Shown one piece after another: positions 1 to 64,000 of a stretch of DNA of 64,000 bases. Each line of letters starts with the position of its first letter. Within the stretch, counting starts at the first letter, position 1. Made by a program: the position numbers and the translations under genes. The notes under the pieces are model-generated. The model had not been told where the DNA came from. It was given only the letters and a program-made list of their open reading frames with translations, and searched no databases. This DNA comes from Pythium myriotylum (lineage: Eukaryota; Oomycota; Peronosporomycetes; Pythiales; Pythiaceae): positions 1,426,001 through 1,490,000 of the forward strand of contig JALJCQ010000003.1 in the NCBI GenBank assembly GCA_023091665.1, given 5' to 3'.

Positions 1-903
1 GCTGATGCAAAGTCCATCGAACTATTTGAATCAGTCGGCTGCACGGCTTCTAGCGTTGTGATCTCGGATCTAGGCCAGAGCGGAGGTAACGTCACCACAC
101 TCAAGGATTTCAAGTTCAACAACAAAGTCTCCGCTTTCATCGTACGCAGCACATTGGGAAACAACGCTATCGCGGGTACTGAAGATGCGTGTCCCGTCGC
201 TGATGAATCCTCGGTGTCAACACCGGAGCCCGCATCGATCACCGTAACCACTACACCAGCAACCTCGACCCTCGAGAGCTCAGCGCCAACTACGCTGACA
301 ACAGATCCAGTCACGAGCACCCCTATCCAGCCAGCTGCGACCCCAGCAACTCCGACGACGACAGAGCCAACACCCTCGGCACCAGCCACTGCCGCACCCG
401 TACCACCAACTACTGCACCTGTGGTCGTGACGCCTACGACAGTGGCCCCGGTTGTCACCCCTGCCCCAACGACCGAGACACCCATTCCAAGTACGACTGC
501 CGCCGCCGTGACGACCCCAGAGCCGGCGTCGTCGACAAAGGGACCGAAGATCAAGCTCTACAACAAAGCAGATCTCGCAGGCAAGAAGCTCGTTATCGCG
601 ACAGAGATCGACGTCTGCTACAGTGTCGATGGATGCTTTGATGACATGACCACTTCATTTGAGTGGACCAAGGTCACATCGGGCTCCAAGTCGATCGACC
701 TCTTTGAGTCGACGGGCTGCACGGGCAGCAGCGTCTCGATCTCGAGCCTCGGAGCCGTGGGCTCGAGCGGCAACGTCACGACGCTCAAGGACTACAAGTT
801 CAACAACAAGGTCTCGGCTCTTGTGGTGCGTAGCTCTACGAGCAAACTGACGGTGTCCAGCAACGTGGACGCTTGCGCATCATCCGAGTCGGACAGCGCG
901 TAG
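1..903 (+). CDS. Secreted beta/gamma-crystallin-like protein with Thr/Pro linker (5' partial)
   Basis: The reading frame is open from base 1, so the start and any signal peptide lie outside the window. What remains is the end of one domain (LFESVGC... FNNKVSAF), a Thr/Pro/Ala/Val linker of roughly 110 residues likely to be O-glycosylated, then a full second copy from about 550 (KLYNKADLAGKK ... LFESTGCTG ... FNNKVSAL). Spacing of the LY...G, Cys, Ser-x-W and LFE...G positions resembles the beta/gamma-crystallin Greek-key fold. DDMTTS in the second copy fits the calcium-binding pattern N/D-N/D-x-x-S/T-S of that family. Conserved cysteines and the linker suggest an extracellular or wall protein. 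The neighbour at 1245 is a tandem paralogue. Fold assignment is inference by eye; function is unknown. Confidence 0.7.
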   Translation, partial: ADAKSIELFESVGCTASSVVISDLGQSGGNVTTLKDFKFNNKVSAFIVRSTLGNNAIAGTEDACPVADESSVSTPEPASITVTTTPATSTLESSAPTTLTTDPVTSTPIQPAATPATPTTTEPTPSAPATAAPVPPTTAPVVVTPTTVAPVVTPAPTTETPIPSTTAAAVTTPEPASSTKGPKIKLYNKADLAGKKLVIATEIDVCYSVDGCFDDMTTSFEWTKVTSGSKSIDLFESTGCTGSSVSISSLGAVGSSGNVTTLKDYKFNNKVSALVVRSSTSKLTVSSNVDACASSESDSA

Positions 904-1244
904 TCGAATCGTTCAAACATTTCTCATTGTATTCTGTTGTGGAATACAATAAACTGTTCATGGAGACCAGGAACCTCCTCAGAAGTGTCGCGCGCAGGAT
1001 CGCAGAGAGTCAGATGACTGAGATGTCCAGAACGAGCCTGCGTCGTGTCCATGGGCAGTTTCTTTTGACACATAAACGGTGCATTTGGGGACAGTAGGGT
1101 GCACAACTCATTTGCCATCTGTCTGCCATGCACGACTGATGAGCTCATCTCCCTCAACACGTTGTCGACCAGCTGGATGCGCAAGGCTGACCACGAGAAG
1201 GAGGCGTCGACTGGTTTCGACGCCATTTCCCAACTCCGTCGACC
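904..1244 (+). promoter_or_regulatory. Intergenic region with candidate oomycete-type initiator
   Basis: This 341-base gap between the tandem crystallin-like genes holds the 3' end of the first and the promoter of the second. ACTCATTTGCCATCTG at 1106-1121 resembles the oomycete core promoter GCTCATTYYNCAWTTT with several mismatches, and sits about 125 bases before the ATG at 1245. No other gene is apparent. The initiator match is by eye and weak. Confidence 0.3.
948..953 (+). terminator. Candidate poly(A) signal AATAAA
   Basis: AATAAA lies 45 bases after the stop codon at 901-903, a normal distance for a eukaryotic polyadenylation signal of the first crystallin-like gene. Confidence 0.45.
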
Positions 1245-2470
1245 ATGAAGCTTCTGCGGATCGTAGCGATCGCCTCCCTAGTGCTCGCGTCAGCCGATGG
1301 GGCTCGGCGAGTCAAGACTTCGTGCCACGCGGAAGCGGAGGTCACCACAGTCACGCCCACGACAAGTCCCGTACCAAGGCCCCAAACTAATAGCAACAGC
1401 GGTGGACAGCAAGGTAGGTGACTACAAAGACCCAGCAACCACAAACCACATATGATGCTAACTGCCCATTCAAACAGAAATTGGTGGAGAAGCCGACGAC
1501 AACGAAGCTCCGGTGGGTCCAACGCCAGCATCGACAATTGCGACGCCGGCGACCACGACACCAGCTCCAACGACTCCAGCTCCAACGACGCCTGCTCCAT
1601 CTACGACAACGCCAGCGACGCCGGTGAGCACGACGGCAGCTCCGTCGGACGACGTGGACGACGAAGCCGACGACAACGAAGCTCCGGTGGGTCCAACGCC
1701 AGCATCGACAATCGCGACGCCGGCGACCACGACACCAGCTCCAACGACGCCAGCTCCAACGACTCAAGCTCCAACGACCGCTGCACCAACACCAGCTCCA
1801 ACGACACCAGCTCCAACGACTCCACCTCCAACGACCGCTGCACCAACGCCAGACCCAACGACGCCAGCTCCAACGACACCAGCTCCGACGACGCTAGTTC
1901 CAACGACTCCAGCTCCAACGACCGCTGCACCAACACCAGACCCAACGACACCAGCTCCAACGACTCCACCTCCAACGACCGCTGCACCAACGCCAGACCC
2001 AACGACGCCAGCTCCAACGACCGCTGCACCAACCAACGACGCCAGCTCCAACGACGCCTGTACCAACACCAGATCCCACAACACCGGCTCCGACTGTTAC
2101 TGCTCTCACGTCCAGCATCAAACTGAAGATGTACAACAAAGCTTACTGGACTGGCAAGAAGCTGGTGGTCGATACCTACTTGGACGTGTGCTTCAACATC
2201 GATTCTTGCTTTGACAAGAGCACCACGTCAGCTGAATGGACAAAGGTCACTAGTGAGGCTTCCTCGTTGGTTTTCTTCAAGAATGCCGGCTGTAAGGGGT
2301 CTAGTGCGACAATCTCGCCTCTCAACACTAACACCACGACAACAGGATCCGTGGCGAGTCTCGAAGACTTACAGTTCAACAACAAAGCGTCGTCGTTCAT
2401 CGTTCGAAGCAAGAATGGCAACAATGTGATCTTGTCGACTATAGCAACTCCGACATGCGCACGTCGTTAG
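1245..2470 (+). CDS. Secreted mucin-like beta/gamma-crystallin-like protein, apparent frameshift
   Basis: Exon 1 (1245-1413) encodes a classic signal peptide (MKLLRIVAIASLVLAS). A 64-base intron (GTAGGT at 1414, CAG at 1475-1477) joins in phase to exon 2 from 1478. Exon 2 encodes a long Thr-Pro-Ala tract built from CCAACGACG-type units, including two copies of a GPTPASTIATPATTTPAP segment. It then enters one crystallin-like domain (KMYNKAYWTGKK ... FNNKASSF). NNKASS there fits the family's calcium-binding pattern. The tract is in frame 1 up to about 2031, but the C-terminal domain is in frame 2, so one extra base (or two missing) near 2029-2035 breaks the gene. Phase-consistent splicing did not rescue it cleanly. 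It may be a sequencing slip in the repeat or a real break. Stop at 2468-2470; AATAAA at 2492. Confidence 0.7.
1540..2030 (+). repeat. Degenerate CCAACGACG-type tandem repeat coding for Thr-Pro-Ala
   Basis: Short units of the form GCTCCAACGACG and GCACCAACGCCAGACCCAACGACG recur with variation, giving TPAPT, TPPPT, TAAPT and TPDPT peptides. A larger duplication repeats the stretch coding GPTPASTIATPATTTPAP near 1513 and 1690. The tract is expected to vary in length between strains. Confidence 0.75.
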
Positions 2471-2491
2471 CATCCTAGTGATTGACTGTCA

Positions 2492-2497
2492 AATAAA
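2492..2497 (+). terminator. Candidate poly(A) signal AATAAA
   Basis: AATAAA lies 22 bases after the stop at 2470. The convergent gene's stop is at 2520-2522, so the two 3' untranslated regions must overlap. Confidence 0.4.
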
Positions 2498-2519
2498 CGC
2501 CCCGTCCATATTTCTGGTA

Positions 2520-3629
2520 TTAGATCTTTGGCACCCATGAATTCGCAATACCTTCCATCACACAGGCGAGGGAAACTGGTATCCCGTCGTGTCCGACATG
2601 AAGTGAGAAACTCTCAGAGGACTCGGACTCATGGATAAGCCGTGAGAGCTCTGAACCTTGTGGACCCGAACTCAACCTGCTTTGCAGCTCTCCATCCCTC
2701 AGTAACTTGGAACCAGATGTCCGGAAACAAGAGGTGTGATCAGAGTAGTGCGTAACGACTGCGAATGTACCAAACTACACTTTGTCAGGGAGGTGCGTGG
2801 ACTTTTAGCAGGGAAAGCTACTCACTTGGAGCATTTGGATGGCCACATACACGGGGAAGGATTGAGTTTCCACTTGCAATACTAAAGCGCACGCAACATC
2901 TCTTGCGATGCTTTCGTCTCGTGAGCCGTTGAGGAACATGTCGACGATTACAGGAAACGCGGCGGACAGGGCACGTTGACCGCGCTGCACAAGATTCTGA
3001 TACGCAAAATTAACTGCGAAGTCAGCACTCGCGATGGCCTCGCTCACGACAACTCCTGTCTCCGCGTTGATCAAGGCGCACCGCATCAGCTTGATATCGT
3101 TGGGAATAGCCAACAACGTCCAGTTCTCCCCTTTTCGAAGAGTGCTCGCCACCACGGTATGCTGAAAAGCTACAAACTCTTCCATAGTCGCTGATGAATC
3201 CATCGCTGCGCCCAAGCCTGAGCTGTTGTTTGAGAGAGCAGTGGTGAGCGTGTAATCTTCCGCCATACGCTTCGACTCTTCGCGATTCGCCTCCACGACG
3301 CACTGTAGCCTATCTCGATACTGGCGGACGAACTCATGCAGCACTATGTGACTGTGGAATCGAGCTAGTTCGAACTGTCTTTCACCACACGCAGCTACTA
3401 CCACAGCGCACGCTATGCTTGCTGACACATCGAATGAGAGGACGACGGCAAGTCCGTTGCTGAGGTCGAGTCGAGCAAACTCACTCCGACCAGCGGCGAA
3501 TTGCAAAAGGCTCGCTAGCAGCAACGCCAGGCGTCCGTACTGAAGAGGCAGTGAGGTATCTCGCTCGTACACGACAAGTGGTTGCCCAGTAGCAGTGAGA
3601 AGCATGCACGCGAGGCTGGGTGACGACAT
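2520..3629 (-). CDS. Longin-like domain protein, function unknown
   Basis: The model has two exons, complement 3629-2822 and 2758-2520, about 348 residues. I chose the ATG at 3627-3629 because it opens directly into SPSLACMLLTATGQPLVV, which looks like the first strand of a longin or roadblock-like domain; frame upstream of it runs into the neighbour's 3' end. The intron (2821-2759, GTAGCT...CAG, 63 nt) restores a clean frame ending in the 2520 stop. A stronger-looking donor GTGAGT lies 4 bases upstream but would lead to a quick stop. The protein is mixed alpha/beta with no transmembrane segment. Longin-like modules of this type occur in trafficking proteins (Mon1/Ccz1, Fuz); I cannot assign one. 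Its start is 73 bases past the GBP-like stop on the same strand. Confidence 0.55.
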
Positions 3630-3702
3630 GTTTACCGATTGATATGGCGTCGAGAGGAAGCATAACGAAATACTAAATTTGATAAAGAGACGCACAACCG
3701 AC

Positions 3703-6126
3703 CTACTGAGTTTTGCACATTTCTGTGTCGTTTCGGGGCACACGCGCTGATCCTTTTGGCGACTCCACTACGTCAGGAGACTTAAAGAGGAACTCGCGGC
3801 TGCTTGTTCGCAGAGCAGCCACGACGTTTGCGGCCTCAATCTTCGTGGTCGTTGTTTCTGGGGGAGCAGACGAGGACTTTGCTCGAGGAGACTTGACGGT
3901 CTCAAGGATCTTAAGCTTTTCCTCGTACTCTTTGATCTCGCGCTCAACGCGATCCATATCGTTCTGTACAACAGCCTTCTTTTTCTGGTACGCGAGCTTG
4001 AGCACACCAGTATCAGTCTTCGCCTGTGACTTGAGCTGTAGGGCAAACTCTGCTTGCTCTTGCTTGAGTTCGTCCTCGCGCTTAACAAGCTCGCTTTCGA
4101 TGACAAATACTTGCTGCACGTGTTTGGTCTTCTTCTGTACCAGCTCGCGCTCCAATTCGACGACTCGTGCTAGTAATTCCTTCTGCTGAGCAAATAACGA
4201 ACGTTCTTCTTGATGAAACGTGCGCTCTTTGACTAACATCTCCTCGGTCGCCCCAGTCACGTCCTCCTCGAGTCGCTGTCGCTCCACCATTGCAGCTTTC
4301 TCCATCTCTTCAATACGACTGCGTACCCATGCGAGGTCGCTCTCCATATTTCTCACTCGCACATCGTGTTTGCCGTCCATTGTTTCCATTTCGGTCATAA
4401 TTCGACTCAGTTCACTTTTCTTTGCGTTCAGCTCGCCTAGGAGAACTCGGCGAAGCTCAGAAAGCTGCTCAGTCGACTGCTCGAGTTGCTCTTCATAGAG
4501 GCGTTTCTGGTCATCAGCCGAGAACGAGGCGCTCGTATCTTGTGCCTTGGCAATTTCGAGCTCTTGTTCAACCTGCACTCGTTGCTCCTGGATTTCGCGC
4601 ATGTGTTGCTGATATTGGCGAAGGATGCTTGATCCGTAAGTCTTGATTGATTCGAAGACTGATGCGAGAAGAGCTTCGACGAGTGAAGAATACAATGCAG
4701 GACCTCCACCTTTTTCTTTGTATGCATCAACAGCGTCTCGCAAATCTGATTTGTACTGGGTGAGCAGACCGACAAGGCCGTCGGAGAAAGACTCTCGTGA
4801 TCGGGATTCGAGATCCTGAGCAATCTTCTCCAGATTAGCAGGAAGCAGTTCTTTAATCAGCTGATCACAGAGCGCCGCAGACACACTGGTATTCTCCGCT
4901 GCGAGAGTATCAAGGCGCTTTGCGAACTCAGCTCGCAACGTTGCAAGGCTGTCGGCATAAAGTGTCTTCTTGGCTTGCTCGGGTAGTTGAGCCTGCATCG
5001 ATTGAAGCACAGCCATCGCGCGCTGCACGCCACGCCAGTGGGCAACTTTCACAGTCCGGTCATCCTCAGGCTTGCCCTCGCTTGGATCTAGCACTGCCGC
5101 CAGCGCCGCTTCGTACTCAGCGCGTGCCTTGTCAAATCCATCTTCGACGGTCTTCCGAAGCAGTGCGTTCGCTGCAGTCTGAATCGCTGGAGGAGCGCTT
5201 GCATTGATCGCCGAGACGTATGCATCCAGAACGTGCACGAACTCGCCCGCAGCGAGTTCCCGACCGAGAATAGTCTTGGGCGGCAAGTGGTGGCCACTTC
5301 GCGGCGAAAGGTACGCGGCGAACAGCATTTTGTCGACAGCCTCCACGAATTGCGCGCGCAGTTGGTCCCGCGTGAGCGCCGCTGACGCGGGCTCCGAGCC
5401 TTCGACCGCTCGGCTCAGCGCGACACACTCGGGATGCTTGAAGTATGAGTGGAAGTACATGCGCTGCTCGTTGCGTTTGCTCACCGCGTCGCTGAAGCCG
5501 CTCTCCTCGGCGAGACACTTTTCCAAATACTGCGTGGGCGTGAGCTTGTCGCCCGTCTCGGGGTCTGTGAGCCACTTGATCTTGCTGTTTCGCTGGACCC
5601 AGACGAGTTTGGGCGCGTGCGCGTGGAACTCGGCGGCCACGGCGTCGTCGTCCTGATTGGGCTTGATGCGGAGCGACGAGGCGATGTCGCGCAGCCACGA
5701 GAGCCTCGCGAGCGCGGCGTCGTCGATCTCGCCGTCGTCGTTGTAGAGCACGGCCGAGCAGAGCAGCAGCAGCAGCGCGAGCGCGCGGCGGCGGTCCTGC
5801 TCGTCGTGCGCCGCGTCGAGCGAGAGCAGCAGGCGCACGCCCTCGCCGGAGCCCTCGCGCGGGAGCGCGTCCGGGCGCCAGAGCCAGAGCAGCACGCGCT
5901 GGTCGGCGCCGGCGAGCGCGTCGGGAGCCGCGCGCAGCAGCGTGCGCAGCAGCAGGCGCTTGCCCGAGTGCGGCGGCCCGAAGAGCCCGAGCACGTGGAC
6001 GGCGGCGGCGCCGGCGCCGGCGGCGCGCAGGGCGAGCAGCGCGGCGCGCGCGGCCTCGGGCACGACGAGTCCGTCGGCCGTCGCGGCGACGAGCGGCAGC
6101 GGCGTCCACGCCGCGGGCGGCGCCAT
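3703..6126 (-). CDS. GBP/atlastin-like large GTPase relative with degenerate GTP-binding motifs
   Basis: This single-exon protein of 807 residues has an N-terminal globular region (about 1-330), a helical middle (330-500) and a long coiled coil (about 500-760), the layout of guanylate-binding proteins. The P-loop position is GPPHSGKR (50-57), where Arg replaces the Ser/Thr after Lys. The switch II position reads LDAAHDEQ instead of DTEG. The guanine-specificity RD motif appears as VQRN (177-180). So the fold seems retained but GTP binding or hydrolysis is doubtful. In the family such proteins assemble on membranes or shape them. It diverges from STE24 across 198 bases. The Ala/Arg-rich N-terminus comes from very GC-rich DNA and could carry local errors. 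Family call is good; activity is inferred to be lost. Confidence 0.7.
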   Translation of the reverse strand: MAPPAAWTPLPLVAATADGLVVPEAARAALLALRAAGAGAAAVHVLGLFGPPHSGKRLLLRTLLRAAPDALAGADQRVLLWLWRPDALPREGSGEGVRLLLSLDAAHDEQDRRRALALLLLLCSAVLYNDDGEIDDAALARLSWLRDIASSLRIKPNQDDDAVAAEFHAHAPKLVWVQRNSKIKWLTDPETGDKLTPTQYLEKCLAEESGFSDAVSKRNEQRMYFHSYFKHPECVALSRAVEGSEPASAALTRDQLRAQFVEAVDKMLFAAYLSPRSGHHLPPKTILGRELAAGEFVHVLDAYVSAINASAPPAIQTAANALLRKTVEDGFDKARAEYEAALAAVLDPSEGKPEDDRTVKVAHWRGVQRAMAVLQSMQAQLPEQAKKTLYADSLATLRAEFAKRLDTLAAENTSVSAALCDQLIKELLPANLEKIAQDLESRSRESFSDGLVGLLTQYKSDLRDAVDAYKEKGGGPALYSSLVEALLASVFESIKTYGSSILRQYQQHMREIQEQRVQVEQELEIAKAQDTSASFSADDQKRLYEEQLEQSTEQLSELRRVLLGELNAKKSELSRIMTEMETMDGKHDVRVRNMESDLAWVRSRIEEMEKAAMVERQRLEEDVTGATEEMLVKERTFHQEERSLFAQQKELLARVVELERELVQKKTKHVQQVFVIESELVKREDELKQEQAEFALQLKSQAKTDTGVLKLAYQKKKAVVQNDMDRVEREIKEYEEKLKILETVKSPRAKSSSAPPETTTTKIEAANVVAALRTSSREFLFKSPDVVESPKGSARVPRNDTEMCKTQ

Positions 6127-6324
6127 CGGGAGAGAGCTGCTTGTTGGGAGTCGGACTTTTCCCTGCCGGGCGTGGCTTGATTATGGGGTCCACACCAAAA
6201 TGCGCCTGAACCCAAGCAGCGAATCAGCGGATCAGCGAATCAGGGTAGATGCGCCACATGACCGTGTGGAGCGACGGGTAGAACGACCCACATTCGGCGC
6301 TTCATGCTTCAAAGGAAGATCACG
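6127..6324. promoter_or_regulatory. Divergent promoter region, GBP-like / STE24
   Basis: The GBP-like gene starts leftward at 6126 and STE24 rightward at 6325, so these 198 bases must hold both promoters. A short repeat (GCGAATCAGCGGATCAGCGAATCAGGG) lies at about 6219-6243. No confident core element was seen. Confidence 0.4.
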
Positions 6325-7794
6325 ATGGCGACGGCGGCGAACGCGACGACGGCCCCGTGGTGGGCGGCGCCGCAGTTCCGAGAGCGAGGGTGGACGCCCA
6401 GCGCCAGCGGCGCGCCCTACTTCCTCGCGGCGCTCGTCTTCAGCGGCGCCGTCTACGCCTTCGAGACGTACCTCGACCTGCGCCAGCACCGCAAACTCCG
6501 AGAGACCCAGTTCCCGCCGCGGCTCGCCGAGGCCATCGCCGGGCTCGGCGACTTCGCGGTCAAGGCGAGCGAGCCGGAGAGCGACAGGCACGCGCAGGAG
6601 AAAAAGGACGACAAGCCCACGTCGCTGCTCTCGGCAACGCTCGCCAAGTTCGACAAGAGCCGCGCGTACGGACTCGACAAGAGTTCGTTCGGATTCGTCT
6701 CGGGCGCCTACTCGCAGGTGGAAGGCACGGCGTTCCTCTTACTCGGCTACCTGCCTTTCATGTGGACGCTCAGCGGCCGCGCGCTCGATTTGCTCGGTCT
6801 CGATGGGTCCCATGAGATCTCCCGCACGCTGATGCTGGTCACCTTGACTACAGTGCGCGACACCATCGTCGGACTCCCTTTCTCGCTCTATTCGACGTTT
6901 GTCATCGAAGCGCGGCACGGTTTCAACAAGCAAACGCTGTCTCTTTTCTTCACCGACAAGCTCAAGAGCTTCGCGCTCTTTGTCGTCATCGGGTACCCAG
7001 TGATCGCCGCGCTGATCGTGGTGATTCGGTGGGGTGGCGAGCTCTTCTATCTTTACGTGTGGGGGTTCCTTCTGGCCTTCTCGCTGATCATGGTGACTAT
7101 TTACCCCGTGCTCATCATGCCGTTGTTCAACAAGTTCACTCCGCTCGACGAAGGCGAGCTGCGCACCCGGATTGAGGCTCTCGCATCGTCGCTCGCGTTC
7201 CCGTTGACCAAGCTGTTTGTATGCGACGGGTCGAAGCGCTCAAGCCACAGCAACGCCTACTTTTTTGGCTTCTTCAACAGCAAGCGAATTGTTCTGTTCG
7301 ATACGCTCCTCGAGCAAGCGACGAACGACGAGATCGTGGCTGTGCTGGGTCATGAGCTCGGGCACTGGAAGTTGTGGCACACGGCCCAGGGCTTCGTTAT
7401 CCAGCAGCTATATACTTTCTCTCTCTTCTACGTATTCGGCCGCTGCATGAACGACGCCGAGCTCTTCTCAAGCTTCGGCTTTGCTGCAGATCCTTCCACG
7501 GAGCTGCCGGTCGTGATCGGGTTCTTACTCTTTTCCTCGACAGTCTGGGCGCCAGTTGACCACATACTGTCATTCCTTGTCACGCTCAACACAAGGAAGA
7601 ATGAGTTTGAAGCGGACGCGTTTGCAGTTGATCTTGGTCACGCTGCAGGACTTCAATCGGGACTCACCAAGCTTGCGATCGAGAACCTCTCGAACATGAA
7701 CCCAGACCCGATGTATAGTGCCTATCACTACAGCCACCCTCCGCTTCTTGAGAGGCTCAACGCTATCACTGAACGAGAGAAGAAGCGCAAGTAG
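6325..7794 (+). CDS. STE24: CAAX prenyl protease 1 (STE24, M48 zinc metalloprotease)
   Basis: This integral ER-membrane metalloprotease removes the terminal three residues from prenylated CAAX proteins. The zinc motif HELGH is present (VLGHELGHWKLWH), and the third ligand Glu sits in NEFEADAFAVDLG, both typical of STE24. Several hydrophobic segments match the family's multi-pass barrel. There is one exon and about 489 residues, close to the human (475) and yeast (453) enzymes. I chose the ATG at 6325 (A at -3, G at +4); an in-frame ATG at 6304 would add 7 residues. The C-terminus KKRK fits the KKxx ER-retrieval signal. The gene is convergent with PARP, with 130 bases between stops. Identification is secure. 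Confidence 0.95.
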   Translation: MATAANATTAPWWAAPQFRERGWTPSASGAPYFLAALVFSGAVYAFETYLDLRQHRKLRETQFPPRLAEAIAGLGDFAVKASEPESDRHAQEKKDDKPTSLLSATLAKFDKSRAYGLDKSSFGFVSGAYSQVEGTAFLLLGYLPFMWTLSGRALDLLGLDGSHEISRTLMLVTLTTVRDTIVGLPFSLYSTFVIEARHGFNKQTLSLFFTDKLKSFALFVVIGYPVIAALIVVIRWGGELFYLYVWGFLLAFSLIMVTIYPVLIMPLFNKFTPLDEGELRTRIEALASSLAFPLTKLFVCDGSKRSSHSNAYFFGFFNSKRIVLFDTLLEQATNDEIVAVLGHELGHWKLWHTAQGFVIQQLYTFSLFYVFGRCMNDAELFSSFGFAADPSTELPVVIGFLLFSSTVWAPVDHILSFLVTLNTRKNEFEADAFAVDLGHAAGLQSGLTKLAIENLSNMNPDPMYSAYHYSHPPLLERLNAITEREKKRK

Positions 7795-7924
7795 AAACAC
7801 CATTTAACAAAGGTGAACGAGACGTTTAGCTAGCATGTAGTCTCAAACGAAATGTATGCACCGCTAGATACGCTTGAAATCTACCACGCAGCACGAGAAC
7901 TTGAAAGCGAAGGGTTGGATTGGT

Positions 7925-10148
7925 CTAGTAGAGCGGACGAGTGATGACTATGTAGCGCATGCGAGCTTGGGCTACATTGTAGACAACAAACTCATTGTGG
8001 TTATGTGTTGCGCGTGCGTCCTTCGTCTGTGTCGCCTTGCCCAGTGGCCAGATTGCTCCGAACGCGTCAACATAGTCTCCTGTGGTGTCTGGCACGCACC
8101 GGCCGACACCGTAGCAGCTGTGGTGGACACCTGTCGATGAAGCCGAGGCGCGAATACCATTAGTGGAGGGTTTGCAAGCGCCTAACGCCACTTCGCTCAG
8201 GAGGAAAACCTGGCGTTCGTTACTCGCATGGCTGTAGGCCATGGCTTTCGAAATCTTATCCGTGAAGTAGAGACCAGCACCCAGCGAGCTACCATTGAGC
8301 GGGACACCGGTCGGGGTAATCAAAAGCCCGTGCTTCAGAATGCCCATCCAGTTGCTCATTCGACTACCGTGCCATAAAATACGCCGATTTGAAGCCGAAC
8401 GGTATGGACTGAAGCGTACAGCCTCTGCGGGTTTTTCTACGCGAAACACTGTGATCAACTTGCCCTCCGCGCCGAAATTGTTGCCGACACAGCAAAACGA
8501 GTTAAAAATGTACGATTGCACAAGTCCGTACTCTCGTGACGACGGGAGCAGCGGGAAGAGACGACATTCAAGCGAATTGTAGCACGCATCCAAGTGGTTC
8601 GTGACGAAGTACCGCCGAGAGAGATCTGGCTGTAAGAGATCTCGGTGATCTCCGTGAACGCATAGCGCCACAAGCATTTGGACCTTTTCCGTGAGACGAA
8701 CCATTGAGTCAATGATGGCGAGCTCTGGATGAGGGATCACCGAGAAGAAGCGATTGCTCAGGTGAGTCAGTACTGTGCGGTCTGCGTTGCACTGTAGTGC
8801 GTCGTGGATGCGATGGAGTGCTTCAAAACCCTTTCATGTTTCAGAAGAAGGTTAGTTTGTGGACTCAGCACAACAATCAGATTGCTACCACGTACCCTCT
8901 GAATGGTCGTTTTGGATAATTTTCCGAGAGGAATCGGTATAACGATAACGTCATCCTTCACTTGAGGTGGCTTCTTGGTTGGCTTCGCTGCATAAATATA
9001 GCGGTTATCAACATACGCGTACGCGCTCGCAGCCTCAATTGCGATTGTGAGGAATGATTGGACTTCAAGGTCCAGTCTGGACGGTGGAGGGGTGTTCTCG
9101 GAAGGTAATGCCGACTTTGGGACGTGGAGCTCGGTCGCAGGCCTCGGCACGACCTTGCGTGGTGCACGGGCTCTACTTTTCTTAGCCGACCGACGCTTTC
9201 GAGCTGGACCAGATGCTTCAGTTGATGCGGCGCTTGTGAGATCATTATCCTCCGAGGCCTGCTCCGTCTCAATCCACGTGTAGCTGATATCAGAGGTGAA
9301 ATCGTTAGATGCGGCTTACTATGAACTCAGCCACTCCAAGAACCTCAACCACTCACCTGCCCTCTCCGTATCGTGGAGAATGGCGATCCCCCCAGTGAAG
9401 CATCGTCTTTGACAGGAAGATCTGTCGGAATCTGCTGAGAGCGTCCTCGCGCGTCATCCAGGGACCTTCCATCACGGTATCACCTATGCTGCCCATCAAT
9501 CCGGACCGCATCCAAACATAATATTCGTTTGATTCGCTTTCAAGCGCCTGGATCAACACAAACTCGTTCTGCTGCTGGTAGAGACAAGCCTACAGTGTGC
9601 ATGTACACATACATAGCTTGTGAGATCCAACGGCGACTACTCAGCTCGGCGAGATTCCGACTCACCCTGGTGAGCATTGAATCGTAGGTTTCGCCGTCGT
9701 GCTGGAGCACGCGCACTTGGCCTGCGTATTGTGGGGACATGTGGATGTCTGGCTTCACGACGCGGACGGGCTCCACCGGCTCGGGGACGTCGTCGGCTGT
9801 CTCGCTCGGCGGGGAGGCAGCAACGTCGACGACGCGCACACCGTCGGTGCCATCGTCATCGTCGCCGAGCTCGATGACTTCTTTGGAGCCGTAGAGTGCC
9901 GGGAACGGGATCGGACTCACGTGCGCGCGAGCGGCGCGTCGCTTCTTGAGCGCTGGCGAGATGGCCGAGGCGCTGGTGGTGGGCGGCGCGGCGACGGCGG
10001 GCGCGGGCGCCACGGCCACCGAGATGGCCGAGGCCTTGCGCTTGGAGCGCGTGCCGGAGGCCGCGATGGAGGACGCGGCGGCGACGACGCCCTTCTTGGC
10101 CATGGCTGGCGAGATCGGCACTGGGGAGAAGGCTCTGCGAAAAGCCAT
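7925..10148 (-). CDS. Poly(ADP-ribose) polymerase, WGR type (PARP1/2/3-like)
   Basis: Four exons, complement 10148-9666, 9574-9357, 9283-8896 and 8830-7925, give about 664 residues; phases 0, 2 and 0 all match. The N-terminus is disordered with likely nuclear signals (SKRKAS, KKRRAAR) and has no zinc fingers. The WGR domain crosses exons 2-3 (MLHWGDR, then YTWIE). The helical regulatory domain has PLGKLSK at the end of exon 3, and the catalytic domain is in exon 4. The H-Y-E triad is intact: His517 (LWHGSR), Tyr551 (GLYFTD) and Glu643 (NEFVVYN). This points to an active polymerase of DNA-damage signalling that binds breaks through WGR. The architecture is nearest PARP2/PARP3. Introns are 91, 73 and 65 nt. 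The start is the first in-frame ATG, so ATG10101-10106 region alternatives downstream are possible. Confidence 0.9.
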
Positions 10149-10576
10149 GGCGCTGGTTAAGAACCCACGGAGGATGGAGAAAGAAGAACCCGGGGAACAT
10201 GGCTTCACTTGACTGACAACCGATGTCACACGTCGGCGGCGGCGCGTAGTGTGGCGCGCGCGTCCGCTGCGTGGCCGTGGACAGCGCTCGCAGCGCTCAC
10301 ACGCCGAGCGCGCGGCGCGCGAGAGGACGCGCGACGCGGCGCGAGCGGCGCGGCGGCGGCGGCGTGTGGAGACCCGGTCACTAGCGCGCGAGATCCGTAG
10401 ATGCCCATCAGGCCATCGCGTCGCCCATCACGCGAACGACTCTTCAAGCTGAAGACCCGAACCCATCTCCCTCGGGCTGAAGTAAACCCGAACCCGGATC
10501 CGCCACTTCACTCTGCAATGTGGTCCACAGGAATAACGTTCCTAACGAGGTAGTTTCATTTATCTCAGTGGATCCT
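10149..10576. promoter_or_regulatory. PARP upstream region and aspartokinase 3' flank
   Basis: Both flanking genes are on the minus strand, so these 428 bases hold the PARP promoter and the 3' flank of the aspartokinase gene. The part at 10240-10390 is extremely CG-rich. The open frames here look like by-products of that composition and no gene is supported. Confidence 0.4.
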
Positions 10577-13207
10577 CTAGACCGCCTTTCCCGACTCGCG
10601 AGCGCCGCAATTCCGCGCGAGGCTCAGGACGCTGCCGAAGAGCGTGCCGGCCGTGATGGCCGCGTCGGCGATCGGGCCGGTGACCACCACGGGATGGCGG
10701 GCGTGGCGCGCCGTGTGGAACGCAAAACCGCCTTGCAGCGGCTGCAGCGACGCCAGCGCGTGGTCGCTGGCCAGCGCCTCCACTGCCACTCGGATCTCGC
10801 CGGTCTGTGCGTCCACATGGGCGAGCACGCGAAGAGACGGCGCGCCGGTCTGCTTCGCCGCAGCGAGCTGTGCTTCGAGCGGCGCGCGCTTGGCTAGAAG
10901 AAACTCTAGTAGCTTATCGTAGTCCCACGCGTTCACGTCGCCGTCTTCTTCAGAAACCTTCCAGCACGACTCGACTGTGACGTCCTTGAGCTCGGTGGCG
11001 AAGTTCAGCTCGCGAGCAAGCAAGATTGCTTTCTTCGCACTGCGCATGCCGCTCACGTCATCCAAGATCTCGCGCACACTAAACGTCTTGCGGTACGCAT
11101 CAATGTGCTCTCGCAACACAGTCTCCAAAGTCTCGGGAGTGGCCCTGTGCAGGATTGAGTTGAGAAGTCGGCTACCCGAAAATTCAACTTGTTGGATCTG
11201 GTCACCCGTTTGGATGAAGTTTTGCAGCGTGTTGAAGATGGGCACACCAATGGCGAGGCAGGCTTCCGTGTCAAATGTGAGTTCGCGCTCAAACAGTTTG
11301 CTCCGGAGCTGGCGATGGAGCGACGAGGAGGAAGTGGCGATGTCCAAATTTGACGTGATCACGTGGACATTACGATTGAACCACACTGGATACAGGTCTT
11401 GAACGTGGTTGGTGCAATTGGAGACATCGACAATCAGCCAGTGAGGCAAGTGGTCGGCACACACGTGGCGAAGGAAGCGCTCGTGATCGAAAGGTTCAAA
11501 CTCGCTCGCCCGCTCGGTCAAGCTGTCTGCCGTGATGCCGCCGTTGTGATCGAGAAGCATACGAGAGCTGGCGTGTGTAGCAATCGCACGGATGCGGATA
11601 TCCACGTTGAATCGAGCCTTCAAGTAATCGCACTGCTGGTTATACTGTGCGAGTAACTCGCGGCCGACACCAGTGGCCTCACTTTCCTCGAGATCAAGTC
11701 CCACAACGCCGATCGAGATAGTCTGATCGGATAGAAAGAACGCCGAGTGAACCGCCCGAAGTGCCGCGGCCGAATCTTCGTAGCGCACCACAGCCGAGAT
11801 GTTGCGCTCGGAGGATCCCTGGGAAATCGCCATCACATTGATCTTGGCGCGGCCAAGTGCACCAAAAAAGCGGCTACAAACTCCGGGAGTCTGGCTCATG
11901 TTGTCTCCCACAGCAGCGATGATACTGATCGGGGCAATGAAATCGGTCTTCTCGATGAGACCGTGGTGAATTTCTTTGAAGAACGTCTCATCAACAGCAG
12001 CCTTGACGTCATCCGCCCGGCTCATTGGCACTGCAAAACAGATCGAGTGCTCGGAACTGGCCTGGGCGATAAGCACAACGTTCACCTTGATGCGGTCCAA
12101 CGCGCTAAATAGGCGTGAGGAAGTGCCGTGGACGCCAACCATGCCACTGCCTTCAATGTTAAATAGAGCCAAGTTGTCCACCGTGGAGAAACCGCTGACA
12201 ATGTTCTTGGCGGTCGGTGCCCCATTCGAGGCCGTTCGTTTAAGCTCGACACGATTGCGGCTGTGGATCTTCGTGCCGGGATGGCTTGGCTCGAAAGTGT
12301 TTCGGATGTAAATCGGAATCGCACCAAGAATCGCGGGTGTCATAGTCTTTGGGTGGATGACCTTGGCACCGAAATAGGCAAGTTCCATGGCTTCCTCATA
12401 AGATACTTCTGGTAGAATCTTCGATTCGGGAACTCTTCTAGGATCTGAGCTTAGTACGCCGCTCACGTCGGTCCAAATCGTGATGCTGGAAGCAGCCAAT
12501 ACCCGGCCGCAAATGGACGCGGTAAAATCGCTGCCATCGCGCTTGAGCGTAGTCATCACGCCCTCGGTAGTGCTGCAGATAAAGCCCGTGATGACCAAGT
12601 GCGTGTGCTCGTGTCCTTCGCCGTTCTCCTTGAGAATGCGCTCGATGTTTGTCGTGGTGCGCTCGTATTGGACGACGGGGCCGTGGTCCTCGTCTGGTTC
12701 GACCACGAGGAAATCGCGCGCATCCACGAAGCGGAACTTGTGAGCATGGCCGTCCTTGGCTGCTCGCAGCGTCAAGACCTCGGCGAGGATCTTGGCCGAC
12801 CAGATCTCGCCGTGGCCCGAAATGAACTCGACGACGCTGTCATTGTACGAGCGCATGATGGAGATGGCGCGCAGCAACTCCGACAGTCGCTTGAGGTCGG
12901 CCTCGATAGATTGCTCAATGGGCTGTCCGACGGACTCGGGCAGGAGCGTCGCGATCACCGCGCGGTGCTTTTGGCGGATCGTCTCCAAGATCTCCTCGAT
13001 CTCATGGGACTTTCGCTGCTTGGCAAGCTCGAGCAGGCTGATGAGCAGGTCGGTGACCTTGGGCTTGCCGCCGATGGCTGAGACCACGACGGCGATCTTG
13101 GGCGAGTCGACGGCCGCGACGATGTCGGCGACCTTGGCGAAGCACTCGGCGTTACCGACGGACGTGCCGCCGAACTTGTGGACGACGAACTTGCTGGCGT
13201 GGCTCAT
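10577..13207 (-). CDS. Aspartokinase fused to homoserine dehydrogenase-like domain (ThrA-like)
   Basis: This single exon of 876 residues has the layout of bacterial ThrA and plant AK-HSDH. Residues 1-470 are an aspartokinase: KFGGTSVG (11-18), a KRDGSDFTAS nucleotide-binding loop, and ACT-type regulatory domains (VHGTSSRLFSAL, MSQTPGVCSRFFGAL). This half phosphorylates aspartate at the head of the Thr/Met/Ile/Lys pathway and looks active. Residues from about 485 align with homoserine dehydrogenase (GVPIFNTLQNFIQTGD, DDVSGMRSAKKA), but key positions are changed. The GxGxxG loop reads GVVGLD, NKKA reads NLDI, the SGS..YIFGKLDEG segment is missing, and the Asp of SGMD is Arg. The dehydrogenase half is probably inactive. 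It starts at the first ATG, just before the conserved KFGG strand. Confidence 0.9.
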   Translation of the reverse strand: MSHASKFVVHKFGGTSVGNAECFAKVADIVAAVDSPKIAVVVSAIGGKPKVTDLLISLLELAKQRKSHEIEEILETIRQKHRAVIATLLPESVGQPIEQSIEADLKRLSELLRAISIMRSYNDSVVEFISGHGEIWSAKILAEVLTLRAAKDGHAHKFRFVDARDFLVVEPDEDHGPVVQYERTTTNIERILKENGEGHEHTHLVITGFICSTTEGVMTTLKRDGSDFTASICGRVLAASSITIWTDVSGVLSSDPRRVPESKILPEVSYEEAMELAYFGAKVIHPKTMTPAILGAIPIYIRNTFEPSHPGTKIHSRNRVELKRTASNGAPTAKNIVSGFSTVDNLALFNIEGSGMVGVHGTSSRLFSALDRIKVNVVLIAQASSEHSICFAVPMSRADDVKAAVDETFFKEIHHGLIEKTDFIAPISIIAAVGDNMSQTPGVCSRFFGALGRAKINVMAISQGSSERNISAVVRYEDSAAALRAVHSAFFLSDQTISIGVVGLDLEESEATGVGRELLAQYNQQCDYLKARFNVDIRIRAIATHASSRMLLDHNGGITADSLTERASEFEPFDHERFLRHVCADHLPHWLIVDVSNCTNHVQDLYPVWFNRNVHVITSNLDIATSSSSLHRQLRSKLFERELTFDTEACLAIGVPIFNTLQNFIQTGDQIQQVEFSGSRLLNSILHRATPETLETVLREHIDAYRKTFSVREILDDVSGMRSAKKAILLARELNFATELKDVTVESCWKVSEEDGDVNAWDYDKLLEFLLAKRAPLEAQLAAAKQTGAPSLRVLAHVDAQTGEIRVAVEALASDHALASLQPLQGGFAFHTARHARHPVVVTGPIADAAITAGTLFGSVLSLARNCGARESGKAV

Positions 13208-13573
13208 GGAGGCTCGAGGTGAGCGGGGCGATGGTGCTTGGTGGAGGGCAGCGGCGGAAATGAAGCCAGCAAGCGAAGTGCTTCAGCTTGAGCGTGACCC
13301 GACCGACGGGAGCCCCCAGCTGGCCTGGTCCTCAAACCGGAGAACGCATGCCTGCACAAAACGATAAGATATGTGCTTTGTGGAAAGCCTTTGAAATCCC
13401 AGTGGCGGACCTTTAATAATGTATTATTGATGTCACTTGATGATGGTGATCGTTTGGTAGAGACAGAGTCCCGAGTGCCACTCGTCACAGTTGTGAATGC
13501 GCAATAGTCCACCAGTCAACACAAGAATATGCGCGCGGCGCAAGTGGATGATTGCACCACGAAGAAGCGTGAA
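13208..13573. promoter_or_regulatory. Aspartokinase promoter region, Orai-like 3' flank
   Basis: This 366-base gap separates two minus-strand genes. It contains an AT-richer stretch near 13410-13450 (AATAATGTATTATTG) unlike the GC-rich coding DNA on either side. No gene or RNA is apparent. Confidence 0.35.
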
Positions 13574-14391
13574 TTACTGCGGCTCGCACACCGACGCCGA
13601 GGCCGCGGCCGACGGGTCCGGGAAGTTGACGAGGTACCGCCACCGGCTGGCGATGCTGAGGTGGTAGAACGCGATGCCGCCGGCGCACAGCACGCTCATG
13701 CACGTGGCCGTAGTGACGGAGCGGCCGAACTGCACCCAGCCGATGAGCGCGACCTCGACGAGGAAGAGCGAGACGCCGAAGCGGAAGAAGCGGTACGCGA
13801 GCAGCCACTCGCTCTCGCACTTGCGCAGCCACCACGCGTAGAACGGCGACACGAGGTCGAGCTCCACCAACGTGAGCTCGCGGACCTCGTGCTCCAGCGT
13901 GTGCGTGACAAAGCGGGTCACGGCGAGCAGAAGAAGCGTGCACGCGAGCATGCACAACAGCATAAATATGAACTGATAGACATAGCCCACGGGTCAGACA
14001 CACTCAGCTTGGACCACCACGCGCGCAGGCAACGCACCTCTAGGCAGCAGACGCCACCGTAGAAGACCAGCAGGACGTGGTTGACGTTGTCGGGAAGCCC
14101 GATCTCCACGATGGAGACCATGGAGAAGCCTGCGAGCAATGCCGAGAGCTGCGAGATGGCCGAGAGCTGCTTGTGCCTGGCGTCGATGATGCGCTTCTCG
14201 TTCTCGAGCTTGAGCACGCGGCGCTCGCGCTCGAGGTCGGCGTTGCGCCACGCGATCTCGCGCATGATGGCGTCCTCTCGCCACTGCTTCTCCTGCTCGC
14301 GGTGCTGCATGTCCTCATCGCGCCACTGCTTGGCGATCTTGAGGTCGTAGGAGCCGAAGACCGCGTCCACGACGGCGCCCACCGCCGCCAT
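13574..14391 (-). CDS. Orai-like store-operated calcium channel subunit
   Basis: Two exons, complement 14391-14038 and 13972-13574, are joined in phase 0 over a 65-base intron (GTGCGT...CAG), giving 250 residues. An N-terminal coiled coil (about 20-75) leads into the pore helix SALLAGFSMVSIVEIGL. Against human Orai1, Glu96 matches the selectivity-filter Glu106, Val92 matches Val102 and Phe89 matches Phe99; Gln81 stands where Orai1 has Arg91. Three more helices follow, with Glu191 in TM3 (LFLVEVALIGW) like Orai1 Glu190, and a TM4 ending AFYHLSIASRWRYL. The expected role is plasma-membrane calcium entry, though gating by STIM cannot be judged here. Divergent from MCU with 238 bases between start codons. 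Confidence 0.88.
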
Positions 14392-14629
14392 GTTCACCTG
14401 CCGAGAAGCAACCGAACGCTTAACACCCGCCCCTTCTGATGCCTTCCGGGTTGTCCCACGCCTGATTCTGAATCGGAGGCAACAAGTACCGTCAGCTACT
14501 CGAATATGGCGCGCGGAAGTGGCCGGATAAATCAGTATCCTGGAGCACGTCAAGCAGCTCGCTCCCCCCAGGGCGACTGACTCTGGCTCGCGACACCACG
14601 CTCAGAAAGATTTCTTGCGAGCGGTTGGG
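14392..14629. promoter_or_regulatory. Shared divergent promoter of Orai-like and MCU genes
   Basis: The two calcium channel genes start at 14391 (leftward) and 14630 (rightward). The 238 bases between them must drive both. I saw no confident TATA or initiator element. The arrangement suggests co-regulation, which is inference. Confidence 0.5.
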
Positions 14630-16163
14630 ATGTGGAGCCTCGTGGCCACGCGGGCGGCGCCGTCGCGCGCGCAGTTGGCGCGCAGCATCTCCCACACGGC
14701 GGCGCTGCTCTTCCCGAGAGGTGCGTACTGTCGCCATGATCCGCCGATCGTGATCCGCCGACACTCGCTGACGCAGCGCACTTCCCAGCCCCACGCGCGA
14801 TCGAGATGAAGTACGTCGATGGCACGTGCACGCTCTCGGTGCCGCTGCCGTTGAGCGGCTTCGACGAAGAACGGGTCTTCAGCATCCCGCCTGGTGCGTA
14901 GTAGCATGCACGGACAGTCCGCACCACGACCTGGTTGCCGACGTGGCCTCATCGCAGAGACAACGGTCGCCGATATCATCTCCCAAATCGAGGCCGAGGA
15001 CCAAACCGTGCAGACGGTGGACCTGCGCAGCAAGCGTGGACGGTCATTCAAGCCGCAGGAGACGCTGCAGCAGATCCTCAAGGACGACTTCGAGCTCGTC
15101 ATCAATGACCGTATCCATCCTGTCACTGCCCCAGTCTTCACAGGTACCACGCGCATGAATGAGAAGCAATGCTTGAACACGGAGATAGCTCATGACTCTC
15201 GCTCTAGGGAATGCGTACGCGAGCCTGCTCGATGATGGCGAGCTGGATGTCCGTTCCGTCGCCCAGAAGTCGGCCATCATCAGTCTTCGGCAGAGCCTTG
15301 AAGCGTCCAACAAGTGGAAGATCTCGTTTGGCGTGAGTATTGATCAGTACGCTCTTGGATACAAGAGAACCAACGCAGTTGATATACATATGGAGTAGGA
15401 GTTCGTCCAAATGTGCCGCGATCGAGGCATTCCGAAGAAGCAGGCTCCGGAGGTCCTGAAGGCTTTCCATCAGGCTGGCCTCGTCTTCTACTTCGGCAAG
15501 GCTGACCACAATGAGGACTTGCAGCAGTCCATTTTCCTTCAGCCGCGTAACGTATTGGACGGCTACCTTGAGTCGCTTGGCTTAACGCCTGTGACGACAC
15601 AGCTCTTCACACAAGAGCGGGAGAAGCTCCTCAAGAAGATTAACTCGTTAGAGCCCGAGCACATTGCGCTGAAGAACCTAGAGAAGGAGCTGCATCAAGC
15701 AGCTACTCGCCATGCCAACGGCATTGCGTACTCTCTCTCCACTGGACTTGTCGGCACATTCGGTCTCTACTTCTGGCTCTCTTTCATCCACTTCTCATGG
15801 GATATCATGGAACCCGTCACGTACTTCACCGGCTTTGGTATGTCAGTTGTGGGGTACACGTGGTGGAGCATCACGAACCAGGAGTACGAGTACGAAAACA
15901 TCTACGACTACTTCCACAAGAAGAAGTTGGCGAAGCTCAAGGCGCGCGCTCAGTTTGATCAGCCTCGTTTCGAGGAAGTGTCGAAGCGTCTTGATGACAC
16001 GAAGCAACGCCTCAGTGCCGTGGAAAATGTGCTCAAGAAGTCGACGACCATTCAGGCCAACTACATCCACTTAATCCAGAACGACGACGCTGAACAGGAA
16101 CTTCGCCCGACTAGCGCTGTCGATGGGGACGACGAGAACGACAAAGCTGCGTCGAAGCACTGA
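14630..16163 (+). CDS. MCU: Mitochondrial calcium uniporter pore subunit
   Basis: The pore protein of the inner mitochondrial membrane that carries calcium into the matrix. Five exons (14630-14720, 14789-14893, 14958-15143, 15208-15332, 15399-16163) with introns of 64-68 nt keep one frame and give 423 residues. The Arg/Ser/Ala-rich, acid-poor N-terminus (MWSLVATRAAPSRAQLARS) fits a mitochondrial presequence. The matrix domain includes LKDDFELVINDRIHPV, the counterpart of a conserved MCU strand. A coiled coil precedes TM1 (YSLSTGLVGTFGLYFWLSFIHF), then comes the selectivity motif WDIMEPVTYF (303-312) and TM2. The acidic DIME loop is intact. Identification is secure; the first two exon joins rest on splice sites and phase. 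Confidence 0.93.
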
Positions 16164-16306
16164 GTTCGCTCTGGTAGAGACCACTATAATGAAAATGCTG
16201 AACACCTGTGTGTGTAGAACACCTCTATGACGCATGCCATAAACCTCGATGAGAAAGTGTCCAACAATTGGTATTACTCTCTTCTCCGATAAAGCTAAGT
16301 AGTAGC

Positions 16307-17676
16307 TTAGTTGATCGGAGCATAACGAGTACCACGCGACCCACGTCCTGCACGAGCGACTAGGTAGCCAATCGCAGCGCCGAACGAAGTGAACGCAACA
16401 AACATACCCAGAATATGGTGAGTCATCGGAGTTTGCGTAGAGGAGGCAGAAGCAACGGCAACCACGTTGTCACTGGTCGCTTCGCTCACTAGTTGACCAG
16501 CCTTCTTCTTCGCTTTCTCCAAGTCCTCCTTCTCTCCCTCTTTCTCAGGAATCTCCTCAGACTCCAGCGGCAGGCTGCTGAAGACAACGTCGTCTGTCGA
16601 GAGCACAGGACGGCTGAGAGCCTTCTCCTTGTTGAAAGGGACGATACCAAAGTGCGAGCCACCGTAGATAGGGGTCTCAGTGAACACCAGCTCTTCGTCC
16701 GCAATGTCTGGCACTACGTAGTGACAGTCTGATTCGATGCCCAGGTTGTTGACTCCGCGGATAATCTTGAAGAAGCCGTTCATGCCCCAGTAAGTACCCC
16801 AAGAGTTGCGCACATTCCAGTACTTGACGCCATCTTCTTCGCCCCAACCGACAATTTCAACATCGTGATCAATGTCAACGAAACCGGTCTTATCGTGGAA
16901 GATGCCGGCTGTGTAGTTGAAGGTGAACTCGTCGTTACAGGCGATACCGCATGTCACAGGGCCCTTCAGCAGCTCCTTCATGATTGCGTGCTCGCCTGTC
17001 ACGCGGCCGTACTCCTTCGCACGGTAGCGAACCACCGTCTTGACCGGAAAGCACGATGGCTCAGTTGTTCCAGGAAGCGTGATACAGCTAGAGACAGCAC
17101 ACAATCAATCAGTACTGGACAGATCAGTGCGACACAAAGAACAGCGACTTACTTCATGCAGTATCCCTCCGGTGGACAAGTGCCGTTCGACGCCGAGAAC
17201 TTGGTGTGGTCAGTGGCATTGTACGGCAGGCACGATTCGTCTGGGAGGCCATAGTGGTGCATGAACTCAAACACGTCGGTCGGCTCGCCACCACCGCAAC
17301 CATCCGAGAGCCCATGGGCCGGACCACAGTTGAGGAAAGTCTGGCGGCCGAGCATGACGTCCGGGCCTTTGTAGCCCTGCTTGAGGTGGAGGATCTTGAT
17401 GCGATCTTGAGCCGACGAGAGCGCGCCGTGGGCGAAGCACGAGCCGCAGTACTGCGGGATGTGCTGGTTCCACGAGGGCGTGCAGTATCCCTGTTCGCAC
17501 CAGTCAAACTTGGGCGGGAACGACTGGAGCTCGACGGCTTGCTCGGGCGTGAGCGGCGGGAGCTGGTGCACGCTCGGGTGGAGGTGCTCGCGGTTCTTGA
17601 AGGTGCGGTTGCAGACCTTCTTGGCGTCGGTCGCGGCGAGCGCGAGCAGCGCGGCGACGGCCACGGCGGTCTTCAT
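16307..17676 (-). CDS. Cathepsin Z-like papain-family cysteine protease with C-terminal membrane anchor
   Basis: Two exons, complement 17676-17153 and 17087-16307, are joined over a 65-base intron (GTAAGT...TAG), giving 434 residues. A signal peptide starts MKTAVAVAALLALAATDA. The protease domain contains HIPQYCGSC with catalytic Cys80, IDHDVEIVGWG with His249 and VRNSWG with Asn269. HIPQYCGSC and the short pro-region are marks of the cathepsin X/Z branch. The residue after the catalytic Cys is Phe instead of the usual Trp. Beyond the domain, a charged linker (EKEGEKEDLEKAKKK) leads to a hydrophobic helix near 399-420 and a basic tail, predicting a type I membrane anchor not found on mammalian cathepsin Z. 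Likely a lysosomal or cell-surface carboxypeptidase-like enzyme; location is inferred. Confidence 0.9.
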
Positions 17677-18039
17677 GCTCTCGGTCGTGCTTGGGGCTGG
17701 GGCGGCGGAAGCGCGAGTGAGGAGCTGGCGCCGAGCGCCGCGATCGTCGCACGGCGGCTGCGAGAGGCAGCCATCGTTGCTCGCGAGCGGATGCGCTCAC
17801 CAAGCGGATGATGAGCAACACCCGACCAATCAGCAACGCGGCGACCCCGAATTTCAGCCAATGGAGAGACGTTGAAAGGGCTTAAACACGGACTGGGGCA
17901 AATCAGACGGAAAGATAAAACATGTCCAAACAGGTTCTTGTCCCTTGGGATCTGCAGCTTGTTTTATTCTGTCTCCCCCGGTGCGCGGTTGAAGTGGATC
18001 AACTCCAAGGGGAGAGAGAGAGAGAGAGAAGACGACGAG
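17677..18039. promoter_or_regulatory. Divergent promoter region, cathepsin / ATG7, with GA repeat
   Basis: This 363-base gap lies between two divergent genes for lysosome/autophagy-type proteins. CCAAT occurs on the forward strand near 17822 (GACCAATCAG) and 17859 (AGCCAATGG). A (GA)n run at 18011-18029 ends just before the ATG7 start and would fall in its 5' leader. Sharing of the region is inference from position. Confidence 0.4.
18011..18029 (+). repeat. (GA)n microsatellite in ATG7 leader
   Basis: An unbroken GAGAGA run of about nine units lies about ten bases upstream of the ATG7 start codon. Confidence 0.8.
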
Positions 18040-20170
18040 ATGGCCGAGGCGCTGCGCTTCCAGGCGTGGCAGAGCGCGCCCGACGTGGGCTTCTGGCAGC
18101 GCCTCGCGGCGCTCAAACTCGACAAGTTCCAGCTCAGCGACTCGGTGCAGCGCGTCGTCGGCTTCTTCGCGCCCGGCCGCTCGCCCACGGTGCCCGCGCG
18201 CCTGGCGGTCGACGGCAGCGCCTTCGACGACGGCGACGGGGCCACGCCCGACCGCGCGCACTACGAGTGGCGGGCCCACGGCGAGCTGCGCAACACCAAC
18301 ACGCTCGAGGTGCGTACGAGCCGCGACGGCGCGCCCAGGCCTCTCGTCGCGCGCTCACGACTCTTTGGTTCCCTAGGACTTCAAGGGACTCGACAAACAG
18401 GCGCTCCTGCAAGCCGCAGGCGACCGCATGCTCGCGCTCATCTTCGACACGGAAGCGCAGTCGGTCGACGCACTCAACTCGTTCGTACTCATCACGTTCG
18501 CGGATCTCAAGAAACACTCGTTCCTCTACTGGTTCGGCTTCCCGGCGCTTGCGTTGCCTACGGCGGTGCTTGCGCGACCGCCTGTCGGCGTCGACACAGT
18601 GCTATCCGTTGCCGAGCAGACAGAGGCATTGCGCCAGCTCATGGCACTGCGGCCCGTGGAGCAGAGCAAGACCGGGTCTGCTCCCTCAGGGATGTTTCCA
18701 GCCTTCTTTGTGATCGAAAAGTCGTCAGAAAATGTACAAGTTCGCGACTTTGCAAGCTGGCGGAAGCAAGCGCCAGAAGAAAGCCCTCAAGACTGTCTCT
18801 TCGGTTTTGTTGACCCCTGCGCGCTCCCTAACAATCCTGGTTGGCCACTACGGAACTACCTAGCGATTCTAGCGGCTTTGCCTCAGTCCAAACTATCACG
18901 TGATCGCCCTGTCAAGCTGCTTTCATTTCGAGAGCACATTCGTCAGACTCAAAATGATCTTGAAGAAGTTGAATGGAAAGCCTCTCGCGTCTTCGAAGTG
19001 GAGACGGGTTCTGACTTCGTGCTCCGCCGTCCAAGTGACGCAAAGGTCGTCGGATGGGAAGTCAACGCCCGAGGAAAGATGGGCCCACGTATCATGGAGT
19101 TGGGGGCCATCTTAGATCCTGTCCGCCTCGCTGAACAGTCCGTTGATTTGAATCTCAAGCTAATGCTCTGGCGCCAGTTACCCGTGCTGCAACTCGACAC
19201 TCTTGCGCGCACGAAATGCCTCGTGCTGGGTGCTGGCACCCTCGGGTGTTTCACTGCTCGTAGTTTACTCTCCTGGGGATTTCGTCATATAACCCTAGTT
19301 GATAACTCAGTTGTCAGCCATTCAAATCCAGTTCGACAGCCACTCTTCGAGTTCAATGACGTCGGCAAACCAAAAGCAGAATGCGCAGCGAACGCGCTGA
19401 AGCGGATCTTCCCCCTCGTGATGTCCAGTGCCGTCCAGTTGTCGATTCCTATGGCTGGCCACGCGCTCAGCAGTGAGCACCTCATCAATGACGCGAAGAC
19501 GTCCATGGAAAAGTTAAATGAGCTCATCGACGCGCACGATGTTGTGTTTCTGGGCACAGATTCGCGTGAGAGCCGCTGGTTGCCAACGGTGATGTGTGCA
19601 GCCAAGAAGAAACTCCTCCTCAACTCGGCGCTAGGTTTCGATAGCTACCTTGTCATGCGCCATGGCATCGGCGCTTCTTCGCCTTCTTCGCTTGGTTGTT
19701 ACTTTTGCAATGATATCGTGAGCCCCCGTGATTCGCTTAAGGACCGCACGCTTGATCAAATGTGCACCGTCACTCGACCAGGGTTGGCCCCTCTCGCTGC
19801 TGCTACAGCGGTCGAGTTGCTCGTGGCGTTACTCCACTCTCCGGGAGGTATTGATACCTCTTCTGAGAAGCCGAGCGATTCGTCTGCACCGCTGAGCTAC
19901 GTCCCACACCAGCTTCGTGGTTTCTTGAATTCATTCACCACCATGATAGTGACCGGACAAGCATTCGACAAATGCATCGCGTGCAGTAAACCTGTTTTGG
20001 ACGCGTTCCACTCAGATGCGTTCGAGTTGCTTCAGAATGCTTGTAACTCGACCACGTACCTGGAAGAGCTCACGGGATTGAACACACTGACACAGGGGGC
20101 TGACGCCTTTTTGGACGAGCTCGATATCGATGCTGACGAGGAGAGTGACGAAGACTCCTTGTTGAACTGA
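18040..20170 (+). CDS. ATG7: Autophagy E1-like activating enzyme ATG7
   Basis: Activates the ubiquitin-like proteins ATG8 and ATG12 for conjugation in autophagosome formation. Two exons (18040-18309 and 18377-20170) are joined in phase 0 over a 67-base intron, giving 687 residues (human 703). The N-terminal domain opens FQAWQSAPDVGFWQRLAALKLDK, matching the family start. The nucleotide-binding loop is LVLGAGTLGC and the adenylation domain continues LVDNSVVSHSNPVRQPLF. The catalytic Cys553 lies in DQMCTVTRPGLAP. The C-terminus is acidic (DELDIDADEESDEDS), as in homologues that bind ATG8. The cathepsin gene upstream is divergent. Identification is secure. Confidence 0.96.
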
Positions 20171-20308
20171 AGTCTCACTCGCATGGCTACATATAATTCT
20201 TTTTGAAGGTTTCTCGTCTGAGTCGATGGTATGCATTTGGAGAGGTGACCTTTGGTGATAGTGCCCTCTGTGATCGCGAACAAGCAAGCGCCCAGGCGCG
20301 AAAGCAAC

Positions 20309-23300
20309 ATGACAGATGATTGCTACTCTTATGGCAAGAGGGCGCCCTTGATTCTTTTATTCCTTGCGACCTTCTTCGTCTTTGCCAGGGCAACGCTTTC
20401 ACCAGACGATGCACAGAAATGGCGAGCCCAGAATGCCAACTTCGATTGGCAGCAGACAGATGGAAGCCAAGTTCGAATTGTAGGTCGCGGAGCTGTGGAC
20501 ATGGCAGGAAACTTGTACTTTGCAGGTTCAAAGGCGTACGCAAACGCGCAAGGCGACTTCATTGATGACGAGAATATGTTCATCGCCCGCATCAACGCAG
20601 ACGATACAATCGGATGGACCAAAGAGGTGGGTAGCGCAAGTCCCAGCGATAATACTCCACTGACTTCACCTTTGCAGATTGGAACAAATGAAACAGACGG
20701 GGCAAACTTTGTCGCTGTCATGAACGAGACCGTCGCGGGGGTCATGACACAATACCTTTATGTTGTCGGCTGGACGTGGGGGTTTATGGATGAAGCTGCA
20801 CACGCATTGAACAGTTTTGGGCGCTTTGGTGGACGTGATGTTGTTCTCTTAAAACTTCGATTGGAGGACGGGCGCAAGATCTGGACGAGGCAATTTGGAT
20901 CAACGGCGGACGACGTCGGGTACGGTGTCCAGCGAGACGGTGGCTTTGACAGGATTCTCCTCACCGGATCTACAGCAACGGACCAAGCAGACGCCGTTAT
21001 CGAGTTTGATGTCAGTGTTCAATATGAGCCGCGCCAGAAACCTTTCTCTCGCTACAAGGCGCAGTTGATGGATCCTCGAGCGCGACAAAATCCTCATACA
21101 CTCACTCAGTATCAGTTTGCCGCAAGTGTCAAACGTAACGGAGACATTGTGGACTTCGCAATGGATGGGGGCGTGACGCTCTCGTCGCGGCGGGTGCGAA
21201 TTGCTGAAAACAGCTCTTTGGTGGGTGAGTATGCCGTCGTGCTCAATCGCCAACCACTCGAAGACGTCATTGTTACTGCGACAATCGTGTGTTTGACCGA
21301 CCCTTCGAATTCCACGGCACGAGTTCAGCAAGTTGAATTTCTGGCCTCTTCAAACATAACCCGCAACCTCTTGTTTTCTCGAACCAATTGGAACCGCGAG
21401 CAACTGGTTCGTGTAGTTGCTGTTGACGATTGGACTGCCGAGGGCGTCCATTATGCTGTAATCACGCACGATACGAGCAGCAAAGACCCTGCATACAATG
21501 GGGACAACACGCCCTTTCTTTATGGGCGCAACATCACCTTCCAGATTGACGATAACGACGTCTCAGGAATCCAGCTCTCACGACGCCACGTGTTTGTCGC
21601 CGAGGGAGGCCTCAACGACAGTTACAGCGTCGTCTTGCGTTCAAGACCATGGTTCCCGGTGAATGTAAGCATAGTCCCACTCCATGCATCTCAGGCCTTT
21701 GCGACACCTGACGTATTGAGCTTTGAACCCGGAAACTGGAACATTTCGCAAATCGTTTCGGTCAGCGCCGTCGACGACAACGCATCCGAGAATGAGTTTG
21801 GAGGTCTTCATTTTGGCGGGCGCCTCTTACATTATAGTCACAGTAAAGACCGGCGGTATCTGACTAGACGCCCTCGGTGTTACGATGTCCCACGGTGCAG
21901 CCACGAGAATGCAAGCCTTTGTCTGACGGGAGAAATCAAAACCGAGACCATGCGGATTTGCGATCTGTCGGTGCCAACTTGCTATTCTCGACTAGGCAAT
22001 GGAGCGTGCATCGCGCAATTCGAGGGAGAGCAGATGCCGTTACAACGCTTTGGTTCTGGGGACGTTCTGAACTTCGTGCCCGAAGCGAATATGTCCGAGC
22101 TTACCTACGCTTCGCTTCAAGAGCTAATTGCAGACCAACTCCTTGATATCGAGCGGATCTCGGCGATGGCAAACATGAGTAGTATGTTTCCATTCCGGCA
22201 ACCTCCACCGAGACTTCGTGGCTTTATCCTAAGCTTTTTGGGACTATTGAACGTGCAGCAGGCAAGGCAAATGCACAAAGATTTTTTGCGAACCTTGCAA
22301 GCGATCTGCAGTGGCCTGGATCGGCTGTCTACACACCATTGGTTGACACAGCTTTGGCCAGAAGATTCCTTTCGTCGTGTGCTCAAAGCTACGCTCGCCA
22401 TGTTTGGAGGAAGCGTCAGTGAGCGACACTTGTGGGGCTGTGGGATGGCCTCATTCCGTCCAGGAAGCAGCGGTGTCAATATTAGTATCTGGGATAACGA
22501 TCCAGGTGTTACTCTTTCAAAGTCTCAGCTGCAGGTGTATGAAACGGGTTTTGAAAGACTTTCGGTCGCTCAATATTCGATCGTTCTTAACGCTCCTCCT
22601 ACAGTTGGCGAGCCTTCGCTCCAGTCTGCATTTTGCAGTGAGAAAAACTTTGACAGCTGTGGGTTGTGGAGTAACTTCTCTGCTCTTGCTTCATTGATTT
22701 ACAAGCCAGCAACTCAAAAACCTTTACCCAACGTCACCGTCTTGATTGTCGGTAACCCTCAAGTGTCTGTTTCACCATCATATGTCACATTCACGAGTGC
22801 AAACTGGTTTGTTCCGCAATGGATTACGGTCCGTGCAGTTAACGACGACCTTGCTGAGGAAGGCATTGCCAATGTCACCATCAATCATCGCGTCCAGAGC
22901 ACACTTTTCGGCTACGGCGACAATGGAACTGCGTTTTGGTTTCAGGGTGCGTCACCAACCATGGATAAACTCTTTCCTCAGTGGTGCAATGCGTCAGAAG
23001 CGCAGAGTGTTCCCTACAACTATATTCCCCGCGTCGTGCACTCGCCTCAGCACAGGCTTATAAACGTTCAAGTCAGAGATAACGATGTAGCAGGCGTCAT
23101 CGTGGCCCCCACGCAGCCGCTTGGGCATATCCGGACGCGCGAAGCTGATGATGTCGACGATAGTTGGGTCGGTGATTTGGTGAAATCGTACGCGTTCAGC
23201 GAGATTTCTCTCACCAAGTTACCGTCAGCATCCTCTTCCCTCGGTTTTGGGGCTGCTCTTCGAAATGTCTTGGTATTCGAAAGAGACGCTGTGACTTTCA

Positions 23301-26300
23301 TGAAATTCCACGTGCCACAGCGCCACGAGGGCGACACGTACCCCGGCTTCGCCTTTGCACGATTACGAGTGTTTGAGACTCCCTTCAAAGTGATCAACTC
23401 TTCGGGTTCCTCAAGCTCAGAATCATCTTCATCAACAGCCTTCGAGACCGAGTACAAGTTTCGAGTCACTGTTGTGGACAACGCGTGGACGACAATCAGT
23501 GTTGGCAATGGATCGGTGAATCCGATGCCTGTAAAATTTTTGGGCGGAAACCACTCAATTGAGGTGACTGCTCTACTGACAAAGCAGCGTTTTGTATCGA
23601 TCGATGTCACCCCGCTCATGACCCTCGTGCTTCCAACTCGCCTTCCGGTGGTGTCTCTCCGAATACTCGTTTTGGAGTCAACAAGCGCAGGCGACACCGG
23701 CGAAGCGAAGGTTTCCGTTGCAACTCAACTGTGCTCATCGCTATTTGAGAGAGCATTGCGGCCTACTCTATCGTGGGGCTACAGATTCCCGAATCGTCTG
23801 CTAAATGTTCCGACACGTCAGAGCTCCTCGCTTGCACCTTCATCTCTCGCGGTCGACGGTACCCGCGACCTTGCATCTTCTACACTCGAAGAGGATGGAG
23901 CGTGGTGGGAAGCCACATTCCCTGATCTCACCAGAATTGGATCGCTCGCCATCTTTGTACCCCCGGAAATGAATAGCGGCGACGTCGCTCAATCGCCAAC
24001 TGTGTTGATTGTGGTTGCAGCCCGTATAGATTTCGCCGAAAAAGCCATGAATGCGTCTGAAGCAAAGAGCGTCGGTTGTCCTGATGCGTGCCCTACTGTG
24101 TTGCAACTGCCATTACGGAAATCGCTAGTTATCTCGCAACTCAATGCAGGCGTTCGAACACTTCGCATATACCGACAAGGGTATGGAGCGCTACAACTGA
24201 CCCAAGTAGAGGCTTACGATTCGCATCTAGCGATCACTCCAGCTGCCAATGGGATTGGTCTTCGGTCGCGGTTGAAGATGGATTGGAACGGTCGCTTACG
24301 AAGCAACTCGTGGCGTCTTCTCCAGTCAGTTCGGCAATCTGACGATGAGAATTTAGCTCTTGGAATGCGCACGCAACAGAGCTCGACAGCACCACCACAA
24401 GCTGTCAGTTCCTTAGCTGTCGACGGTCAACAAGCCAGCTATTGGGATCCGCTACTGCGATTAGAGGGCTCAGTTGACGCAGCAGATATTCCAGCAAGCA
24501 CGCGCACAATCGTGGAGAAGGACCCCTGGTGGGAAGTTGATTTGGGTAGTGTAGTTCCGATCGCTAGTGTCGAGCTCTTCCCGTTCGTTGGAGAGCGAGG
24601 GCGTGGTTTTTGCGGGGAAGCGTCCGACGAGAGCTCGACAGTACCAATGTGGGCTGGGGATTTGGTTCATTACCACAAAACGGACATGTTGTTGCGACTT
24701 GAAGATCCTTTTCAACAATCTTTCTTGGTTGCGCTCTCGGATACCTCGCTCGACAGCGGAGGCAATGCGTCCGTGCTCAAGACGCTCGAGTTCTCATGCG
24801 CTGGAGGCACGAAATCTGTGTCGTGGTCTGATGTGTTCGCAAAAGCCCGATTCGTTAGAGTCCAACGCCCAGGCGAGAACGTAACTCTCATGCTGAACGA
24901 GGTTGTCATCAAGCGGTGGAATCCAGCGACAACACCTGAGCTTTTGTTAGTGGATCTACGAGGCTCCGGCGACACTCCAATCGCTCTCTCTTCCATTCAG
25001 CTGTTCCCTCCACTTGAAGACGGGTCGGAGACTTCGTTCGGCCTCCCAGTGGCATTCTCCGTGCACAGTGTCAGTTCGGAGCGCGCACCGTCTGGTGCTG
25101 GCTCTGCGATATCACTGCTCAGCGTCTCTTCCTCTGACTGTTACATTGCTGCAGCGGCCTCGTTCCGGGAGTGGATAGTGCTCAGACTTGACCAGCCTTC
25201 TCGAATTGGACACATCGAGATCTCATCAGATATTGCAGCATGTGGAGGTAACGTGTCTCCCGTGACAGCCTTTTCTGTATCCGCTCGTGGTATCGCGCTC
25301 GATGGGTTACGTTCTCCGTCCGTTCAAGCTCTGGTCAACGCTGCGCCGTCTCCTACTGAGTGCTCTCTGACGGCATTAGCAACATTGTTGAACCCATCAA
25401 TGGCTAGCAGTTGCTCCTCCTTTACCTGCAGTGACGGTTCTTGTCGTGGAGAGCTCCGTGCGACTGACAGTGTCATGTTCAGTGACTTCAACGATGTCAT
25501 TCTCTTCGGTGTGCCTTCGCTAGTTCCCACAATACGCCTGCCACTCTCTCAGCACGACGTCCGTGCGATGCTATTGCGAGATAACCCAGTGGCACTTTGG
25601 GGGTTTGAGACGGAGCAACCCACGATGGTCTCAACAACACGGATGGTGAACTCGTACAACTTGACGTCATTTTCTTCCTCGAAGACCTTACGTATCGATG
25701 ATGATTTGGAACAAACTTTCTTCTCAAATGCCGTCGCTGTGCAACCAACGATGAGTGCGTTCTCAATTGAGCTGTGGGTGCGTCTACGCGCGGCGCTTCC
25801 GAAGTCAGGATCACTCGTCACGCTCGCATCATCTTCGGAAGCCGTGCTAGCCGACATTAAGTGGGCACAGTCATCCCCGCGCGGAGCCTTCACCGTCTAC
25901 AGCCCGTCCTCTGGGTTATCTTGCTCTGTCAAACTGCCTGCAAACAGCTCTGCTTTCGATACCATCGGTCGCTGGTATCACGTTACTGCTTCGTACGAAC
26001 CAAGCAATGCAGGAATCTCTCTCTCAATTCGCCATCAAACAGCATCGTTCTCCCAGGAAATGGAAGAAATCGCTGCCACGGCTGTGTGCAATATGCCCCT
26101 TCTCAGCACTAAAGACAAAGCAATTCATCTAGGCGCTTTTTCGTTTGGGACAGGCTTCCTAGGCGATGTCGCTGCGGTCGCTTGGTATGTTGATGCACTG
26201 ACTGAACGCCAGTGGTTAGACCATTTTCATGACTTTCTTGTCCGCGGAAGCGGAGGGCCGACTCACAACTCGTACGCTTTAAGACTGAACTCGAAACCTT

Positions 26301-29300
26301 CGACAGTTGTGACTATCGAGATGGACGCTGAATTGGCTTGTTACTACTTTTCGCTTTGCAACGTCACCGTGATTCCGAGGACTTTGCTCTTCGTCCCTGA
26401 GAACTGGAATATCTCTCAGCATGTGAGGGTCATTGCCACGGACGATCAGCTGTACGAGGGTTTGCACCATACACAGATCGCTCATGAAGTATCCAGTCTA
26501 CCAACCTACGAGGTTCAGTCCATCGCGCTCACGGAAGACCTTCAAGGCGTCGATGCATACAAGTGGATATCATATAAACGTGCAGTAAACGTGTTCGATC
26601 GCGCTGCTGTCTATCGAGCCGCGTCAAGCAACAGTATCTTTACAAATCAACAGATTTTGGAGGAGATGCACGCAAATTGGTCAACTCAAAGGGTGGAAAC
26701 GTCGGTCATCGAACGACACCCGTACACGTCGTCGTTGCGTGTTGATAGTATCGATGTCGAGATTGAAGACGCCACCGTGCCCGGTATCCAGTTCTCCACA
26801 AACTCGCTCGTTGTGTCAGAGAGTGGCCGTGGCAATGACTACCAGATCCTGTTGCTCTCAGAGCCAACTAATGAAGTGTTTGTAGTATTAGATACGCAAA
26901 GCGACTGCTATCGCGAGTGCTACATGGATCCTGTCTGCCCATCATCGCAAAACTTTGGCGCAGACTTTTCGTGCGGTGGCGGCTCGGCAGGCACCAAGCT
27001 CTGTAACGTGTCGGTTTCCCCTGAGGTGCTACTTTTCACTCCCAAGAACTGGAGTTTTCCACAAACAGTCCGAGTTGTTGCAGTCGACGACCGATTGGAT
27101 GAAGCGGACGTACACCTCTCGATCATTAAAGCACGATCTGAGTCCTTAGATCCTGTGTACAACGCACTGTATCTGCCTGATATCGTTGTTGCCGTCGAAG
27201 ATAACGATGACTCTGCGATCGCGTACTCAACTTTGGAGGTTACTATGGCAGAGATAAATTCGAAAGGAACGAATTATTCGCTCGCTCTCCTCACCGAGCC
27301 ATGGGCTAATGTCACGATTGCAATGAGCAATGAAATAGATGGAAGTTGCTATCGACGGTGCGGGTACCCGTTTGACGACAAGGATTGCGGGCTTCCACGT
27401 CAGCAATCAGTTTCCAGTGTGCGATTAGCCTCGAAGTCCCCCCGAGAGATCCATGAGATCTCTTTACGATTACCAAGGCCTCGGGTGATGGAAGTGCAGC
27501 GCATTGTGACTTACGCAGACCACGTGGACCACATATATAGTGTTCAGGTAACAGGAGGGTTTGCACCTGAAGTCCAAATGATCGAGTTTGCATTCAACAG
27601 TGCATTCAAGGCCCGATTCAAATCGGCGACGGCTATTGCCGCCGCGGGGACTTACCTTCGAACATTTAAGGTCGGAATCAGGGGTAAGACTGTGGCGACA
27701 TCGAGTATTGATGGTTTCGCAATGGCTGCACAAGTCGAGACTGCAATTAACGGACTTCTACTGGGACGAGCGACTAAGGATAACGTTGTGCGGGTATCGA
27801 GAGAGCTATTGTATGACCAAGCTGTATTACGATGGCGAGTTACATTCCTGAGGTTCGTCGCCGAAGATCTAGCCTTCCCCACGCTTACGGCGACAGTTGA
27901 CACTCCTTTTGAAGGGAGCCTCATAGTGAAGCGTGTTCAGACGATGGCACCTCCTACCGGGTCATTACGAATCCAATATGGGAAGAATGAAGGGACGTCA
28001 ACAGCATCGTTCGCGTTAGTCGCTGATATAAGTGACATTGAGGCTCAGTTGCGAGACATTGATACAGTCTTTACAGCGCTGGTGTCTCGTAGTACTGCTA
28101 GCACTTCGTCCCCGTCGCCCGTCTATGGCGTTATCTTCTCAGTGACTTTTACGACTGTCGAATCGTACGAGACGTTGGTAGCATCCACACGAGATCTGAC
28201 CGCTGCGGCCAATGCATTGACACCGGATGTATTGGCGTTGGTGGTAGAGGCACGACCTCCTGTCCAAATTGGAGGGTTTTTCATTGTCAAGTACGCGAGC
28301 CCATATGTTAACACATCGGTTAACGCGACCGTGGGTCCTCTCCAAACCGGTCCAATAGCTTGGAACACGTCTTCGGAAATCATGAAAGCATCGTTGGCAA
28401 ATCTTCACGGCTTAGGAGCCGTAGAAGTCTCTCGCCAGCAGCTATCGCCTGAAGGGGCCATGGCATGGACCGTAGCCTTCGTCAACAACAACGGAAACCT
28501 GCCAATGCTGGAGCCACTGTCGCTTAACTTGACCGGCAAAGGCGTGACTGTGCAAGCAGTGTCTATTGTGGAAGGGGTTTCGCTTGGTGGCTTTTTCACT
28601 GTGGAAATGGGTGGGCCAATGATAAAGACAAATCCTACCACCCAGCGGGTTTACAACATCGTTATTGGAAAGCGTAATGCCACGAATATTCCCTTCAATA
28701 TTGCGCCCGACGCGCTCGCACAGAAGCTCGTGTCGTTGCAAGTAACAGAATTGATGCGTGTGACCAGGGACGGCATCGACTGTGATGTTTTTGATGTTTG
28801 CGAAGGCTACATCTGGACCATCAATTACATCAACAGTCCGGGGAACCTTCCTCCGATCCAGGTTTACAGCAGCAACGAAGCTATCACAGATAATGGTGCA
28901 GTATTGTCTGCACGGACAGTCGCAAACGGAACTTATCTTAGCGGGTTCTTTTCGCTCAAATTGGAGTTGTTCGACGCGGAGACGAACGTCACCCACCGAG
29001 CAAACACTTGGAACTTGCCGGTGAATGTGAGCGCTCCTGGGATGGACCAGGCTCTTGAGGCCATCTACTTCGTCCGTTCGAACCGAGAAGCCGAATACGA
29101 CCCTGAAACAAGGCTCAGTCGGGGTATGCTGTTTGACAAGGGTGTGCGCGTGTATCGAGAGGGGCCATATTTGGACGGCGGGTACACTTGGCGACTGGAT
29201 TGGGCGATCGAAGATTACAAGCGCTTCCAGGATCTACGCATTACTATCAACACGTCGCTGGTCACGCAGTTGATGGAGCCGCTCTCAGTACCATCAGAAC

Positions 29301-32300
29301 TAGATCTGACTGGGACACCTCGCTGCAGTGCAATTCCCATGGCTCGTTTTGAGCTCGACGACACTGACCCATTTAAACTCCGTGGTTTCTGCGTTTACGA
29401 TTTAGAGAATGTTACCACGCAGGAACGGTACTTGTGCAATTACACGGTAGTGAATCCTTCGATCGTCTTCACATCAAAGGATTGGTGCACACAGAAGCGT
29501 GTACAGCTCTCACCTGTGAACGATTTCATCGACGAGGCGACAATAGAGAATGCTAACATCACATTCTCCAATGTCACACACACAGTGTTTAGTGACGACC
29601 TCATCTATAGCGCTTTACCACTGGAGAGGGTTCTCATCGCTGTCGAGAGTGATGACGTGGCTCGCGTTGTCGTATCGGAATCGCATCTGGACGTTAGCGA
29701 AGATGGCTCGGTCGTCGCATACTATGAGCTTGTTCTGACGACTGAGCCACTATACGATGTGAACATTGTCGTCTTACCCTGGCTCGACAGTACTGACACC
29801 AAATGCTATCGATTCGGACTATGTAATGTCACGCTTGACGTCAACACGTACGTGTTTACACCTCGAAACTGGAATATTCCTCAACGAGTCGTGGTCAAGG
29901 CGACCGATGATGATCTCGATGAGTACGACAATCACGAGACTGGTATATCACACGTCTCGTACAGTGACGATCTGAAGTACCACCAACTACCAGCAATCCC
30001 GAAGATCCACGTGACAGTTGCAGACAATGATGACTCGGGATTCTTCGTGAATAAGGCATCGGTCAACGTGACCGAAGGTGGAGAAACGGGCACATATGAG
30101 GTGGTCCTAGGTTCAGAGCCCTTCGCTAAGGTCACTGTCAGCATTCAAAACGTGGGGACAAAAGGAAACTATGCAACCTCTACTCCAACAAAGCTTGTTT
30201 TCACCTGGCTGAACTGGAGTGTGCCACAAACTGTCACTGTTTCAGCCGTCGACGACGCCACTCAAGACCCTATCGACTCGTCCAGTTTTATGGCTCACTC
30301 CCTCTCCACAAATGATTTGATTTATGCTAAACTCAAGAACTTGGGTAGTGTTCGAGTATGGATCCGCGACAATGACGTCTCGGGTATAGAGTTATCGGTG
30401 CTGACGATGTCTGTCGAAGAGCGGGCTCTCCCCTTCAAGTACGCTGCGCGACTTACTTCCGAGCCTTGGTACCCTGTCACGATCATCCCAAATGGAATGA
30501 ATGATTGCTACGTTCGTGCTGCGACACAAGAGCGAGTTTGCAACGTCAGTATGATCACAACGGCGGTGTACTTTGGTGCAAGTAATTGGAGTCAGTGGCA
30601 ATCCGTGGACTTTTTGGCATTTGACGATTCGTTAGATGAAGCGCCCATCCACAAAGCTATGATCACCCACGCATCTATCAGCAAAGACCCTATGTACGTG
30701 TCTGTTGACTACGTGGACAAGCGACTAATGCTGGCAATCACCGACAATGATATCTCGTTTGTGAGTATCTCGCTCGCAGTTGCATCCAATACATCACGGT
30801 CTCGCCTCCACGTCGCTGAGGGTGGTTTCAATGACTCGTACTATGTCGTCTTGAAGACAGAGCCGTATGAGGATGTCGTCGTGACTGTGTTTCCACGTGT
30901 GGAGCGCATCGTCAGCATCGACAGCGCGATACCTCCGTTTGATTCTGCTCAGGTCGGCGCTGCGTACGGCTCAAAGTCGTCAATCCCAGCAGGTAGCATG
31001 ATTCTCATATTTACAGCGCTAGACTGGTTCTTGCCTCGATCGGTGACCGTCTTTGGTATTGACGACGGAATTCCTGAAGATCCGACGCAGTTCTCTTCGA
31101 TTGGCCATAGCGTTTACAGTGCTGATTCAAAGTACAATATCTTGAACGCATCTCTCGGTATCGTGGATGTTCCTGTCATCATCAGCGACCGTGAAGCTGT
31201 GCCTCCACCACTCCCTCAATCTTCCATTTTTGACGTAACTGGAACGCGGATCCTCGTGACGTTTGACTCGACTGTATACCACGCTGCGACGATGGTGATT
31301 AAAGCAGCGCCGACAGGCTCTGCCTACGCGCCCCGATTAGCGAGCTTCGCGTGTTCGATGGTGTTTTCGTCGTTGCTGGCACCGCTTGGTTCTGGTGCGA
31401 CTTGCACCTGGCGATCCGACCTAAGACAGCTGATTGTCACTCTCGGTATCGGTGCGACAATCTTACCCAACGACGTACTTTTGCTGTACGAGTGTTCAAG
31501 TTTTGTGAAACAAGTTTGCCAATCCCCGAATGTGCTGAGAGCTCGCCACACGAGCCGTTCATACACACAAGCAACTATCACACTTCGCGTAGACCCCACT
31601 GCAGTCACAAAGCCAAAGATCGTTTTGAGTATTCCTGAGCAAGTTGGAACATGCGGTACGTGGCGTGCAGATGCGTCGCTGTCCACAGGATCTGCTGGAC
31701 GGCCCTTCAAAGAACTACGATGGATGGCGCTGCCTCGAAGTGCAATCTCGTCATTGAGCGTCTCAGCGGATGTCTGGTCAGAAACAAGCAAGACGCTGTT
31801 CGTGGCAATGTCCCCACTTTGTCAGAAGTATGGAACAGCCACAGCTTTCGTCAAGGCAGACCTGTCAAACCAACTCTCTTCGTTCATCACATCGCTCGAT
31901 CAATTGCGAACGGCATGTTACTTGCGGGCTCTCTCAGTCGCTGCATCGACAAGCAGCGCACTCCGAGTCGACGTCAATAGCTCCCTGCTGCTATCAGATT
32001 CGACGTATGTTTTCGGCTTGTCGCTGACCAACGCGTTTGAGCAACAAACAATTGTCGTCCAGAGCGTTTACGTTGGCAAACAGCCGAGTCCCGTCGTGTT
32101 TGCCGTGGGGGACAGTTCGCTTCAGGTCTCCCGTGGCGAATCAACGCAGCCAATCACACTCCAGGCCGACGCAACTCTGAGTTGTCCACTGTTGACCGGC
32201 GCTCAAGTCGCCTTTAAATGGTTTGTGACTGCTGCGGACTCCGACGGAGGCGGTTCACCTGTTGCTTTGAATCTCAATTCTACCAATTTGGCGAAAGACC

Positions 32301-35300
32301 CACGCGTGTTCCGTGTTCCTCGGTCGCAACTGGTTGCTGGGAAGACGTACCGTTTCCGAGTCGACGCGTCCGTTCCTCAGGCTGCGAGTGGGAGCGCATA
32401 TTTTACCGTACGTGTCTCCAGCAGTCCGCTCACTGCCGTGATTCTTGGAGGGAACAGGACGGTCGGAGAGAAAGACTCACTGGTGCTTAACGGATCATTA
32501 TCGAATGACCCGGATCTAGCTCCAGAACCATTATTGTACACATGGCGGTGTGAGGATTGGACAAACGAAACCATGGCAGCACTTGGTCTCATCCCGTGCT
32601 TGAATTCATCAACAGCTTCTCTCTCGCCATTAGTGCTGCCGTCAGCGTCACTGCTTCCCCTACTCACGGTGGACCCTTTCACGTTCGCTCCACAGCGTTC
32701 ATTACGCTTCTACTTGACTGTGAGCAAGATCACGCCAATGAAGACGATGAGGACTGCATTCACGCAGACCCGTGTGTGGACGACGGTGGGAAGCTTGCCC
32801 GAGGTTCTCATACAAGCTTCTGCTTCCAAGCTCAATCCAAGCAGTAGACTAACACTAAACAGCGTGGTCAAGTCGACTTATCCGTACTCTGTACGTTGGG
32901 TGGAGGATGAAGGTGATCTGGGCCTCCCTCCTGAATCGAGCAATATCACTACGCACAATGCGTTTGCAATGAACCTCACGAGTCCAAACAACGCAGTCCG
33001 CCGAAATGTACTGACTCCTGGTCAGCATTACACCTTGCGACTCATTGCAACCGACATCAACGGGAACCGCGGTTTTGGGCTTGTAAGCTTCACTGTGAAC
33101 GCTCCGCCGTCGCCAGGACGCTTCCAGATCTCCCCGCGCGAAGGTTTCGCCATGATTGACACGTTTTCTCTCGAATGCATGCAATGGACAGACGACGCGG
33201 AGGATTTGCCCCTGAAGTACTCCTTTGGCGTTCTCCCAACATCGATATTTGACACCCTGGGGATGAATGTGACACTTGTGCGCCAGCGCATGCTTCCTCT
33301 CACTGGCGAGCAGCTCCTCCCGGCTGGACGGGTGACAATGCTCCCGCCAGACGTACAAGATAGCGCAGACATGACAGTAGTTGCCTTCATCGTCGACTCG
33401 ATGGGTGGCATTGCCATGGCTTCGGACTCGATCACTGTGCGGATGCCGGCATCAGCGACTTCGCAGCCAGTTGCCTTTGTCTCCACCTTACTGTCAGCCC
33501 AGAATGCGAGCGACGGAGCGACCAAGTCCAAGTACCTCTTTTCAGCTGCCCTCGTACTTCAGCGAGCTTTAAGCGGTGCCAGCTCTCTGACTGACTGCCC
33601 TGGGACTGGCTCTACGTCAGGGATCTGCTCTGGACGCGGAACGTGCGACTCGGCCACGGTTGTTTGCGTTTGCGATGCTGGATATATGGGCCAGTCATGC
33701 GAGTTCACAGTTGCTGATATCCGTGAAATCAACGGCGCGATCTTCTCGTCCCTCGCCAGTTCTTCTGTTCAAGCCGTTGAACCGTCTTCCTCAGGGCTCT
33801 CTCAGCAGGCTCTCGTTGTCGACACAGTCACGCAGTCATCCTCAGCCGCGTTTGACGAGGACGGGCTAGGTCAGGTGACTTCGCTGAGTAGCGAGATCGC
33901 ACAGAACGCTTTCGCCCTCCAAGACTCGGCAGGGTTCCTCGATTCAACTGGTGCGACACTGCTCAGCTCGCTCTCTGTAGTTTTATCTGTGGTATCGACT
34001 GCCTCAGCGTCAGATAGCCAATCGATTGCTGCTTCAGCCTCTACAACCAAGCGGAATCGCCGTCTCGCGGAGGAAGACAATTCGTCTGGATCTTTTTCTG
34101 CGAGTTCGTGCAAGGTCGAAACTCCTACAGCGAAGAAAACCTTTCGCAGGCTCATTGCAACACTGCAGTCCGTTGCTGGCATTGCGAGCCAGGACCTCCT
34201 TCCAGGAGAGTCCCCAGTTCAGCTGTCTTCAGGACAGATTACGACCACTGTTGGTGCTGGTAGGAGTCTCAAGAGTCCGAGTTCGGCACTGTCCGTGAGT
34301 CTGACAAACGTCGCGATCGCTTGTCTCGGGACGAACACCGACTCCGACCTTTTGATCAACACATTTCAGCTGAAAACGCCGCCTCACCCGACCTGTTCGC
34401 TTAAGGAAGCGATCACAATCTCAGCCGCGACGGTAATGACTATCATCGACAAGGCGAGTCTGTCAGCCGCACTCGTAGGCAAAGCAAATGGCGAGCTCGC
34501 TCCTTTACAACTCACGAGTGACAGTCTGTGCGTTGCGCAGGCGGCTTCGAGGAATGCTGCAGCGGGCAAAGCCACGCGGCGTCTTGACGTGGAAGCAGTT
34601 TGGCAACCTCTGGTAGCTCTGTCGATCCCCCACGCTCGCGCGCTAACTGCGGTGGAGCAGCGCAACTTTACCACTGGCTGCAGAGCATGGAATTCGTCAA
34701 GTGAAAAGTGGGAATCGGATGTCTGCTTCAAGGATGACACGACAAGCTCCCTGACAGTGACCGTATGTTACTGCGGGGAGATCCGCGCGGCGCCGGGACT
34801 CGAGGTTTTAGTGACGTTGGAGGAACGCCTTGACTTCTTCGCACTCTCTCGCGATCTCTATCGCAACGATGACCCATCGGTCGTTGGGTCAGTTGCGCTC
34901 GCCATCCTAGTCGGTATATTTGTTTGCGGCAGTAAATACGGGCAGATGAAGGATTTGATGGATGACAAGCGAGAAAAAGATAAAACTATCGCTAGCTTGA
35001 ATCGGTCGAAGTGGAGTGAACTCCAAGAACGGACTCAAGCCGGGCCGGATGGTGGCTTCGAAGACTTCGCAACTTTTATGGCCAAACGCGAGAAGCAGAA
35101 TGAGGCGAATGCTGTCACAGCTGCTACGTCGGATTCACATCTCACGACGATAGCATCTCGCCAAGATGCTCAAAACGTACTCAACTGCCACGTGTCCATC
35201 CCAGACGAGACTCGAGTTTTGTTCAGTTCCTGTTCGACGCTCAGGGTCAAATACGAAACTCTCTTGTGGATCCTACGGGGCTGCAACGTTGTTCTCGCAA

Positions 35301-38300
35301 CAATTGGCGTTGTATCAGCCTTTGTTGGCGTTGACTTTTATTTAGTTCTTGGCAACAGCACATCGTCCAGCCTCGTGCTATTCCTCTACGGCAAGCCGAT
35401 CGGTATTGTGCTCTTGTGCTTCGGTGGACTACTCATCACGATGGGTCTATGGGGAGTCTTCGTCGCTCGAGGGGCCAACTCGTCACCACGCATCGTCTCG
35501 TCCTTCTACACGACGTTGCTTTGGGTCTGCCTGCTCGGCGAGCTCTTCTTCGTCTGCTTAGCCTTCCGATACGTGAACGACCTCGAATCGCTGCCGTTTG
35601 CAGGAGTAGAGCCCCTCCGGTCAGTATGGAGCAGGTTATCACCACAGCTCCAGGATGAAATCCAGACTTCATACGGGTGTTGCGGATTCTCTTCCATCTT
35701 AGAGGCAGTCGACGGATGCCCTGAAGAAGCACTGGACGCGTCGCCGCCTCTTACTTGTGTTAGAGCTATTGAAGCTCATGCCCTCGGGTTATTCTCCACG
35801 TCAATTGTGTACCTCCAGGGGACGTTCTTAGTCCAGATTGCAGCCCTATTGACCATTCGCTCACTGCAGACTTGGCGTCGGCTGAGGTTGCAAGAATTGA
35901 TCGAAGACTCAGACTCAAATGCATTACCATTCCGCTCAATTCTCGATGTCATGGTCTACTGCTCCGTCCCAACTCTACTGCAGAGTCTACTCAGCTTGAT
36001 GGCACTTGTGTTCTTTATTGGGGTCGACTCTCTTGCCCAGCTCCACGTGTTAAGTAACGCGTTGACTGCTGGTCTACTAGGAATCGAAATCGGCGTAATT
36101 CACATTGTTATCGCGGTCGTATACGCGGCCATGCTGCTTCAGGGACTACTTGCCTTCCGAAGACGTGATGTTCGTCGTCTCCAATCTTTCACAGCAATGT
36201 CGATCGGAGGCTTCCTTGTCTCAGTTGCGCTTTTCATCTTCGTCGACCAGTTCCACAACCACTGGCTCTTGGATCCTGCGATTGTCGACTTTATCCATAC
36301 CAAGTTCGTTCAGCTGCCACGGCAGACGCTTGTGGAGGTGGAGACATCTCTCGAGTGTTGTGGCTTCTCCGAGCACAGCGAAGGAGCTTGCGTGACCTCA
36401 CCTACCGACAACCAGCCAATAGCAACGTGCCGAAACCTCGTGCTAGGGGCGCTCAATAGGGAACTCGAGACTCTTCGCCACCGCGCACTGGTTTTCTCTG
36501 TAATTCATGTGTTCGTACTCGTTATCGCTGCGACCACGAGCCTAAGACTCAGGCGATTTGCTGTGAAGCCACAGATTCGGCCCGACGCTCCCCCCGAGAA
36601 TCCTTCGGTCATCCTCGTATCATTCACCCATGCATTTGTGCACCAGAGCAGCCTGCTTGTGCTCCTCGTGATATCGACAACGGCATTTGTCTTCGGGCTC
36701 GTTGTCATCGGTGCTGGTGTGGACGCCACGTATCAACTGAACGTGCTTCACTTGTCGGCCTTACTGCGTGTCTTTGACCGCCACGCCGCCGCCTACCTGC
36801 TGTCGGCTGGTATGGCGATCACGCTTTTCGGTGCTCTTGGGGTCAGTGTTGCGTTATCAATCTCGCACCGGTTTCATCGTCACCTGTTGTGGCTTTTCGC
36901 TGGAGTCAGCGTGGGGATCTTCGTCGCTGCGTTTGGGTTGTCGGGCTTTGCATACCGCTTTGCTCACGTCCCGTTAAGCGATGAGGCTCTGGAAGAACGA
37001 CTCGAATCGTTTTGGATCGCGGTGCCGCCGGCCACGACGCGCGTATTTCTTCAGAATGCGTTATCGTGCTGTGGCTACGAGAAAATCGAGCGTTTGAACG
37101 GATCGGTCGTTTACACAGATCCAGGCGAACTCTCGGCGTGGCATCTCGCCAGCGAAACCGTGACGACTGGTTCATACTCGACCATCGCGCCAACACCGGG
37201 CCTGCGACGTCAACTCAGTGTGAACCTTCTGACTCCGCGGCGACTGACCCAGATTGTGTGCCCAGAGCTCGCCACGGAGGCCTGTGCACCAAAGCTCAAG
37301 GGGTATGTGCGTCGAGTGGCGTCACGCGCCTTCCAGCTGGCGGTCGCGCTGCTCGTGTGCGACTGCAGTGTACTTGTCGCCGTCGCCGGTCTGCTGTGGA
37401 AGCCATCCCTGGAGAACAGAAAAGAATCGTGGAGAGTGAGTACCGCGCGTATCACTTTCTTCGCACTCGCGCTGGCGCTTCTCTTTGTGGCGCTTGCGTC
37501 CCTCTTCCTCGGACTGGATATCGTCACACACTGGTCGCTCTTCAGCTCAACGGCACTTCAACTTGTGTTCCCTAGATCAATAGGCGTCGCCTTCTTCGTG
37601 TATGCGACTCTCTCCAGTGCCATCAACGTTTACGCGATCCAAGGCATCGCCCGTGGGGTCGTCCACCGCGTCTTCCTCCAGTCTACCGCTAGACTGTTCC
37701 TTATCCATTGCGGCTGGCTCTGTGTCGGCCTGACAGGCTATGTGTCTCGCTTCGGTGGTTCTCAATGGCTTACCCACTTACGCTCCTTCCTCGACGGTCA
37801 GTGGGACACTTTGACACCGCTCACTCAACACCGCATTTCGCTCGAGTTCCAGTGCTGCGGATTCAACGACCCTGTCCTCGTCAAAGGCCGTGGCATCGTG
37901 TACGACCGTCCTGCAGTCGGCTATTCTTGCTCTCTAGCTGCCGCACGCGGTTGTCGCCACGTACTGGAAACGCAAATCGGTGGTTCATTCGGCTGGATTT
38001 TCACGTTCGTGTTGACTGTGACCTTAGCCGACACGCTCGCGCTCGCGTGTGGCGTCGCCGTGCTGCGCCACTTGCAGAAGGCGAAGCCTCACGATTGGTT
38101 CGTGATTGAGAGTCGCTTGCGGTTCGCCGCCGGTAAATACCGCAGCGAGCTGCGCAGGACGCACTTACTTCTATCGCTAGTTTCACACTTTGACCGCAAG
38201 CTCACGCGAGCACAGCGCCTAGCGAGTGTGCTGTGTGGGCTCGTGACAACCTTCGCCGTGTATGCGGCGTGGTTTGCCCACGAAGGCTGCCACCGCCACG

Positions 38301-41300
38301 CGCTCAAGTCGTGTCAGCAACCAGGCGCGTGGGGGTTCTTAGGTATGGGAATCGTGTACGGTGGTTTCGTTGGCTTCGCAGCCCAGCTCGTAGTGCGCGG
38401 GCTTTTTGAAGCCGTTCGCAATCGTAGCGATGACGAAACAATCGAGGTCGCCGTCACGCGCCAGCGCAAGGAGAAAGCGCTGCTCTTTCGTGGCATGTTT
38501 GGCAGTCGCAACCGAAAGCCCCTCATCGATCCACGCGTTTCAGACAAAGCGAGCGTAGCTGTACTCTCGGCGTCGTCACTGCTCGAGAGCCCGTCTCACG
38601 CGACCACAGAAGAGCGATGGTACTCGTGGCTCTCAAGCTTCTTGCACTCACTCTTTTGCGTCTCGGGCACTGTGCTCTTCCTCTTTGGCTGTGGCCTCGC
38701 CACGTTCATGGGGCTTGTACTGTTGGGCCTAAACGACTCCCTCTACGGCGTCAAGTTCGATCAGGGGCCGAAGGAGGCGCTGGTCTTGGGATTGCTGATC
38801 GCTGCAACGGCGCTGCTCGCTTGGCTCGCAATCGACGTGAAGCAGCGCAGACCAAATGGTGGACGAAGCGCGGCCGTGTTTGTTGCAGTGGCGCTTGCCT
38901 CGGCTCTCCTCCTCGGTGGACTCTGTCTCGGCTTGTTCATGGCCAGCCAAACCCTAGACGAGGACCCAAGCAACTGGACGATTCGGAACACCAACTTCAG
39001 CGTGCCGCAGCGCCTGCAGAGCGCCTGGGCAGGCGACGTCACCGGCTTTTTCCGCCGCCGCGTGCAGCAAGAGCTCCAGTGCTGCGGCTTCCGCGACGGT
39101 ACCGACGCCGCCTTCCGCCCCTGCCCACAAGGCACGACAGTTAACGTCCAGTACGAGGCCGTTCGCGTTGACGGTCGCGTAGTAGTGGAATCGAAGGACG
39201 AGGTTCGGGACCTTGTAGGCTGCTACCCCAAGATGCTCACACAGTTCCATATAGTACTGGACCAGGTCGCGTACGTCGTGATCGCCACTGGGGTCGCGCT
39301 TCTGCTGCTCGCGCTCAGCGCAATCTTCCTCGCACACGACGTGAGCACCGCTAAGGACGCCAAACTCAAATTGCGCGTCGCGACGACATCAGCATCGTCG
39401 AGCGACGTGCGGGAGACATTCGAGAAAGTCGTGGGGCTCAAGATCGCAGCGCCAGCGCGCGGGAAGATCTTATCGAAGATGCTGTCCGCCAGCCTCGAGA
39501 ACGTCGCGCCACACGTGGTCACCGAGTTGTCGTCAGCCTCGCTCACTAGCCACCATCACCCGCCGTCGGCAGAAGCAGCGTCTTCGTCGACTTTTAAGCT
39601 TCCGAACGGTCAAGTCGTGTCTTCATCCCTCGCGCGCAACAGGTGGGATGTCGCGGCCGCCGTCGCTGCCGAGAATGTACCCTACCCGGCGTGGATCGTG
39701 CGTGTCGTTTTCGCACTCTGGAGTGTCTGGATGGCTGCGATGTGTTACGTGGTGGTGGTGAATTCGCTTGAGTTGGGGGTGACAACGGCCTGGCGCTTAG
39801 TCGCTGCGTGGGCTGTCGGTGTGATCTTCCATCTCGCGGTCGTCGAGCCCCTCGTTGTCTTCTTTCGGATTGTGCTCTCGACGCTGGGCCAGTGGTGGAG
39901 GACGACAGCGGTGGCACGACTGCTGCGCTACGGCCGTGACGCACTACGCATTCGCCCCTCCGCAGAGGCTGAAGCAGCGCGGTACTACGCCTCGCTCAGT
40001 CTCTACGAACGCATCCGCTTTAACGCGGCGGTTCGCATTCAGCGCCGCCTTGCTACTCGACTCGCCCGCCGACGGTTCTTGCAGACCGTGCGCGAGCGTC
40101 GAGAGCAGGCGCACCGGCTCCTGGTTGCGCACCGTCGACTTGTTCTGAAAAAGTCGATCGAAGGGTTTTCGGCCGAAGAGATCGAGGCTTTCCGACTGGT
40201 TTTCCAGGACGCTGACACCGCTCGGCTCGGGCTTGTCTCCTACACGGTGATCTCCCAGTCCATCTACCAGCTCGGTGTCCACGTTGACGCGGCACTCGTG
40301 CGCGAGTTCCTTGTGGAGCTCGACCCCGCGTACGCTGACCTTGTTGACTTCGAGCACTTTCTTTACGGCATGCATCGCGTACGTGTTCACCACCAAGAAG
40401 AGCAGGCCGCGATCGAGGCGGCCAAGGCGATGACGGCCGACGAAAGAGACGCCGCGGCGCTCGCGAAGGAGGAGTTTGTAAGCTCGTCGTCACGATTTGG
40501 TCCTGCTGCAGACCCACAGTCGCGAGTACTCGTCAAGCGGCAGAACCTCCTGCGAGAGCTGCGCGAGAAGCGCGAATCGCTTTCCTACAGACTCATGAGT
40601 AAGGTGAGCAAGCTTCCGCCACTCCTACAACGTGGTCGCTCGGCTCAAGGCGTGACGTCCGGCATCGAGACTGAGAGTCAGCGTCAAGCGACAGCAAGTG
40701 ACCTTGTGGAGGCTGCGGCAGTCGAAGACGCCAACCCGACAGGGTCCTATGTGCTGCTGCAGAACCGCAAGCTCTCCCCAAAGAAGAGAGCGCTGGAGAT
40801 GATGCTCAAGAAGAAGAGTCGCGAGGAGAAGGAAAAGGTCCGCTCACCACCAGGCGATTCGACTGCGCACTCTCCGCGCAAGATGGTGCCAAGCCTGAGG
40901 CTGCCTGGCTCTCCGCGCGCACGCACCCGACCAAAGGAGGACGATACGTCCACGGCAGACGTCCCACGAATTCCGACAATTGTCGAATCGGACGAGACGG
41001 AGCCTCCGTCGCCGCAGAAGACCGGTGGCAAGACGGCCTCAAACGACAACACTGAGGCCGCCGGGAGTCTGGCAGCGCATGACGAAGAGTCGAAACCGTT
41101 CGGCACGTTCATGCTGCTGGCCAAGCAAACGGCCAACGCGGGGAAGCACAAAGTGATGGCGAAGGTGTTGCACCAGCGCGGCCAGTCGGCGCCGTCGGCG
41201 GACGCGGCTGGAAGCGACGACGAGGACGCCGCCGCCTCGCGGCCGCCGACCGCCGAGCGCGCCACGAGCGCCGCCAAGAGCAGTCTCGAGAAGGCGCTCA

Positions 41301-41323
41301 AGAGGAAGACAGTGCGCCGCTGA
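20309..41323 (+). CDS. Giant multidomain surface receptor: Calx-beta/discoidin/REJ/GAIN ectodomain plus five tetraspanin modules
   Basis: One exon, about 7,004 residues. The start at 20309 leads straight into a signal peptide (APLILLFLATFFVFA). In order by base position: propeller-like repeats (20450-21010); about ten Calx-beta-like modules marked by FxxxNWxxxQxVxVxAVDD (near 21390, 21720, 22795, 26400, 27045, 29475, 29860, 30205, 30580, 31015); discoidin-like domains (23770-24230, 24340-24920); LamG-like (25560-26240); GGFF-type repeats (27390-29270); REJ/PKD-like (31650-33450); EGF-like (33590-33710); GAIN-like with GPS-like Cys pattern (33720-34800); a helix (34881-34935). Five tetraspanin units follow, with CCG motifs at 35678, 36356, 37067, 37853 and 39080. 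Then come further helices (38220-38400, 39670-39880), an IQ-like motif (RIQRRLATRLARRRF, about 40033), an EF-hand-like region (40165-40380) and a disordered basic tail. Probably an adhesion or sensing receptor; ligand unknown. Confidence 0.88.
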   Translation: MTDDCYSYGKRAPLILLFLATFFVFARATLSPDDAQKWRAQNANFDWQQTDGSQVRIVGRGAVDMAGNLYFAGSKAYANAQGDFIDDENMFIARINADDTIGWTKEVGSASPSDNTPLTSPLQIGTNETDGANFVAVMNETVAGVMTQYLYVVGWTWGFMDEAAHALNSFGRFGGRDVVLLKLRLEDGRKIWTRQFGSTADDVGYGVQRDGGFDRILLTGSTATDQADAVIEFDVSVQYEPRQKPFSRYKAQLMDPRARQNPHTLTQYQFAASVKRNGDIVDFAMDGGVTLSSRRVRIAENSSLVGEYAVVLNRQPLEDVIVTATIVCLTDPSNSTARVQQVEFLASSNITRNLLFSRTNWNREQLVRVVAVDDWTAEGVHYAVITHDTSSKDPAYNGDNTPFLYGRNITFQIDDNDVSGIQLSRRHVFVAEGGLNDSYSVVLRSRPWFPVNVSIVPLHASQAFATPDVLSFEPGNWNISQIVSVSAVDDNASENEFGGLHFGGRLLHYSHSKDRRYLTRRPRCYDVPRCSHENASLCLTGEIKTETMRICDLSVPTCYSRLGNGACIAQFEGEQMPLQRFGSGDVLNFVPEANMSELTYASLQELIADQLLDIERISAMANMSSMFPFRQPPPRLRGFILSFLGLLNVQQARQMHKDFLRTLQAICSGLDRLSTHHWLTQLWPEDSFRRVLKATLAMFGGSVSERHLWGCGMASFRPGSSGVNISIWDNDPGVTLSKSQLQVYETGFERLSVAQYSIVLNAPPTVGEPSLQSAFCSEKNFDSCGLWSNFSALASLIYKPATQKPLPNVTVLIVGNPQVSVSPSYVTFTSANWFVPQWITVRAVNDDLAEEGIANVTINHRVQSTLFGYGDNGTAFWFQGASPTMDKLFPQWCNASEAQSVPYNYIPRVVHSPQHRLINVQVRDNDVAGVIVAPTQPLGHIRTREADDVDDSWVGDLVKSYAFSEISLTKLPSASSSLGFGAALRNVLVFERDAVTFMKFHVPQRHEGDTYPGFAFARLRVFETPFKVINSSGSSSSESSSSTAFETEYKFRVTVVDNAWTTISVGNGSVNPMPVKFLGGNHSIEVTALLTKQRFVSIDVTPLMTLVLPTRLPVVSLRILVLESTSAGDTGEAKVSVATQLCSSLFERALRPTLSWGYRFPNRLLNVPTRQSSSLAPSSLAVDGTRDLASSTLEEDGAWWEATFPDLTRIGSLAIFVPPEMNSGDVAQSPTVLIVVAARIDFAEKAMNASEAKSVGCPDACPTVLQLPLRKSLVISQLNAGVRTLRIYRQGYGALQLTQVEAYDSHLAITPAANGIGLRSRLKMDWNGRLRSNSWRLLQSVRQSDDENLALGMRTQQSSTAPPQAVSSLAVDGQQASYWDPLLRLEGSVDAADIPASTRTIVEKDPWWEVDLGSVVPIASVELFPFVGERGRGFCGEASDESSTVPMWAGDLVHYHKTDMLLRLEDPFQQSFLVALSDTSLDSGGNASVLKTLEFSCAGGTKSVSWSDVFAKARFVRVQRPGENVTLMLNEVVIKRWNPATTPELLLVDLRGSGDTPIALSSIQLFPPLEDGSETSFGLPVAFSVHSVSSERAPSGAGSAISLLSVSSSDCYIAAAASFREWIVLRLDQPSRIGHIEISSDIAACGGNVSPVTAFSVSARGIALDGLRSPSVQALVNAAPSPTECSLTALATLLNPSMASSCSSFTCSDGSCRGELRATDSVMFSDFNDVILFGVPSLVPTIRLPLSQHDVRAMLLRDNPVALWGFETEQPTMVSTTRMVNSYNLTSFSSSKTLRIDDDLEQTFFSNAVAVQPTMSAFSIELWVRLRAALPKSGSLVTLASSSEAVLADIKWAQSSPRGAFTVYSPSSGLSCSVKLPANSSAFDTIGRWYHVTASYEPSNAGISLSIRHQTASFSQEMEEIAATAVCNMPLLSTKDKAIHLGAFSFGTGFLGDVAAVAWYVDALTERQWLDHFHDFLVRGSGGPTHNSYALRLNSKPSTVVTIEMDAELACYYFSLCNVTVIPRTLLFVPENWNISQHVRVIATDDQLYEGLHHTQIAHEVSSLPTYEVQSIALTEDLQGVDAYKWISYKRAVNVFDRAAVYRAASSNSIFTNQQILEEMHANWSTQRVETSVIERHPYTSSLRVDSIDVEIEDATVPGIQFSTNSLVVSESGRGNDYQILLLSEPTNEVFVVLDTQSDCYRECYMDPVCPSSQNFGADFSCGGGSAGTKLCNVSVSPEVLLFTPKNWSFPQTVRVVAVDDRLDEADVHLSIIKARSESLDPVYNALYLPDIVVAVEDNDDSAIAYSTLEVTMAEINSKGTNYSLALLTEPWANVTIAMSNEIDGSCYRRCGYPFDDKDCGLPRQQSVSSVRLASKSPREIHEISLRLPRPRVMEVQRIVTYADHVDHIYSVQVTGGFAPEVQMIEFAFNSAFKARFKSATAIAAAGTYLRTFKVGIRGKTVATSSIDGFAMAAQVETAINGLLLGRATKDNVVRVSRELLYDQAVLRWRVTFLRFVAEDLAFPTLTATVDTPFEGSLIVKRVQTMAPPTGSLRIQYGKNEGTSTASFALVADISDIEAQLRDIDTVFTALVSRSTASTSSPSPVYGVIFSVTFTTVESYETLVASTRDLTAAANALTPDVLALVVEARPPVQIGGFFIVKYASPYVNTSVNATVGPLQTGPIAWNTSSEIMKASLANLHGLGAVEVSRQQLSPEGAMAWTVAFVNNNGNLPMLEPLSLNLTGKGVTVQAVSIVEGVSLGGFFTVEMGGPMIKTNPTTQRVYNIVIGKRNATNIPFNIAPDALAQKLVSLQVTELMRVTRDGIDCDVFDVCEGYIWTINYINSPGNLPPIQVYSSNEAITDNGAVLSARTVANGTYLSGFFSLKLELFDAETNVTHRANTWNLPVNVSAPGMDQALEAIYFVRSNREAEYDPETRLSRGMLFDKGVRVYREGPYLDGGYTWRLDWAIEDYKRFQDLRITINTSLVTQLMEPLSVPSELDLTGTPRCSAIPMARFELDDTDPFKLRGFCVYDLENVTTQERYLCNYTVVNPSIVFTSKDWCTQKRVQLSPVNDFIDEATIENANITFSNVTHTVFSDDLIYSALPLERVLIAVESDDVARVVVSESHLDVSEDGSVVAYYELVLTTEPLYDVNIVVLPWLDSTDTKCYRFGLCNVTLDVNTYVFTPRNWNIPQRVVVKATDDDLDEYDNHETGISHVSYSDDLKYHQLPAIPKIHVTVADNDDSGFFVNKASVNVTEGGETGTYEVVLGSEPFAKVTVSIQNVGTKGNYATSTPTKLVFTWLNWSVPQTVTVSAVDDATQDPIDSSSFMAHSLSTNDLIYAKLKNLGSVRVWIRDNDVSGIELSVLTMSVEERALPFKYAARLTSEPWYPVTIIPNGMNDCYVRAATQERVCNVSMITTAVYFGASNWSQWQSVDFLAFDDSLDEAPIHKAMITHASISKDPMYVSVDYVDKRLMLAITDNDISFVSISLAVASNTSRSRLHVAEGGFNDSYYVVLKTEPYEDVVVTVFPRVERIVSIDSAIPPFDSAQVGAAYGSKSSIPAGSMILIFTALDWFLPRSVTVFGIDDGIPEDPTQFSSIGHSVYSADSKYNILNASLGIVDVPVIISDREAVPPPLPQSSIFDVTGTRILVTFDSTVYHAATMVIKAAPTGSAYAPRLASFACSMVFSSLLAPLGSGATCTWRSDLRQLIVTLGIGATILPNDVLLLYECSSFVKQVCQSPNVLRARHTSRSYTQATITLRVDPTAVTKPKIVLSIPEQVGTCGTWRADASLSTGSAGRPFKELRWMALPRSAISSLSVSADVWSETSKTLFVAMSPLCQKYGTATAFVKADLSNQLSSFITSLDQLRTACYLRALSVAASTSSALRVDVNSSLLLSDSTYVFGLSLTNAFEQQTIVVQSVYVGKQPSPVVFAVGDSSLQVSRGESTQPITLQADATLSCPLLTGAQVAFKWFVTAADSDGGGSPVALNLNSTNLAKDPRVFRVPRSQLVAGKTYRFRVDASVPQAASGSAYFTVRVSSSPLTAVILGGNRTVGEKDSLVLNGSLSNDPDLAPEPLLYTWRCEDWTNETMAALGLIPCLNSSTASLSPLVLPSASLLPLLTVDPFTFAPQRSLRFYLTVSKITPMKTMRTAFTQTRVWTTVGSLPEVLIQASASKLNPSSRLTLNSVVKSTYPYSVRWVEDEGDLGLPPESSNITTHNAFAMNLTSPNNAVRRNVLTPGQHYTLRLIATDINGNRGFGLVSFTVNAPPSPGRFQISPREGFAMIDTFSLECMQWTDDAEDLPLKYSFGVLPTSIFDTLGMNVTLVRQRMLPLTGEQLLPAGRVTMLPPDVQDSADMTVVAFIVDSMGGIAMASDSITVRMPASATSQPVAFVSTLLSAQNASDGATKSKYLFSAALVLQRALSGASSLTDCPGTGSTSGICSGRGTCDSATVVCVCDAGYMGQSCEFTVADIREINGAIFSSLASSSVQAVEPSSSGLSQQALVVDTVTQSSSAAFDEDGLGQVTSLSSEIAQNAFALQDSAGFLDSTGATLLSSLSVVLSVVSTASASDSQSIAASASTTKRNRRLAEEDNSSGSFSASSCKVETPTAKKTFRRLIATLQSVAGIASQDLLPGESPVQLSSGQITTTVGAGRSLKSPSSALSVSLTNVAIACLGTNTDSDLLINTFQLKTPPHPTCSLKEAITISAATVMTIIDKASLSAALVGKANGELAPLQLTSDSLCVAQAASRNAAAGKATRRLDVEAVWQPLVALSIPHARALTAVEQRNFTTGCRAWNSSSEKWESDVCFKDDTTSSLTVTVCYCGEIRAAPGLEVLVTLEERLDFFALSRDLYRNDDPSVVGSVALAILVGIFVCGSKYGQMKDLMDDKREKDKTIASLNRSKWSELQERTQAGPDGGFEDFATFMAKREKQNEANAVTAATSDSHLTTIASRQDAQNVLNCHVSIPDETRVLFSSCSTLRVKYETLLWILRGCNVVLATIGVVSAFVGVDFYLVLGNSTSSSLVLFLYGKPIGIVLLCFGGLLITMGLWGVFVARGANSSPRIVSSFYTTLLWVCLLGELFFVCLAFRYVNDLESLPFAGVEPLRSVWSRLSPQLQDEIQTSYGCCGFSSILEAVDGCPEEALDASPPLTCVRAIEAHALGLFSTSIVYLQGTFLVQIAALLTIRSLQTWRRLRLQELIEDSDSNALPFRSILDVMVYCSVPTLLQSLLSLMALVFFIGVDSLAQLHVLSNALTAGLLGIEIGVIHIVIAVVYAAMLLQGLLAFRRRDVRRLQSFTAMSIGGFLVSVALFIFVDQFHNHWLLDPAIVDFIHTKFVQLPRQTLVEVETSLECCGFSEHSEGACVTSPTDNQPIATCRNLVLGALNRELETLRHRALVFSVIHVFVLVIAATTSLRLRRFAVKPQIRPDAPPENPSVILVSFTHAFVHQSSLLVLLVISTTAFVFGLVVIGAGVDATYQLNVLHLSALLRVFDRHAAAYLLSAGMAITLFGALGVSVALSISHRFHRHLLWLFAGVSVGIFVAAFGLSGFAYRFAHVPLSDEALEERLESFWIAVPPATTRVFLQNALSCCGYEKIERLNGSVVYTDPGELSAWHLASETVTTGSYSTIAPTPGLRRQLSVNLLTPRRLTQIVCPELATEACAPKLKGYVRRVASRAFQLAVALLVCDCSVLVAVAGLLWKPSLENRKESWRVSTARITFFALALALLFVALASLFLGLDIVTHWSLFSSTALQLVFPRSIGVAFFVYATLSSAINVYAIQGIARGVVHRVFLQSTARLFLIHCGWLCVGLTGYVSRFGGSQWLTHLRSFLDGQWDTLTPLTQHRISLEFQCCGFNDPVLVKGRGIVYDRPAVGYSCSLAAARGCRHVLETQIGGSFGWIFTFVLTVTLADTLALACGVAVLRHLQKAKPHDWFVIESRLRFAAGKYRSELRRTHLLLSLVSHFDRKLTRAQRLASVLCGLVTTFAVYAAWFAHEGCHRHALKSCQQPGAWGFLGMGIVYGGFVGFAAQLVVRGLFEAVRNRSDDETIEVAVTRQRKEKALLFRGMFGSRNRKPLIDPRVSDKASVAVLSASSLLESPSHATTEERWYSWLSSFLHSLFCVSGTVLFLFGCGLATFMGLVLLGLNDSLYGVKFDQGPKEALVLGLLIAATALLAWLAIDVKQRRPNGGRSAAVFVAVALASALLLGGLCLGLFMASQTLDEDPSNWTIRNTNFSVPQRLQSAWAGDVTGFFRRRVQQELQCCGFRDGTDAAFRPCPQGTTVNVQYEAVRVDGRVVVESKDEVRDLVGCYPKMLTQFHIVLDQVAYVVIATGVALLLLALSAIFLAHDVSTAKDAKLKLRVATTSASSSDVRETFEKVVGLKIAAPARGKILSKMLSASLENVAPHVVTELSSASLTSHHHPPSAEAASSSTFKLPNGQVVSSSLARNRWDVAAAVAAENVPYPAWIVRVVFALWSVWMAAMCYVVVVNSLELGVTTAWRLVAAWAVGVIFHLAVVEPLVVFFRIVLSTLGQWWRTTAVARLLRYGRDALRIRPSAEAEAARYYASLSLYERIRFNAAVRIQRRLATRLARRRFLQTVRERREQAHRLLVAHRRLVLKKSIEGFSAEEIEAFRLVFQDADTARLGLVSYTVISQSIYQLGVHVDAALVREFLVELDPAYADLVDFEHFLYGMHRVRVHHQEEQAAIEAAKAMTADERDAAALAKEEFVSSSSRFGPAADPQSRVLVKRQNLLRELREKRESLSYRLMSKVSKLPPLLQRGRSAQGVTSGIETESQRQATASDLVEAAAVEDANPTGSYVLLQNRKLSPKKRALEMMLKKKSREEKEKVRSPPGDSTAHSPRKMVPSLRLPGSPRARTRPKEDDTSTADVPRIPTIVESDETEPPSPQKTGGKTASNDNTEAAGSLAAHDEESKPFGTFMLLAKQTANAGKHKVMAKVLHQRGQSAPSADAAGSDDEDAAASRPPTAERATSAAKSSLEKALKRKTVRR
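33590..33712 (+). other. EGF-like module within the giant receptor
   Basis: Seven cysteines in CPGTGSTSGICSGRGTC ... CVCDAGYMGQSCEF fit an EGF/tenascin-type module. It lies between the REJ/PKD-like region and the GAIN-like stalk, a place where cell-surface adhesion receptors commonly carry one. Confidence 0.7.
34674..34800 (+). other. GPS-like cysteine box before the first transmembrane helix
   Basis: The series C-x-x-W (GCRAWNSSSEKW), then a Cys (DVCF), then VCYCGE resembles the GPS motif ending a GAIN domain in adhesion GPCRs and polycystins. The usual cleavage tripeptide His-Leu-Thr/Ser after the C-x-C is absent, so autoproteolysis is not predicted. A hydrophobic helix follows about 30 residues later. 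Confidence 0.55.
35250..39345 (+). other. Array of five tetraspanin modules inside the giant receptor
   Basis: Each unit has four hydrophobic helices and, between the third and fourth, a large loop with CCGF or CCGY and further Cys residues, the mark of tetraspanins. Approximate spans are 35250-35880, 35930-36560, 36640-37400, 37430-38080 and 38620-39345. A two-helix insert lies between units 4 and 5. Units are diverged from one another, so the duplication is old. Confidence 0.8.
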
Positions 41324-41438
41324 AGTTGCTCTTTGTCCGTATCTACCCGTAACTAACGCCTGTTAAATACGTACGAGCCCTGCCCGTCCATCCTTCCCGT
41401 GCGTGCTGCGTGTCTGAGCTCGGAGCTGCTCAGTGGCC

Positions 41439-43617
41439 ATGGAGCGCCAGCCCGCGCCCGACGCGCCGCGCCGCGCCTGCGTGCCGCTCGCGCACAAGCG
41501 CGTGCCCACCGAGACGCGCGCGCCCGCCGACCGCGCCGGGCTCGTCTGCGCCGCGCTCGTGGCGCCGCACGTGGACGTGGCGGCGCTGCGCGCGCATCTG
41601 CTCGCGCTGCCCGAGAGCCACTGGCAGGAGCCCTACAACCGCGCGCACAACGTCTTCTTCCAGCGGCCCTTCCACGACAAGCTCGGCGTCAACAACATCA
41701 TGTGTCTCTTCTCCGACACGCAGCTCGAGAACGTCTACGTGCTGCCCTTCTACGACGCGTACCGCCACTTTCTCGAGCCCATCTTCGAGACGGCGAACGT
41801 GCACCCGTCGCAGGTCGTGCGCTGCCTCTTCGCGCGCATGCCTGGCGAGACGCTCATCCCGCCGCACCACGACAACGGCCCGTGGGTGAGCAAGACCCAC
41901 CGCGTCCACGTGCCCATCGTCACGTTCGCGGATGTCGAGTTCAAGAGCGGCCCCGTCGAGGAGACCATGACGCGCTTCGCCTTCAACGAAGGCACGATCG
42001 TCGAGCTCAACAACGCGGCAAAGCACAGCGTGTGGAACCCAGGCAAGCGCCATCGCATCCACCTCATCTTCGACTACGTGGAGGATGTGCAGCGCGCGCG
42101 AATCACTCGCCATTACCTCACGCCGGGCCAGGTCTGTCGCCAAGTCCGAGGCCGCGTCGAGCTCTTTGCTACCGACGCTGTCGACAAGAAGGAACGCGCA
42201 GAGGCGCAGCGCAAGGCGGCCAAGCTACACGGAGAAGTCGAGTCGCTGCTAAAGACCCACGTCGATGCAGACGCCGCGTCTGCGTTCGCGAAGGCGTGCC
42301 GCCACTACTTCATTGAGCAGATCAGCGCCAAGGACTTTGTAAAGACCATCCGTCGCATGCTGCGAGGCCAAAGTGACGAGACGCTCGCTAACCAGATCTG
42401 GCCCAAGCTTGTGGACATGTTCGGTCTGGTAGACAAGTACGCGAAACGCGAGCTGCTCGACGCGCAGCGAACTGATGTGTACGCGCCCAACTGGGTCATC
42501 ATCGGAGCGCAGAAGAGTGGAACAACGTCGCTGTATGAGTACCTCAGCCAGCACCCGCAGCTGCTCAAGGGGCGGCGTCGCGAGCCCCACTTCTTTGACT
42601 GGAATTGGGAGGCTGCTCTGAAGCTGAAGCTACCTGACAATGAGGATGCCGTGTACAAGAAAATCCTGAAGGAATTCGCTGCTGCTCGGCGAGAAGGAGG
42701 CAATCACGGCGAGCCCCAGGACGACGAGGAGAACGCGGATGAGAAGCGAGCAGACTTGATGGATAACAGCCTGGACGATATGCGGTAAGTGACCAAACTC
42801 TAGGTATCTATCGCATCTGCTTTTGCTAACGGACTGGGTAGAGCAAAATACCTGGCCTCTCTTCAGTGCGAGAACGTGGCGTCGGTGCTGCGCTCGCCCA
42901 AGCAGATCGGAGAGTCCACGCCCAGCTACTTGCTCTACGGCGAGCGAGTCGCTCTTCGGATGCGACAGGTGCGTGCGCCACTTTGTGCTCGTCTGCTCAC
43001 TACTAACTCCTTTGATGTGAGATCAGCTCTACCCGAACATGAAGCTGATCGTGATGCTGCGGGACCCTGTCAAGCGCGCGTTCTCCCACTACCAGATGAC
43101 TGCGGACCCGAACGGTACGCCCGCGCAGCTCAAGATGCGCGAGCCTGTGCGCGGCAAGTCGTTCGAGCAAGTCGTGGAGGAGGACCTGGCGCTGCTGGCG
43201 CAGGCCGACGTGTCGTCGGCAGTCTTGGACAGCGTCTCGAGCAGCGCCGTGGACGCGTTCCAGCGGTACGCGGACGCGCTCTCGCAGTCACACGGCGCGC
43301 ACTCGTACGTCGGCCGCGGGCTCTACGCGCTGCAGTTGGCGCTCTGGATGCGCGTCTTCCCGCGCGAGCAGATCCTCGTGGTGGATCTCGACGACCTCAA
43401 GACGGCCGAGGGCACGCGGCGCGTGGCGAACGAGGCGTTCGACTTTTTGGACGTGGAGCCGTTCGACGTGCGCGACACGGAGCGCAAGAACACGCGCGCG
43501 TACGGCGAGATGGACGCGGCCACGGCGCAGCGCCTGCGCGCCTTCTACGCGCCCTTCAACGAGCAGCTCTTTGAGCTGCTGGGCCGCCGCTTCGCGTGGG
43601 GAGATGGCTACATTTGA
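41439..43617 (+). CDS. Fusion of Asp/Asn beta-hydroxylase-like dioxygenase and sulfotransferase
   Basis: Three exons (41439-42784, 42842-42968, 43027-43617), introns of 57 and 58 nt, 687 residues. The N-terminal domain (about 60-230) has IPPHHDNGPWVSKTHRVHVP and AKHSVWNPGKRHRIHLIFD, the His-containing iron-binding strands of the aspartyl/asparaginyl beta-hydroxylase family (Fe(II)/2-oxoglutarate). A charged helical spacer leads to a PAPS-dependent sulfotransferase. It has the 5'-phosphosulfate loop GAQKSGTTSLYEYL near residue 355, then REPHFFDW, then the 3'-phosphate motif RDPVKRAFSHY. The second and third exons fall inside the sulfotransferase and restore its frame exactly, so the join is real. 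No signal peptide or anchor is evident. Substrates unknown. AATAAA at 43627-43632. Confidence 0.87.
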
Positions 43618-43626
43618 AACTTACCA

Positions 43627-43632
43627 AATAAA
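43627..43632 (+). terminator. Candidate poly(A) signal AATAAA
   Basis: AATAAA starts ten bases after the stop codon of the hydroxylase-sulfotransferase gene (stop ends at 43617). Confidence 0.35.
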
Positions 43633-43727
43633 ATACCAGCATGAAAAACGGTTTTTGTCGAAACCGCACGGATTTAAGAGAACCCCCTCTATCCGAACGA
43701 GCCTCTTCGCGAAACCACTTGGCGAAT

Positions 43728-44233
43728 ATGATCGAGGAAGAGGAGTGGTCGAAGGAGCAGGAGGCGAACCGCAAGCCCGGGCAGAAGCACCCGACGCCGT
43801 CGCCCGTACGCGCTCTGTCTGCGTCTCGTCTATGCGCCGCTCGCTTCTCACGCTGTGGCTCGCTGCGCAGGGCTTCGCCGACCGCGTCTTCTACGAGAGT
43901 CTGCTGCAGCAGCGGCCGCAGAGCCGCATGGCCAAGAAGTGGTGTCTCGAGTACGGCGTGCTCAAGTGGGCCGAGGCCGAGGCGCTCTGCAAGGAGCTCG
44001 GCATCTCGATCGTGAGTGGCGCGTGGTGCGTCGCTCGAGGCGCGCGCGAGGGGCTCACGCTGTGGTGCTGCATGTAGAATGTGACGCGCCCGGCCAAGAA
44101 CACGGCCAGCGGCGCCAAGAAGGCCGGCGCCAAGCACGGCAAGACCAACTACGACAAACAGGAGGCCCTCGCTGCCGCCGAGATGGGGCTCGGCGGCGAC
44201 GGCTTCGAGGGCGTTGGCCTCTCGACGCTGTAA
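43728..44233 (+). CDS. Small conserved acidic/basic protein of unknown function
   Basis: Three short exons (43728-43805, 43871-44011, 44078-44233), each intron 65-66 nt and phase 0, give 124 residues. Exon 2 holds the most family-like part: DRVFYESLLQQRPQSRMAKKWCLEYGVL with Trp and Cys, a pattern I associate with an uncharacterised eukaryotic family (FYE-L-x-Q-x-P-x-S-x-M-A-x-x-W-C). The C-terminal part is Lys/Ala-rich, then Gly-rich (GLGGDGFEGVGLSTL). The start is the only ATG in frame before exon 1's Glu-rich opening (MIEEEEW). The stop is 22 bases from that of the convergent HRQ1 gene. No function is proposed. Confidence 0.7.
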
Positions 44234-44255
44234 TTATACTTGGATTCGTACCCTC

Positions 44256-47200
44256 TTACTCGTGCTTGATCTCGGTCTCCTGTCTGCACGCCCTGGTCAA
44301 GTACTCGAGCACCATCAGCGACCCTCGCTTGTCCAGCACCTTGTTGTACTCGGTGCACTGCGCCGAGTGCACGCACGACGGGCAGCCGCTTAGGCAGCCG
44401 CACTCGCTCGCGAGCGTCCACGCGCGTTGCACGATCGCCGGCAGACACCGCACGATCTCCTCGACGAGACCGCTGCCGCCTTCGCGTCGCTCGTAGATCG
44501 TCACGCGGTTAGGCCTAATTGGAAATCGCTCACGGAGGTGAGAACTCGCTCTTTGCACCACAAATCTCCAGCGCAAATACGTACCGAATACGGCGCTCGA
44601 AAGGGTTGTAGTGCTCCGTGTTGATGTCCCCTGCGTCGCACAGAACGTAAAGCGGGATGACAGCCATGAGTACGTGGCCCACACCATGCAGCGCGCCGCT
44701 CCACACGAACGACGCAGCCTCCACGCTCTGGCGAAGCGTGTGGGGCAGCTCGAGCCACATCGCGTGGCCAAAGCTCTGCATTGGCGGGAGCGTAAATTCG
44801 TTCGAGTGAATCACGCGCATCGTTCGCTTCTCCATCAGCGTTGAGCCAAAGACTGACGTCGTGATCGATACGTCGCCTTCGCACACATACCCCGCCTCGT
44901 CAGGGTTCGGGTCTTTATCTCCTAGCAGCAAAGGCTGGACTTTGCGACGACGCTGCACCTTGACGACTTCCACATCAGTGTAGTCGCGGGGCGTCGTGAA
45001 ATAGGTGAGTGGCTGTGGACAACGCCGCGCGAACGCAACCTTCTGGTCGGTATCCAGCCGTGTCACGATGTATTCTTGCGCTTGGTGGAGATACACAGCC
45101 GTCGGATATACCTGAAAGAATACCAACTCGCCAGGAATCTGGTCAAGGACGAGCTGCTCGCTGTCGTCCGTCACGACCTGGTAGTTGATTTCCGAGATGC
45201 TCCGTAGATTAATGGCGCGGAAGCTCTTTAACGCGCACGAGTGCAGCCGAAATCCCCCTCCGTCGCCTTGAGTACGCGCCACAACCTGCTGTCTCTCAGC
45301 GAGTTCTCGTAGAAGTGGTGCCACAGATGATTCTGTCTGATGTCCCAAAATGAAAGTGTCGACATACGCGAGACCCGAGCGTGTATCGTACAGTGGGTAC
45401 TCATGAGCTGCGCATAGCAAATGCGGGGCGACAATCTTAGTGTTGTTTCCGTTCAGTGTCACCGCTTCTGGCTCCAAACGAAACAACTCGGACGAATGAC
45501 GCGCAAAGTACTGGTCGAGCGGTGAGTCGAAGCATACGATGACTGCTAACGACTGCTGCGTGTGCTTCCGGCCAGCACGTCCTGCCTGTTGCCACAACGA
45601 CGAGATGCTGCTGGGGAGTCCCAAATGCATGGTACAGTCCAACTCTCCGACATCGATCCCCAGCTCAAGCGCGTTGGTTGCAATCACACCCAGGAGATCG
45701 CCCTGAAAGAGTCGTCCCTCGATACGTCGGCGATCCTCGACAGTGTAGCCGCCACGGTACGTATGAACTCGCTTTACGAGGTGCTTCGTTTTCTCATTGT
45801 CTTTCAGTACCGAGTGGACTCCCATCAAGACGAGCTCAGAAAGCTTTCGACCTTTGCAGAACATGATTGTGTGAATCTGTTCTGCCACAAGGCGAGAAAA
45901 GATCACGGCACTCTGGTAGATTGAGCTAGAACTGTTTGACTTTGGCTCCTTTTGATCTTCGTCTGCAACCGTCGTTTCTTTATCTGAAGCAGCAGCACGT
46001 GGAGACGTGATACTCTTGTTATCAGTGTCCCGCTTTCGCTTTCGCTTGCTCGTTGGTTGATCCGCTACGAGCACATGGTTGGACGAGTAATCCTGATCAT
46101 GATGATCATTCTTGTGAGCTTTCGGGTTCCACACGCAGAAAATCTTCTCTCCGGTGGGCGCTCCGTCCTGAGTGATGACTCGGAGCGGTCGTTCGTAGTA
46201 AAAATCGAAGTTTGCCGGCCTCTCGTTCACTTGTGAGGGATCGCCACCCTCGGCTCCCTCCGTCTTCGGCGGAAGCCGAGGTATTAGCATTCGGAAGTGA
46301 GCTTCCGGGTTTCGAACAGTTGCTGAGCAGCAGATCACGCGCGGGTTCGAGCCGTACAGTGCACAGAGTCGGAAAAGTCGACGGAAGACGTTGGCTACGT
46401 GTGAGCCGAACACGCCTCGATACATGTGCGCCTCGTCGATCACAAGTAACCTAACCGACATAAAGGGATGAGAAATTTGACCTCAATCCTTCATGGCTAG
46501 CCAAAAACTCACTTTAGGTTGGCCAGAACAGTCTTCCATTGTGTATGTTTGGCTAGAATTGTCAGGTGCATGATATCGGGGTTCGTTAGGAAGATCTGGG
46601 CATCCCGAATAACCATCGACCGTGACTTCATCGGAGTATCCCCATCCTAGCGAAAGGCGTACCAATGTTAGATCGATACAAGTGAAACAGGAGACATGTG
46701 TACCCACAAAAGTGGCAGCGAGCCGCTCTGGCAGGCCACAGGCTTGCAGCATCCGCCGAAGCGACTTGAGCTGGTCTTGCGCGAGTGCCTTGGTCGGGAA
46801 GAGGTAGAAAAAAGTGGACGCCGGCTCGCTGACGAGGTTCGCTAGCATCGGTACGTTAAACGCCATGGACTTGCCACTTGCTGTCGACGTCGAGAGCACC
46901 ACGTTGTCGCCTCTCAGGGTAGCCTCAATAGCTTCAAACTGGTGCGAATATAGTTGACGGATGCCAAGTCGGTCCAATGCGGACTCGACTTGCGGAGGCA
47001 ACGACAGTGAGGCAAGCGACTCGTGCGACGCAGCACGAGCTGCGCGTGTCTCCACGTGCACGAGCTGGTTCTTGTAAATGTCGAGTGACTGGAGCATCGC
47101 AACCCACGGAGACGCGGCAGACGTTTCGGCCTCTGCTGGGGGCTTCACCGGCGACTTGGAGGCCGCCTCTGCTTCTACCGGAGGGCGCAGGAGCGGCGAA

Positions 47201-47622
47201 GTCTCTGCTGATGACGCACTGGCTTTGAGTGCCGCCGCGAAGAGCTTCTTTCGCTTCTGGCTCGCGCGAGGTGAGACCTGTGGATGGAGAGGGAACGCGA
47301 GCAGCTCCAGGTCGTCCGGCGTGAGCTCGCGCGGGCGGAACACGTCATCTGACCAAGACAACGAGCGAGTGTGAGCGACTGGGAGCCTTCACGTGTTGCG
47401 TGGGCCTTCACGCGTACCGCGATGCTGGAGCTGCTTCTGCTGAGCCGTGTGGAGCGTGAGGAGCTCCGGCGCGAGCTGAGCCATGCGGCGCAGGTCCGCG
47501 GCGCTGACGGCGCCGGCGCGGAGGCTCTGGGTCATCTGCACGACGTTCCGCACGCTCAGCGTCGCGCGGTGGCGCGCCAGGAAGCAGTAGGCGGCGTCCA
47601 CGAGCTCGAACTGCTGCTCCAT
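44256..47622 (-). CDS. HRQ1: Hrq1 / RecQ4-like ATP-dependent DNA helicase
   Basis: Five exons, complement 47622-47418, 47348-46708, 46646-46513, 46450-44585 and 44514-44256, introns 61-70 nt, about 1,034 residues (yeast Hrq1 1,077). Exon 1 encodes a short helical N-terminal region. Then follow a Q-like segment (LYSHQFEAIEATLRGDNVVL), Walker A (STSTASGKS), the DGDTP segment, the DEAH box (LLVIDEAHMYRGVFGSHVANVFRRL), SATVRNP, and motif VI (QQAGRAGR). The C-terminus is DUF1998-like with a four-cysteine cluster (CGCLSGCPSC ... C). In yeast the enzyme acts in crosslink repair and telomere upkeep. The exon 2 donor must be GTGGGT at 46707; the nearby GTACAC breaks the frame. Identification is strong. 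Confidence 0.92.
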
Positions 47623-47735
47623 TCCTTCTCGCTTCAAGACGGCGGCAGAGATACTGACATACTACACAATCGTTCTCTATGTACTTATCTAACAAGATGT
47701 CGTCCATCATATTCTCGTCGGGTCGTCTATGGTCT

Positions 47736-48888
47736 CTAGTTCTGGGCGGCCGCCAACTCCTCGGGCGTCTTGCGCGACATGCGCTTGACGAACTCGTAGG
47801 AAGAGATCACCAGCACGCCCGAAGGCCCCATGGCCAGCATGCGCTGTGGAGGTCGTGAGGTCAGCGAGGTCCCAGCAACAGGATAGAGCTTAAAGCAGTA
47901 CGTACCGCCTGGACGCCCGTGAGCAGGCCTCGCCAGCCGTCGCGCTGGAGAATGTACTTGAGCGTGTCGACGGCGCCGTACTGCGTGTACACCTGCGTCT
48001 TGGTGCGCACGATGTCCATGGGATTCGTGAGCACGGACGTGAGGATGCCCGCGGAGCCGCCGCTCAGCGCCTGCGCCAGCACTGCACGCAAGAGAGAGAG
48101 ACAACCACTGAGAGCCCATCGCAGAGTGCATCGCGAGCCGCCACTTGAGCGCACCTTGCTTCCAGAAGACGTCCATCTCCCACTTGTCCATGAGCCCAAA
48201 GTACGTCGGCACGAAGAGTCCGTAGGAGCCCCACCAGAGCGCCGACGACGGCGCGTAGGTGGCGATGGAGGGCAGGTACCCGCGGTAGAAGCCGCGGATC
48301 CCTTCGGCGCGGTAGACCGTCTTGGTCACGGCGAGGAAGCCGCGCGCGCGCTCGCGGGTCGTGCGGCGGTCGACGCCCTGGTCGGCGATCATCATGCGCT
48401 GCGAGACGATGTCGAGCGGCACGACGACGGTCTGCGAGACGAGCGACGCGAAGGCGCCGCCGATGAAGTTGGACGTCTTCTCGCCGACCTGCAAGTCAAG
48501 TCATCGGGTCAGCTTGCCTCGTTTTTTTTTCTTGGCGACGGCCCTCAAGTCCACGCACGTCCGTCTTGTCGAGCACGACCTTGCGCGCCATCTCGTAGAC
48601 CGAGATGTAGAGGTTTCCGGTGAGCACGTTGGCCGTGCTGGCGCCGAAGCCCTTGTAGAGCCCGCGCATGCCTTCCTGGCGGAAGATCTTGGCGAAGGCG
48701 TCGAAGGTGCCGCGGTAGAGCGGGTTGGCGCGCGACTGCACCTGGAGCCGCGTCTTGACGAGGTTGCTCGGGTAGACGGCGGCGCGCACGGCCAGGAACA
48801 TGGTCGGCCCCAGCACGAAGTAGCGCGCCTTGTCGAGCTCGTCCCAGCGGATCTCCTGCGGGCCCTCCATCGTCGCCGTCGACGTCAT
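47736..48888 (-). CDS. Mitochondrial carrier, SLC25A44-like
   Basis: Four exons, complement 48888-48559, 48488-48155, 48081-47906 and 47843-47736, give 315 residues, normal for SLC25. Three carrier repeats are seen. Repeat 1 has YPSNLVKTRLQVQS, repeat 2 VPLDIVSQRMM and repeat 3 NPMDIVRTKTQVY. The departures in the first two (no acidic residue in repeat 1, Ser for the basic residue in repeat 2) are shared with SLC25A44, a branched-chain amino acid carrier in mammals. It sits in the inner mitochondrial membrane. Introns are 62-73 nt. ATG48888 is used; a second ATG 18 bases downstream (MEGPQEIRW) is also possible. Divergent from UPF2 with 166 bases between starts. Confidence 0.9.
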
Positions 48889-49054
48889 CTCGACGTTGCG
48901 GGACCGCGAGGGTGGGAGTTCGGGCGCAGCAGTTGTGTGGACCACACCGGCAACTTCTGATTGGTGGAGAGCGGGCGAGCGACGGGCATTGGTCGAAATC
49001 GACCGCCAGCATGTTTCCGTGGGTAAAGGGGGCGGGCCAGTGAGATCTGTCGCC
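48889..49054. promoter_or_regulatory. Divergent promoter, SLC25 carrier / UPF2
   Basis: Only 166 bases separate the two start codons, so the promoters must overlap. A CCAAT box on the minus strand (ATTGG at 48959-48963 and 48990-48994 on the plus strand) appears twice. Shared control is inference. Confidence 0.4.
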
Positions 49055-52000
49055 ATGGGTGACGCCCCGCTGCGCGCGCAGCTCGAGGAGCTCAAGCGCC
49101 AGGCGCAGGCGCGCGCCGAGCTGCGCAGCGCGAACGCCGCGGCCGCCGTCGACGAGCTGCGCGCGGCCATCGCCGGCGGCCGCGTCAAGCTCAAGGCCGA
49201 CATCAAAAAGTCCTCGGCGTTCGTCAAGAAGCTCAAGCTGCTCACCGAGCACGGCGCCGACGCCGTCGTCAAGGACGCGCAGGAAATCAACCTCACGCGG
49301 TACGTCAGCGAGTGTGTCGCCGCGCTCGTCGAGGCCCCGCTCAAGATGGCCGACCTCCCGGCCGCCGTGCGCGTCGCCTCGCTGCTCCACCAGCGCTACG
49401 CCGACTTTGCCGCGCTGCTCGAGCAGACGCTGCTCGCGGCCTTCGACGCCTCCTACGGCACCGACGACAAGAACAAGCTCGTCAAAAGGCGCATCCTGCT
49501 GCGGCTGCTCACCGACTTGTACCTCGCAGGCGTCTTCACGAACGTTCAGATGATCGCGACGATAGTCCAGCGCGTCGCTCGGCGCGAGGGCGGACCCAAG
49601 GTGCGCGGGAAGGGAAACGCGTCGCTGCCGTCGTCTGCAAGCGCCAACGCTGGGCAACTCGAAGTCCCGCTGCTCGTCAGCTTTGCCAAGTCTGTCGGGT
49701 TCGAGTTCCTCGGCGTGCTCCCCAAGAAGTACAAGGAATTGGAGGCTGCGTTTGGCGACGAGTTTCTTGTGGCTGTCGCGCCACAGCAGGAGCTCGTGCC
49801 TGCTGCAGTCCAGGCACATTGTCTTGAATGTTTCCAGGAAGCCTACGATCTGATCTGCAAGTTTTATCTGACGCAGCACGCAGCACTCGTGAAGTTGCAG
49901 AAGAGGAATGACAAGGAAGAAATCAATCGAGGCGAGATCACGGAGCAACACGTGCAGGAACTAGACAACGCGAAACAGTTTTTCGAGAAGCTTCAAACGA
50001 GCGTTAACTCGCTCGCAGATGCACTCGACAAAGAAGTTCCACCGTTGCCTGAGGAACGCAATGATGACGAGCTTCTGGGAGCAGGAATCTCTCTTTGGGA
50101 GGGAGGCGAGGGCGGAGGTCGCTCAGAGCTGCGAGCCGATAGTCCATTCGACGATGAGGATACGCGCTCATTTTATGAGGATCTGCCGGATTTACTGGAG
50201 CTTGTTCCTGCTGTGGTCCTTGGGCTGTCAGAAGCCGATCGTGCCGAGTTGAAGAAGAAGAAAGAAGCGGCCCAAACGGCCCAAACCGTGACGGAAGAAG
50301 AGGCAGAAGAAGAAGATACTGTTGACGGTGATAATGAGCAGGACACATCTCCTGATGTCCCTGTTGGTGACGCGTCGGACAGACGAGACGTAGACCTCGA
50401 ACCAGAGGTGGACGCCGACGATGCAAAAGATGGGAGTGATGAAACACCGAAAGCTGATCTTCCCGCTGCTGGAGGTGCAGCCGCAGCGGGCTACCACCAC
50501 CAGCATGACGCGTTCTTCGCGTCACTCGAAGATATGGTTAATCGCGATCGGTGTGACAAGATGGCGGTGGATTTTTGCTACCGAAACTCAAAGGCAAACA
50601 GGAACCGGTTGGTGAAGACGTTGTTTGGCGTTCCTCGCACGCACCTGGAACTCCTGAGCTACTACGCTCGATTGGTTGCAACGTTGCAGAGTGTGTTGAA
50701 GGATGATATCGCAACGGAGCTGGTTAATTTGCTCTTCGACGAGTTCAACTACCACATTAAGAAACGCAACCAGTTCCGTCTTGAGTCGAAGATCAAGAAC
50801 ATCCGTTTCATTGCTGAGCTTGTAAAGTTTCGCGTGTGTCACCCATCTTTCGCCTTCCGTTGCCTGAAGCGCTGTTTCAGTGATTTCCAAGGACATAACG
50901 TGTATGTCGCCACCGCCCTTCTGGAAAACTGTGGACGCTTTTTGTACTGCTCCAAGCATACCCACGCTCGCATGGCCCATTTTCTCACGGTCATGATGAA
51001 GTTGAAGTCTGCGAAGCACCTAGACCCTCAGGCTGAGACTCTTGTTGAGAATGCTTACTACATGTGTAAACCTCCAGAGCGTGTGGAGCGTGCGCAGAAG
51101 CAGTACGACCCCAAGTACCTGTTCGTCTTGAAGCTACTATATGAAGATCTGGACGACCATAATGCAGGAAAGATTATCAAGACGCTGCGCAAGCTTCCGT
51201 GGGGTGGTGACAGGACCATTTGCGAAATGTTGGTGAAAGCGATCATGAAGGTGACGAAGGGTCGAGTGATGCATATGAAGTGGGTTTGTGATGTCGTGAA
51301 GGGCCTTTCGCGGTACCATGATGAACTGGCTATTTTGTTGGTTGATGATGTCCTTGAGGCCATTCGCCACGGACTCGAACTCAACGACTACCGTGATCAC
51401 CAAGTTAACCTTGGACTGGTTAAGTTGTTGGGTGAGCTCTTCAACGTTGGTCTCGTCAACGTCAGTGTGGTGCTCGATGTGCTTTACCTGATCATCAACC
51501 AATCCCACGACTTGCTGAGCTTGCCCCAGTATGGTGGAGTGCCAGCGGTATCTTCTGCGCAGAGCGCGGACGCTTCTTCTGTGACATTGACACAAGGGCA
51601 GGTCGAGGAGTTCAAGCGCAGATGCAAACTTGTCCCTGATTTGCGCTTTGATCCTCGAGTGCCGAGCGAAGTTGATTCCCCAACGGATGTTTTCCGTATT
51701 CGTCTGGTGTGCGCTTTGGTCGAGGCTTGTAATGGTTCCACATCCACCACAGCGACCACATCTACCTCTGCCGCAAATGGGACTAGTTCCTCCCAACCAC
51801 CTGATCGTGGTATTTCCAAGTCTCGATTGGGTCGCTTCATGACGTTCTTCCAGCGATACCTCTTCACCAAGCCTGAGATTCCTCTGGAGACCGACTTTGT
51901 TGTGCTTGATCTGTTCGACTCCCTTGCGAGTAGCCTCAAGGATCACTTCCGCCGCTACGAGAGCTGGGAGGAAGTGGATGAGGCGGTCGCGAAGATCCTT

Positions 52001-53008
52001 CGTGAAGACTTGGAGGCGGCGGAACGTAAGTTTGCGAAGAAGGCCGCTGCACAGGGAGCTTCGCTTGCATCGCCCACAATCAGTGGTGCGATCCCTGAGG
52101 ATGAAGAGCTTGCCGAAGAAGAGGATGATTCTGAGGAAGAAGATGAGGAAGATGACGAAGAGGAGGATGACGAAGAAGAAGAAGAAGAGGATGAAGAAGT
52201 GGCCCGCGCGAAGGAAGGTGGAGATGAGGAAGATGATGATGATGACGACGACGAGGATGACGACGAGGATGAAGATGACGAGGATGAGGAAGAAGATGAT
52301 GAAGACGAAGAGGAGCAACTAGTGATTCATGATCGCGTCCAAAAGACTGAAGAAGATGAAGATTTCGAGAAGGCCTTTAAGGCTATGATGCAGGGAAGTG
52401 CCGACACGCGCAAACCTGCTGGTCGTGTTAATGTGGACAAGATGGCGATCCCAACGGTGATCAAGTCGTCGACAGCGCCCCCTACGAATCCGCTTTTGGC
52501 GGCAATGGCAGGAGACGGCGATTCTGGCGGCGATACGCCGAGTGGAGGAGTCGTCTTCCGCATGCTTCGCCGCGGAAACAAGGGCAAGGTCGAGGCGCGG
52601 CATCTAGTCGTTCCAGAAGGCACTTCCCTGGCGCAGCACAGCCAGCGCCAAGAGAATGCCGGGAAGAAGGAGCAGTCGGAGCTGAAGCGCTTGGTTCTCC
52701 AGAACATCGAACGAGAAGATTTCTTCGCGTCTGCTGGCTTCGGCGGCGATGAAGACGGCGTGGACCCGACTTCATCGGTGGCGGCGTGGCCGCCACTCAT
52801 GGCTCGTGGAGGTGCTGGTCCTGGGCGAGGCGGACAGCGCGCTTCTCAGGGTCCAGGTCGAGGCAGCCAGCGGCCTCAGCTCACGCAGCAGCAGTTGCAG
52901 CAGCAGAAGCAGGAGCGCGAGGCCCAGCGAGCGGGCTACGGCGTCAACGCCGACTGGAACAACGACGAGTTCGGTCTGCGTCGCGGCCGCGGCTACCGAG
53001 GCAAGTGA
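49055..53008 (+). CDS. UPF2: Nonsense-mediated decay factor UPF2 (three MIF4G domains)
   Basis: A single exon of 1,317 residues. UPF2 bridges UPF1 and UPF3 in nonsense-mediated mRNA decay. MIF4G-1 spans about 10-350. MIF4G-2 begins near 480 (CYRNSKANRNRLVKTLFGVP, then FYEF-type LLFDEFNYHIKKRN). MIF4G-3 spans about 690-985 (LLYEDLDDHNAGKIIKTLRKLPW). A very acidic run (about 1010-1088, long Glu/Asp stretch) precedes the UPF1-binding region (RVQKTEEDEDFEKAFKAMM), and the tail is Gln/Gly-rich. The ATG at 49055 (MGDAPLRAQLEELKRQ) is chosen; the frame is open further upstream but that part overlaps the promoter of the divergent carrier. Length and domain order agree with the family (human 1,272). 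Confidence 0.95.
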   Translation: MGDAPLRAQLEELKRQAQARAELRSANAAAAVDELRAAIAGGRVKLKADIKKSSAFVKKLKLLTEHGADAVVKDAQEINLTRYVSECVAALVEAPLKMADLPAAVRVASLLHQRYADFAALLEQTLLAAFDASYGTDDKNKLVKRRILLRLLTDLYLAGVFTNVQMIATIVQRVARREGGPKVRGKGNASLPSSASANAGQLEVPLLVSFAKSVGFEFLGVLPKKYKELEAAFGDEFLVAVAPQQELVPAAVQAHCLECFQEAYDLICKFYLTQHAALVKLQKRNDKEEINRGEITEQHVQELDNAKQFFEKLQTSVNSLADALDKEVPPLPEERNDDELLGAGISLWEGGEGGGRSELRADSPFDDEDTRSFYEDLPDLLELVPAVVLGLSEADRAELKKKKEAAQTAQTVTEEEAEEEDTVDGDNEQDTSPDVPVGDASDRRDVDLEPEVDADDAKDGSDETPKADLPAAGGAAAAGYHHQHDAFFASLEDMVNRDRCDKMAVDFCYRNSKANRNRLVKTLFGVPRTHLELLSYYARLVATLQSVLKDDIATELVNLLFDEFNYHIKKRNQFRLESKIKNIRFIAELVKFRVCHPSFAFRCLKRCFSDFQGHNVYVATALLENCGRFLYCSKHTHARMAHFLTVMMKLKSAKHLDPQAETLVENAYYMCKPPERVERAQKQYDPKYLFVLKLLYEDLDDHNAGKIIKTLRKLPWGGDRTICEMLVKAIMKVTKGRVMHMKWVCDVVKGLSRYHDELAILLVDDVLEAIRHGLELNDYRDHQVNLGLVKLLGELFNVGLVNVSVVLDVLYLIINQSHDLLSLPQYGGVPAVSSAQSADASSVTLTQGQVEEFKRRCKLVPDLRFDPRVPSEVDSPTDVFRIRLVCALVEACNGSTSTTATTSTSAANGTSSSQPPDRGISKSRLGRFMTFFQRYLFTKPEIPLETDFVVLDLFDSLASSLKDHFRRYESWEEVDEAVAKILREDLEAAERKFAKKAAAQGASLASPTISGAIPEDEELAEEEDDSEEEDEEDDEEEDDEEEEEEDEEVARAKEGGDEEDDDDDDDEDDDEDEDDEDEEEDDEDEEEQLVIHDRVQKTEEDEDFEKAFKAMMQGSADTRKPAGRVNVDKMAIPTVIKSSTAPPTNPLLAAMAGDGDSGGDTPSGGVVFRMLRRGNKGKVEARHLVVPEGTSLAQHSQRQENAGKKEQSELKRLVLQNIEREDFFASAGFGGDEDGVDPTSSVAAWPPLMARGGAGPGRGGQRASQGPGRGSQRPQLTQQQLQQQKQEREAQRAGYGVNADWNNDEFGLRRGRGYRGK

Positions 53009-53235
53009 GGGCTCCGTGCGTGCGTGCCAAGCCTGCACCAATGCCAATCGGCCGCGAACGCCCCCGACGCGAGCCACGAGGCCTCCCAGTCGACCGATAC
53101 GCCTCGCCACGTCTCTTGCAGCAAGAGAAGGAGCTCCTCCGCCACGGAGAGCGCGGGAGAGTCAGGGTGTAGCCATAGAACCGGAAGTGAACCCTCTCTT
53201 GTCACTACCCTCTCCAAAGCGATGCTTTTCCTGAG
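53009..53235 (+). promoter_or_regulatory. Intergenic region upstream of 7TM-INPP4 gene
   Basis: These 227 bases separate two same-strand genes. Nothing gene-like was found apart from composition-driven open frames; it must contain the UPF2 3' end and the promoter of the next gene. Confidence 0.35.
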
Positions 53236-56200
53236 ATGGCACTCTTTCGAGGGAGCGTCGGTGGGTGCCTGCCATCGTCGCGTTCCATCTTCATCTTCGC
53301 GGAGCTCCTCACGAGGCCGGCCATGGCGCTGCGCGGCGCCGCCTCGGGCGACAGCGAAGAGGACGGGCTCGTCTTCCTGCCGCACGCCTCCCCCGTGGTC
53401 GAGGGGCTCTGCATCTGCCTCTACGTCGCGCTCGCGGCCGTCGCGCTCGCGCGCATGATCTCGTCCACCGCCTCGGCCGCGCGCCGCCGCCCGGACGCGC
53501 TCAAGCGCCAGCGCACCTTCCAGCGCCTGCTCTTCGCCTTCGCCGTCGTGCGCGCCGCCTCGTTTCTGCCCGAGAGCGGGCTCGCGCGCGGCCTGCTCAA
53601 CCGCTTGGCGCTCTGCGTCTTCTTCTCGCTCGTGCTCTTCCAAGTGCTCTTCTGGATCGACATCGCCAACGCCAAGGTCTCGACGCGCTCGCGACGCATC
53701 TGGAACGCCTTCGTCGTCGCCAACGCGCTCTTCTACGCCATCGTCATCGGGCTCTGCGTGCTGCGCGCCCGGGAGAACGCCTCGCCCGAGGCCGCCGCGC
53801 GGACGCCGCCCGAACAACTCGAGCGCGCGCGCCTGTGGGACCTGCTGCCCGTGCTGTTCATCGCTCTCGGCAGCCTCGCAGCCTCGCTTGGGCTGCTGTA
53901 TTCGACCTGCAAGACGCGCCGCCGCGTCGGCCGTGTGTTACGCCAGTTCGCCGAACAAAGTCTGCCAAAGCGGCTCAATGACCGTGTCGAGGCCAAACTT
54001 CAGCGCGCGCTGCGCGTCACCAACGTCATCATGGCTGTGTGCTCTGTGTTGTTCCTAATGCGCACGATCCTCTACCTCCAACGACCGTTCTCCCACAAAG
54101 AGTGCGGTGACATCCGTGACCCGAACTTGTGCATCCTCATCGGCTATGGGCTCCCCGAGCTCGTTCCCTGCTCGCTCTTCCTCGTGCTTATGTGGGAAGT
54201 TGAGCCGCACCTCGAATTGACGACACGCCGCAAATCGAGTGTAAACGCCGTCACTGTTGCGCGCGCGACAGAGACGACGCCGCTGCTACTGCTTGACCGC
54301 CCTCGAAACACGGACCTTTCAATCGATGTGCAAGTACCCGGAGGCCCGATGGGGCGGAGGCCACCCACGCGCACTCAACGTCCAAGCCCGTTGTCGTCAG
54401 CACTTGGTGGGAATGTGATTGCGATTGCAAGGAGGCGATTGCGACGAGTGCTAGAGGAGAGCTTTGGCATGCGGTCGGATGATGAAACCTCGATATTATC
54501 TTCGTCAGTACCCAAACGCGTTCAGAGCTCAAGTGACTCTCCCCACTCTCGTTCAAGTAGCGATCGAAGAGACCCCTTGCTCTCCCCATCGGGTGAATCG
54601 AGGTCGCGAGAGAGTTCGCTTATCAGTCGGGCCGACCAAGAGGCACTTGGTGGCCCGTTCGTGTGGATGTCGTTCCAATGTTTTCATCTCAAGCTCCCAT
54701 CGATGACTGATACGGCTGTCGTACTAGTTCTTCACGAGGTGGATCCGACCTCTGGGGAGCCAACGACTGAATTTGGTCGCACTGAGGTGGCTTACTCCTC
54801 AGACCCGTACTTCCACGTGATGCTACCCGTGCAGATCAATGAGTCACGGTCGCTCCGGGCCTCTGTGTATGCGGTAATCCGCCCGAATGCACTCAAAGAC
54901 CTCAATGCGCAGTGGCTCATCGGTAGCTCGCTACTTCCACTTACAGCTTACCTCTCGAAGTCCAATCAAGGTGTGAAGGTCGTTTCGGGTGCAGCCAGTA
55001 TCCACGAACTACGATCACCTCTTTCAAGAACGAACGCTTCAGGAGAGCTCGTCGTAAGATGTGAAGCACCGCTGTCTCACGGAGATAGCGTGATAGACAA
55101 TGATCGACTTGAGCGGATCACGCGTGCGTTTGTGTATCAGCCAAACAACGTCGTTGCTGCTGGCCCGATAACTCCGAACCCCGCCGTGGCTTCACCTTGT
55201 TCAAAACTCTTGGTTGAAGAAGAGTTGATCGAGAGTGTTTATACGTGGGAAATGCCTTATCAGCTTCTCCAACTGATTCTCTCTGATCTTCTCGTTCAGT
55301 TGGATGTGCTGAAGCGAGCATTGATGGAACCAAGTGATGAGGACGAAGTGGAGACGGTTGATGTCCAGACCTCTGCTTCGGCGGCTCCGACGCGTACAAC
55401 GAGCACCCCGAGTGTTGGGATGCTTTCCGAAATGATTATGCGCATTCAAGGCGACGCCATGGAACGCAAGAGCAAGAAATGGGGAGGAGAATTGGTGATC
55501 AAGATGGAGAAGTATATCAACGATGTTGAGGCAGCAATCCTTAGATATGAGAGCGCCAACCACGGTGGTCTCACCTTTAAGCCAAGCACGATGAAAGCGG
55601 ATTCAGGATTGAGCTTTTTGGCGCTCAATCTTCACCAGCAGCTCATTTCCGTTGGAAATGCAGTAACCGCGTCGACGAGCGATCTTGGCGCTGGTAATAA
55701 GCGTGCTCGCGTCGACGCTGAACACTACGTGAAGCTCATTGACTCATCTTCAGCGGCGCTAGACACTGCATCCCCGTCATTGAGGATTCTTGAGGTCGAA
55801 CACGGAGGCATCGACTTCTTCGAGGATAGTGCCTCCGAGCTCGATGAAGATGAAGATATGGTTTCTTCACCCTCGAGTCAACGTCGCTCGGAAGATGACA
55901 CCCGTTCAAGAACACCAGAGCCCTACGAGGCCCTTCGGCGGCGCGTGATATCATTCGATTCGGCGGAGAATATTGTCAACTTGCAAGCTTTTGGTGGAGG
56001 TCAATCTGTCCCTCTCTCACGTGAGCAACGGCAGCTTGCCGAGTCAATCGTCGCCTTAGGAATCGAGAATGCAATGGACGCGGAGGGATCGGACGAAGCT
56101 GAAGAAGAGCCGGATGCGCCGTCGCCAACATCAACCACTCGCGATAGCGTTCACAGCCAAGGCAGAGGGTCCACTTCTCGGTCACATCATTCGCGAGCAA

Positions 56201-57561
56201 CCAGAGAGACGACTGCGTCCAAGACTTCATCAGTTTCAAGCCAAGGTCGCTTGTCTGAAGGCGATCCTTTCTCTGACCACGAGATGTACGGTACTACGAC
56301 CGTTGGAGCGTTTGCTGCGCACGTCTATGGCTTTCGTAAAGGCGGTATTCGGCAGCTCCGAGGCGAATTGAAGAAGATCAGTGAACGCATGGCGAAAGAG
56401 GAGGAGCGTGTCGGCTCAGAGCTCACAGTGGAAGCTCTTGAACGCGAGTATGTCGAGTTGAAATGGCACATCGACCGACGGCTTGAAGTCACGTTTTGCC
56501 AAGCGATGAGTGCCCTTGCAACATGTTTCCAGCAGACGCTTTATGTACACCTACATGAAAGAGCCGAATCATCGAGGCTTCACTTCCAGAGTCAGCCCCG
56601 TGTACGAGGTCTCCAGTACCTCGAGCAGCTTGCCGACATAGGGTTCGTTTTCTCGGTCGAGAGCCTTCTCTCGACGTACAGTAAGGAAGCTGGAATGTTG
56701 GGAGACATGGAAGCAGCAGTACGGGAGCTTGAGCGAGTCCGCATCAAGTTGCGTCCAGTACAATCGCCTCGCGCCGCCCAGTTCCGTGTTTCTGTTACAT
56801 CTGGCCCCAAGGGCCTGACGATGGAACTGCCTGTCATTGTCGTCCCACCTGAACAGTTTCCCACGCGGACGATGCATCGCATCCTTGGTCAGGATGCTGC
56901 CACAGGGGCAGTGTACATGTCCCTGGCCACCAGTGACGAATGGACACGCGCTCGTCGCGTGTTTCGTCAACCTATCGTCATCGTCCCGGTCATTTTTTCC
57001 CAAGGGATGAATGAAATGCAGACAGTCGCAAATACAGTGGGCAAGGATACGCTCCAGAGAGAGATCAACAACGAGAACCTCGTTGTTTTGGAGGGGTACG
57101 TGGATGCGTATACCGCCTGGTGGCAATGCAACATCCTCGCCAGCGGCCAGGCTACTGAAGAAACCGAGCACATCTCTCGCCTGGAGACTCTGCGTGTTCA
57201 GCTTCGAGACCACGTTCATCGGGCCGGACGAGGCAAACACATGGACATCTTGATTGTGTCATCTTCGATCGCGCGCCTGGTCGGAGGAGGTCGCGTCACG
57301 TGCTGCAAGTCGGCGAAGGACCGCACGGCCATGTCGGTGACGCTGGAGGAGGCTTCTCTGCTCGTTCAGGCTCACGGGCTACGCGTTACAGACCGCGAAC
57401 TCTTCACGGCACTGCTGAGAACGTACGGCGTACGCCGCGAAAATGCGCGGAAGAACATCGGACAGGCCCAGTACTGTTTCAGTGCTCTCCAGAACTACTT
57501 GCTTCCGACTGACTACCAGTGTCCGCCCGGCACGGGTGGCGGCGGCCACGCGCTGTCGTGA
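53236..57561 (+). CDS. Seven-transmembrane protein fused to C2 and INPP4-type phosphoinositide phosphatase
   Basis: A single exon of 1,441 residues from the first ATG (1,412 from MALRGAAS at 53323, which I think equally likely). Seven hydrophobic helices lie between residues 55 and 325, resembling the TOM1/THH1-type 7TM family (RIWNAFVVANALFYAIVIGL is the fourth). After a Ser-rich linker comes a C2 domain (about 474-612: WMSFQCFHLKLP ... FGRTEVAYSSDPYF). The C-terminal two thirds are INPP4-like, with the signature CKSAKDRTAMS at 1357-1367, the Cys-x5-Arg catalytic loop of phosphatidylinositol-3,4-bisphosphate 4-phosphatase. Expected action is membrane phosphoinositide turnover tied to a receptor-like 7TM. 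Oomycetes are known for 7TM-enzyme fusions (GPCR-bigrams), and this looks like one. Confidence 0.88.
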   Translation: MALFRGSVGGCLPSSRSIFIFAELLTRPAMALRGAASGDSEEDGLVFLPHASPVVEGLCICLYVALAAVALARMISSTASAARRRPDALKRQRTFQRLLFAFAVVRAASFLPESGLARGLLNRLALCVFFSLVLFQVLFWIDIANAKVSTRSRRIWNAFVVANALFYAIVIGLCVLRARENASPEAAARTPPEQLERARLWDLLPVLFIALGSLAASLGLLYSTCKTRRRVGRVLRQFAEQSLPKRLNDRVEAKLQRALRVTNVIMAVCSVLFLMRTILYLQRPFSHKECGDIRDPNLCILIGYGLPELVPCSLFLVLMWEVEPHLELTTRRKSSVNAVTVARATETTPLLLLDRPRNTDLSIDVQVPGGPMGRRPPTRTQRPSPLSSALGGNVIAIARRRLRRVLEESFGMRSDDETSILSSSVPKRVQSSSDSPHSRSSSDRRDPLLSPSGESRSRESSLISRADQEALGGPFVWMSFQCFHLKLPSMTDTAVVLVLHEVDPTSGEPTTEFGRTEVAYSSDPYFHVMLPVQINESRSLRASVYAVIRPNALKDLNAQWLIGSSLLPLTAYLSKSNQGVKVVSGAASIHELRSPLSRTNASGELVVRCEAPLSHGDSVIDNDRLERITRAFVYQPNNVVAAGPITPNPAVASPCSKLLVEEELIESVYTWEMPYQLLQLILSDLLVQLDVLKRALMEPSDEDEVETVDVQTSASAAPTRTTSTPSVGMLSEMIMRIQGDAMERKSKKWGGELVIKMEKYINDVEAAILRYESANHGGLTFKPSTMKADSGLSFLALNLHQQLISVGNAVTASTSDLGAGNKRARVDAEHYVKLIDSSSAALDTASPSLRILEVEHGGIDFFEDSASELDEDEDMVSSPSSQRRSEDDTRSRTPEPYEALRRRVISFDSAENIVNLQAFGGGQSVPLSREQRQLAESIVALGIENAMDAEGSDEAEEEPDAPSPTSTTRDSVHSQGRGSTSRSHHSRATRETTASKTSSVSSQGRLSEGDPFSDHEMYGTTTVGAFAAHVYGFRKGGIRQLRGELKKISERMAKEEERVGSELTVEALEREYVELKWHIDRRLEVTFCQAMSALATCFQQTLYVHLHERAESSRLHFQSQPRVRGLQYLEQLADIGFVFSVESLLSTYSKEAGMLGDMEAAVRELERVRIKLRPVQSPRAAQFRVSVTSGPKGLTMELPVIVVPPEQFPTRTMHRILGQDAATGAVYMSLATSDEWTRARRVFRQPIVIVPVIFSQGMNEMQTVANTVGKDTLQREINNENLVVLEGYVDAYTAWWQCNILASGQATEETEHISRLETLRVQLRDHVHRAGRGKHMDILIVSSSIARLVGGGRVTCCKSAKDRTAMSVTLEEASLLVQAHGLRVTDRELFTALLRTYGVRRENARKNIGQAQYCFSALQNYLLPTDYQCPPGTGGGGHALS

Positions 57562-57690
57562 TCGTGAGCCAGACTGTTTCGCGTGCAGGATTTGAAGTTT
57601 TTTCTTACAATAGTTGTGGTCTCCTATACGGTAATCTACTAAAGTTGAGAGTATCTACAGCTGGTTCGGAAGGTAGTAGTAGGGCGCTGT

Positions 57691-58605
57691 CTAGGCGGTC
57701 ATGGCAGTGTTGGAGAGGATGTCGCGCATGGACATGGTCCGCGAGCGGAGGGCGTCGGTCTCGCCCTGCGAAGACGGTGTGAGGTGGGTCTCGACCTCGT
57801 GCTTGAAGGCCGTGAGGATCGAGGCCTCGAGCAGCACGCTGAGCGAGGGCATGGCCGAGGGCGACGAGACCTGGCGCGAGTGGCACTGGAGCAGCGACTG
57901 CTTCTGGAACGGAGTCACGGCGTGCACGTGCATGCGTCGAGGGCTGAGCGACGGCCCGCGCTCCAGGTTGAAGGCGTGCTGCGTCGGCGGCGGCGTGAGC
58001 ATCGGGCCCGAGACCGCGTGCGTCGAGGCCGAGGGGCTGACGATCGTGTTGATGCATTGAGGGTTCTGCGCGAACGGCGGGAGATCGTAGGCGGCAAGGT
58101 GGTCGCGAGGCGCCGCGGCGGGAGCCTGTGGGAGTCGGACCTGCAGGAGCCGCTTGGCGCTCGCGCCGCGCAGGCACGACGGGCTCGGGTGCGAGGCGGC
58201 CGCGACATTGACGGACGAGACGCCGCCCTCGCTGCCTTCTCGCTCGAGCTTCCTGCGGAGGTTCTCGATGGCCTCCTGGCGGATGCGCTCGACGTTTTTC
58301 TCGCTGCGGAAGCCCAGGTAGGGCCACCGGCGGATGCCGAGCGAGCGGCAGACGCGGATGAGCGTGCGCGAGGAGATGCCGAGGTCCTCGGCGGCCTTTT
58401 TGGCGGTGAAGGTGAAGAAGGCGGCGAGCGTGTCGAAGGAGATGGTTTTGATGCCGTGGCGCGTGTGGACGCGGACGATGTAGGTGGCGTAGGTGGCGGC
58501 GAGCGCGCTGCGCGGCGAGAGCGGCCTCGCGTGGGCCACCGAGGGCGTGCGCTGCAGCGAGACGACTTCGAGCGCGGACGGCGGCGGGGACGCGGATCGC
58601 TGCAT
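57691..58605 (-). CDS. RWP-RK-type transcription factor, copy 1
   Basis: A single exon of 304 residues from the ATG at 58605; the frame is open upstream but has no ATG. The DNA-binding domain (about 30-130) has the RWP-RK pattern: ISFDTLAAFFTFTAKKAAEDLG, then TLIRVCRSLGIRRWPYLGFRS. The RK of the motif is replaced by GF. RWP-RK factors are known in plants, algae, amoebae and oomycetes. A C-terminal block (MPSLSVLLEASILTAF ... RTMSMRDILSN) is shared with copy 2 at 62799 and may bind partners. Ser/Pro/His-rich sequence lies between. The codons for the DNA-binding part are identical to copy 2 over 263 bp. Convergent with the INPP4 fusion gene (129 bases between stops). Confidence 0.88.
   Translation of the reverse strand: MQRSASPPPSALEVVSLQRTPSVAHARPLSPRSALAATYATYIVRVHTRHGIKTISFDTLAAFFTFTAKKAAEDLGISSRTLIRVCRSLGIRRWPYLGFRSEKNVERIRQEAIENLRRKLEREGSEGGVSSVNVAAASHPSPSCLRGASAKRLLQVRLPQAPAAAPRDHLAAYDLPPFAQNPQCINTIVSPSASTHAVSGPMLTPPPTQHAFNLERGPSLSPRRMHVHAVTPFQKQSLLQCHSRQVSSPSAMPSLSVLLEASILTAFKHEVETHLTPSSQGETDALRSRTMSMRDILSNTAMTA
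58223..58515 (-). repeat. Inverted repeat arm A (RWP-RK DNA-binding region)
   Basis: Reverse complement of 58223-58515 matches 62880-63172 with three mismatches, all in the last 30 bases; 263 bases are identical. The arms are 4,364 bases apart and each encodes the RWP-RK domain of one paralogue. Confidence 0.95.
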
Positions 58606-59215
58606 GGCGTAGGTTGGCGTTGGATGGTGTGGTGGCGACTGGTGTTGCAGGCAGGCGGCGAGTTGTGGAATGACGGAGTGGCCTCGGATCGCGCGGGGAA
58701 TCAGAAACACGCCTTGGGGGGAGCGAATCGACAGTGGAGAGGAGCGCGAGCGGACGCGGCCGACGACCGAATCCGGTCAAGTGCGGAGGGCCGACGGCAG
58801 GTGGCCGATGCGGAACTGGCGAGTCTCGCGGGCGGGAACGCGCGCGGAAGCGCCGGCCCGAGCGCCGCGAGCGAGTGGCGAGGAAATCGAACGCGCGCGC
58901 GAGAGGCCAGAACGGCACTTCGCGGAAAAAAAGAGTAGCGCGTCCGGTCGTCAATGCGGCGGCGGTGGGTGCAAGTGAGCTGGAGCGAGGACGCCGCGCG
59001 CCCCGGCTCTGCACGGGAGCGGCTGAACAGCTCAGTTGGGGCGAACGCGCGCGGAAGCGGGCGCGAACGTTGCGCGTGTAATGGAAATGGCGCTGAGTCG
59101 CCGCGCGCGCGCGAAGCGGAAAAGCGGAAAAGCGAGCGAGAGGAAATGGAAAGAAGCACGCGAACGCGACGCAGCGAGGAAGGGGGAGGAGGAAGGGCAG
59201 TGGGGTCTTCGTCAC

Positions 59216-59248
<33 letters not shown>

Positions 59249-59353
59249 CACGATACAGTGGCCACCGGAGGGCGCGCTCCCCCGCTCGAGGGACACGTCA
59301 CTCTTGCGGGGGAGCGGCGCGCGCTTCCGGCACAGTGCGCGGAAAGCCCCGAG
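58606..59353. promoter_or_regulatory. Long GC-rich divergent promoter region, RWP-RK copy 1 / HAD-like gene
   Basis: These 748 bases without a supported gene separate divergent starts. They hold a 28-base G run (59216-59243), a 17-base direct repeat GAACGCGCGCGGAAGCG at 58836-58852 and 59043-59059, and many GCGC steps. Open frames here are long only because the DNA is GC-rich. Confidence 0.4.
59216..59243 (+). repeat. Homopolymer run of 28 G
   Basis: An uninterrupted run of 28 G lies 110 bases upstream of the HAD-like start. Such runs are rarely sequenced exactly, so its length is uncertain. It could form G-quadruplex structures. Confidence 0.9.
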
Positions 59354-60529
59354 ATGGCGCGCGCCGATCCGCAGCGACCCGGCGCGGCGCCGCCCGTTCT
59401 CTTCCTCGACGTCGACGGCGTGCTCAACGTCGCCACGGCCGCTTCGTCGGCGTTCTCGGCGCTGCACGCGTCGCTGCTGCGGCGGCTCGCGCGGCTCGAG
59501 CGCGCCTGGCGAGGCCTCGCGCTGCCGCCCATCGACGGCGCCACGCCGACGCTCGCGGCCGGCGCCGACACCGCGGCTCGTCTGCGCGTGCGCGAGATCG
59601 ACGCGTGGCTCGAGGCCGAGACGGCGCGGAGCGGCCTTCGCGTCGCTCGCTGGGCCGCCGTGGATGACTTGGATCTGCGCACCGCTGCGCTCGCGATGTG
59701 TCGCGGCGACGCGCAGCGATTCGTGCAAACAGATCCGAGCCGGGGGCTCTCGCCCGCGGCGGCTGACGCTCTTGCTCGGCTGCTGGGCAGCGAAGAGAGA
59801 GAGGACTCGGACGACGCCGTGCTGACTCTGTCGCCGGAGACGCAGCTCCTGCGACTGGCTCTCGATCTGATCGTTCTAGTCCAACACACGAGTGCGATCG
59901 TCGTCGACACGGCCGACTTCACGGTCGCAGCGGAGCTCGACACTTCAGAGCAGTCGCTACGAGCGTGGCTCACACAACAAGAAGCCGACTTCTCGATCGA
60001 CCGCATTGCTACGATCGCAGCGAGCCCTGAACACCATTCCAGCGATACACCATTCACCATCTGGTGGCCCGAACTCGCAACTTTAACGCCTCGCGATATC
60101 GTACAAGGCTTCACTCGCAGCCTCGTTGATCCCACGCATACCCAGTCATCTTATATTGTAGCACGACTAGTGGAAGGCATCCGTGAAAGAGACAATGCAT
60201 TGTACTGCCGAGATTTGGCGGAAGCACAGTTCATAACCGCCGGTCTCAGCACCGCCAGCAAGCTTTCAGCCAACGTTGACTTGGCGAACAGCCTGCTGGA
60301 GCTGCTGCCTCTCGTTAATCCTCCTTCGCCATCGCGTGTGGGTCTCGTGCTCGAGATCTGCCAACTCTTCAGCAAGCCAAGGGACCGCTTTCTACGGCAA
60401 ATCCTCGTCGAGTATGTCGCTCGGGGTGAGCTGAACTCACGAGCAGCACTGGACGCCGTAACGTTGATTCACAACGCAAGTGATTCAACTTCAGTGGACG
60501 AGATCGAAGAACTGCTGACCACAGCATGA
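59354..60529 (+). CDS. HAD-like domain protein with unknown C-terminal half
   Basis: A single exon of 391 residues from the ATG at 59354; the upstream frame runs through the G28 tract and is unlikely to be translated. The N-terminus VLFLDVDGVLN is HAD motif I, with both Asp residues. GATPTL ... REIDAWLEAE ... WAAVDDLDL ... RFVQTDPSRGL fits the HAD branch found in RNA-repair and related proteins. The segment that should lie between, with motif II (Ser/Thr, often SSSWR), seems absent. The last 240 residues are helical with no family I recognise. AATAAA follows at 60543. Between RWP-RK copy 1 (divergent) and BBS5 (convergent, 51 bases between stops). Confidence 0.65.
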   Translation: MARADPQRPGAAPPVLFLDVDGVLNVATAASSAFSALHASLLRRLARLERAWRGLALPPIDGATPTLAAGADTAARLRVREIDAWLEAETARSGLRVARWAAVDDLDLRTAALAMCRGDAQRFVQTDPSRGLSPAAADALARLLGSEEREDSDDAVLTLSPETQLLRLALDLIVLVQHTSAIVVDTADFTVAAELDTSEQSLRAWLTQQEADFSIDRIATIAASPEHHSSDTPFTIWWPELATLTPRDIVQGFTRSLVDPTHTQSSYIVARLVEGIRERDNALYCRDLAEAQFITAGLSTASKLSANVDLANSLLELLPLVNPPSPSRVGLVLEICQLFSKPRDRFLRQILVEYVARGELNSRAALDAVTLIHNASDSTSVDEIEELLTTA

Positions 60530-60542
60530 TTCTGAAAAGCCA

Positions 60543-60548
60543 AATAAA
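60543..60548 (+). terminator. Candidate poly(A) signal AATAAA
   Basis: AATAAA lies 14 bases after the HAD-like stop codon and within 40 bases of the convergent BBS5 stop. Confidence 0.4.
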
Positions 60549-60580
60549 CTCTCCTCATAGAAGCCTTCCTTCCCTCCCTA

Positions 60581-61654
60581 CTACACAACCTGCCAAAGAT
60601 CCTGGAGCGTGAATCCTTCCGGGAGACCTTCGATCGCGAGTCCCAACTCTTTCGAGAACACCGGAGGTCGGTCCTGATTCTTGTTGACTGCTGCGTAGTA
60701 AGCTGCAAATGCGTCCATCGAACTCGACTGATCTTCTTCAATCTCGACGTCGTCCATCTTGCGAGGTTGCTTCAGCGCTTCGAGGCTCGCGGGCTTCTCT
60801 TCTACCTCGTAGTCGACGCCGTATATTGGGTTCGTGGAGAAGACCTGGTGGAGGCTCTGCAACTCCTTGAAGAGCTCGTGGAGCTTGTCGTCCGGGTCGA
60901 CACGGAAGCCGAGAATGTATCCGCCGCTAGCCGCAGTGGTCTCCACGACAAGGGCGGGGCCGAACTTGGAGCTGCGGATCCGCGCCGAGTTGATCTGCAT
61001 GTACGGGATGCTCACATTAAAGTTCTCAGCAAGGTTCGCGTGCCACACGACGCGAACGTTTGTCACGAAAAGTGTGCCGAGATTGCCCTGGTCTGAGCTA
61101 AGATTCCAGACGCCGTTAAGCCGTGTGTAGACCTGTTCGTGGGGTAGTAGCATGAGCTCCTTCTCCTTGATGATGGCGCCGCGCAGCTTGAGCTCTCGGT
61201 ATAATTTCGTGGTTTCGTACGACCGGAATACCGCCTGGATGGTCGTAAAGAGCCGTGGACTTGCCTTCACGAGGCTCGTGAAGATGAACTCAAAGCGCGA
61301 GTTGGCGTACTTAGTCATGACGTAGAGCGCCTGCGTATTGCCCCGCAGCTTGGACGTGGCCGTGCGGATTTTGAGCGTCTGCACGCAGCTGTAGCCGATG
61401 CTCAAGTTCGTGCGCAGAGACTTGTGCGAGGCCCAGAGTAGCCGCAGGTTGGTGATCTCGAGCGAACCGCGGTCGCCGTTGTTGCCCTTGGTGTCCTCAA
61501 CTGAGTTGATCGAGTCGATGAGCACTTCGCCTTTGCGGAGCGCCATGGCCGACGCCGCGATGTCGAAGCGGATCTCGCGGTCCTGCCACGTGACCGACTC
61601 TGGAGCCGCTTTGATCTCCATGGCCGGCGTCGCCCCGGGGCCTCCACGCTGCAT
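60581..61654 (-). CDS. BBS5: BBSome subunit BBS5
   Basis: BBS5 is a phosphoinositide-binding subunit of the BBSome, which moves membrane proteins in cilia and flagella. The single exon gives about 357 residues (human 341). Conserved blocks run the whole length: [72 protein letters not shown] and the end [22 protein letters not shown]. Two PH-like domains make up residues 12-270. I used the ATG at 61654 (MQRGGPG); ATG61621 (MEIKAAPE), nearer the usual family start, is equally possible. The open frame further upstream lacks an ATG. Its presence implies a flagellated stage. Identification is secure. Confidence 0.96.
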
Positions 61655-61906
61655 CTTGGCTCTCGCTTTGCCGCGCACGAAACGACGCGAGTCGAGATAC
61701 CGTACGCAACGCGCTAGGTACGGCCAGCTAGCTGTGGTTGTGGAGTCCGAGAGGCCAATTAACTCCTCGCCAGCCTCTACAACCGTGGAAGCATTTCGCT
61801 GGGTGACCCAGCAACTGGCCAAGAGCCGCGACTCGCTGACCTCGCACCCATTCGGACTCGGTGAAAGCAACGTGGGACTGGCGCTTGGCCCGGATTCTTT
61901 CCATCG

Positions 61907-62672
61907 ATGCGCGCGCGTGGCCACTGGCGACTGCCGGATCCGCCTCCGCCATCCTCAGTAGAAGAATCCGATGACCTCGGGTCACAGCAGAGTCCGGGCA
62001 GCACCCGTGCCCGATCCCTGACGTCGCCTCGGGACAATGGTGACAGCAGCATCGGTCTCTTCGTCCTCGTCACATGTCGCAGATGCATGTATCCACTCCT
62101 AGAAGCTACGCACTGGCCCGTCTCCGCTCCTGAACGACTTGAGGAAAACGGAATGCGCCCGTCGTAGCGTTGCACTCGACGATCAGCTGTCCATCCCCGC
62201 TTGTCATCACCGTCTTACATGCAGCGAATCTTTTTGGAACAGTCGGACTGGGCTCTTCAACTCGCCCCGCTGTGCCCACGAAGTGGCGTGCTGAACTCAG
62301 CGACATCTCACCCCCTATGGACTCGCGACGAGCTTCTTTCCGTCGATGCGAGTCGTCCTCCACCCGCACCAGGTCAGCCGCTCCTCTGCCCTCTCGCCTT
62401 CCTCGCGTGTTCCGCGGGACAAGCTCGTGCCGCAGCTCAAGGATCCATCTGAGTACTGCGCTGCGCCCGTGGTTCAGCTGGCTTTGGCAGGGATCTTATC
62501 TGGCGACTCGGATCCTCCAGGTCTCAGTCGGCTCCTCCGCTTTACAGTGTTGCAGTTCACCGAACACGCCGCTGCTCACCCCGATGTTCCGACCGCTGTC
62601 GTCGCGTCGCTTCGTTCCGATCCAGCGCGTGGCCTACAGGTCTTCACTGGACTCGGATCCTTTCACTCGTAG
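61907..62672 (+). CDS. Doubtful three-exon gene, small Cys-containing protein
   Basis: This is a tentative model: 61907-62088, 62168-62282 and 62373-62672, with 79- and 90-base introns, 198 residues. Support is that phases agree and the joined frame places Cys and His in a zinc-site-like string (VTCRRC, then PACHHRLTC, then RCAHE). Exon 3 ([25 protein letters not shown] ...) has normal codon use. Against it: the second donor (GTGGCG) is weak, introns are longer than the local norm, and no family is recognised. A minus-strand reading (ending [19 protein letters not shown], stop near 61985) is also open. If real, it diverges from BBS5 across about 250 bases. I cannot decide strand with certainty. 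Confidence 0.3.
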
Positions 62673-62798
62673 GTCTCTCCTCAGATTGCCCGGTGGTCCG
62701 CGTCTTAGTCACCATCCGCGCTGCGAACGTGGCTGGAGTTGGGTCTTGATCATTTCCAAACTTGCGGCTCATCCGACAACCAGCACAGCCCAGCCACC

Positions 62799-63716
62799 AT
62801 GATGCCGCACCGGTCGTCACTCTCAGCGGCTCAAGACGTCCCTTCCCTCCACACCTCAACTTCCATGTCGTCGACGATTCCGCGCAGCGCGCTCGCCGCC
62901 ACCTACGCCACCTACATCGTCCGCGTCCACACGCGCCACGGCATCAAAACCATCTCCTTCGACACGCTCGCCGCCTTCTTCACCTTCACCGCCAAAAAGG
63001 CCGCCGAGGACCTCGGCATCTCCTCGCGCACGCTCATCCGCGTCTGCCGCTCGCTCGGCATCCGCCGGTGGCCCTACCTGGGCTTCCGCAGCGAGAAAAA
63101 CGTCGAGCGCATCCGCCAGGAGGCCATCGAGAACCTCCGCAGAAAGCTCGAGCGAGAAGGGAGCGAGGGAGGTTCTGAATCACCTTCTTTCGCGCAGTCC
63201 AATTCCGCGTGCCTTCGTGGTGCCAGTGCCAAGAGGCTGCTGCAGCTTAACTACCAGCCCACAAACCGTCGCTTTCGTTGGGGTCCCTCAGGGTACGCAC
63301 CGTACGGATTCAGAGACCACAGAGATGTGAGTCCTCGTTGCATCAGCACAGTTGTGAGTCCGAGCGCAAGCAATTTCGATGAAGCCTATGGAATTTCTAG
63401 CGCTACGCCGCTACCGAACCAGCACATGATTGACCTCCCCGGCACCTCTTTAGTGAGCCCGCGCCGCATGGCACCACACAACTCGGTGAGCTGGCACCGA
63501 TTGCGTCACCACCATTTGAGCTCTGCAACGTCTCTCCCGTCCATGCCCTCGCTCAGCGTTTTGATGGAAGCGTCCGTGCTCACGGCATTCCGGGACGAGT
63601 TCAATAACCACCTCACACACCCTGGCCCGATGTTAGCGAAACCAGAATGCGAGACGAAGCAATCTCGCACTATGTCAATGCGCGATATCCTCTCCAATGC
63701 AACGATGGCTGTGTAG
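62799..63716 (+). CDS. RWP-RK-type transcription factor, copy 2
   Basis: A single exon of 305 residues. ATG62799 has a strong context (CAGCCACCATG). The DNA-binding domain (about 28-128) is identical in sequence to copy 1 (GIRRWPYLGFRSEKNVERI). The rest has diverged but keeps SACLRGASAKRLLQ, a short ISTVVSPSAS block and the C-terminal MPSLSVLMEASVLTAF ... SRTMSMRDILSN. The two genes therefore descend from one duplication. Codons in the shared 263 bp are identical even at silent sites, unlike the flanks, which suggests gene conversion. The role is likely stage-specific transcription, by analogy with other RWP-RK factors; targets are unknown. Confidence 0.9.
   Translation: MMPHRSSLSAAQDVPSLHTSTSMSSTIPRSALAATYATYIVRVHTRHGIKTISFDTLAAFFTFTAKKAAEDLGISSRTLIRVCRSLGIRRWPYLGFRSEKNVERIRQEAIENLRRKLEREGSEGGSESPSFAQSNSACLRGASAKRLLQLNYQPTNRRFRWGPSGYAPYGFRDHRDVSPRCISTVVSPSASNFDEAYGISSATPLPNQHMIDLPGTSLVSPRRMAPHNSVSWHRLRHHHLSSATSLPSMPSLSVLMEASVLTAFRDEFNNHLTHPGPMLAKPECETKQSRTMSMRDILSNATMAV
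62880..63172 (+). repeat. Inverted repeat arm B (RWP-RK DNA-binding region)
   Basis: Partner of 58223-58515 in reverse complement. Bases 62880-63142 match exactly; mismatches are at 63143, 63161 and 63170. Confidence 0.95.
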
Positions 63717-64000
63717 TTGATTTTGGTAACACGCGTAGGTAGATTGTGTATAGGGAAATCTGTTCCTAATACAATCGATGATTGAGGTGGGTCGCTCGCT
63801 ATTCAGCAGATTTTCGGTGTTGATCTGCTGAGTTGAACAGAAGAATCAACTGTGGGGTCGCATGATACACCATGTCAACATCAAAACAAAAAGGACAGCC
63901 CAACCGCCCACACAGTCCACACAGTACACTGTACAGTTTGTTCGCGCTCTAAGCCGGATCCGTGATTTATCGAAGTAACGGGTCAAATTAAATTTCAGAG
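63717..64000. other. 3' flank with a perfect stem-loop
   Basis: No gene is seen in the last 284 bases. TCAGCAGAT (63803-63811) pairs perfectly with ATCTGCTGA (63823-63831) across an 11-base loop, 87 bases after the RWP-RK copy 2 stop. It may lie in the 3' untranslated region of that mRNA. Confidence 0.4.

Follow-up and report, generated by a model that had tools for sequence, protein, structure and literature searches.

Concerning receptors in which a long adhesive stalk leads into the membrane, three described systems provide the background. Human polycystin-1 contains REJ, both the TM1-TM2 and the TM3-TM4 loops of polycystin-1 are cytosolic, and the animal protein joins polycystin-2 through its channel half. 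Tetraspanins usually stand alone as proteins some 200-350 aa long, with both termini in the cytosol; they are thought to organise receptors through loose lateral contacts that are difficult to pin down, and some, such as CD9, function in gamete fusion. Adhesion GPCRs (BAI2, GPR110, latrophilins) place a GAIN fold immediately ahead of the first helix. Within the stramenopiles, the Ectocarpus protein Esi0130_0068 (1,427 aa) is described, in the part of the source consulted, as combining REJ and GPS with 6-7 predicted helices (PMC4700764).

In the current study, the window, a stretch of 64,000 nucleotides from the Pythium myriotylum genome assembly (55 contigs, 58.7 Mb), was found to hold a coding frame that encodes 7,004 aa before its stop codon, and translation revealed no internal stop. 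Its start is the first ATG past the upstream stop, with a hydrophobic stretch downstream. The initial annotation had placed an ectodomain, membrane helices and a tail in a single continuous frame, and this was borne out. An ordinary ATG7-like frame (18428-20170) precedes it on the plus strand; frames downstream of the receptor start at 41399 or later and include an ordinary UPF2-like MIF4G frame at 48830-53008. Aspartyl/asparaginyl beta-hydroxylases modify EGF domains in animals, and the frame adjoining the 3' end of the receptor (41433-42788, plus strand) contains a domain of this hydroxylase type (9e-9) and also matches a sulfotransferase weakly, beside a receptor that itself has an EGF domain. 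The features of the extracellular part are as follows.

20309..41323 (+): whole coding frame (open frame; homologue identity)
20309..20407 (+): signal-peptide-like start, residues 1-33 (hydrophobic stretch spanning 12-34)
20879..20974 (+): weak SBBP-like beta-propeller repeat (Pfam SBBP E 0.031, below cut-off)
21191..31228 (+): repeat zone with discoidin and LamG domains interspersed (at least 6 repeats of about 120 residues, mostly DND-ending)
21191-21562, 26822-27214, 29660-30037, 30035-30382, 30380-30757, 30755-31228 (+): repeats of about 120 residues
24377..24589 (+): discoidin-type (F5/8 C, galactose-binding-like) domain (F5_F8_type_C_2 E 3e-7; F5_F8_type_C 5.2e-4)
25751..26206 (+): LamG/concanavalin-A-like domain (Laminin_G_3 E 6.6e-6, just below cut-off)
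32204..33508 (+): REJ domain (PF02010 E 1e-54)
33617..33700 (+): EGF-like domain (Pfam EGF_2)
33626..34828 (+): GAIN fold, residues 4440-4840, helical part then beta sandwich (structural match of model)
34679..34774 (+): GPS relic (C4791, C4806, C4820 and C4822 kept; H-L-T/S cleavage triad missing)

Residues 35 to 4850 carry 69 N-glycosylation motifs and 70 cysteines. The discoidin-like, REJ and EGF-like regions proposed from the sequence alone were recovered by Pfam, with REJ also matched in the genome search (contig C3:1458204-1459508, E 1.8e-53), and the LamG-like region was found at a borderline score. The proposed Calx-beta-like repeats were not confirmed as such: Pfam gave no match of any kind in the six repeats of about 120 residues, and the PDB search returned no Calx-beta chain. 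The GAIN-like region was confirmed by the structural match of the predicted model (both structure models had a pTM of 0.51), and a GAIN fold ahead of TM1, like REJ, is a feature of polycystin-1. The claim of a GPS-like region held for its four cysteines but not for the self-cleavage triad of polycystin-1, which is present in 0 of 38 proteins of the window family (the window protein and its 37 oomycete homologues, see below) versus 13 of 16 rows of a paralogue family. In the genome, Pfam GPS matches a single place.

Beyond the GAIN fold, the chain was resolved into a five-helix core, five tetraspanin modules and a tail:

34877..34933 (+): polycystin-type TM1 (hydropathy; GPS-TM1 profile matches)
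35231..35878 (+): tetraspanin module 1 (CCG at residue 5124; Pfam; fold; positional tree group)
35921..36568 (+): tetraspanin module 2 (CCG at 5350; Pfam; positional tree group)
36611..37423 (+): tetraspanin module 3 (CCG at 5587; Pfam; positional tree group)
37424..38083 (+): tetraspanin module 4 (CCG at 5849; Pfam; fold; positional tree group)
38126..38443 (+): polycystin-type TM2-TM3 (profile matches; H...S.....D...(F/L)(T/S)R.QR motif)
38621..39343 (+): tetraspanin module 5 (CCG at 6258; Pfam; positional tree group)
39680..39898 (+): polycystin-type TM4-TM5 (profile matches to the paralogue and P0053; alone without PDB match)
40037..40087 (+): IQ-like basic stretch, unconfirmed (by eye)
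40142..40381 (+): EF-hand pair with degenerate-looking loops (profile match to EF-hand proteins)

The tetraspanin array and the more than twenty membrane helices of the initial annotation are both upheld, with about 25 helices including those of five tetraspanins. Pfam PF00335 scored 113 bits against a cut-off of 32.1 over five stretches, every module has four helices and a CCG motif with two further loop cysteines, and tetraspanin folds were found by structure search in the predicted models for modules 1 and 4 (with model 2, Foldseek returned nothing at E<=0.001, CD53 being top at 0.013). The genome-level list of tetraspanin matches names four of the five modules, module 4 not being among them. 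At least five CCG motifs occur in 26 of 29 proteins, with fewer in P0026, P0027 and P0028. In a tree of the modules of nine of the 38 proteins, Aphanomyces included, the modules cluster by position and not by species, forming five positional groups (bootstrap/SH-aLRT 99-100/94-100). As each position groups by itself, the array is older than the divergence between Aphanomyces and the other oomycetes sampled, and a recent origin inside Pythium myriotylum was rejected, since the five groups take in Aphanomyces. The deep branches of this tree are weak, with long branches meeting, and stand-alone tetraspanins did not come together as one group in it. Elsewhere in the genome, a 436-codon frame on another contig (locus L004, C13:3760742-3761449, plus strand) has two partial tetraspanin matches and is possibly a second, smaller tandem tetraspanin.

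Hydropathy analysis left five non-tetraspanin helices, near residues 4857, 5971, 6010, 6466 and 6505, and their nature was deduced by way of a paralogue. The only other REJ frame found by the genome search lies on contig C26; its end comprises REJ (1.3e-24, part fetched), an intact GPS (3.3e-8), five helices recognised by eye and a tail, with no tetraspanin match, and tetraspanin is likewise missing from the precomputed domains of P0039-P0052, members of the paralogue family. In the C26 copy an EGF-like stretch is visible by eye, and its tail looks zinc-finger-like (TRAF6 match at E 0.1). This paralogue closes a single open frame 32,736 codons long (C26:1099950-1198160, minus strand, loci L013 and L023-L032), which runs from a signal-peptide-like start (by eye) through a 322-residue array and a second repeat block to REJ, GPS and the five helices. 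A ten-residue marker recurs 75 times in the array, at a spacing of exactly 322 residues in 74 of 74 intervals, and across 70 kb of the array a single frame among six is open (0 stops versus 220-799). If translated, it would be, to our knowledge, among the largest known proteins (cf. titin).

Window-family profiles, from which rows with more than half gap were excluded, matched the C26 paralogue collinearly and ranked it first against a background of 200 shuffles of the paralogue plus its reverse (GPS-TM1 2.5e-7, TM2-3 2.4e-7, TM4-5 1.8e-7); a more extended GAIN slice, sharing part of its span with the GPS slice, reached 1.2e-10 as a sum, its best stretch being 1.1e-5 with high composition bias. 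Paralogue-family profiles in turn matched P0053, an Adineta polycystin-1-type protein that was itself found through its likeness to the paralogue family, at 9e-19, 9.4e-10 and 3.9e-10 respectively (200 shuffles, among which the paralogue TM2-3 profile scored one at 0.0011). P0053 combines GPS, PLAT, a polycystin domain and a channel, with no REJ in the domain search, and the matches are collinear round its PLAT (1838-1945), which lies between TM1 and TM2. Compared directly with P0053, the window-family GPS-TM1 profile is strong (1.8e-8), while TM2-3 (E 0.026, best shuffle 0.12) and TM4-5 (E 0.0023, best shuffle 0.093) are weak, both ranking first and in place. As these direct matches are weak, it is mainly the paralogue, together with the collinear order, that ties TM2-TM5 to polycystin-1. 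Against the PDB, a TM2-3 profile of seven family rows and the paralogue placed human polycystin-1 at the top (E 0.0016 over 95 of 106 positions), the rows right after the polycystins being TALE repeats from 0.002, which are sums without a passing stretch. The TM4-5 profile gave 0 PDB matches, and phmmer with residues 5930-6577 gave a single chance match at 1.1. Polycystin-1 is absent among the best 50 structure-search rows for the models, from which neither its presence nor its absence follows.

These comparisons indicate that the five leftover helices correspond to the TM1-TM5 core of polycystin-1, in order, with strong support via the paralogue and weaker support directly. The first four tetraspanins are accordingly assigned, from sequence, to the predicted TM1-TM2 loop, at the place of PLAT in animal polycystin-1, and the fifth to the TM3-TM4 loop. 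It had been claimed that the stalk leads into tetraspanins, and the REJ-EGF-GAIN stalk is indeed continuous with the array; the tetraspanins, however, are nested within a polycystin-type core instead of replacing it, and a stalk leading into tetraspanins alone was rejected because TM1-TM5 match the C26 paralogue and, through it, P0053. PLAT was absent from slices covering residues 4440-7004 in Pfam searches to E 10 (a genome-wide PLAT search gave 0 matches, as did its controls), and the Pfam slices revealed no 7TM family after the GPS.

The tail had been described as IQ/EF-hand-like, of which the EF-hand part stands, with degenerate-looking loops, and the IQ part has no Pfam match. With a profile of residues 6585-6705, the best 60 of 280 rows were troponin C, calmodulin, centrin and similar proteins, with single-stretch matches to calcium-dependent kinase (1e-5), calmodulin (5.1e-5) and centrin (5.5e-5) and a match to troponin C at 2.4e-6 as a sum. 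The paired helix-loop-helix homologous to calmodulin lobes is thus present; by eye its loops look incomplete, and a Pfam EF-hand match is absent. Over the final 665 residues Pfam found no family, so that neither a polycystin domain nor a channel half was found, and no hydropathy segment lies beyond residue 6523, channel-type TM6-TM11 being missing. On this evidence the window family has lost the triad for cleavage at the GPS, together with PLAT and the channel half.

The same order of domains had been named as worth seeking in other oomycetes, and was found there. A search with residues 4000-6700 returned 28 proteins among 766 scored candidates, and one from an Aphanomyces protein returned 13 rows out of 1,295 scored candidates, adding nine proteins to the set; all have REJ and Tetraspanin as precomputed domains, and PLAT or PKD_channel is listed for 0 of 37 homologues. 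Named matches were from Globisporangium, Pythium, Lagenidium, Phytophthora, Nothophytophthora and Aphanomyces in the first search and from Aphanomyces, Achlya, Saprolegnia and Thraustotheca in the second. No non-oomycete was among them, within a scope set by candidates that share words with the query and fall in a length window. Over aligned positions the window protein is 44-50% identical to P0002-P0028 and 33% to P0029. Twelve blocks (REJ, GAIN, GPS, TM1, modules 1-4, TM2-3, module 5, TM4-5, EF) are complete and collinear in 32 of the 38 proteins, the window protein counted, of which 29 helped to build the block profiles and so match by construction, the other nine including 6 complete ones. 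P0026 and P0027 have all blocks in broken order (P. ramorum, the same species, also has a complete model, P0017), blocks are missing in P0028, P0033 and P0038, and P0035 shows both defects. An artefact in which assembly or annotation error fused adjacent genes is therefore rejected as extremely improbable, with nothing found that speaks for it: the order recurs across many species in proteins that join REJ to tetraspanins, and the modules group by position rather than by species. The homologues are already public under titles such as 'PKD/REJ-like domain-containing protein'.

Taken together, the parts are already known, but the build lacks three tested polycystin-1 features and exceeds a tetraspanin. 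Like polycystin-1 (human 6a70_B, Adineta P0053), the window protein has GPS, TM1, TM2-TM3 and TM4-TM5 in the same order; unlike it, four tetraspanins occupy the PLAT site and a fifth lies between TM3 and TM4, the channel half and GPS triad are lacking and the tail is EF-hand-like. It shares REJ, GPS and the TM1-TM5 core with the oomycete REJ-GPS five-helix proteins (the C26 paralogue and P0039-P0052), which are without tetraspanins and mostly keep the triad. Each module resembles tetraspanins (CD9, CD53, CD81, Tspan15, uroplakin, peripherin) in its four helices, CCG and four loop cysteines, whereas five modules per chain, embedded in another membrane protein and conserved as such, are unlike these independent small proteins. 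The GAIN fold sits as in adhesion GPCRs, the membrane core being different and without a 7TM Pfam match. Esi0130_0068, compared by description and not by sequence, similarly joins REJ and GPS to several helices but is far shorter, and the main text of its report nowhere mentions 'tetraspanin' (PMC4700764). That no described family has this order, as initially annotated, agrees with the parts of the literature searched on REJ, GAIN, polycystin, tetraspanin and oomycetes, in which no account of it was found.

The anatomy of the window protein is firm, and from it we infer a function. The reading that we favour, at a little short of an even chance, is a polycystin-1-derived receptor with nested tetraspanins, which would stay uncleaved, serve adhesion or mechanical reception and have a tetraspanin microdomain built in. 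As both polycystin-1 loops and the tetraspanin ends are cytosolic, the insertions would preserve the core topology. The ectodomain would bind a ligand on matrix, wall or partner cell, and because the GAIN domain lacks a cleavage triad, pull or ligand binding would be relayed through the uncleaved stalk to TM1-TM5, not by shedding. The five tetraspanins would lie against the core, forming a fixed, covalently joined microdomain that recruits partners at a set ratio, for example polycystin-2-type channels or adhesion proteins, with the EF-hand-like tail as a cytosolic contact. A narrower form, possible but on the unlikely side, is that the tetraspanins form a fixed belt round the core and that this belt, rather than any channel or G protein, receives the force sent by the non-cleavable stalk.

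The REJ domain itself would also fit a mating or cell-recognition receptor akin to the sperm REJ proteins, with species-specific binding by the ectodomain and tetraspanins aiding contact or fusion, and the Ectocarpus REJ-GPS protein is, in the part of its report consulted, specific to male gametes and shows signs of positive selection (PMC4700764). We consider this rather unlikely, as the identity of the window protein to P0002-P0028 and the fixed order would favour a constant role over fast-changing recognition. Polycystin-2-type channels are possible receptor partners, as the genome holds 16 PKD_channel matches, two sharing one frame. This would suit a zoospore or flagellar surface sensor in which contact triggers calcium entry through such channels, as would the two sporangia-induced polycystin-2 genes of P. 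infestans described in the portion of PMC5322657 consulted. No downy-mildew genera are among the named homologue matches, which would fit a zoospore role if the gene was lost with zoospores, but which could also stem from the search length window, unnamed rows or the database; given also that the channel half was not found, such a sensor is unlikely, if a serious candidate. Improbable is an organiser of vesicles or trafficking, whose tetraspanins would direct the giant ectodomain to vesicles or to a domain of the cell surface without signalling: the stand-alone tetraspanin PsTET3 is a vesicle marker in P. sojae (PMC10423219, as consulted in part), yet the consulted part of a P. infestans vesicle study reports no tetraspanins found (PMC12457093), and a conserved GAIN fold and five-helix core seem unneeded for plain sorting.

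In this large, conserved oomycete surface protein, which was not found discussed in the parts of the literature searched, a GAIN receptor core has five tetraspanins covalently attached to it, their order being conserved, and a single chain lets the number and placement of tetraspanins round a receptor be tested structurally. The arrangement suggests that TM1-TM5 of polycystin-1 is an old, separable unit which accepts other domains in its loops and, if the tetraspanins do act as a belt, would represent an additional output mode for GAIN receptors.
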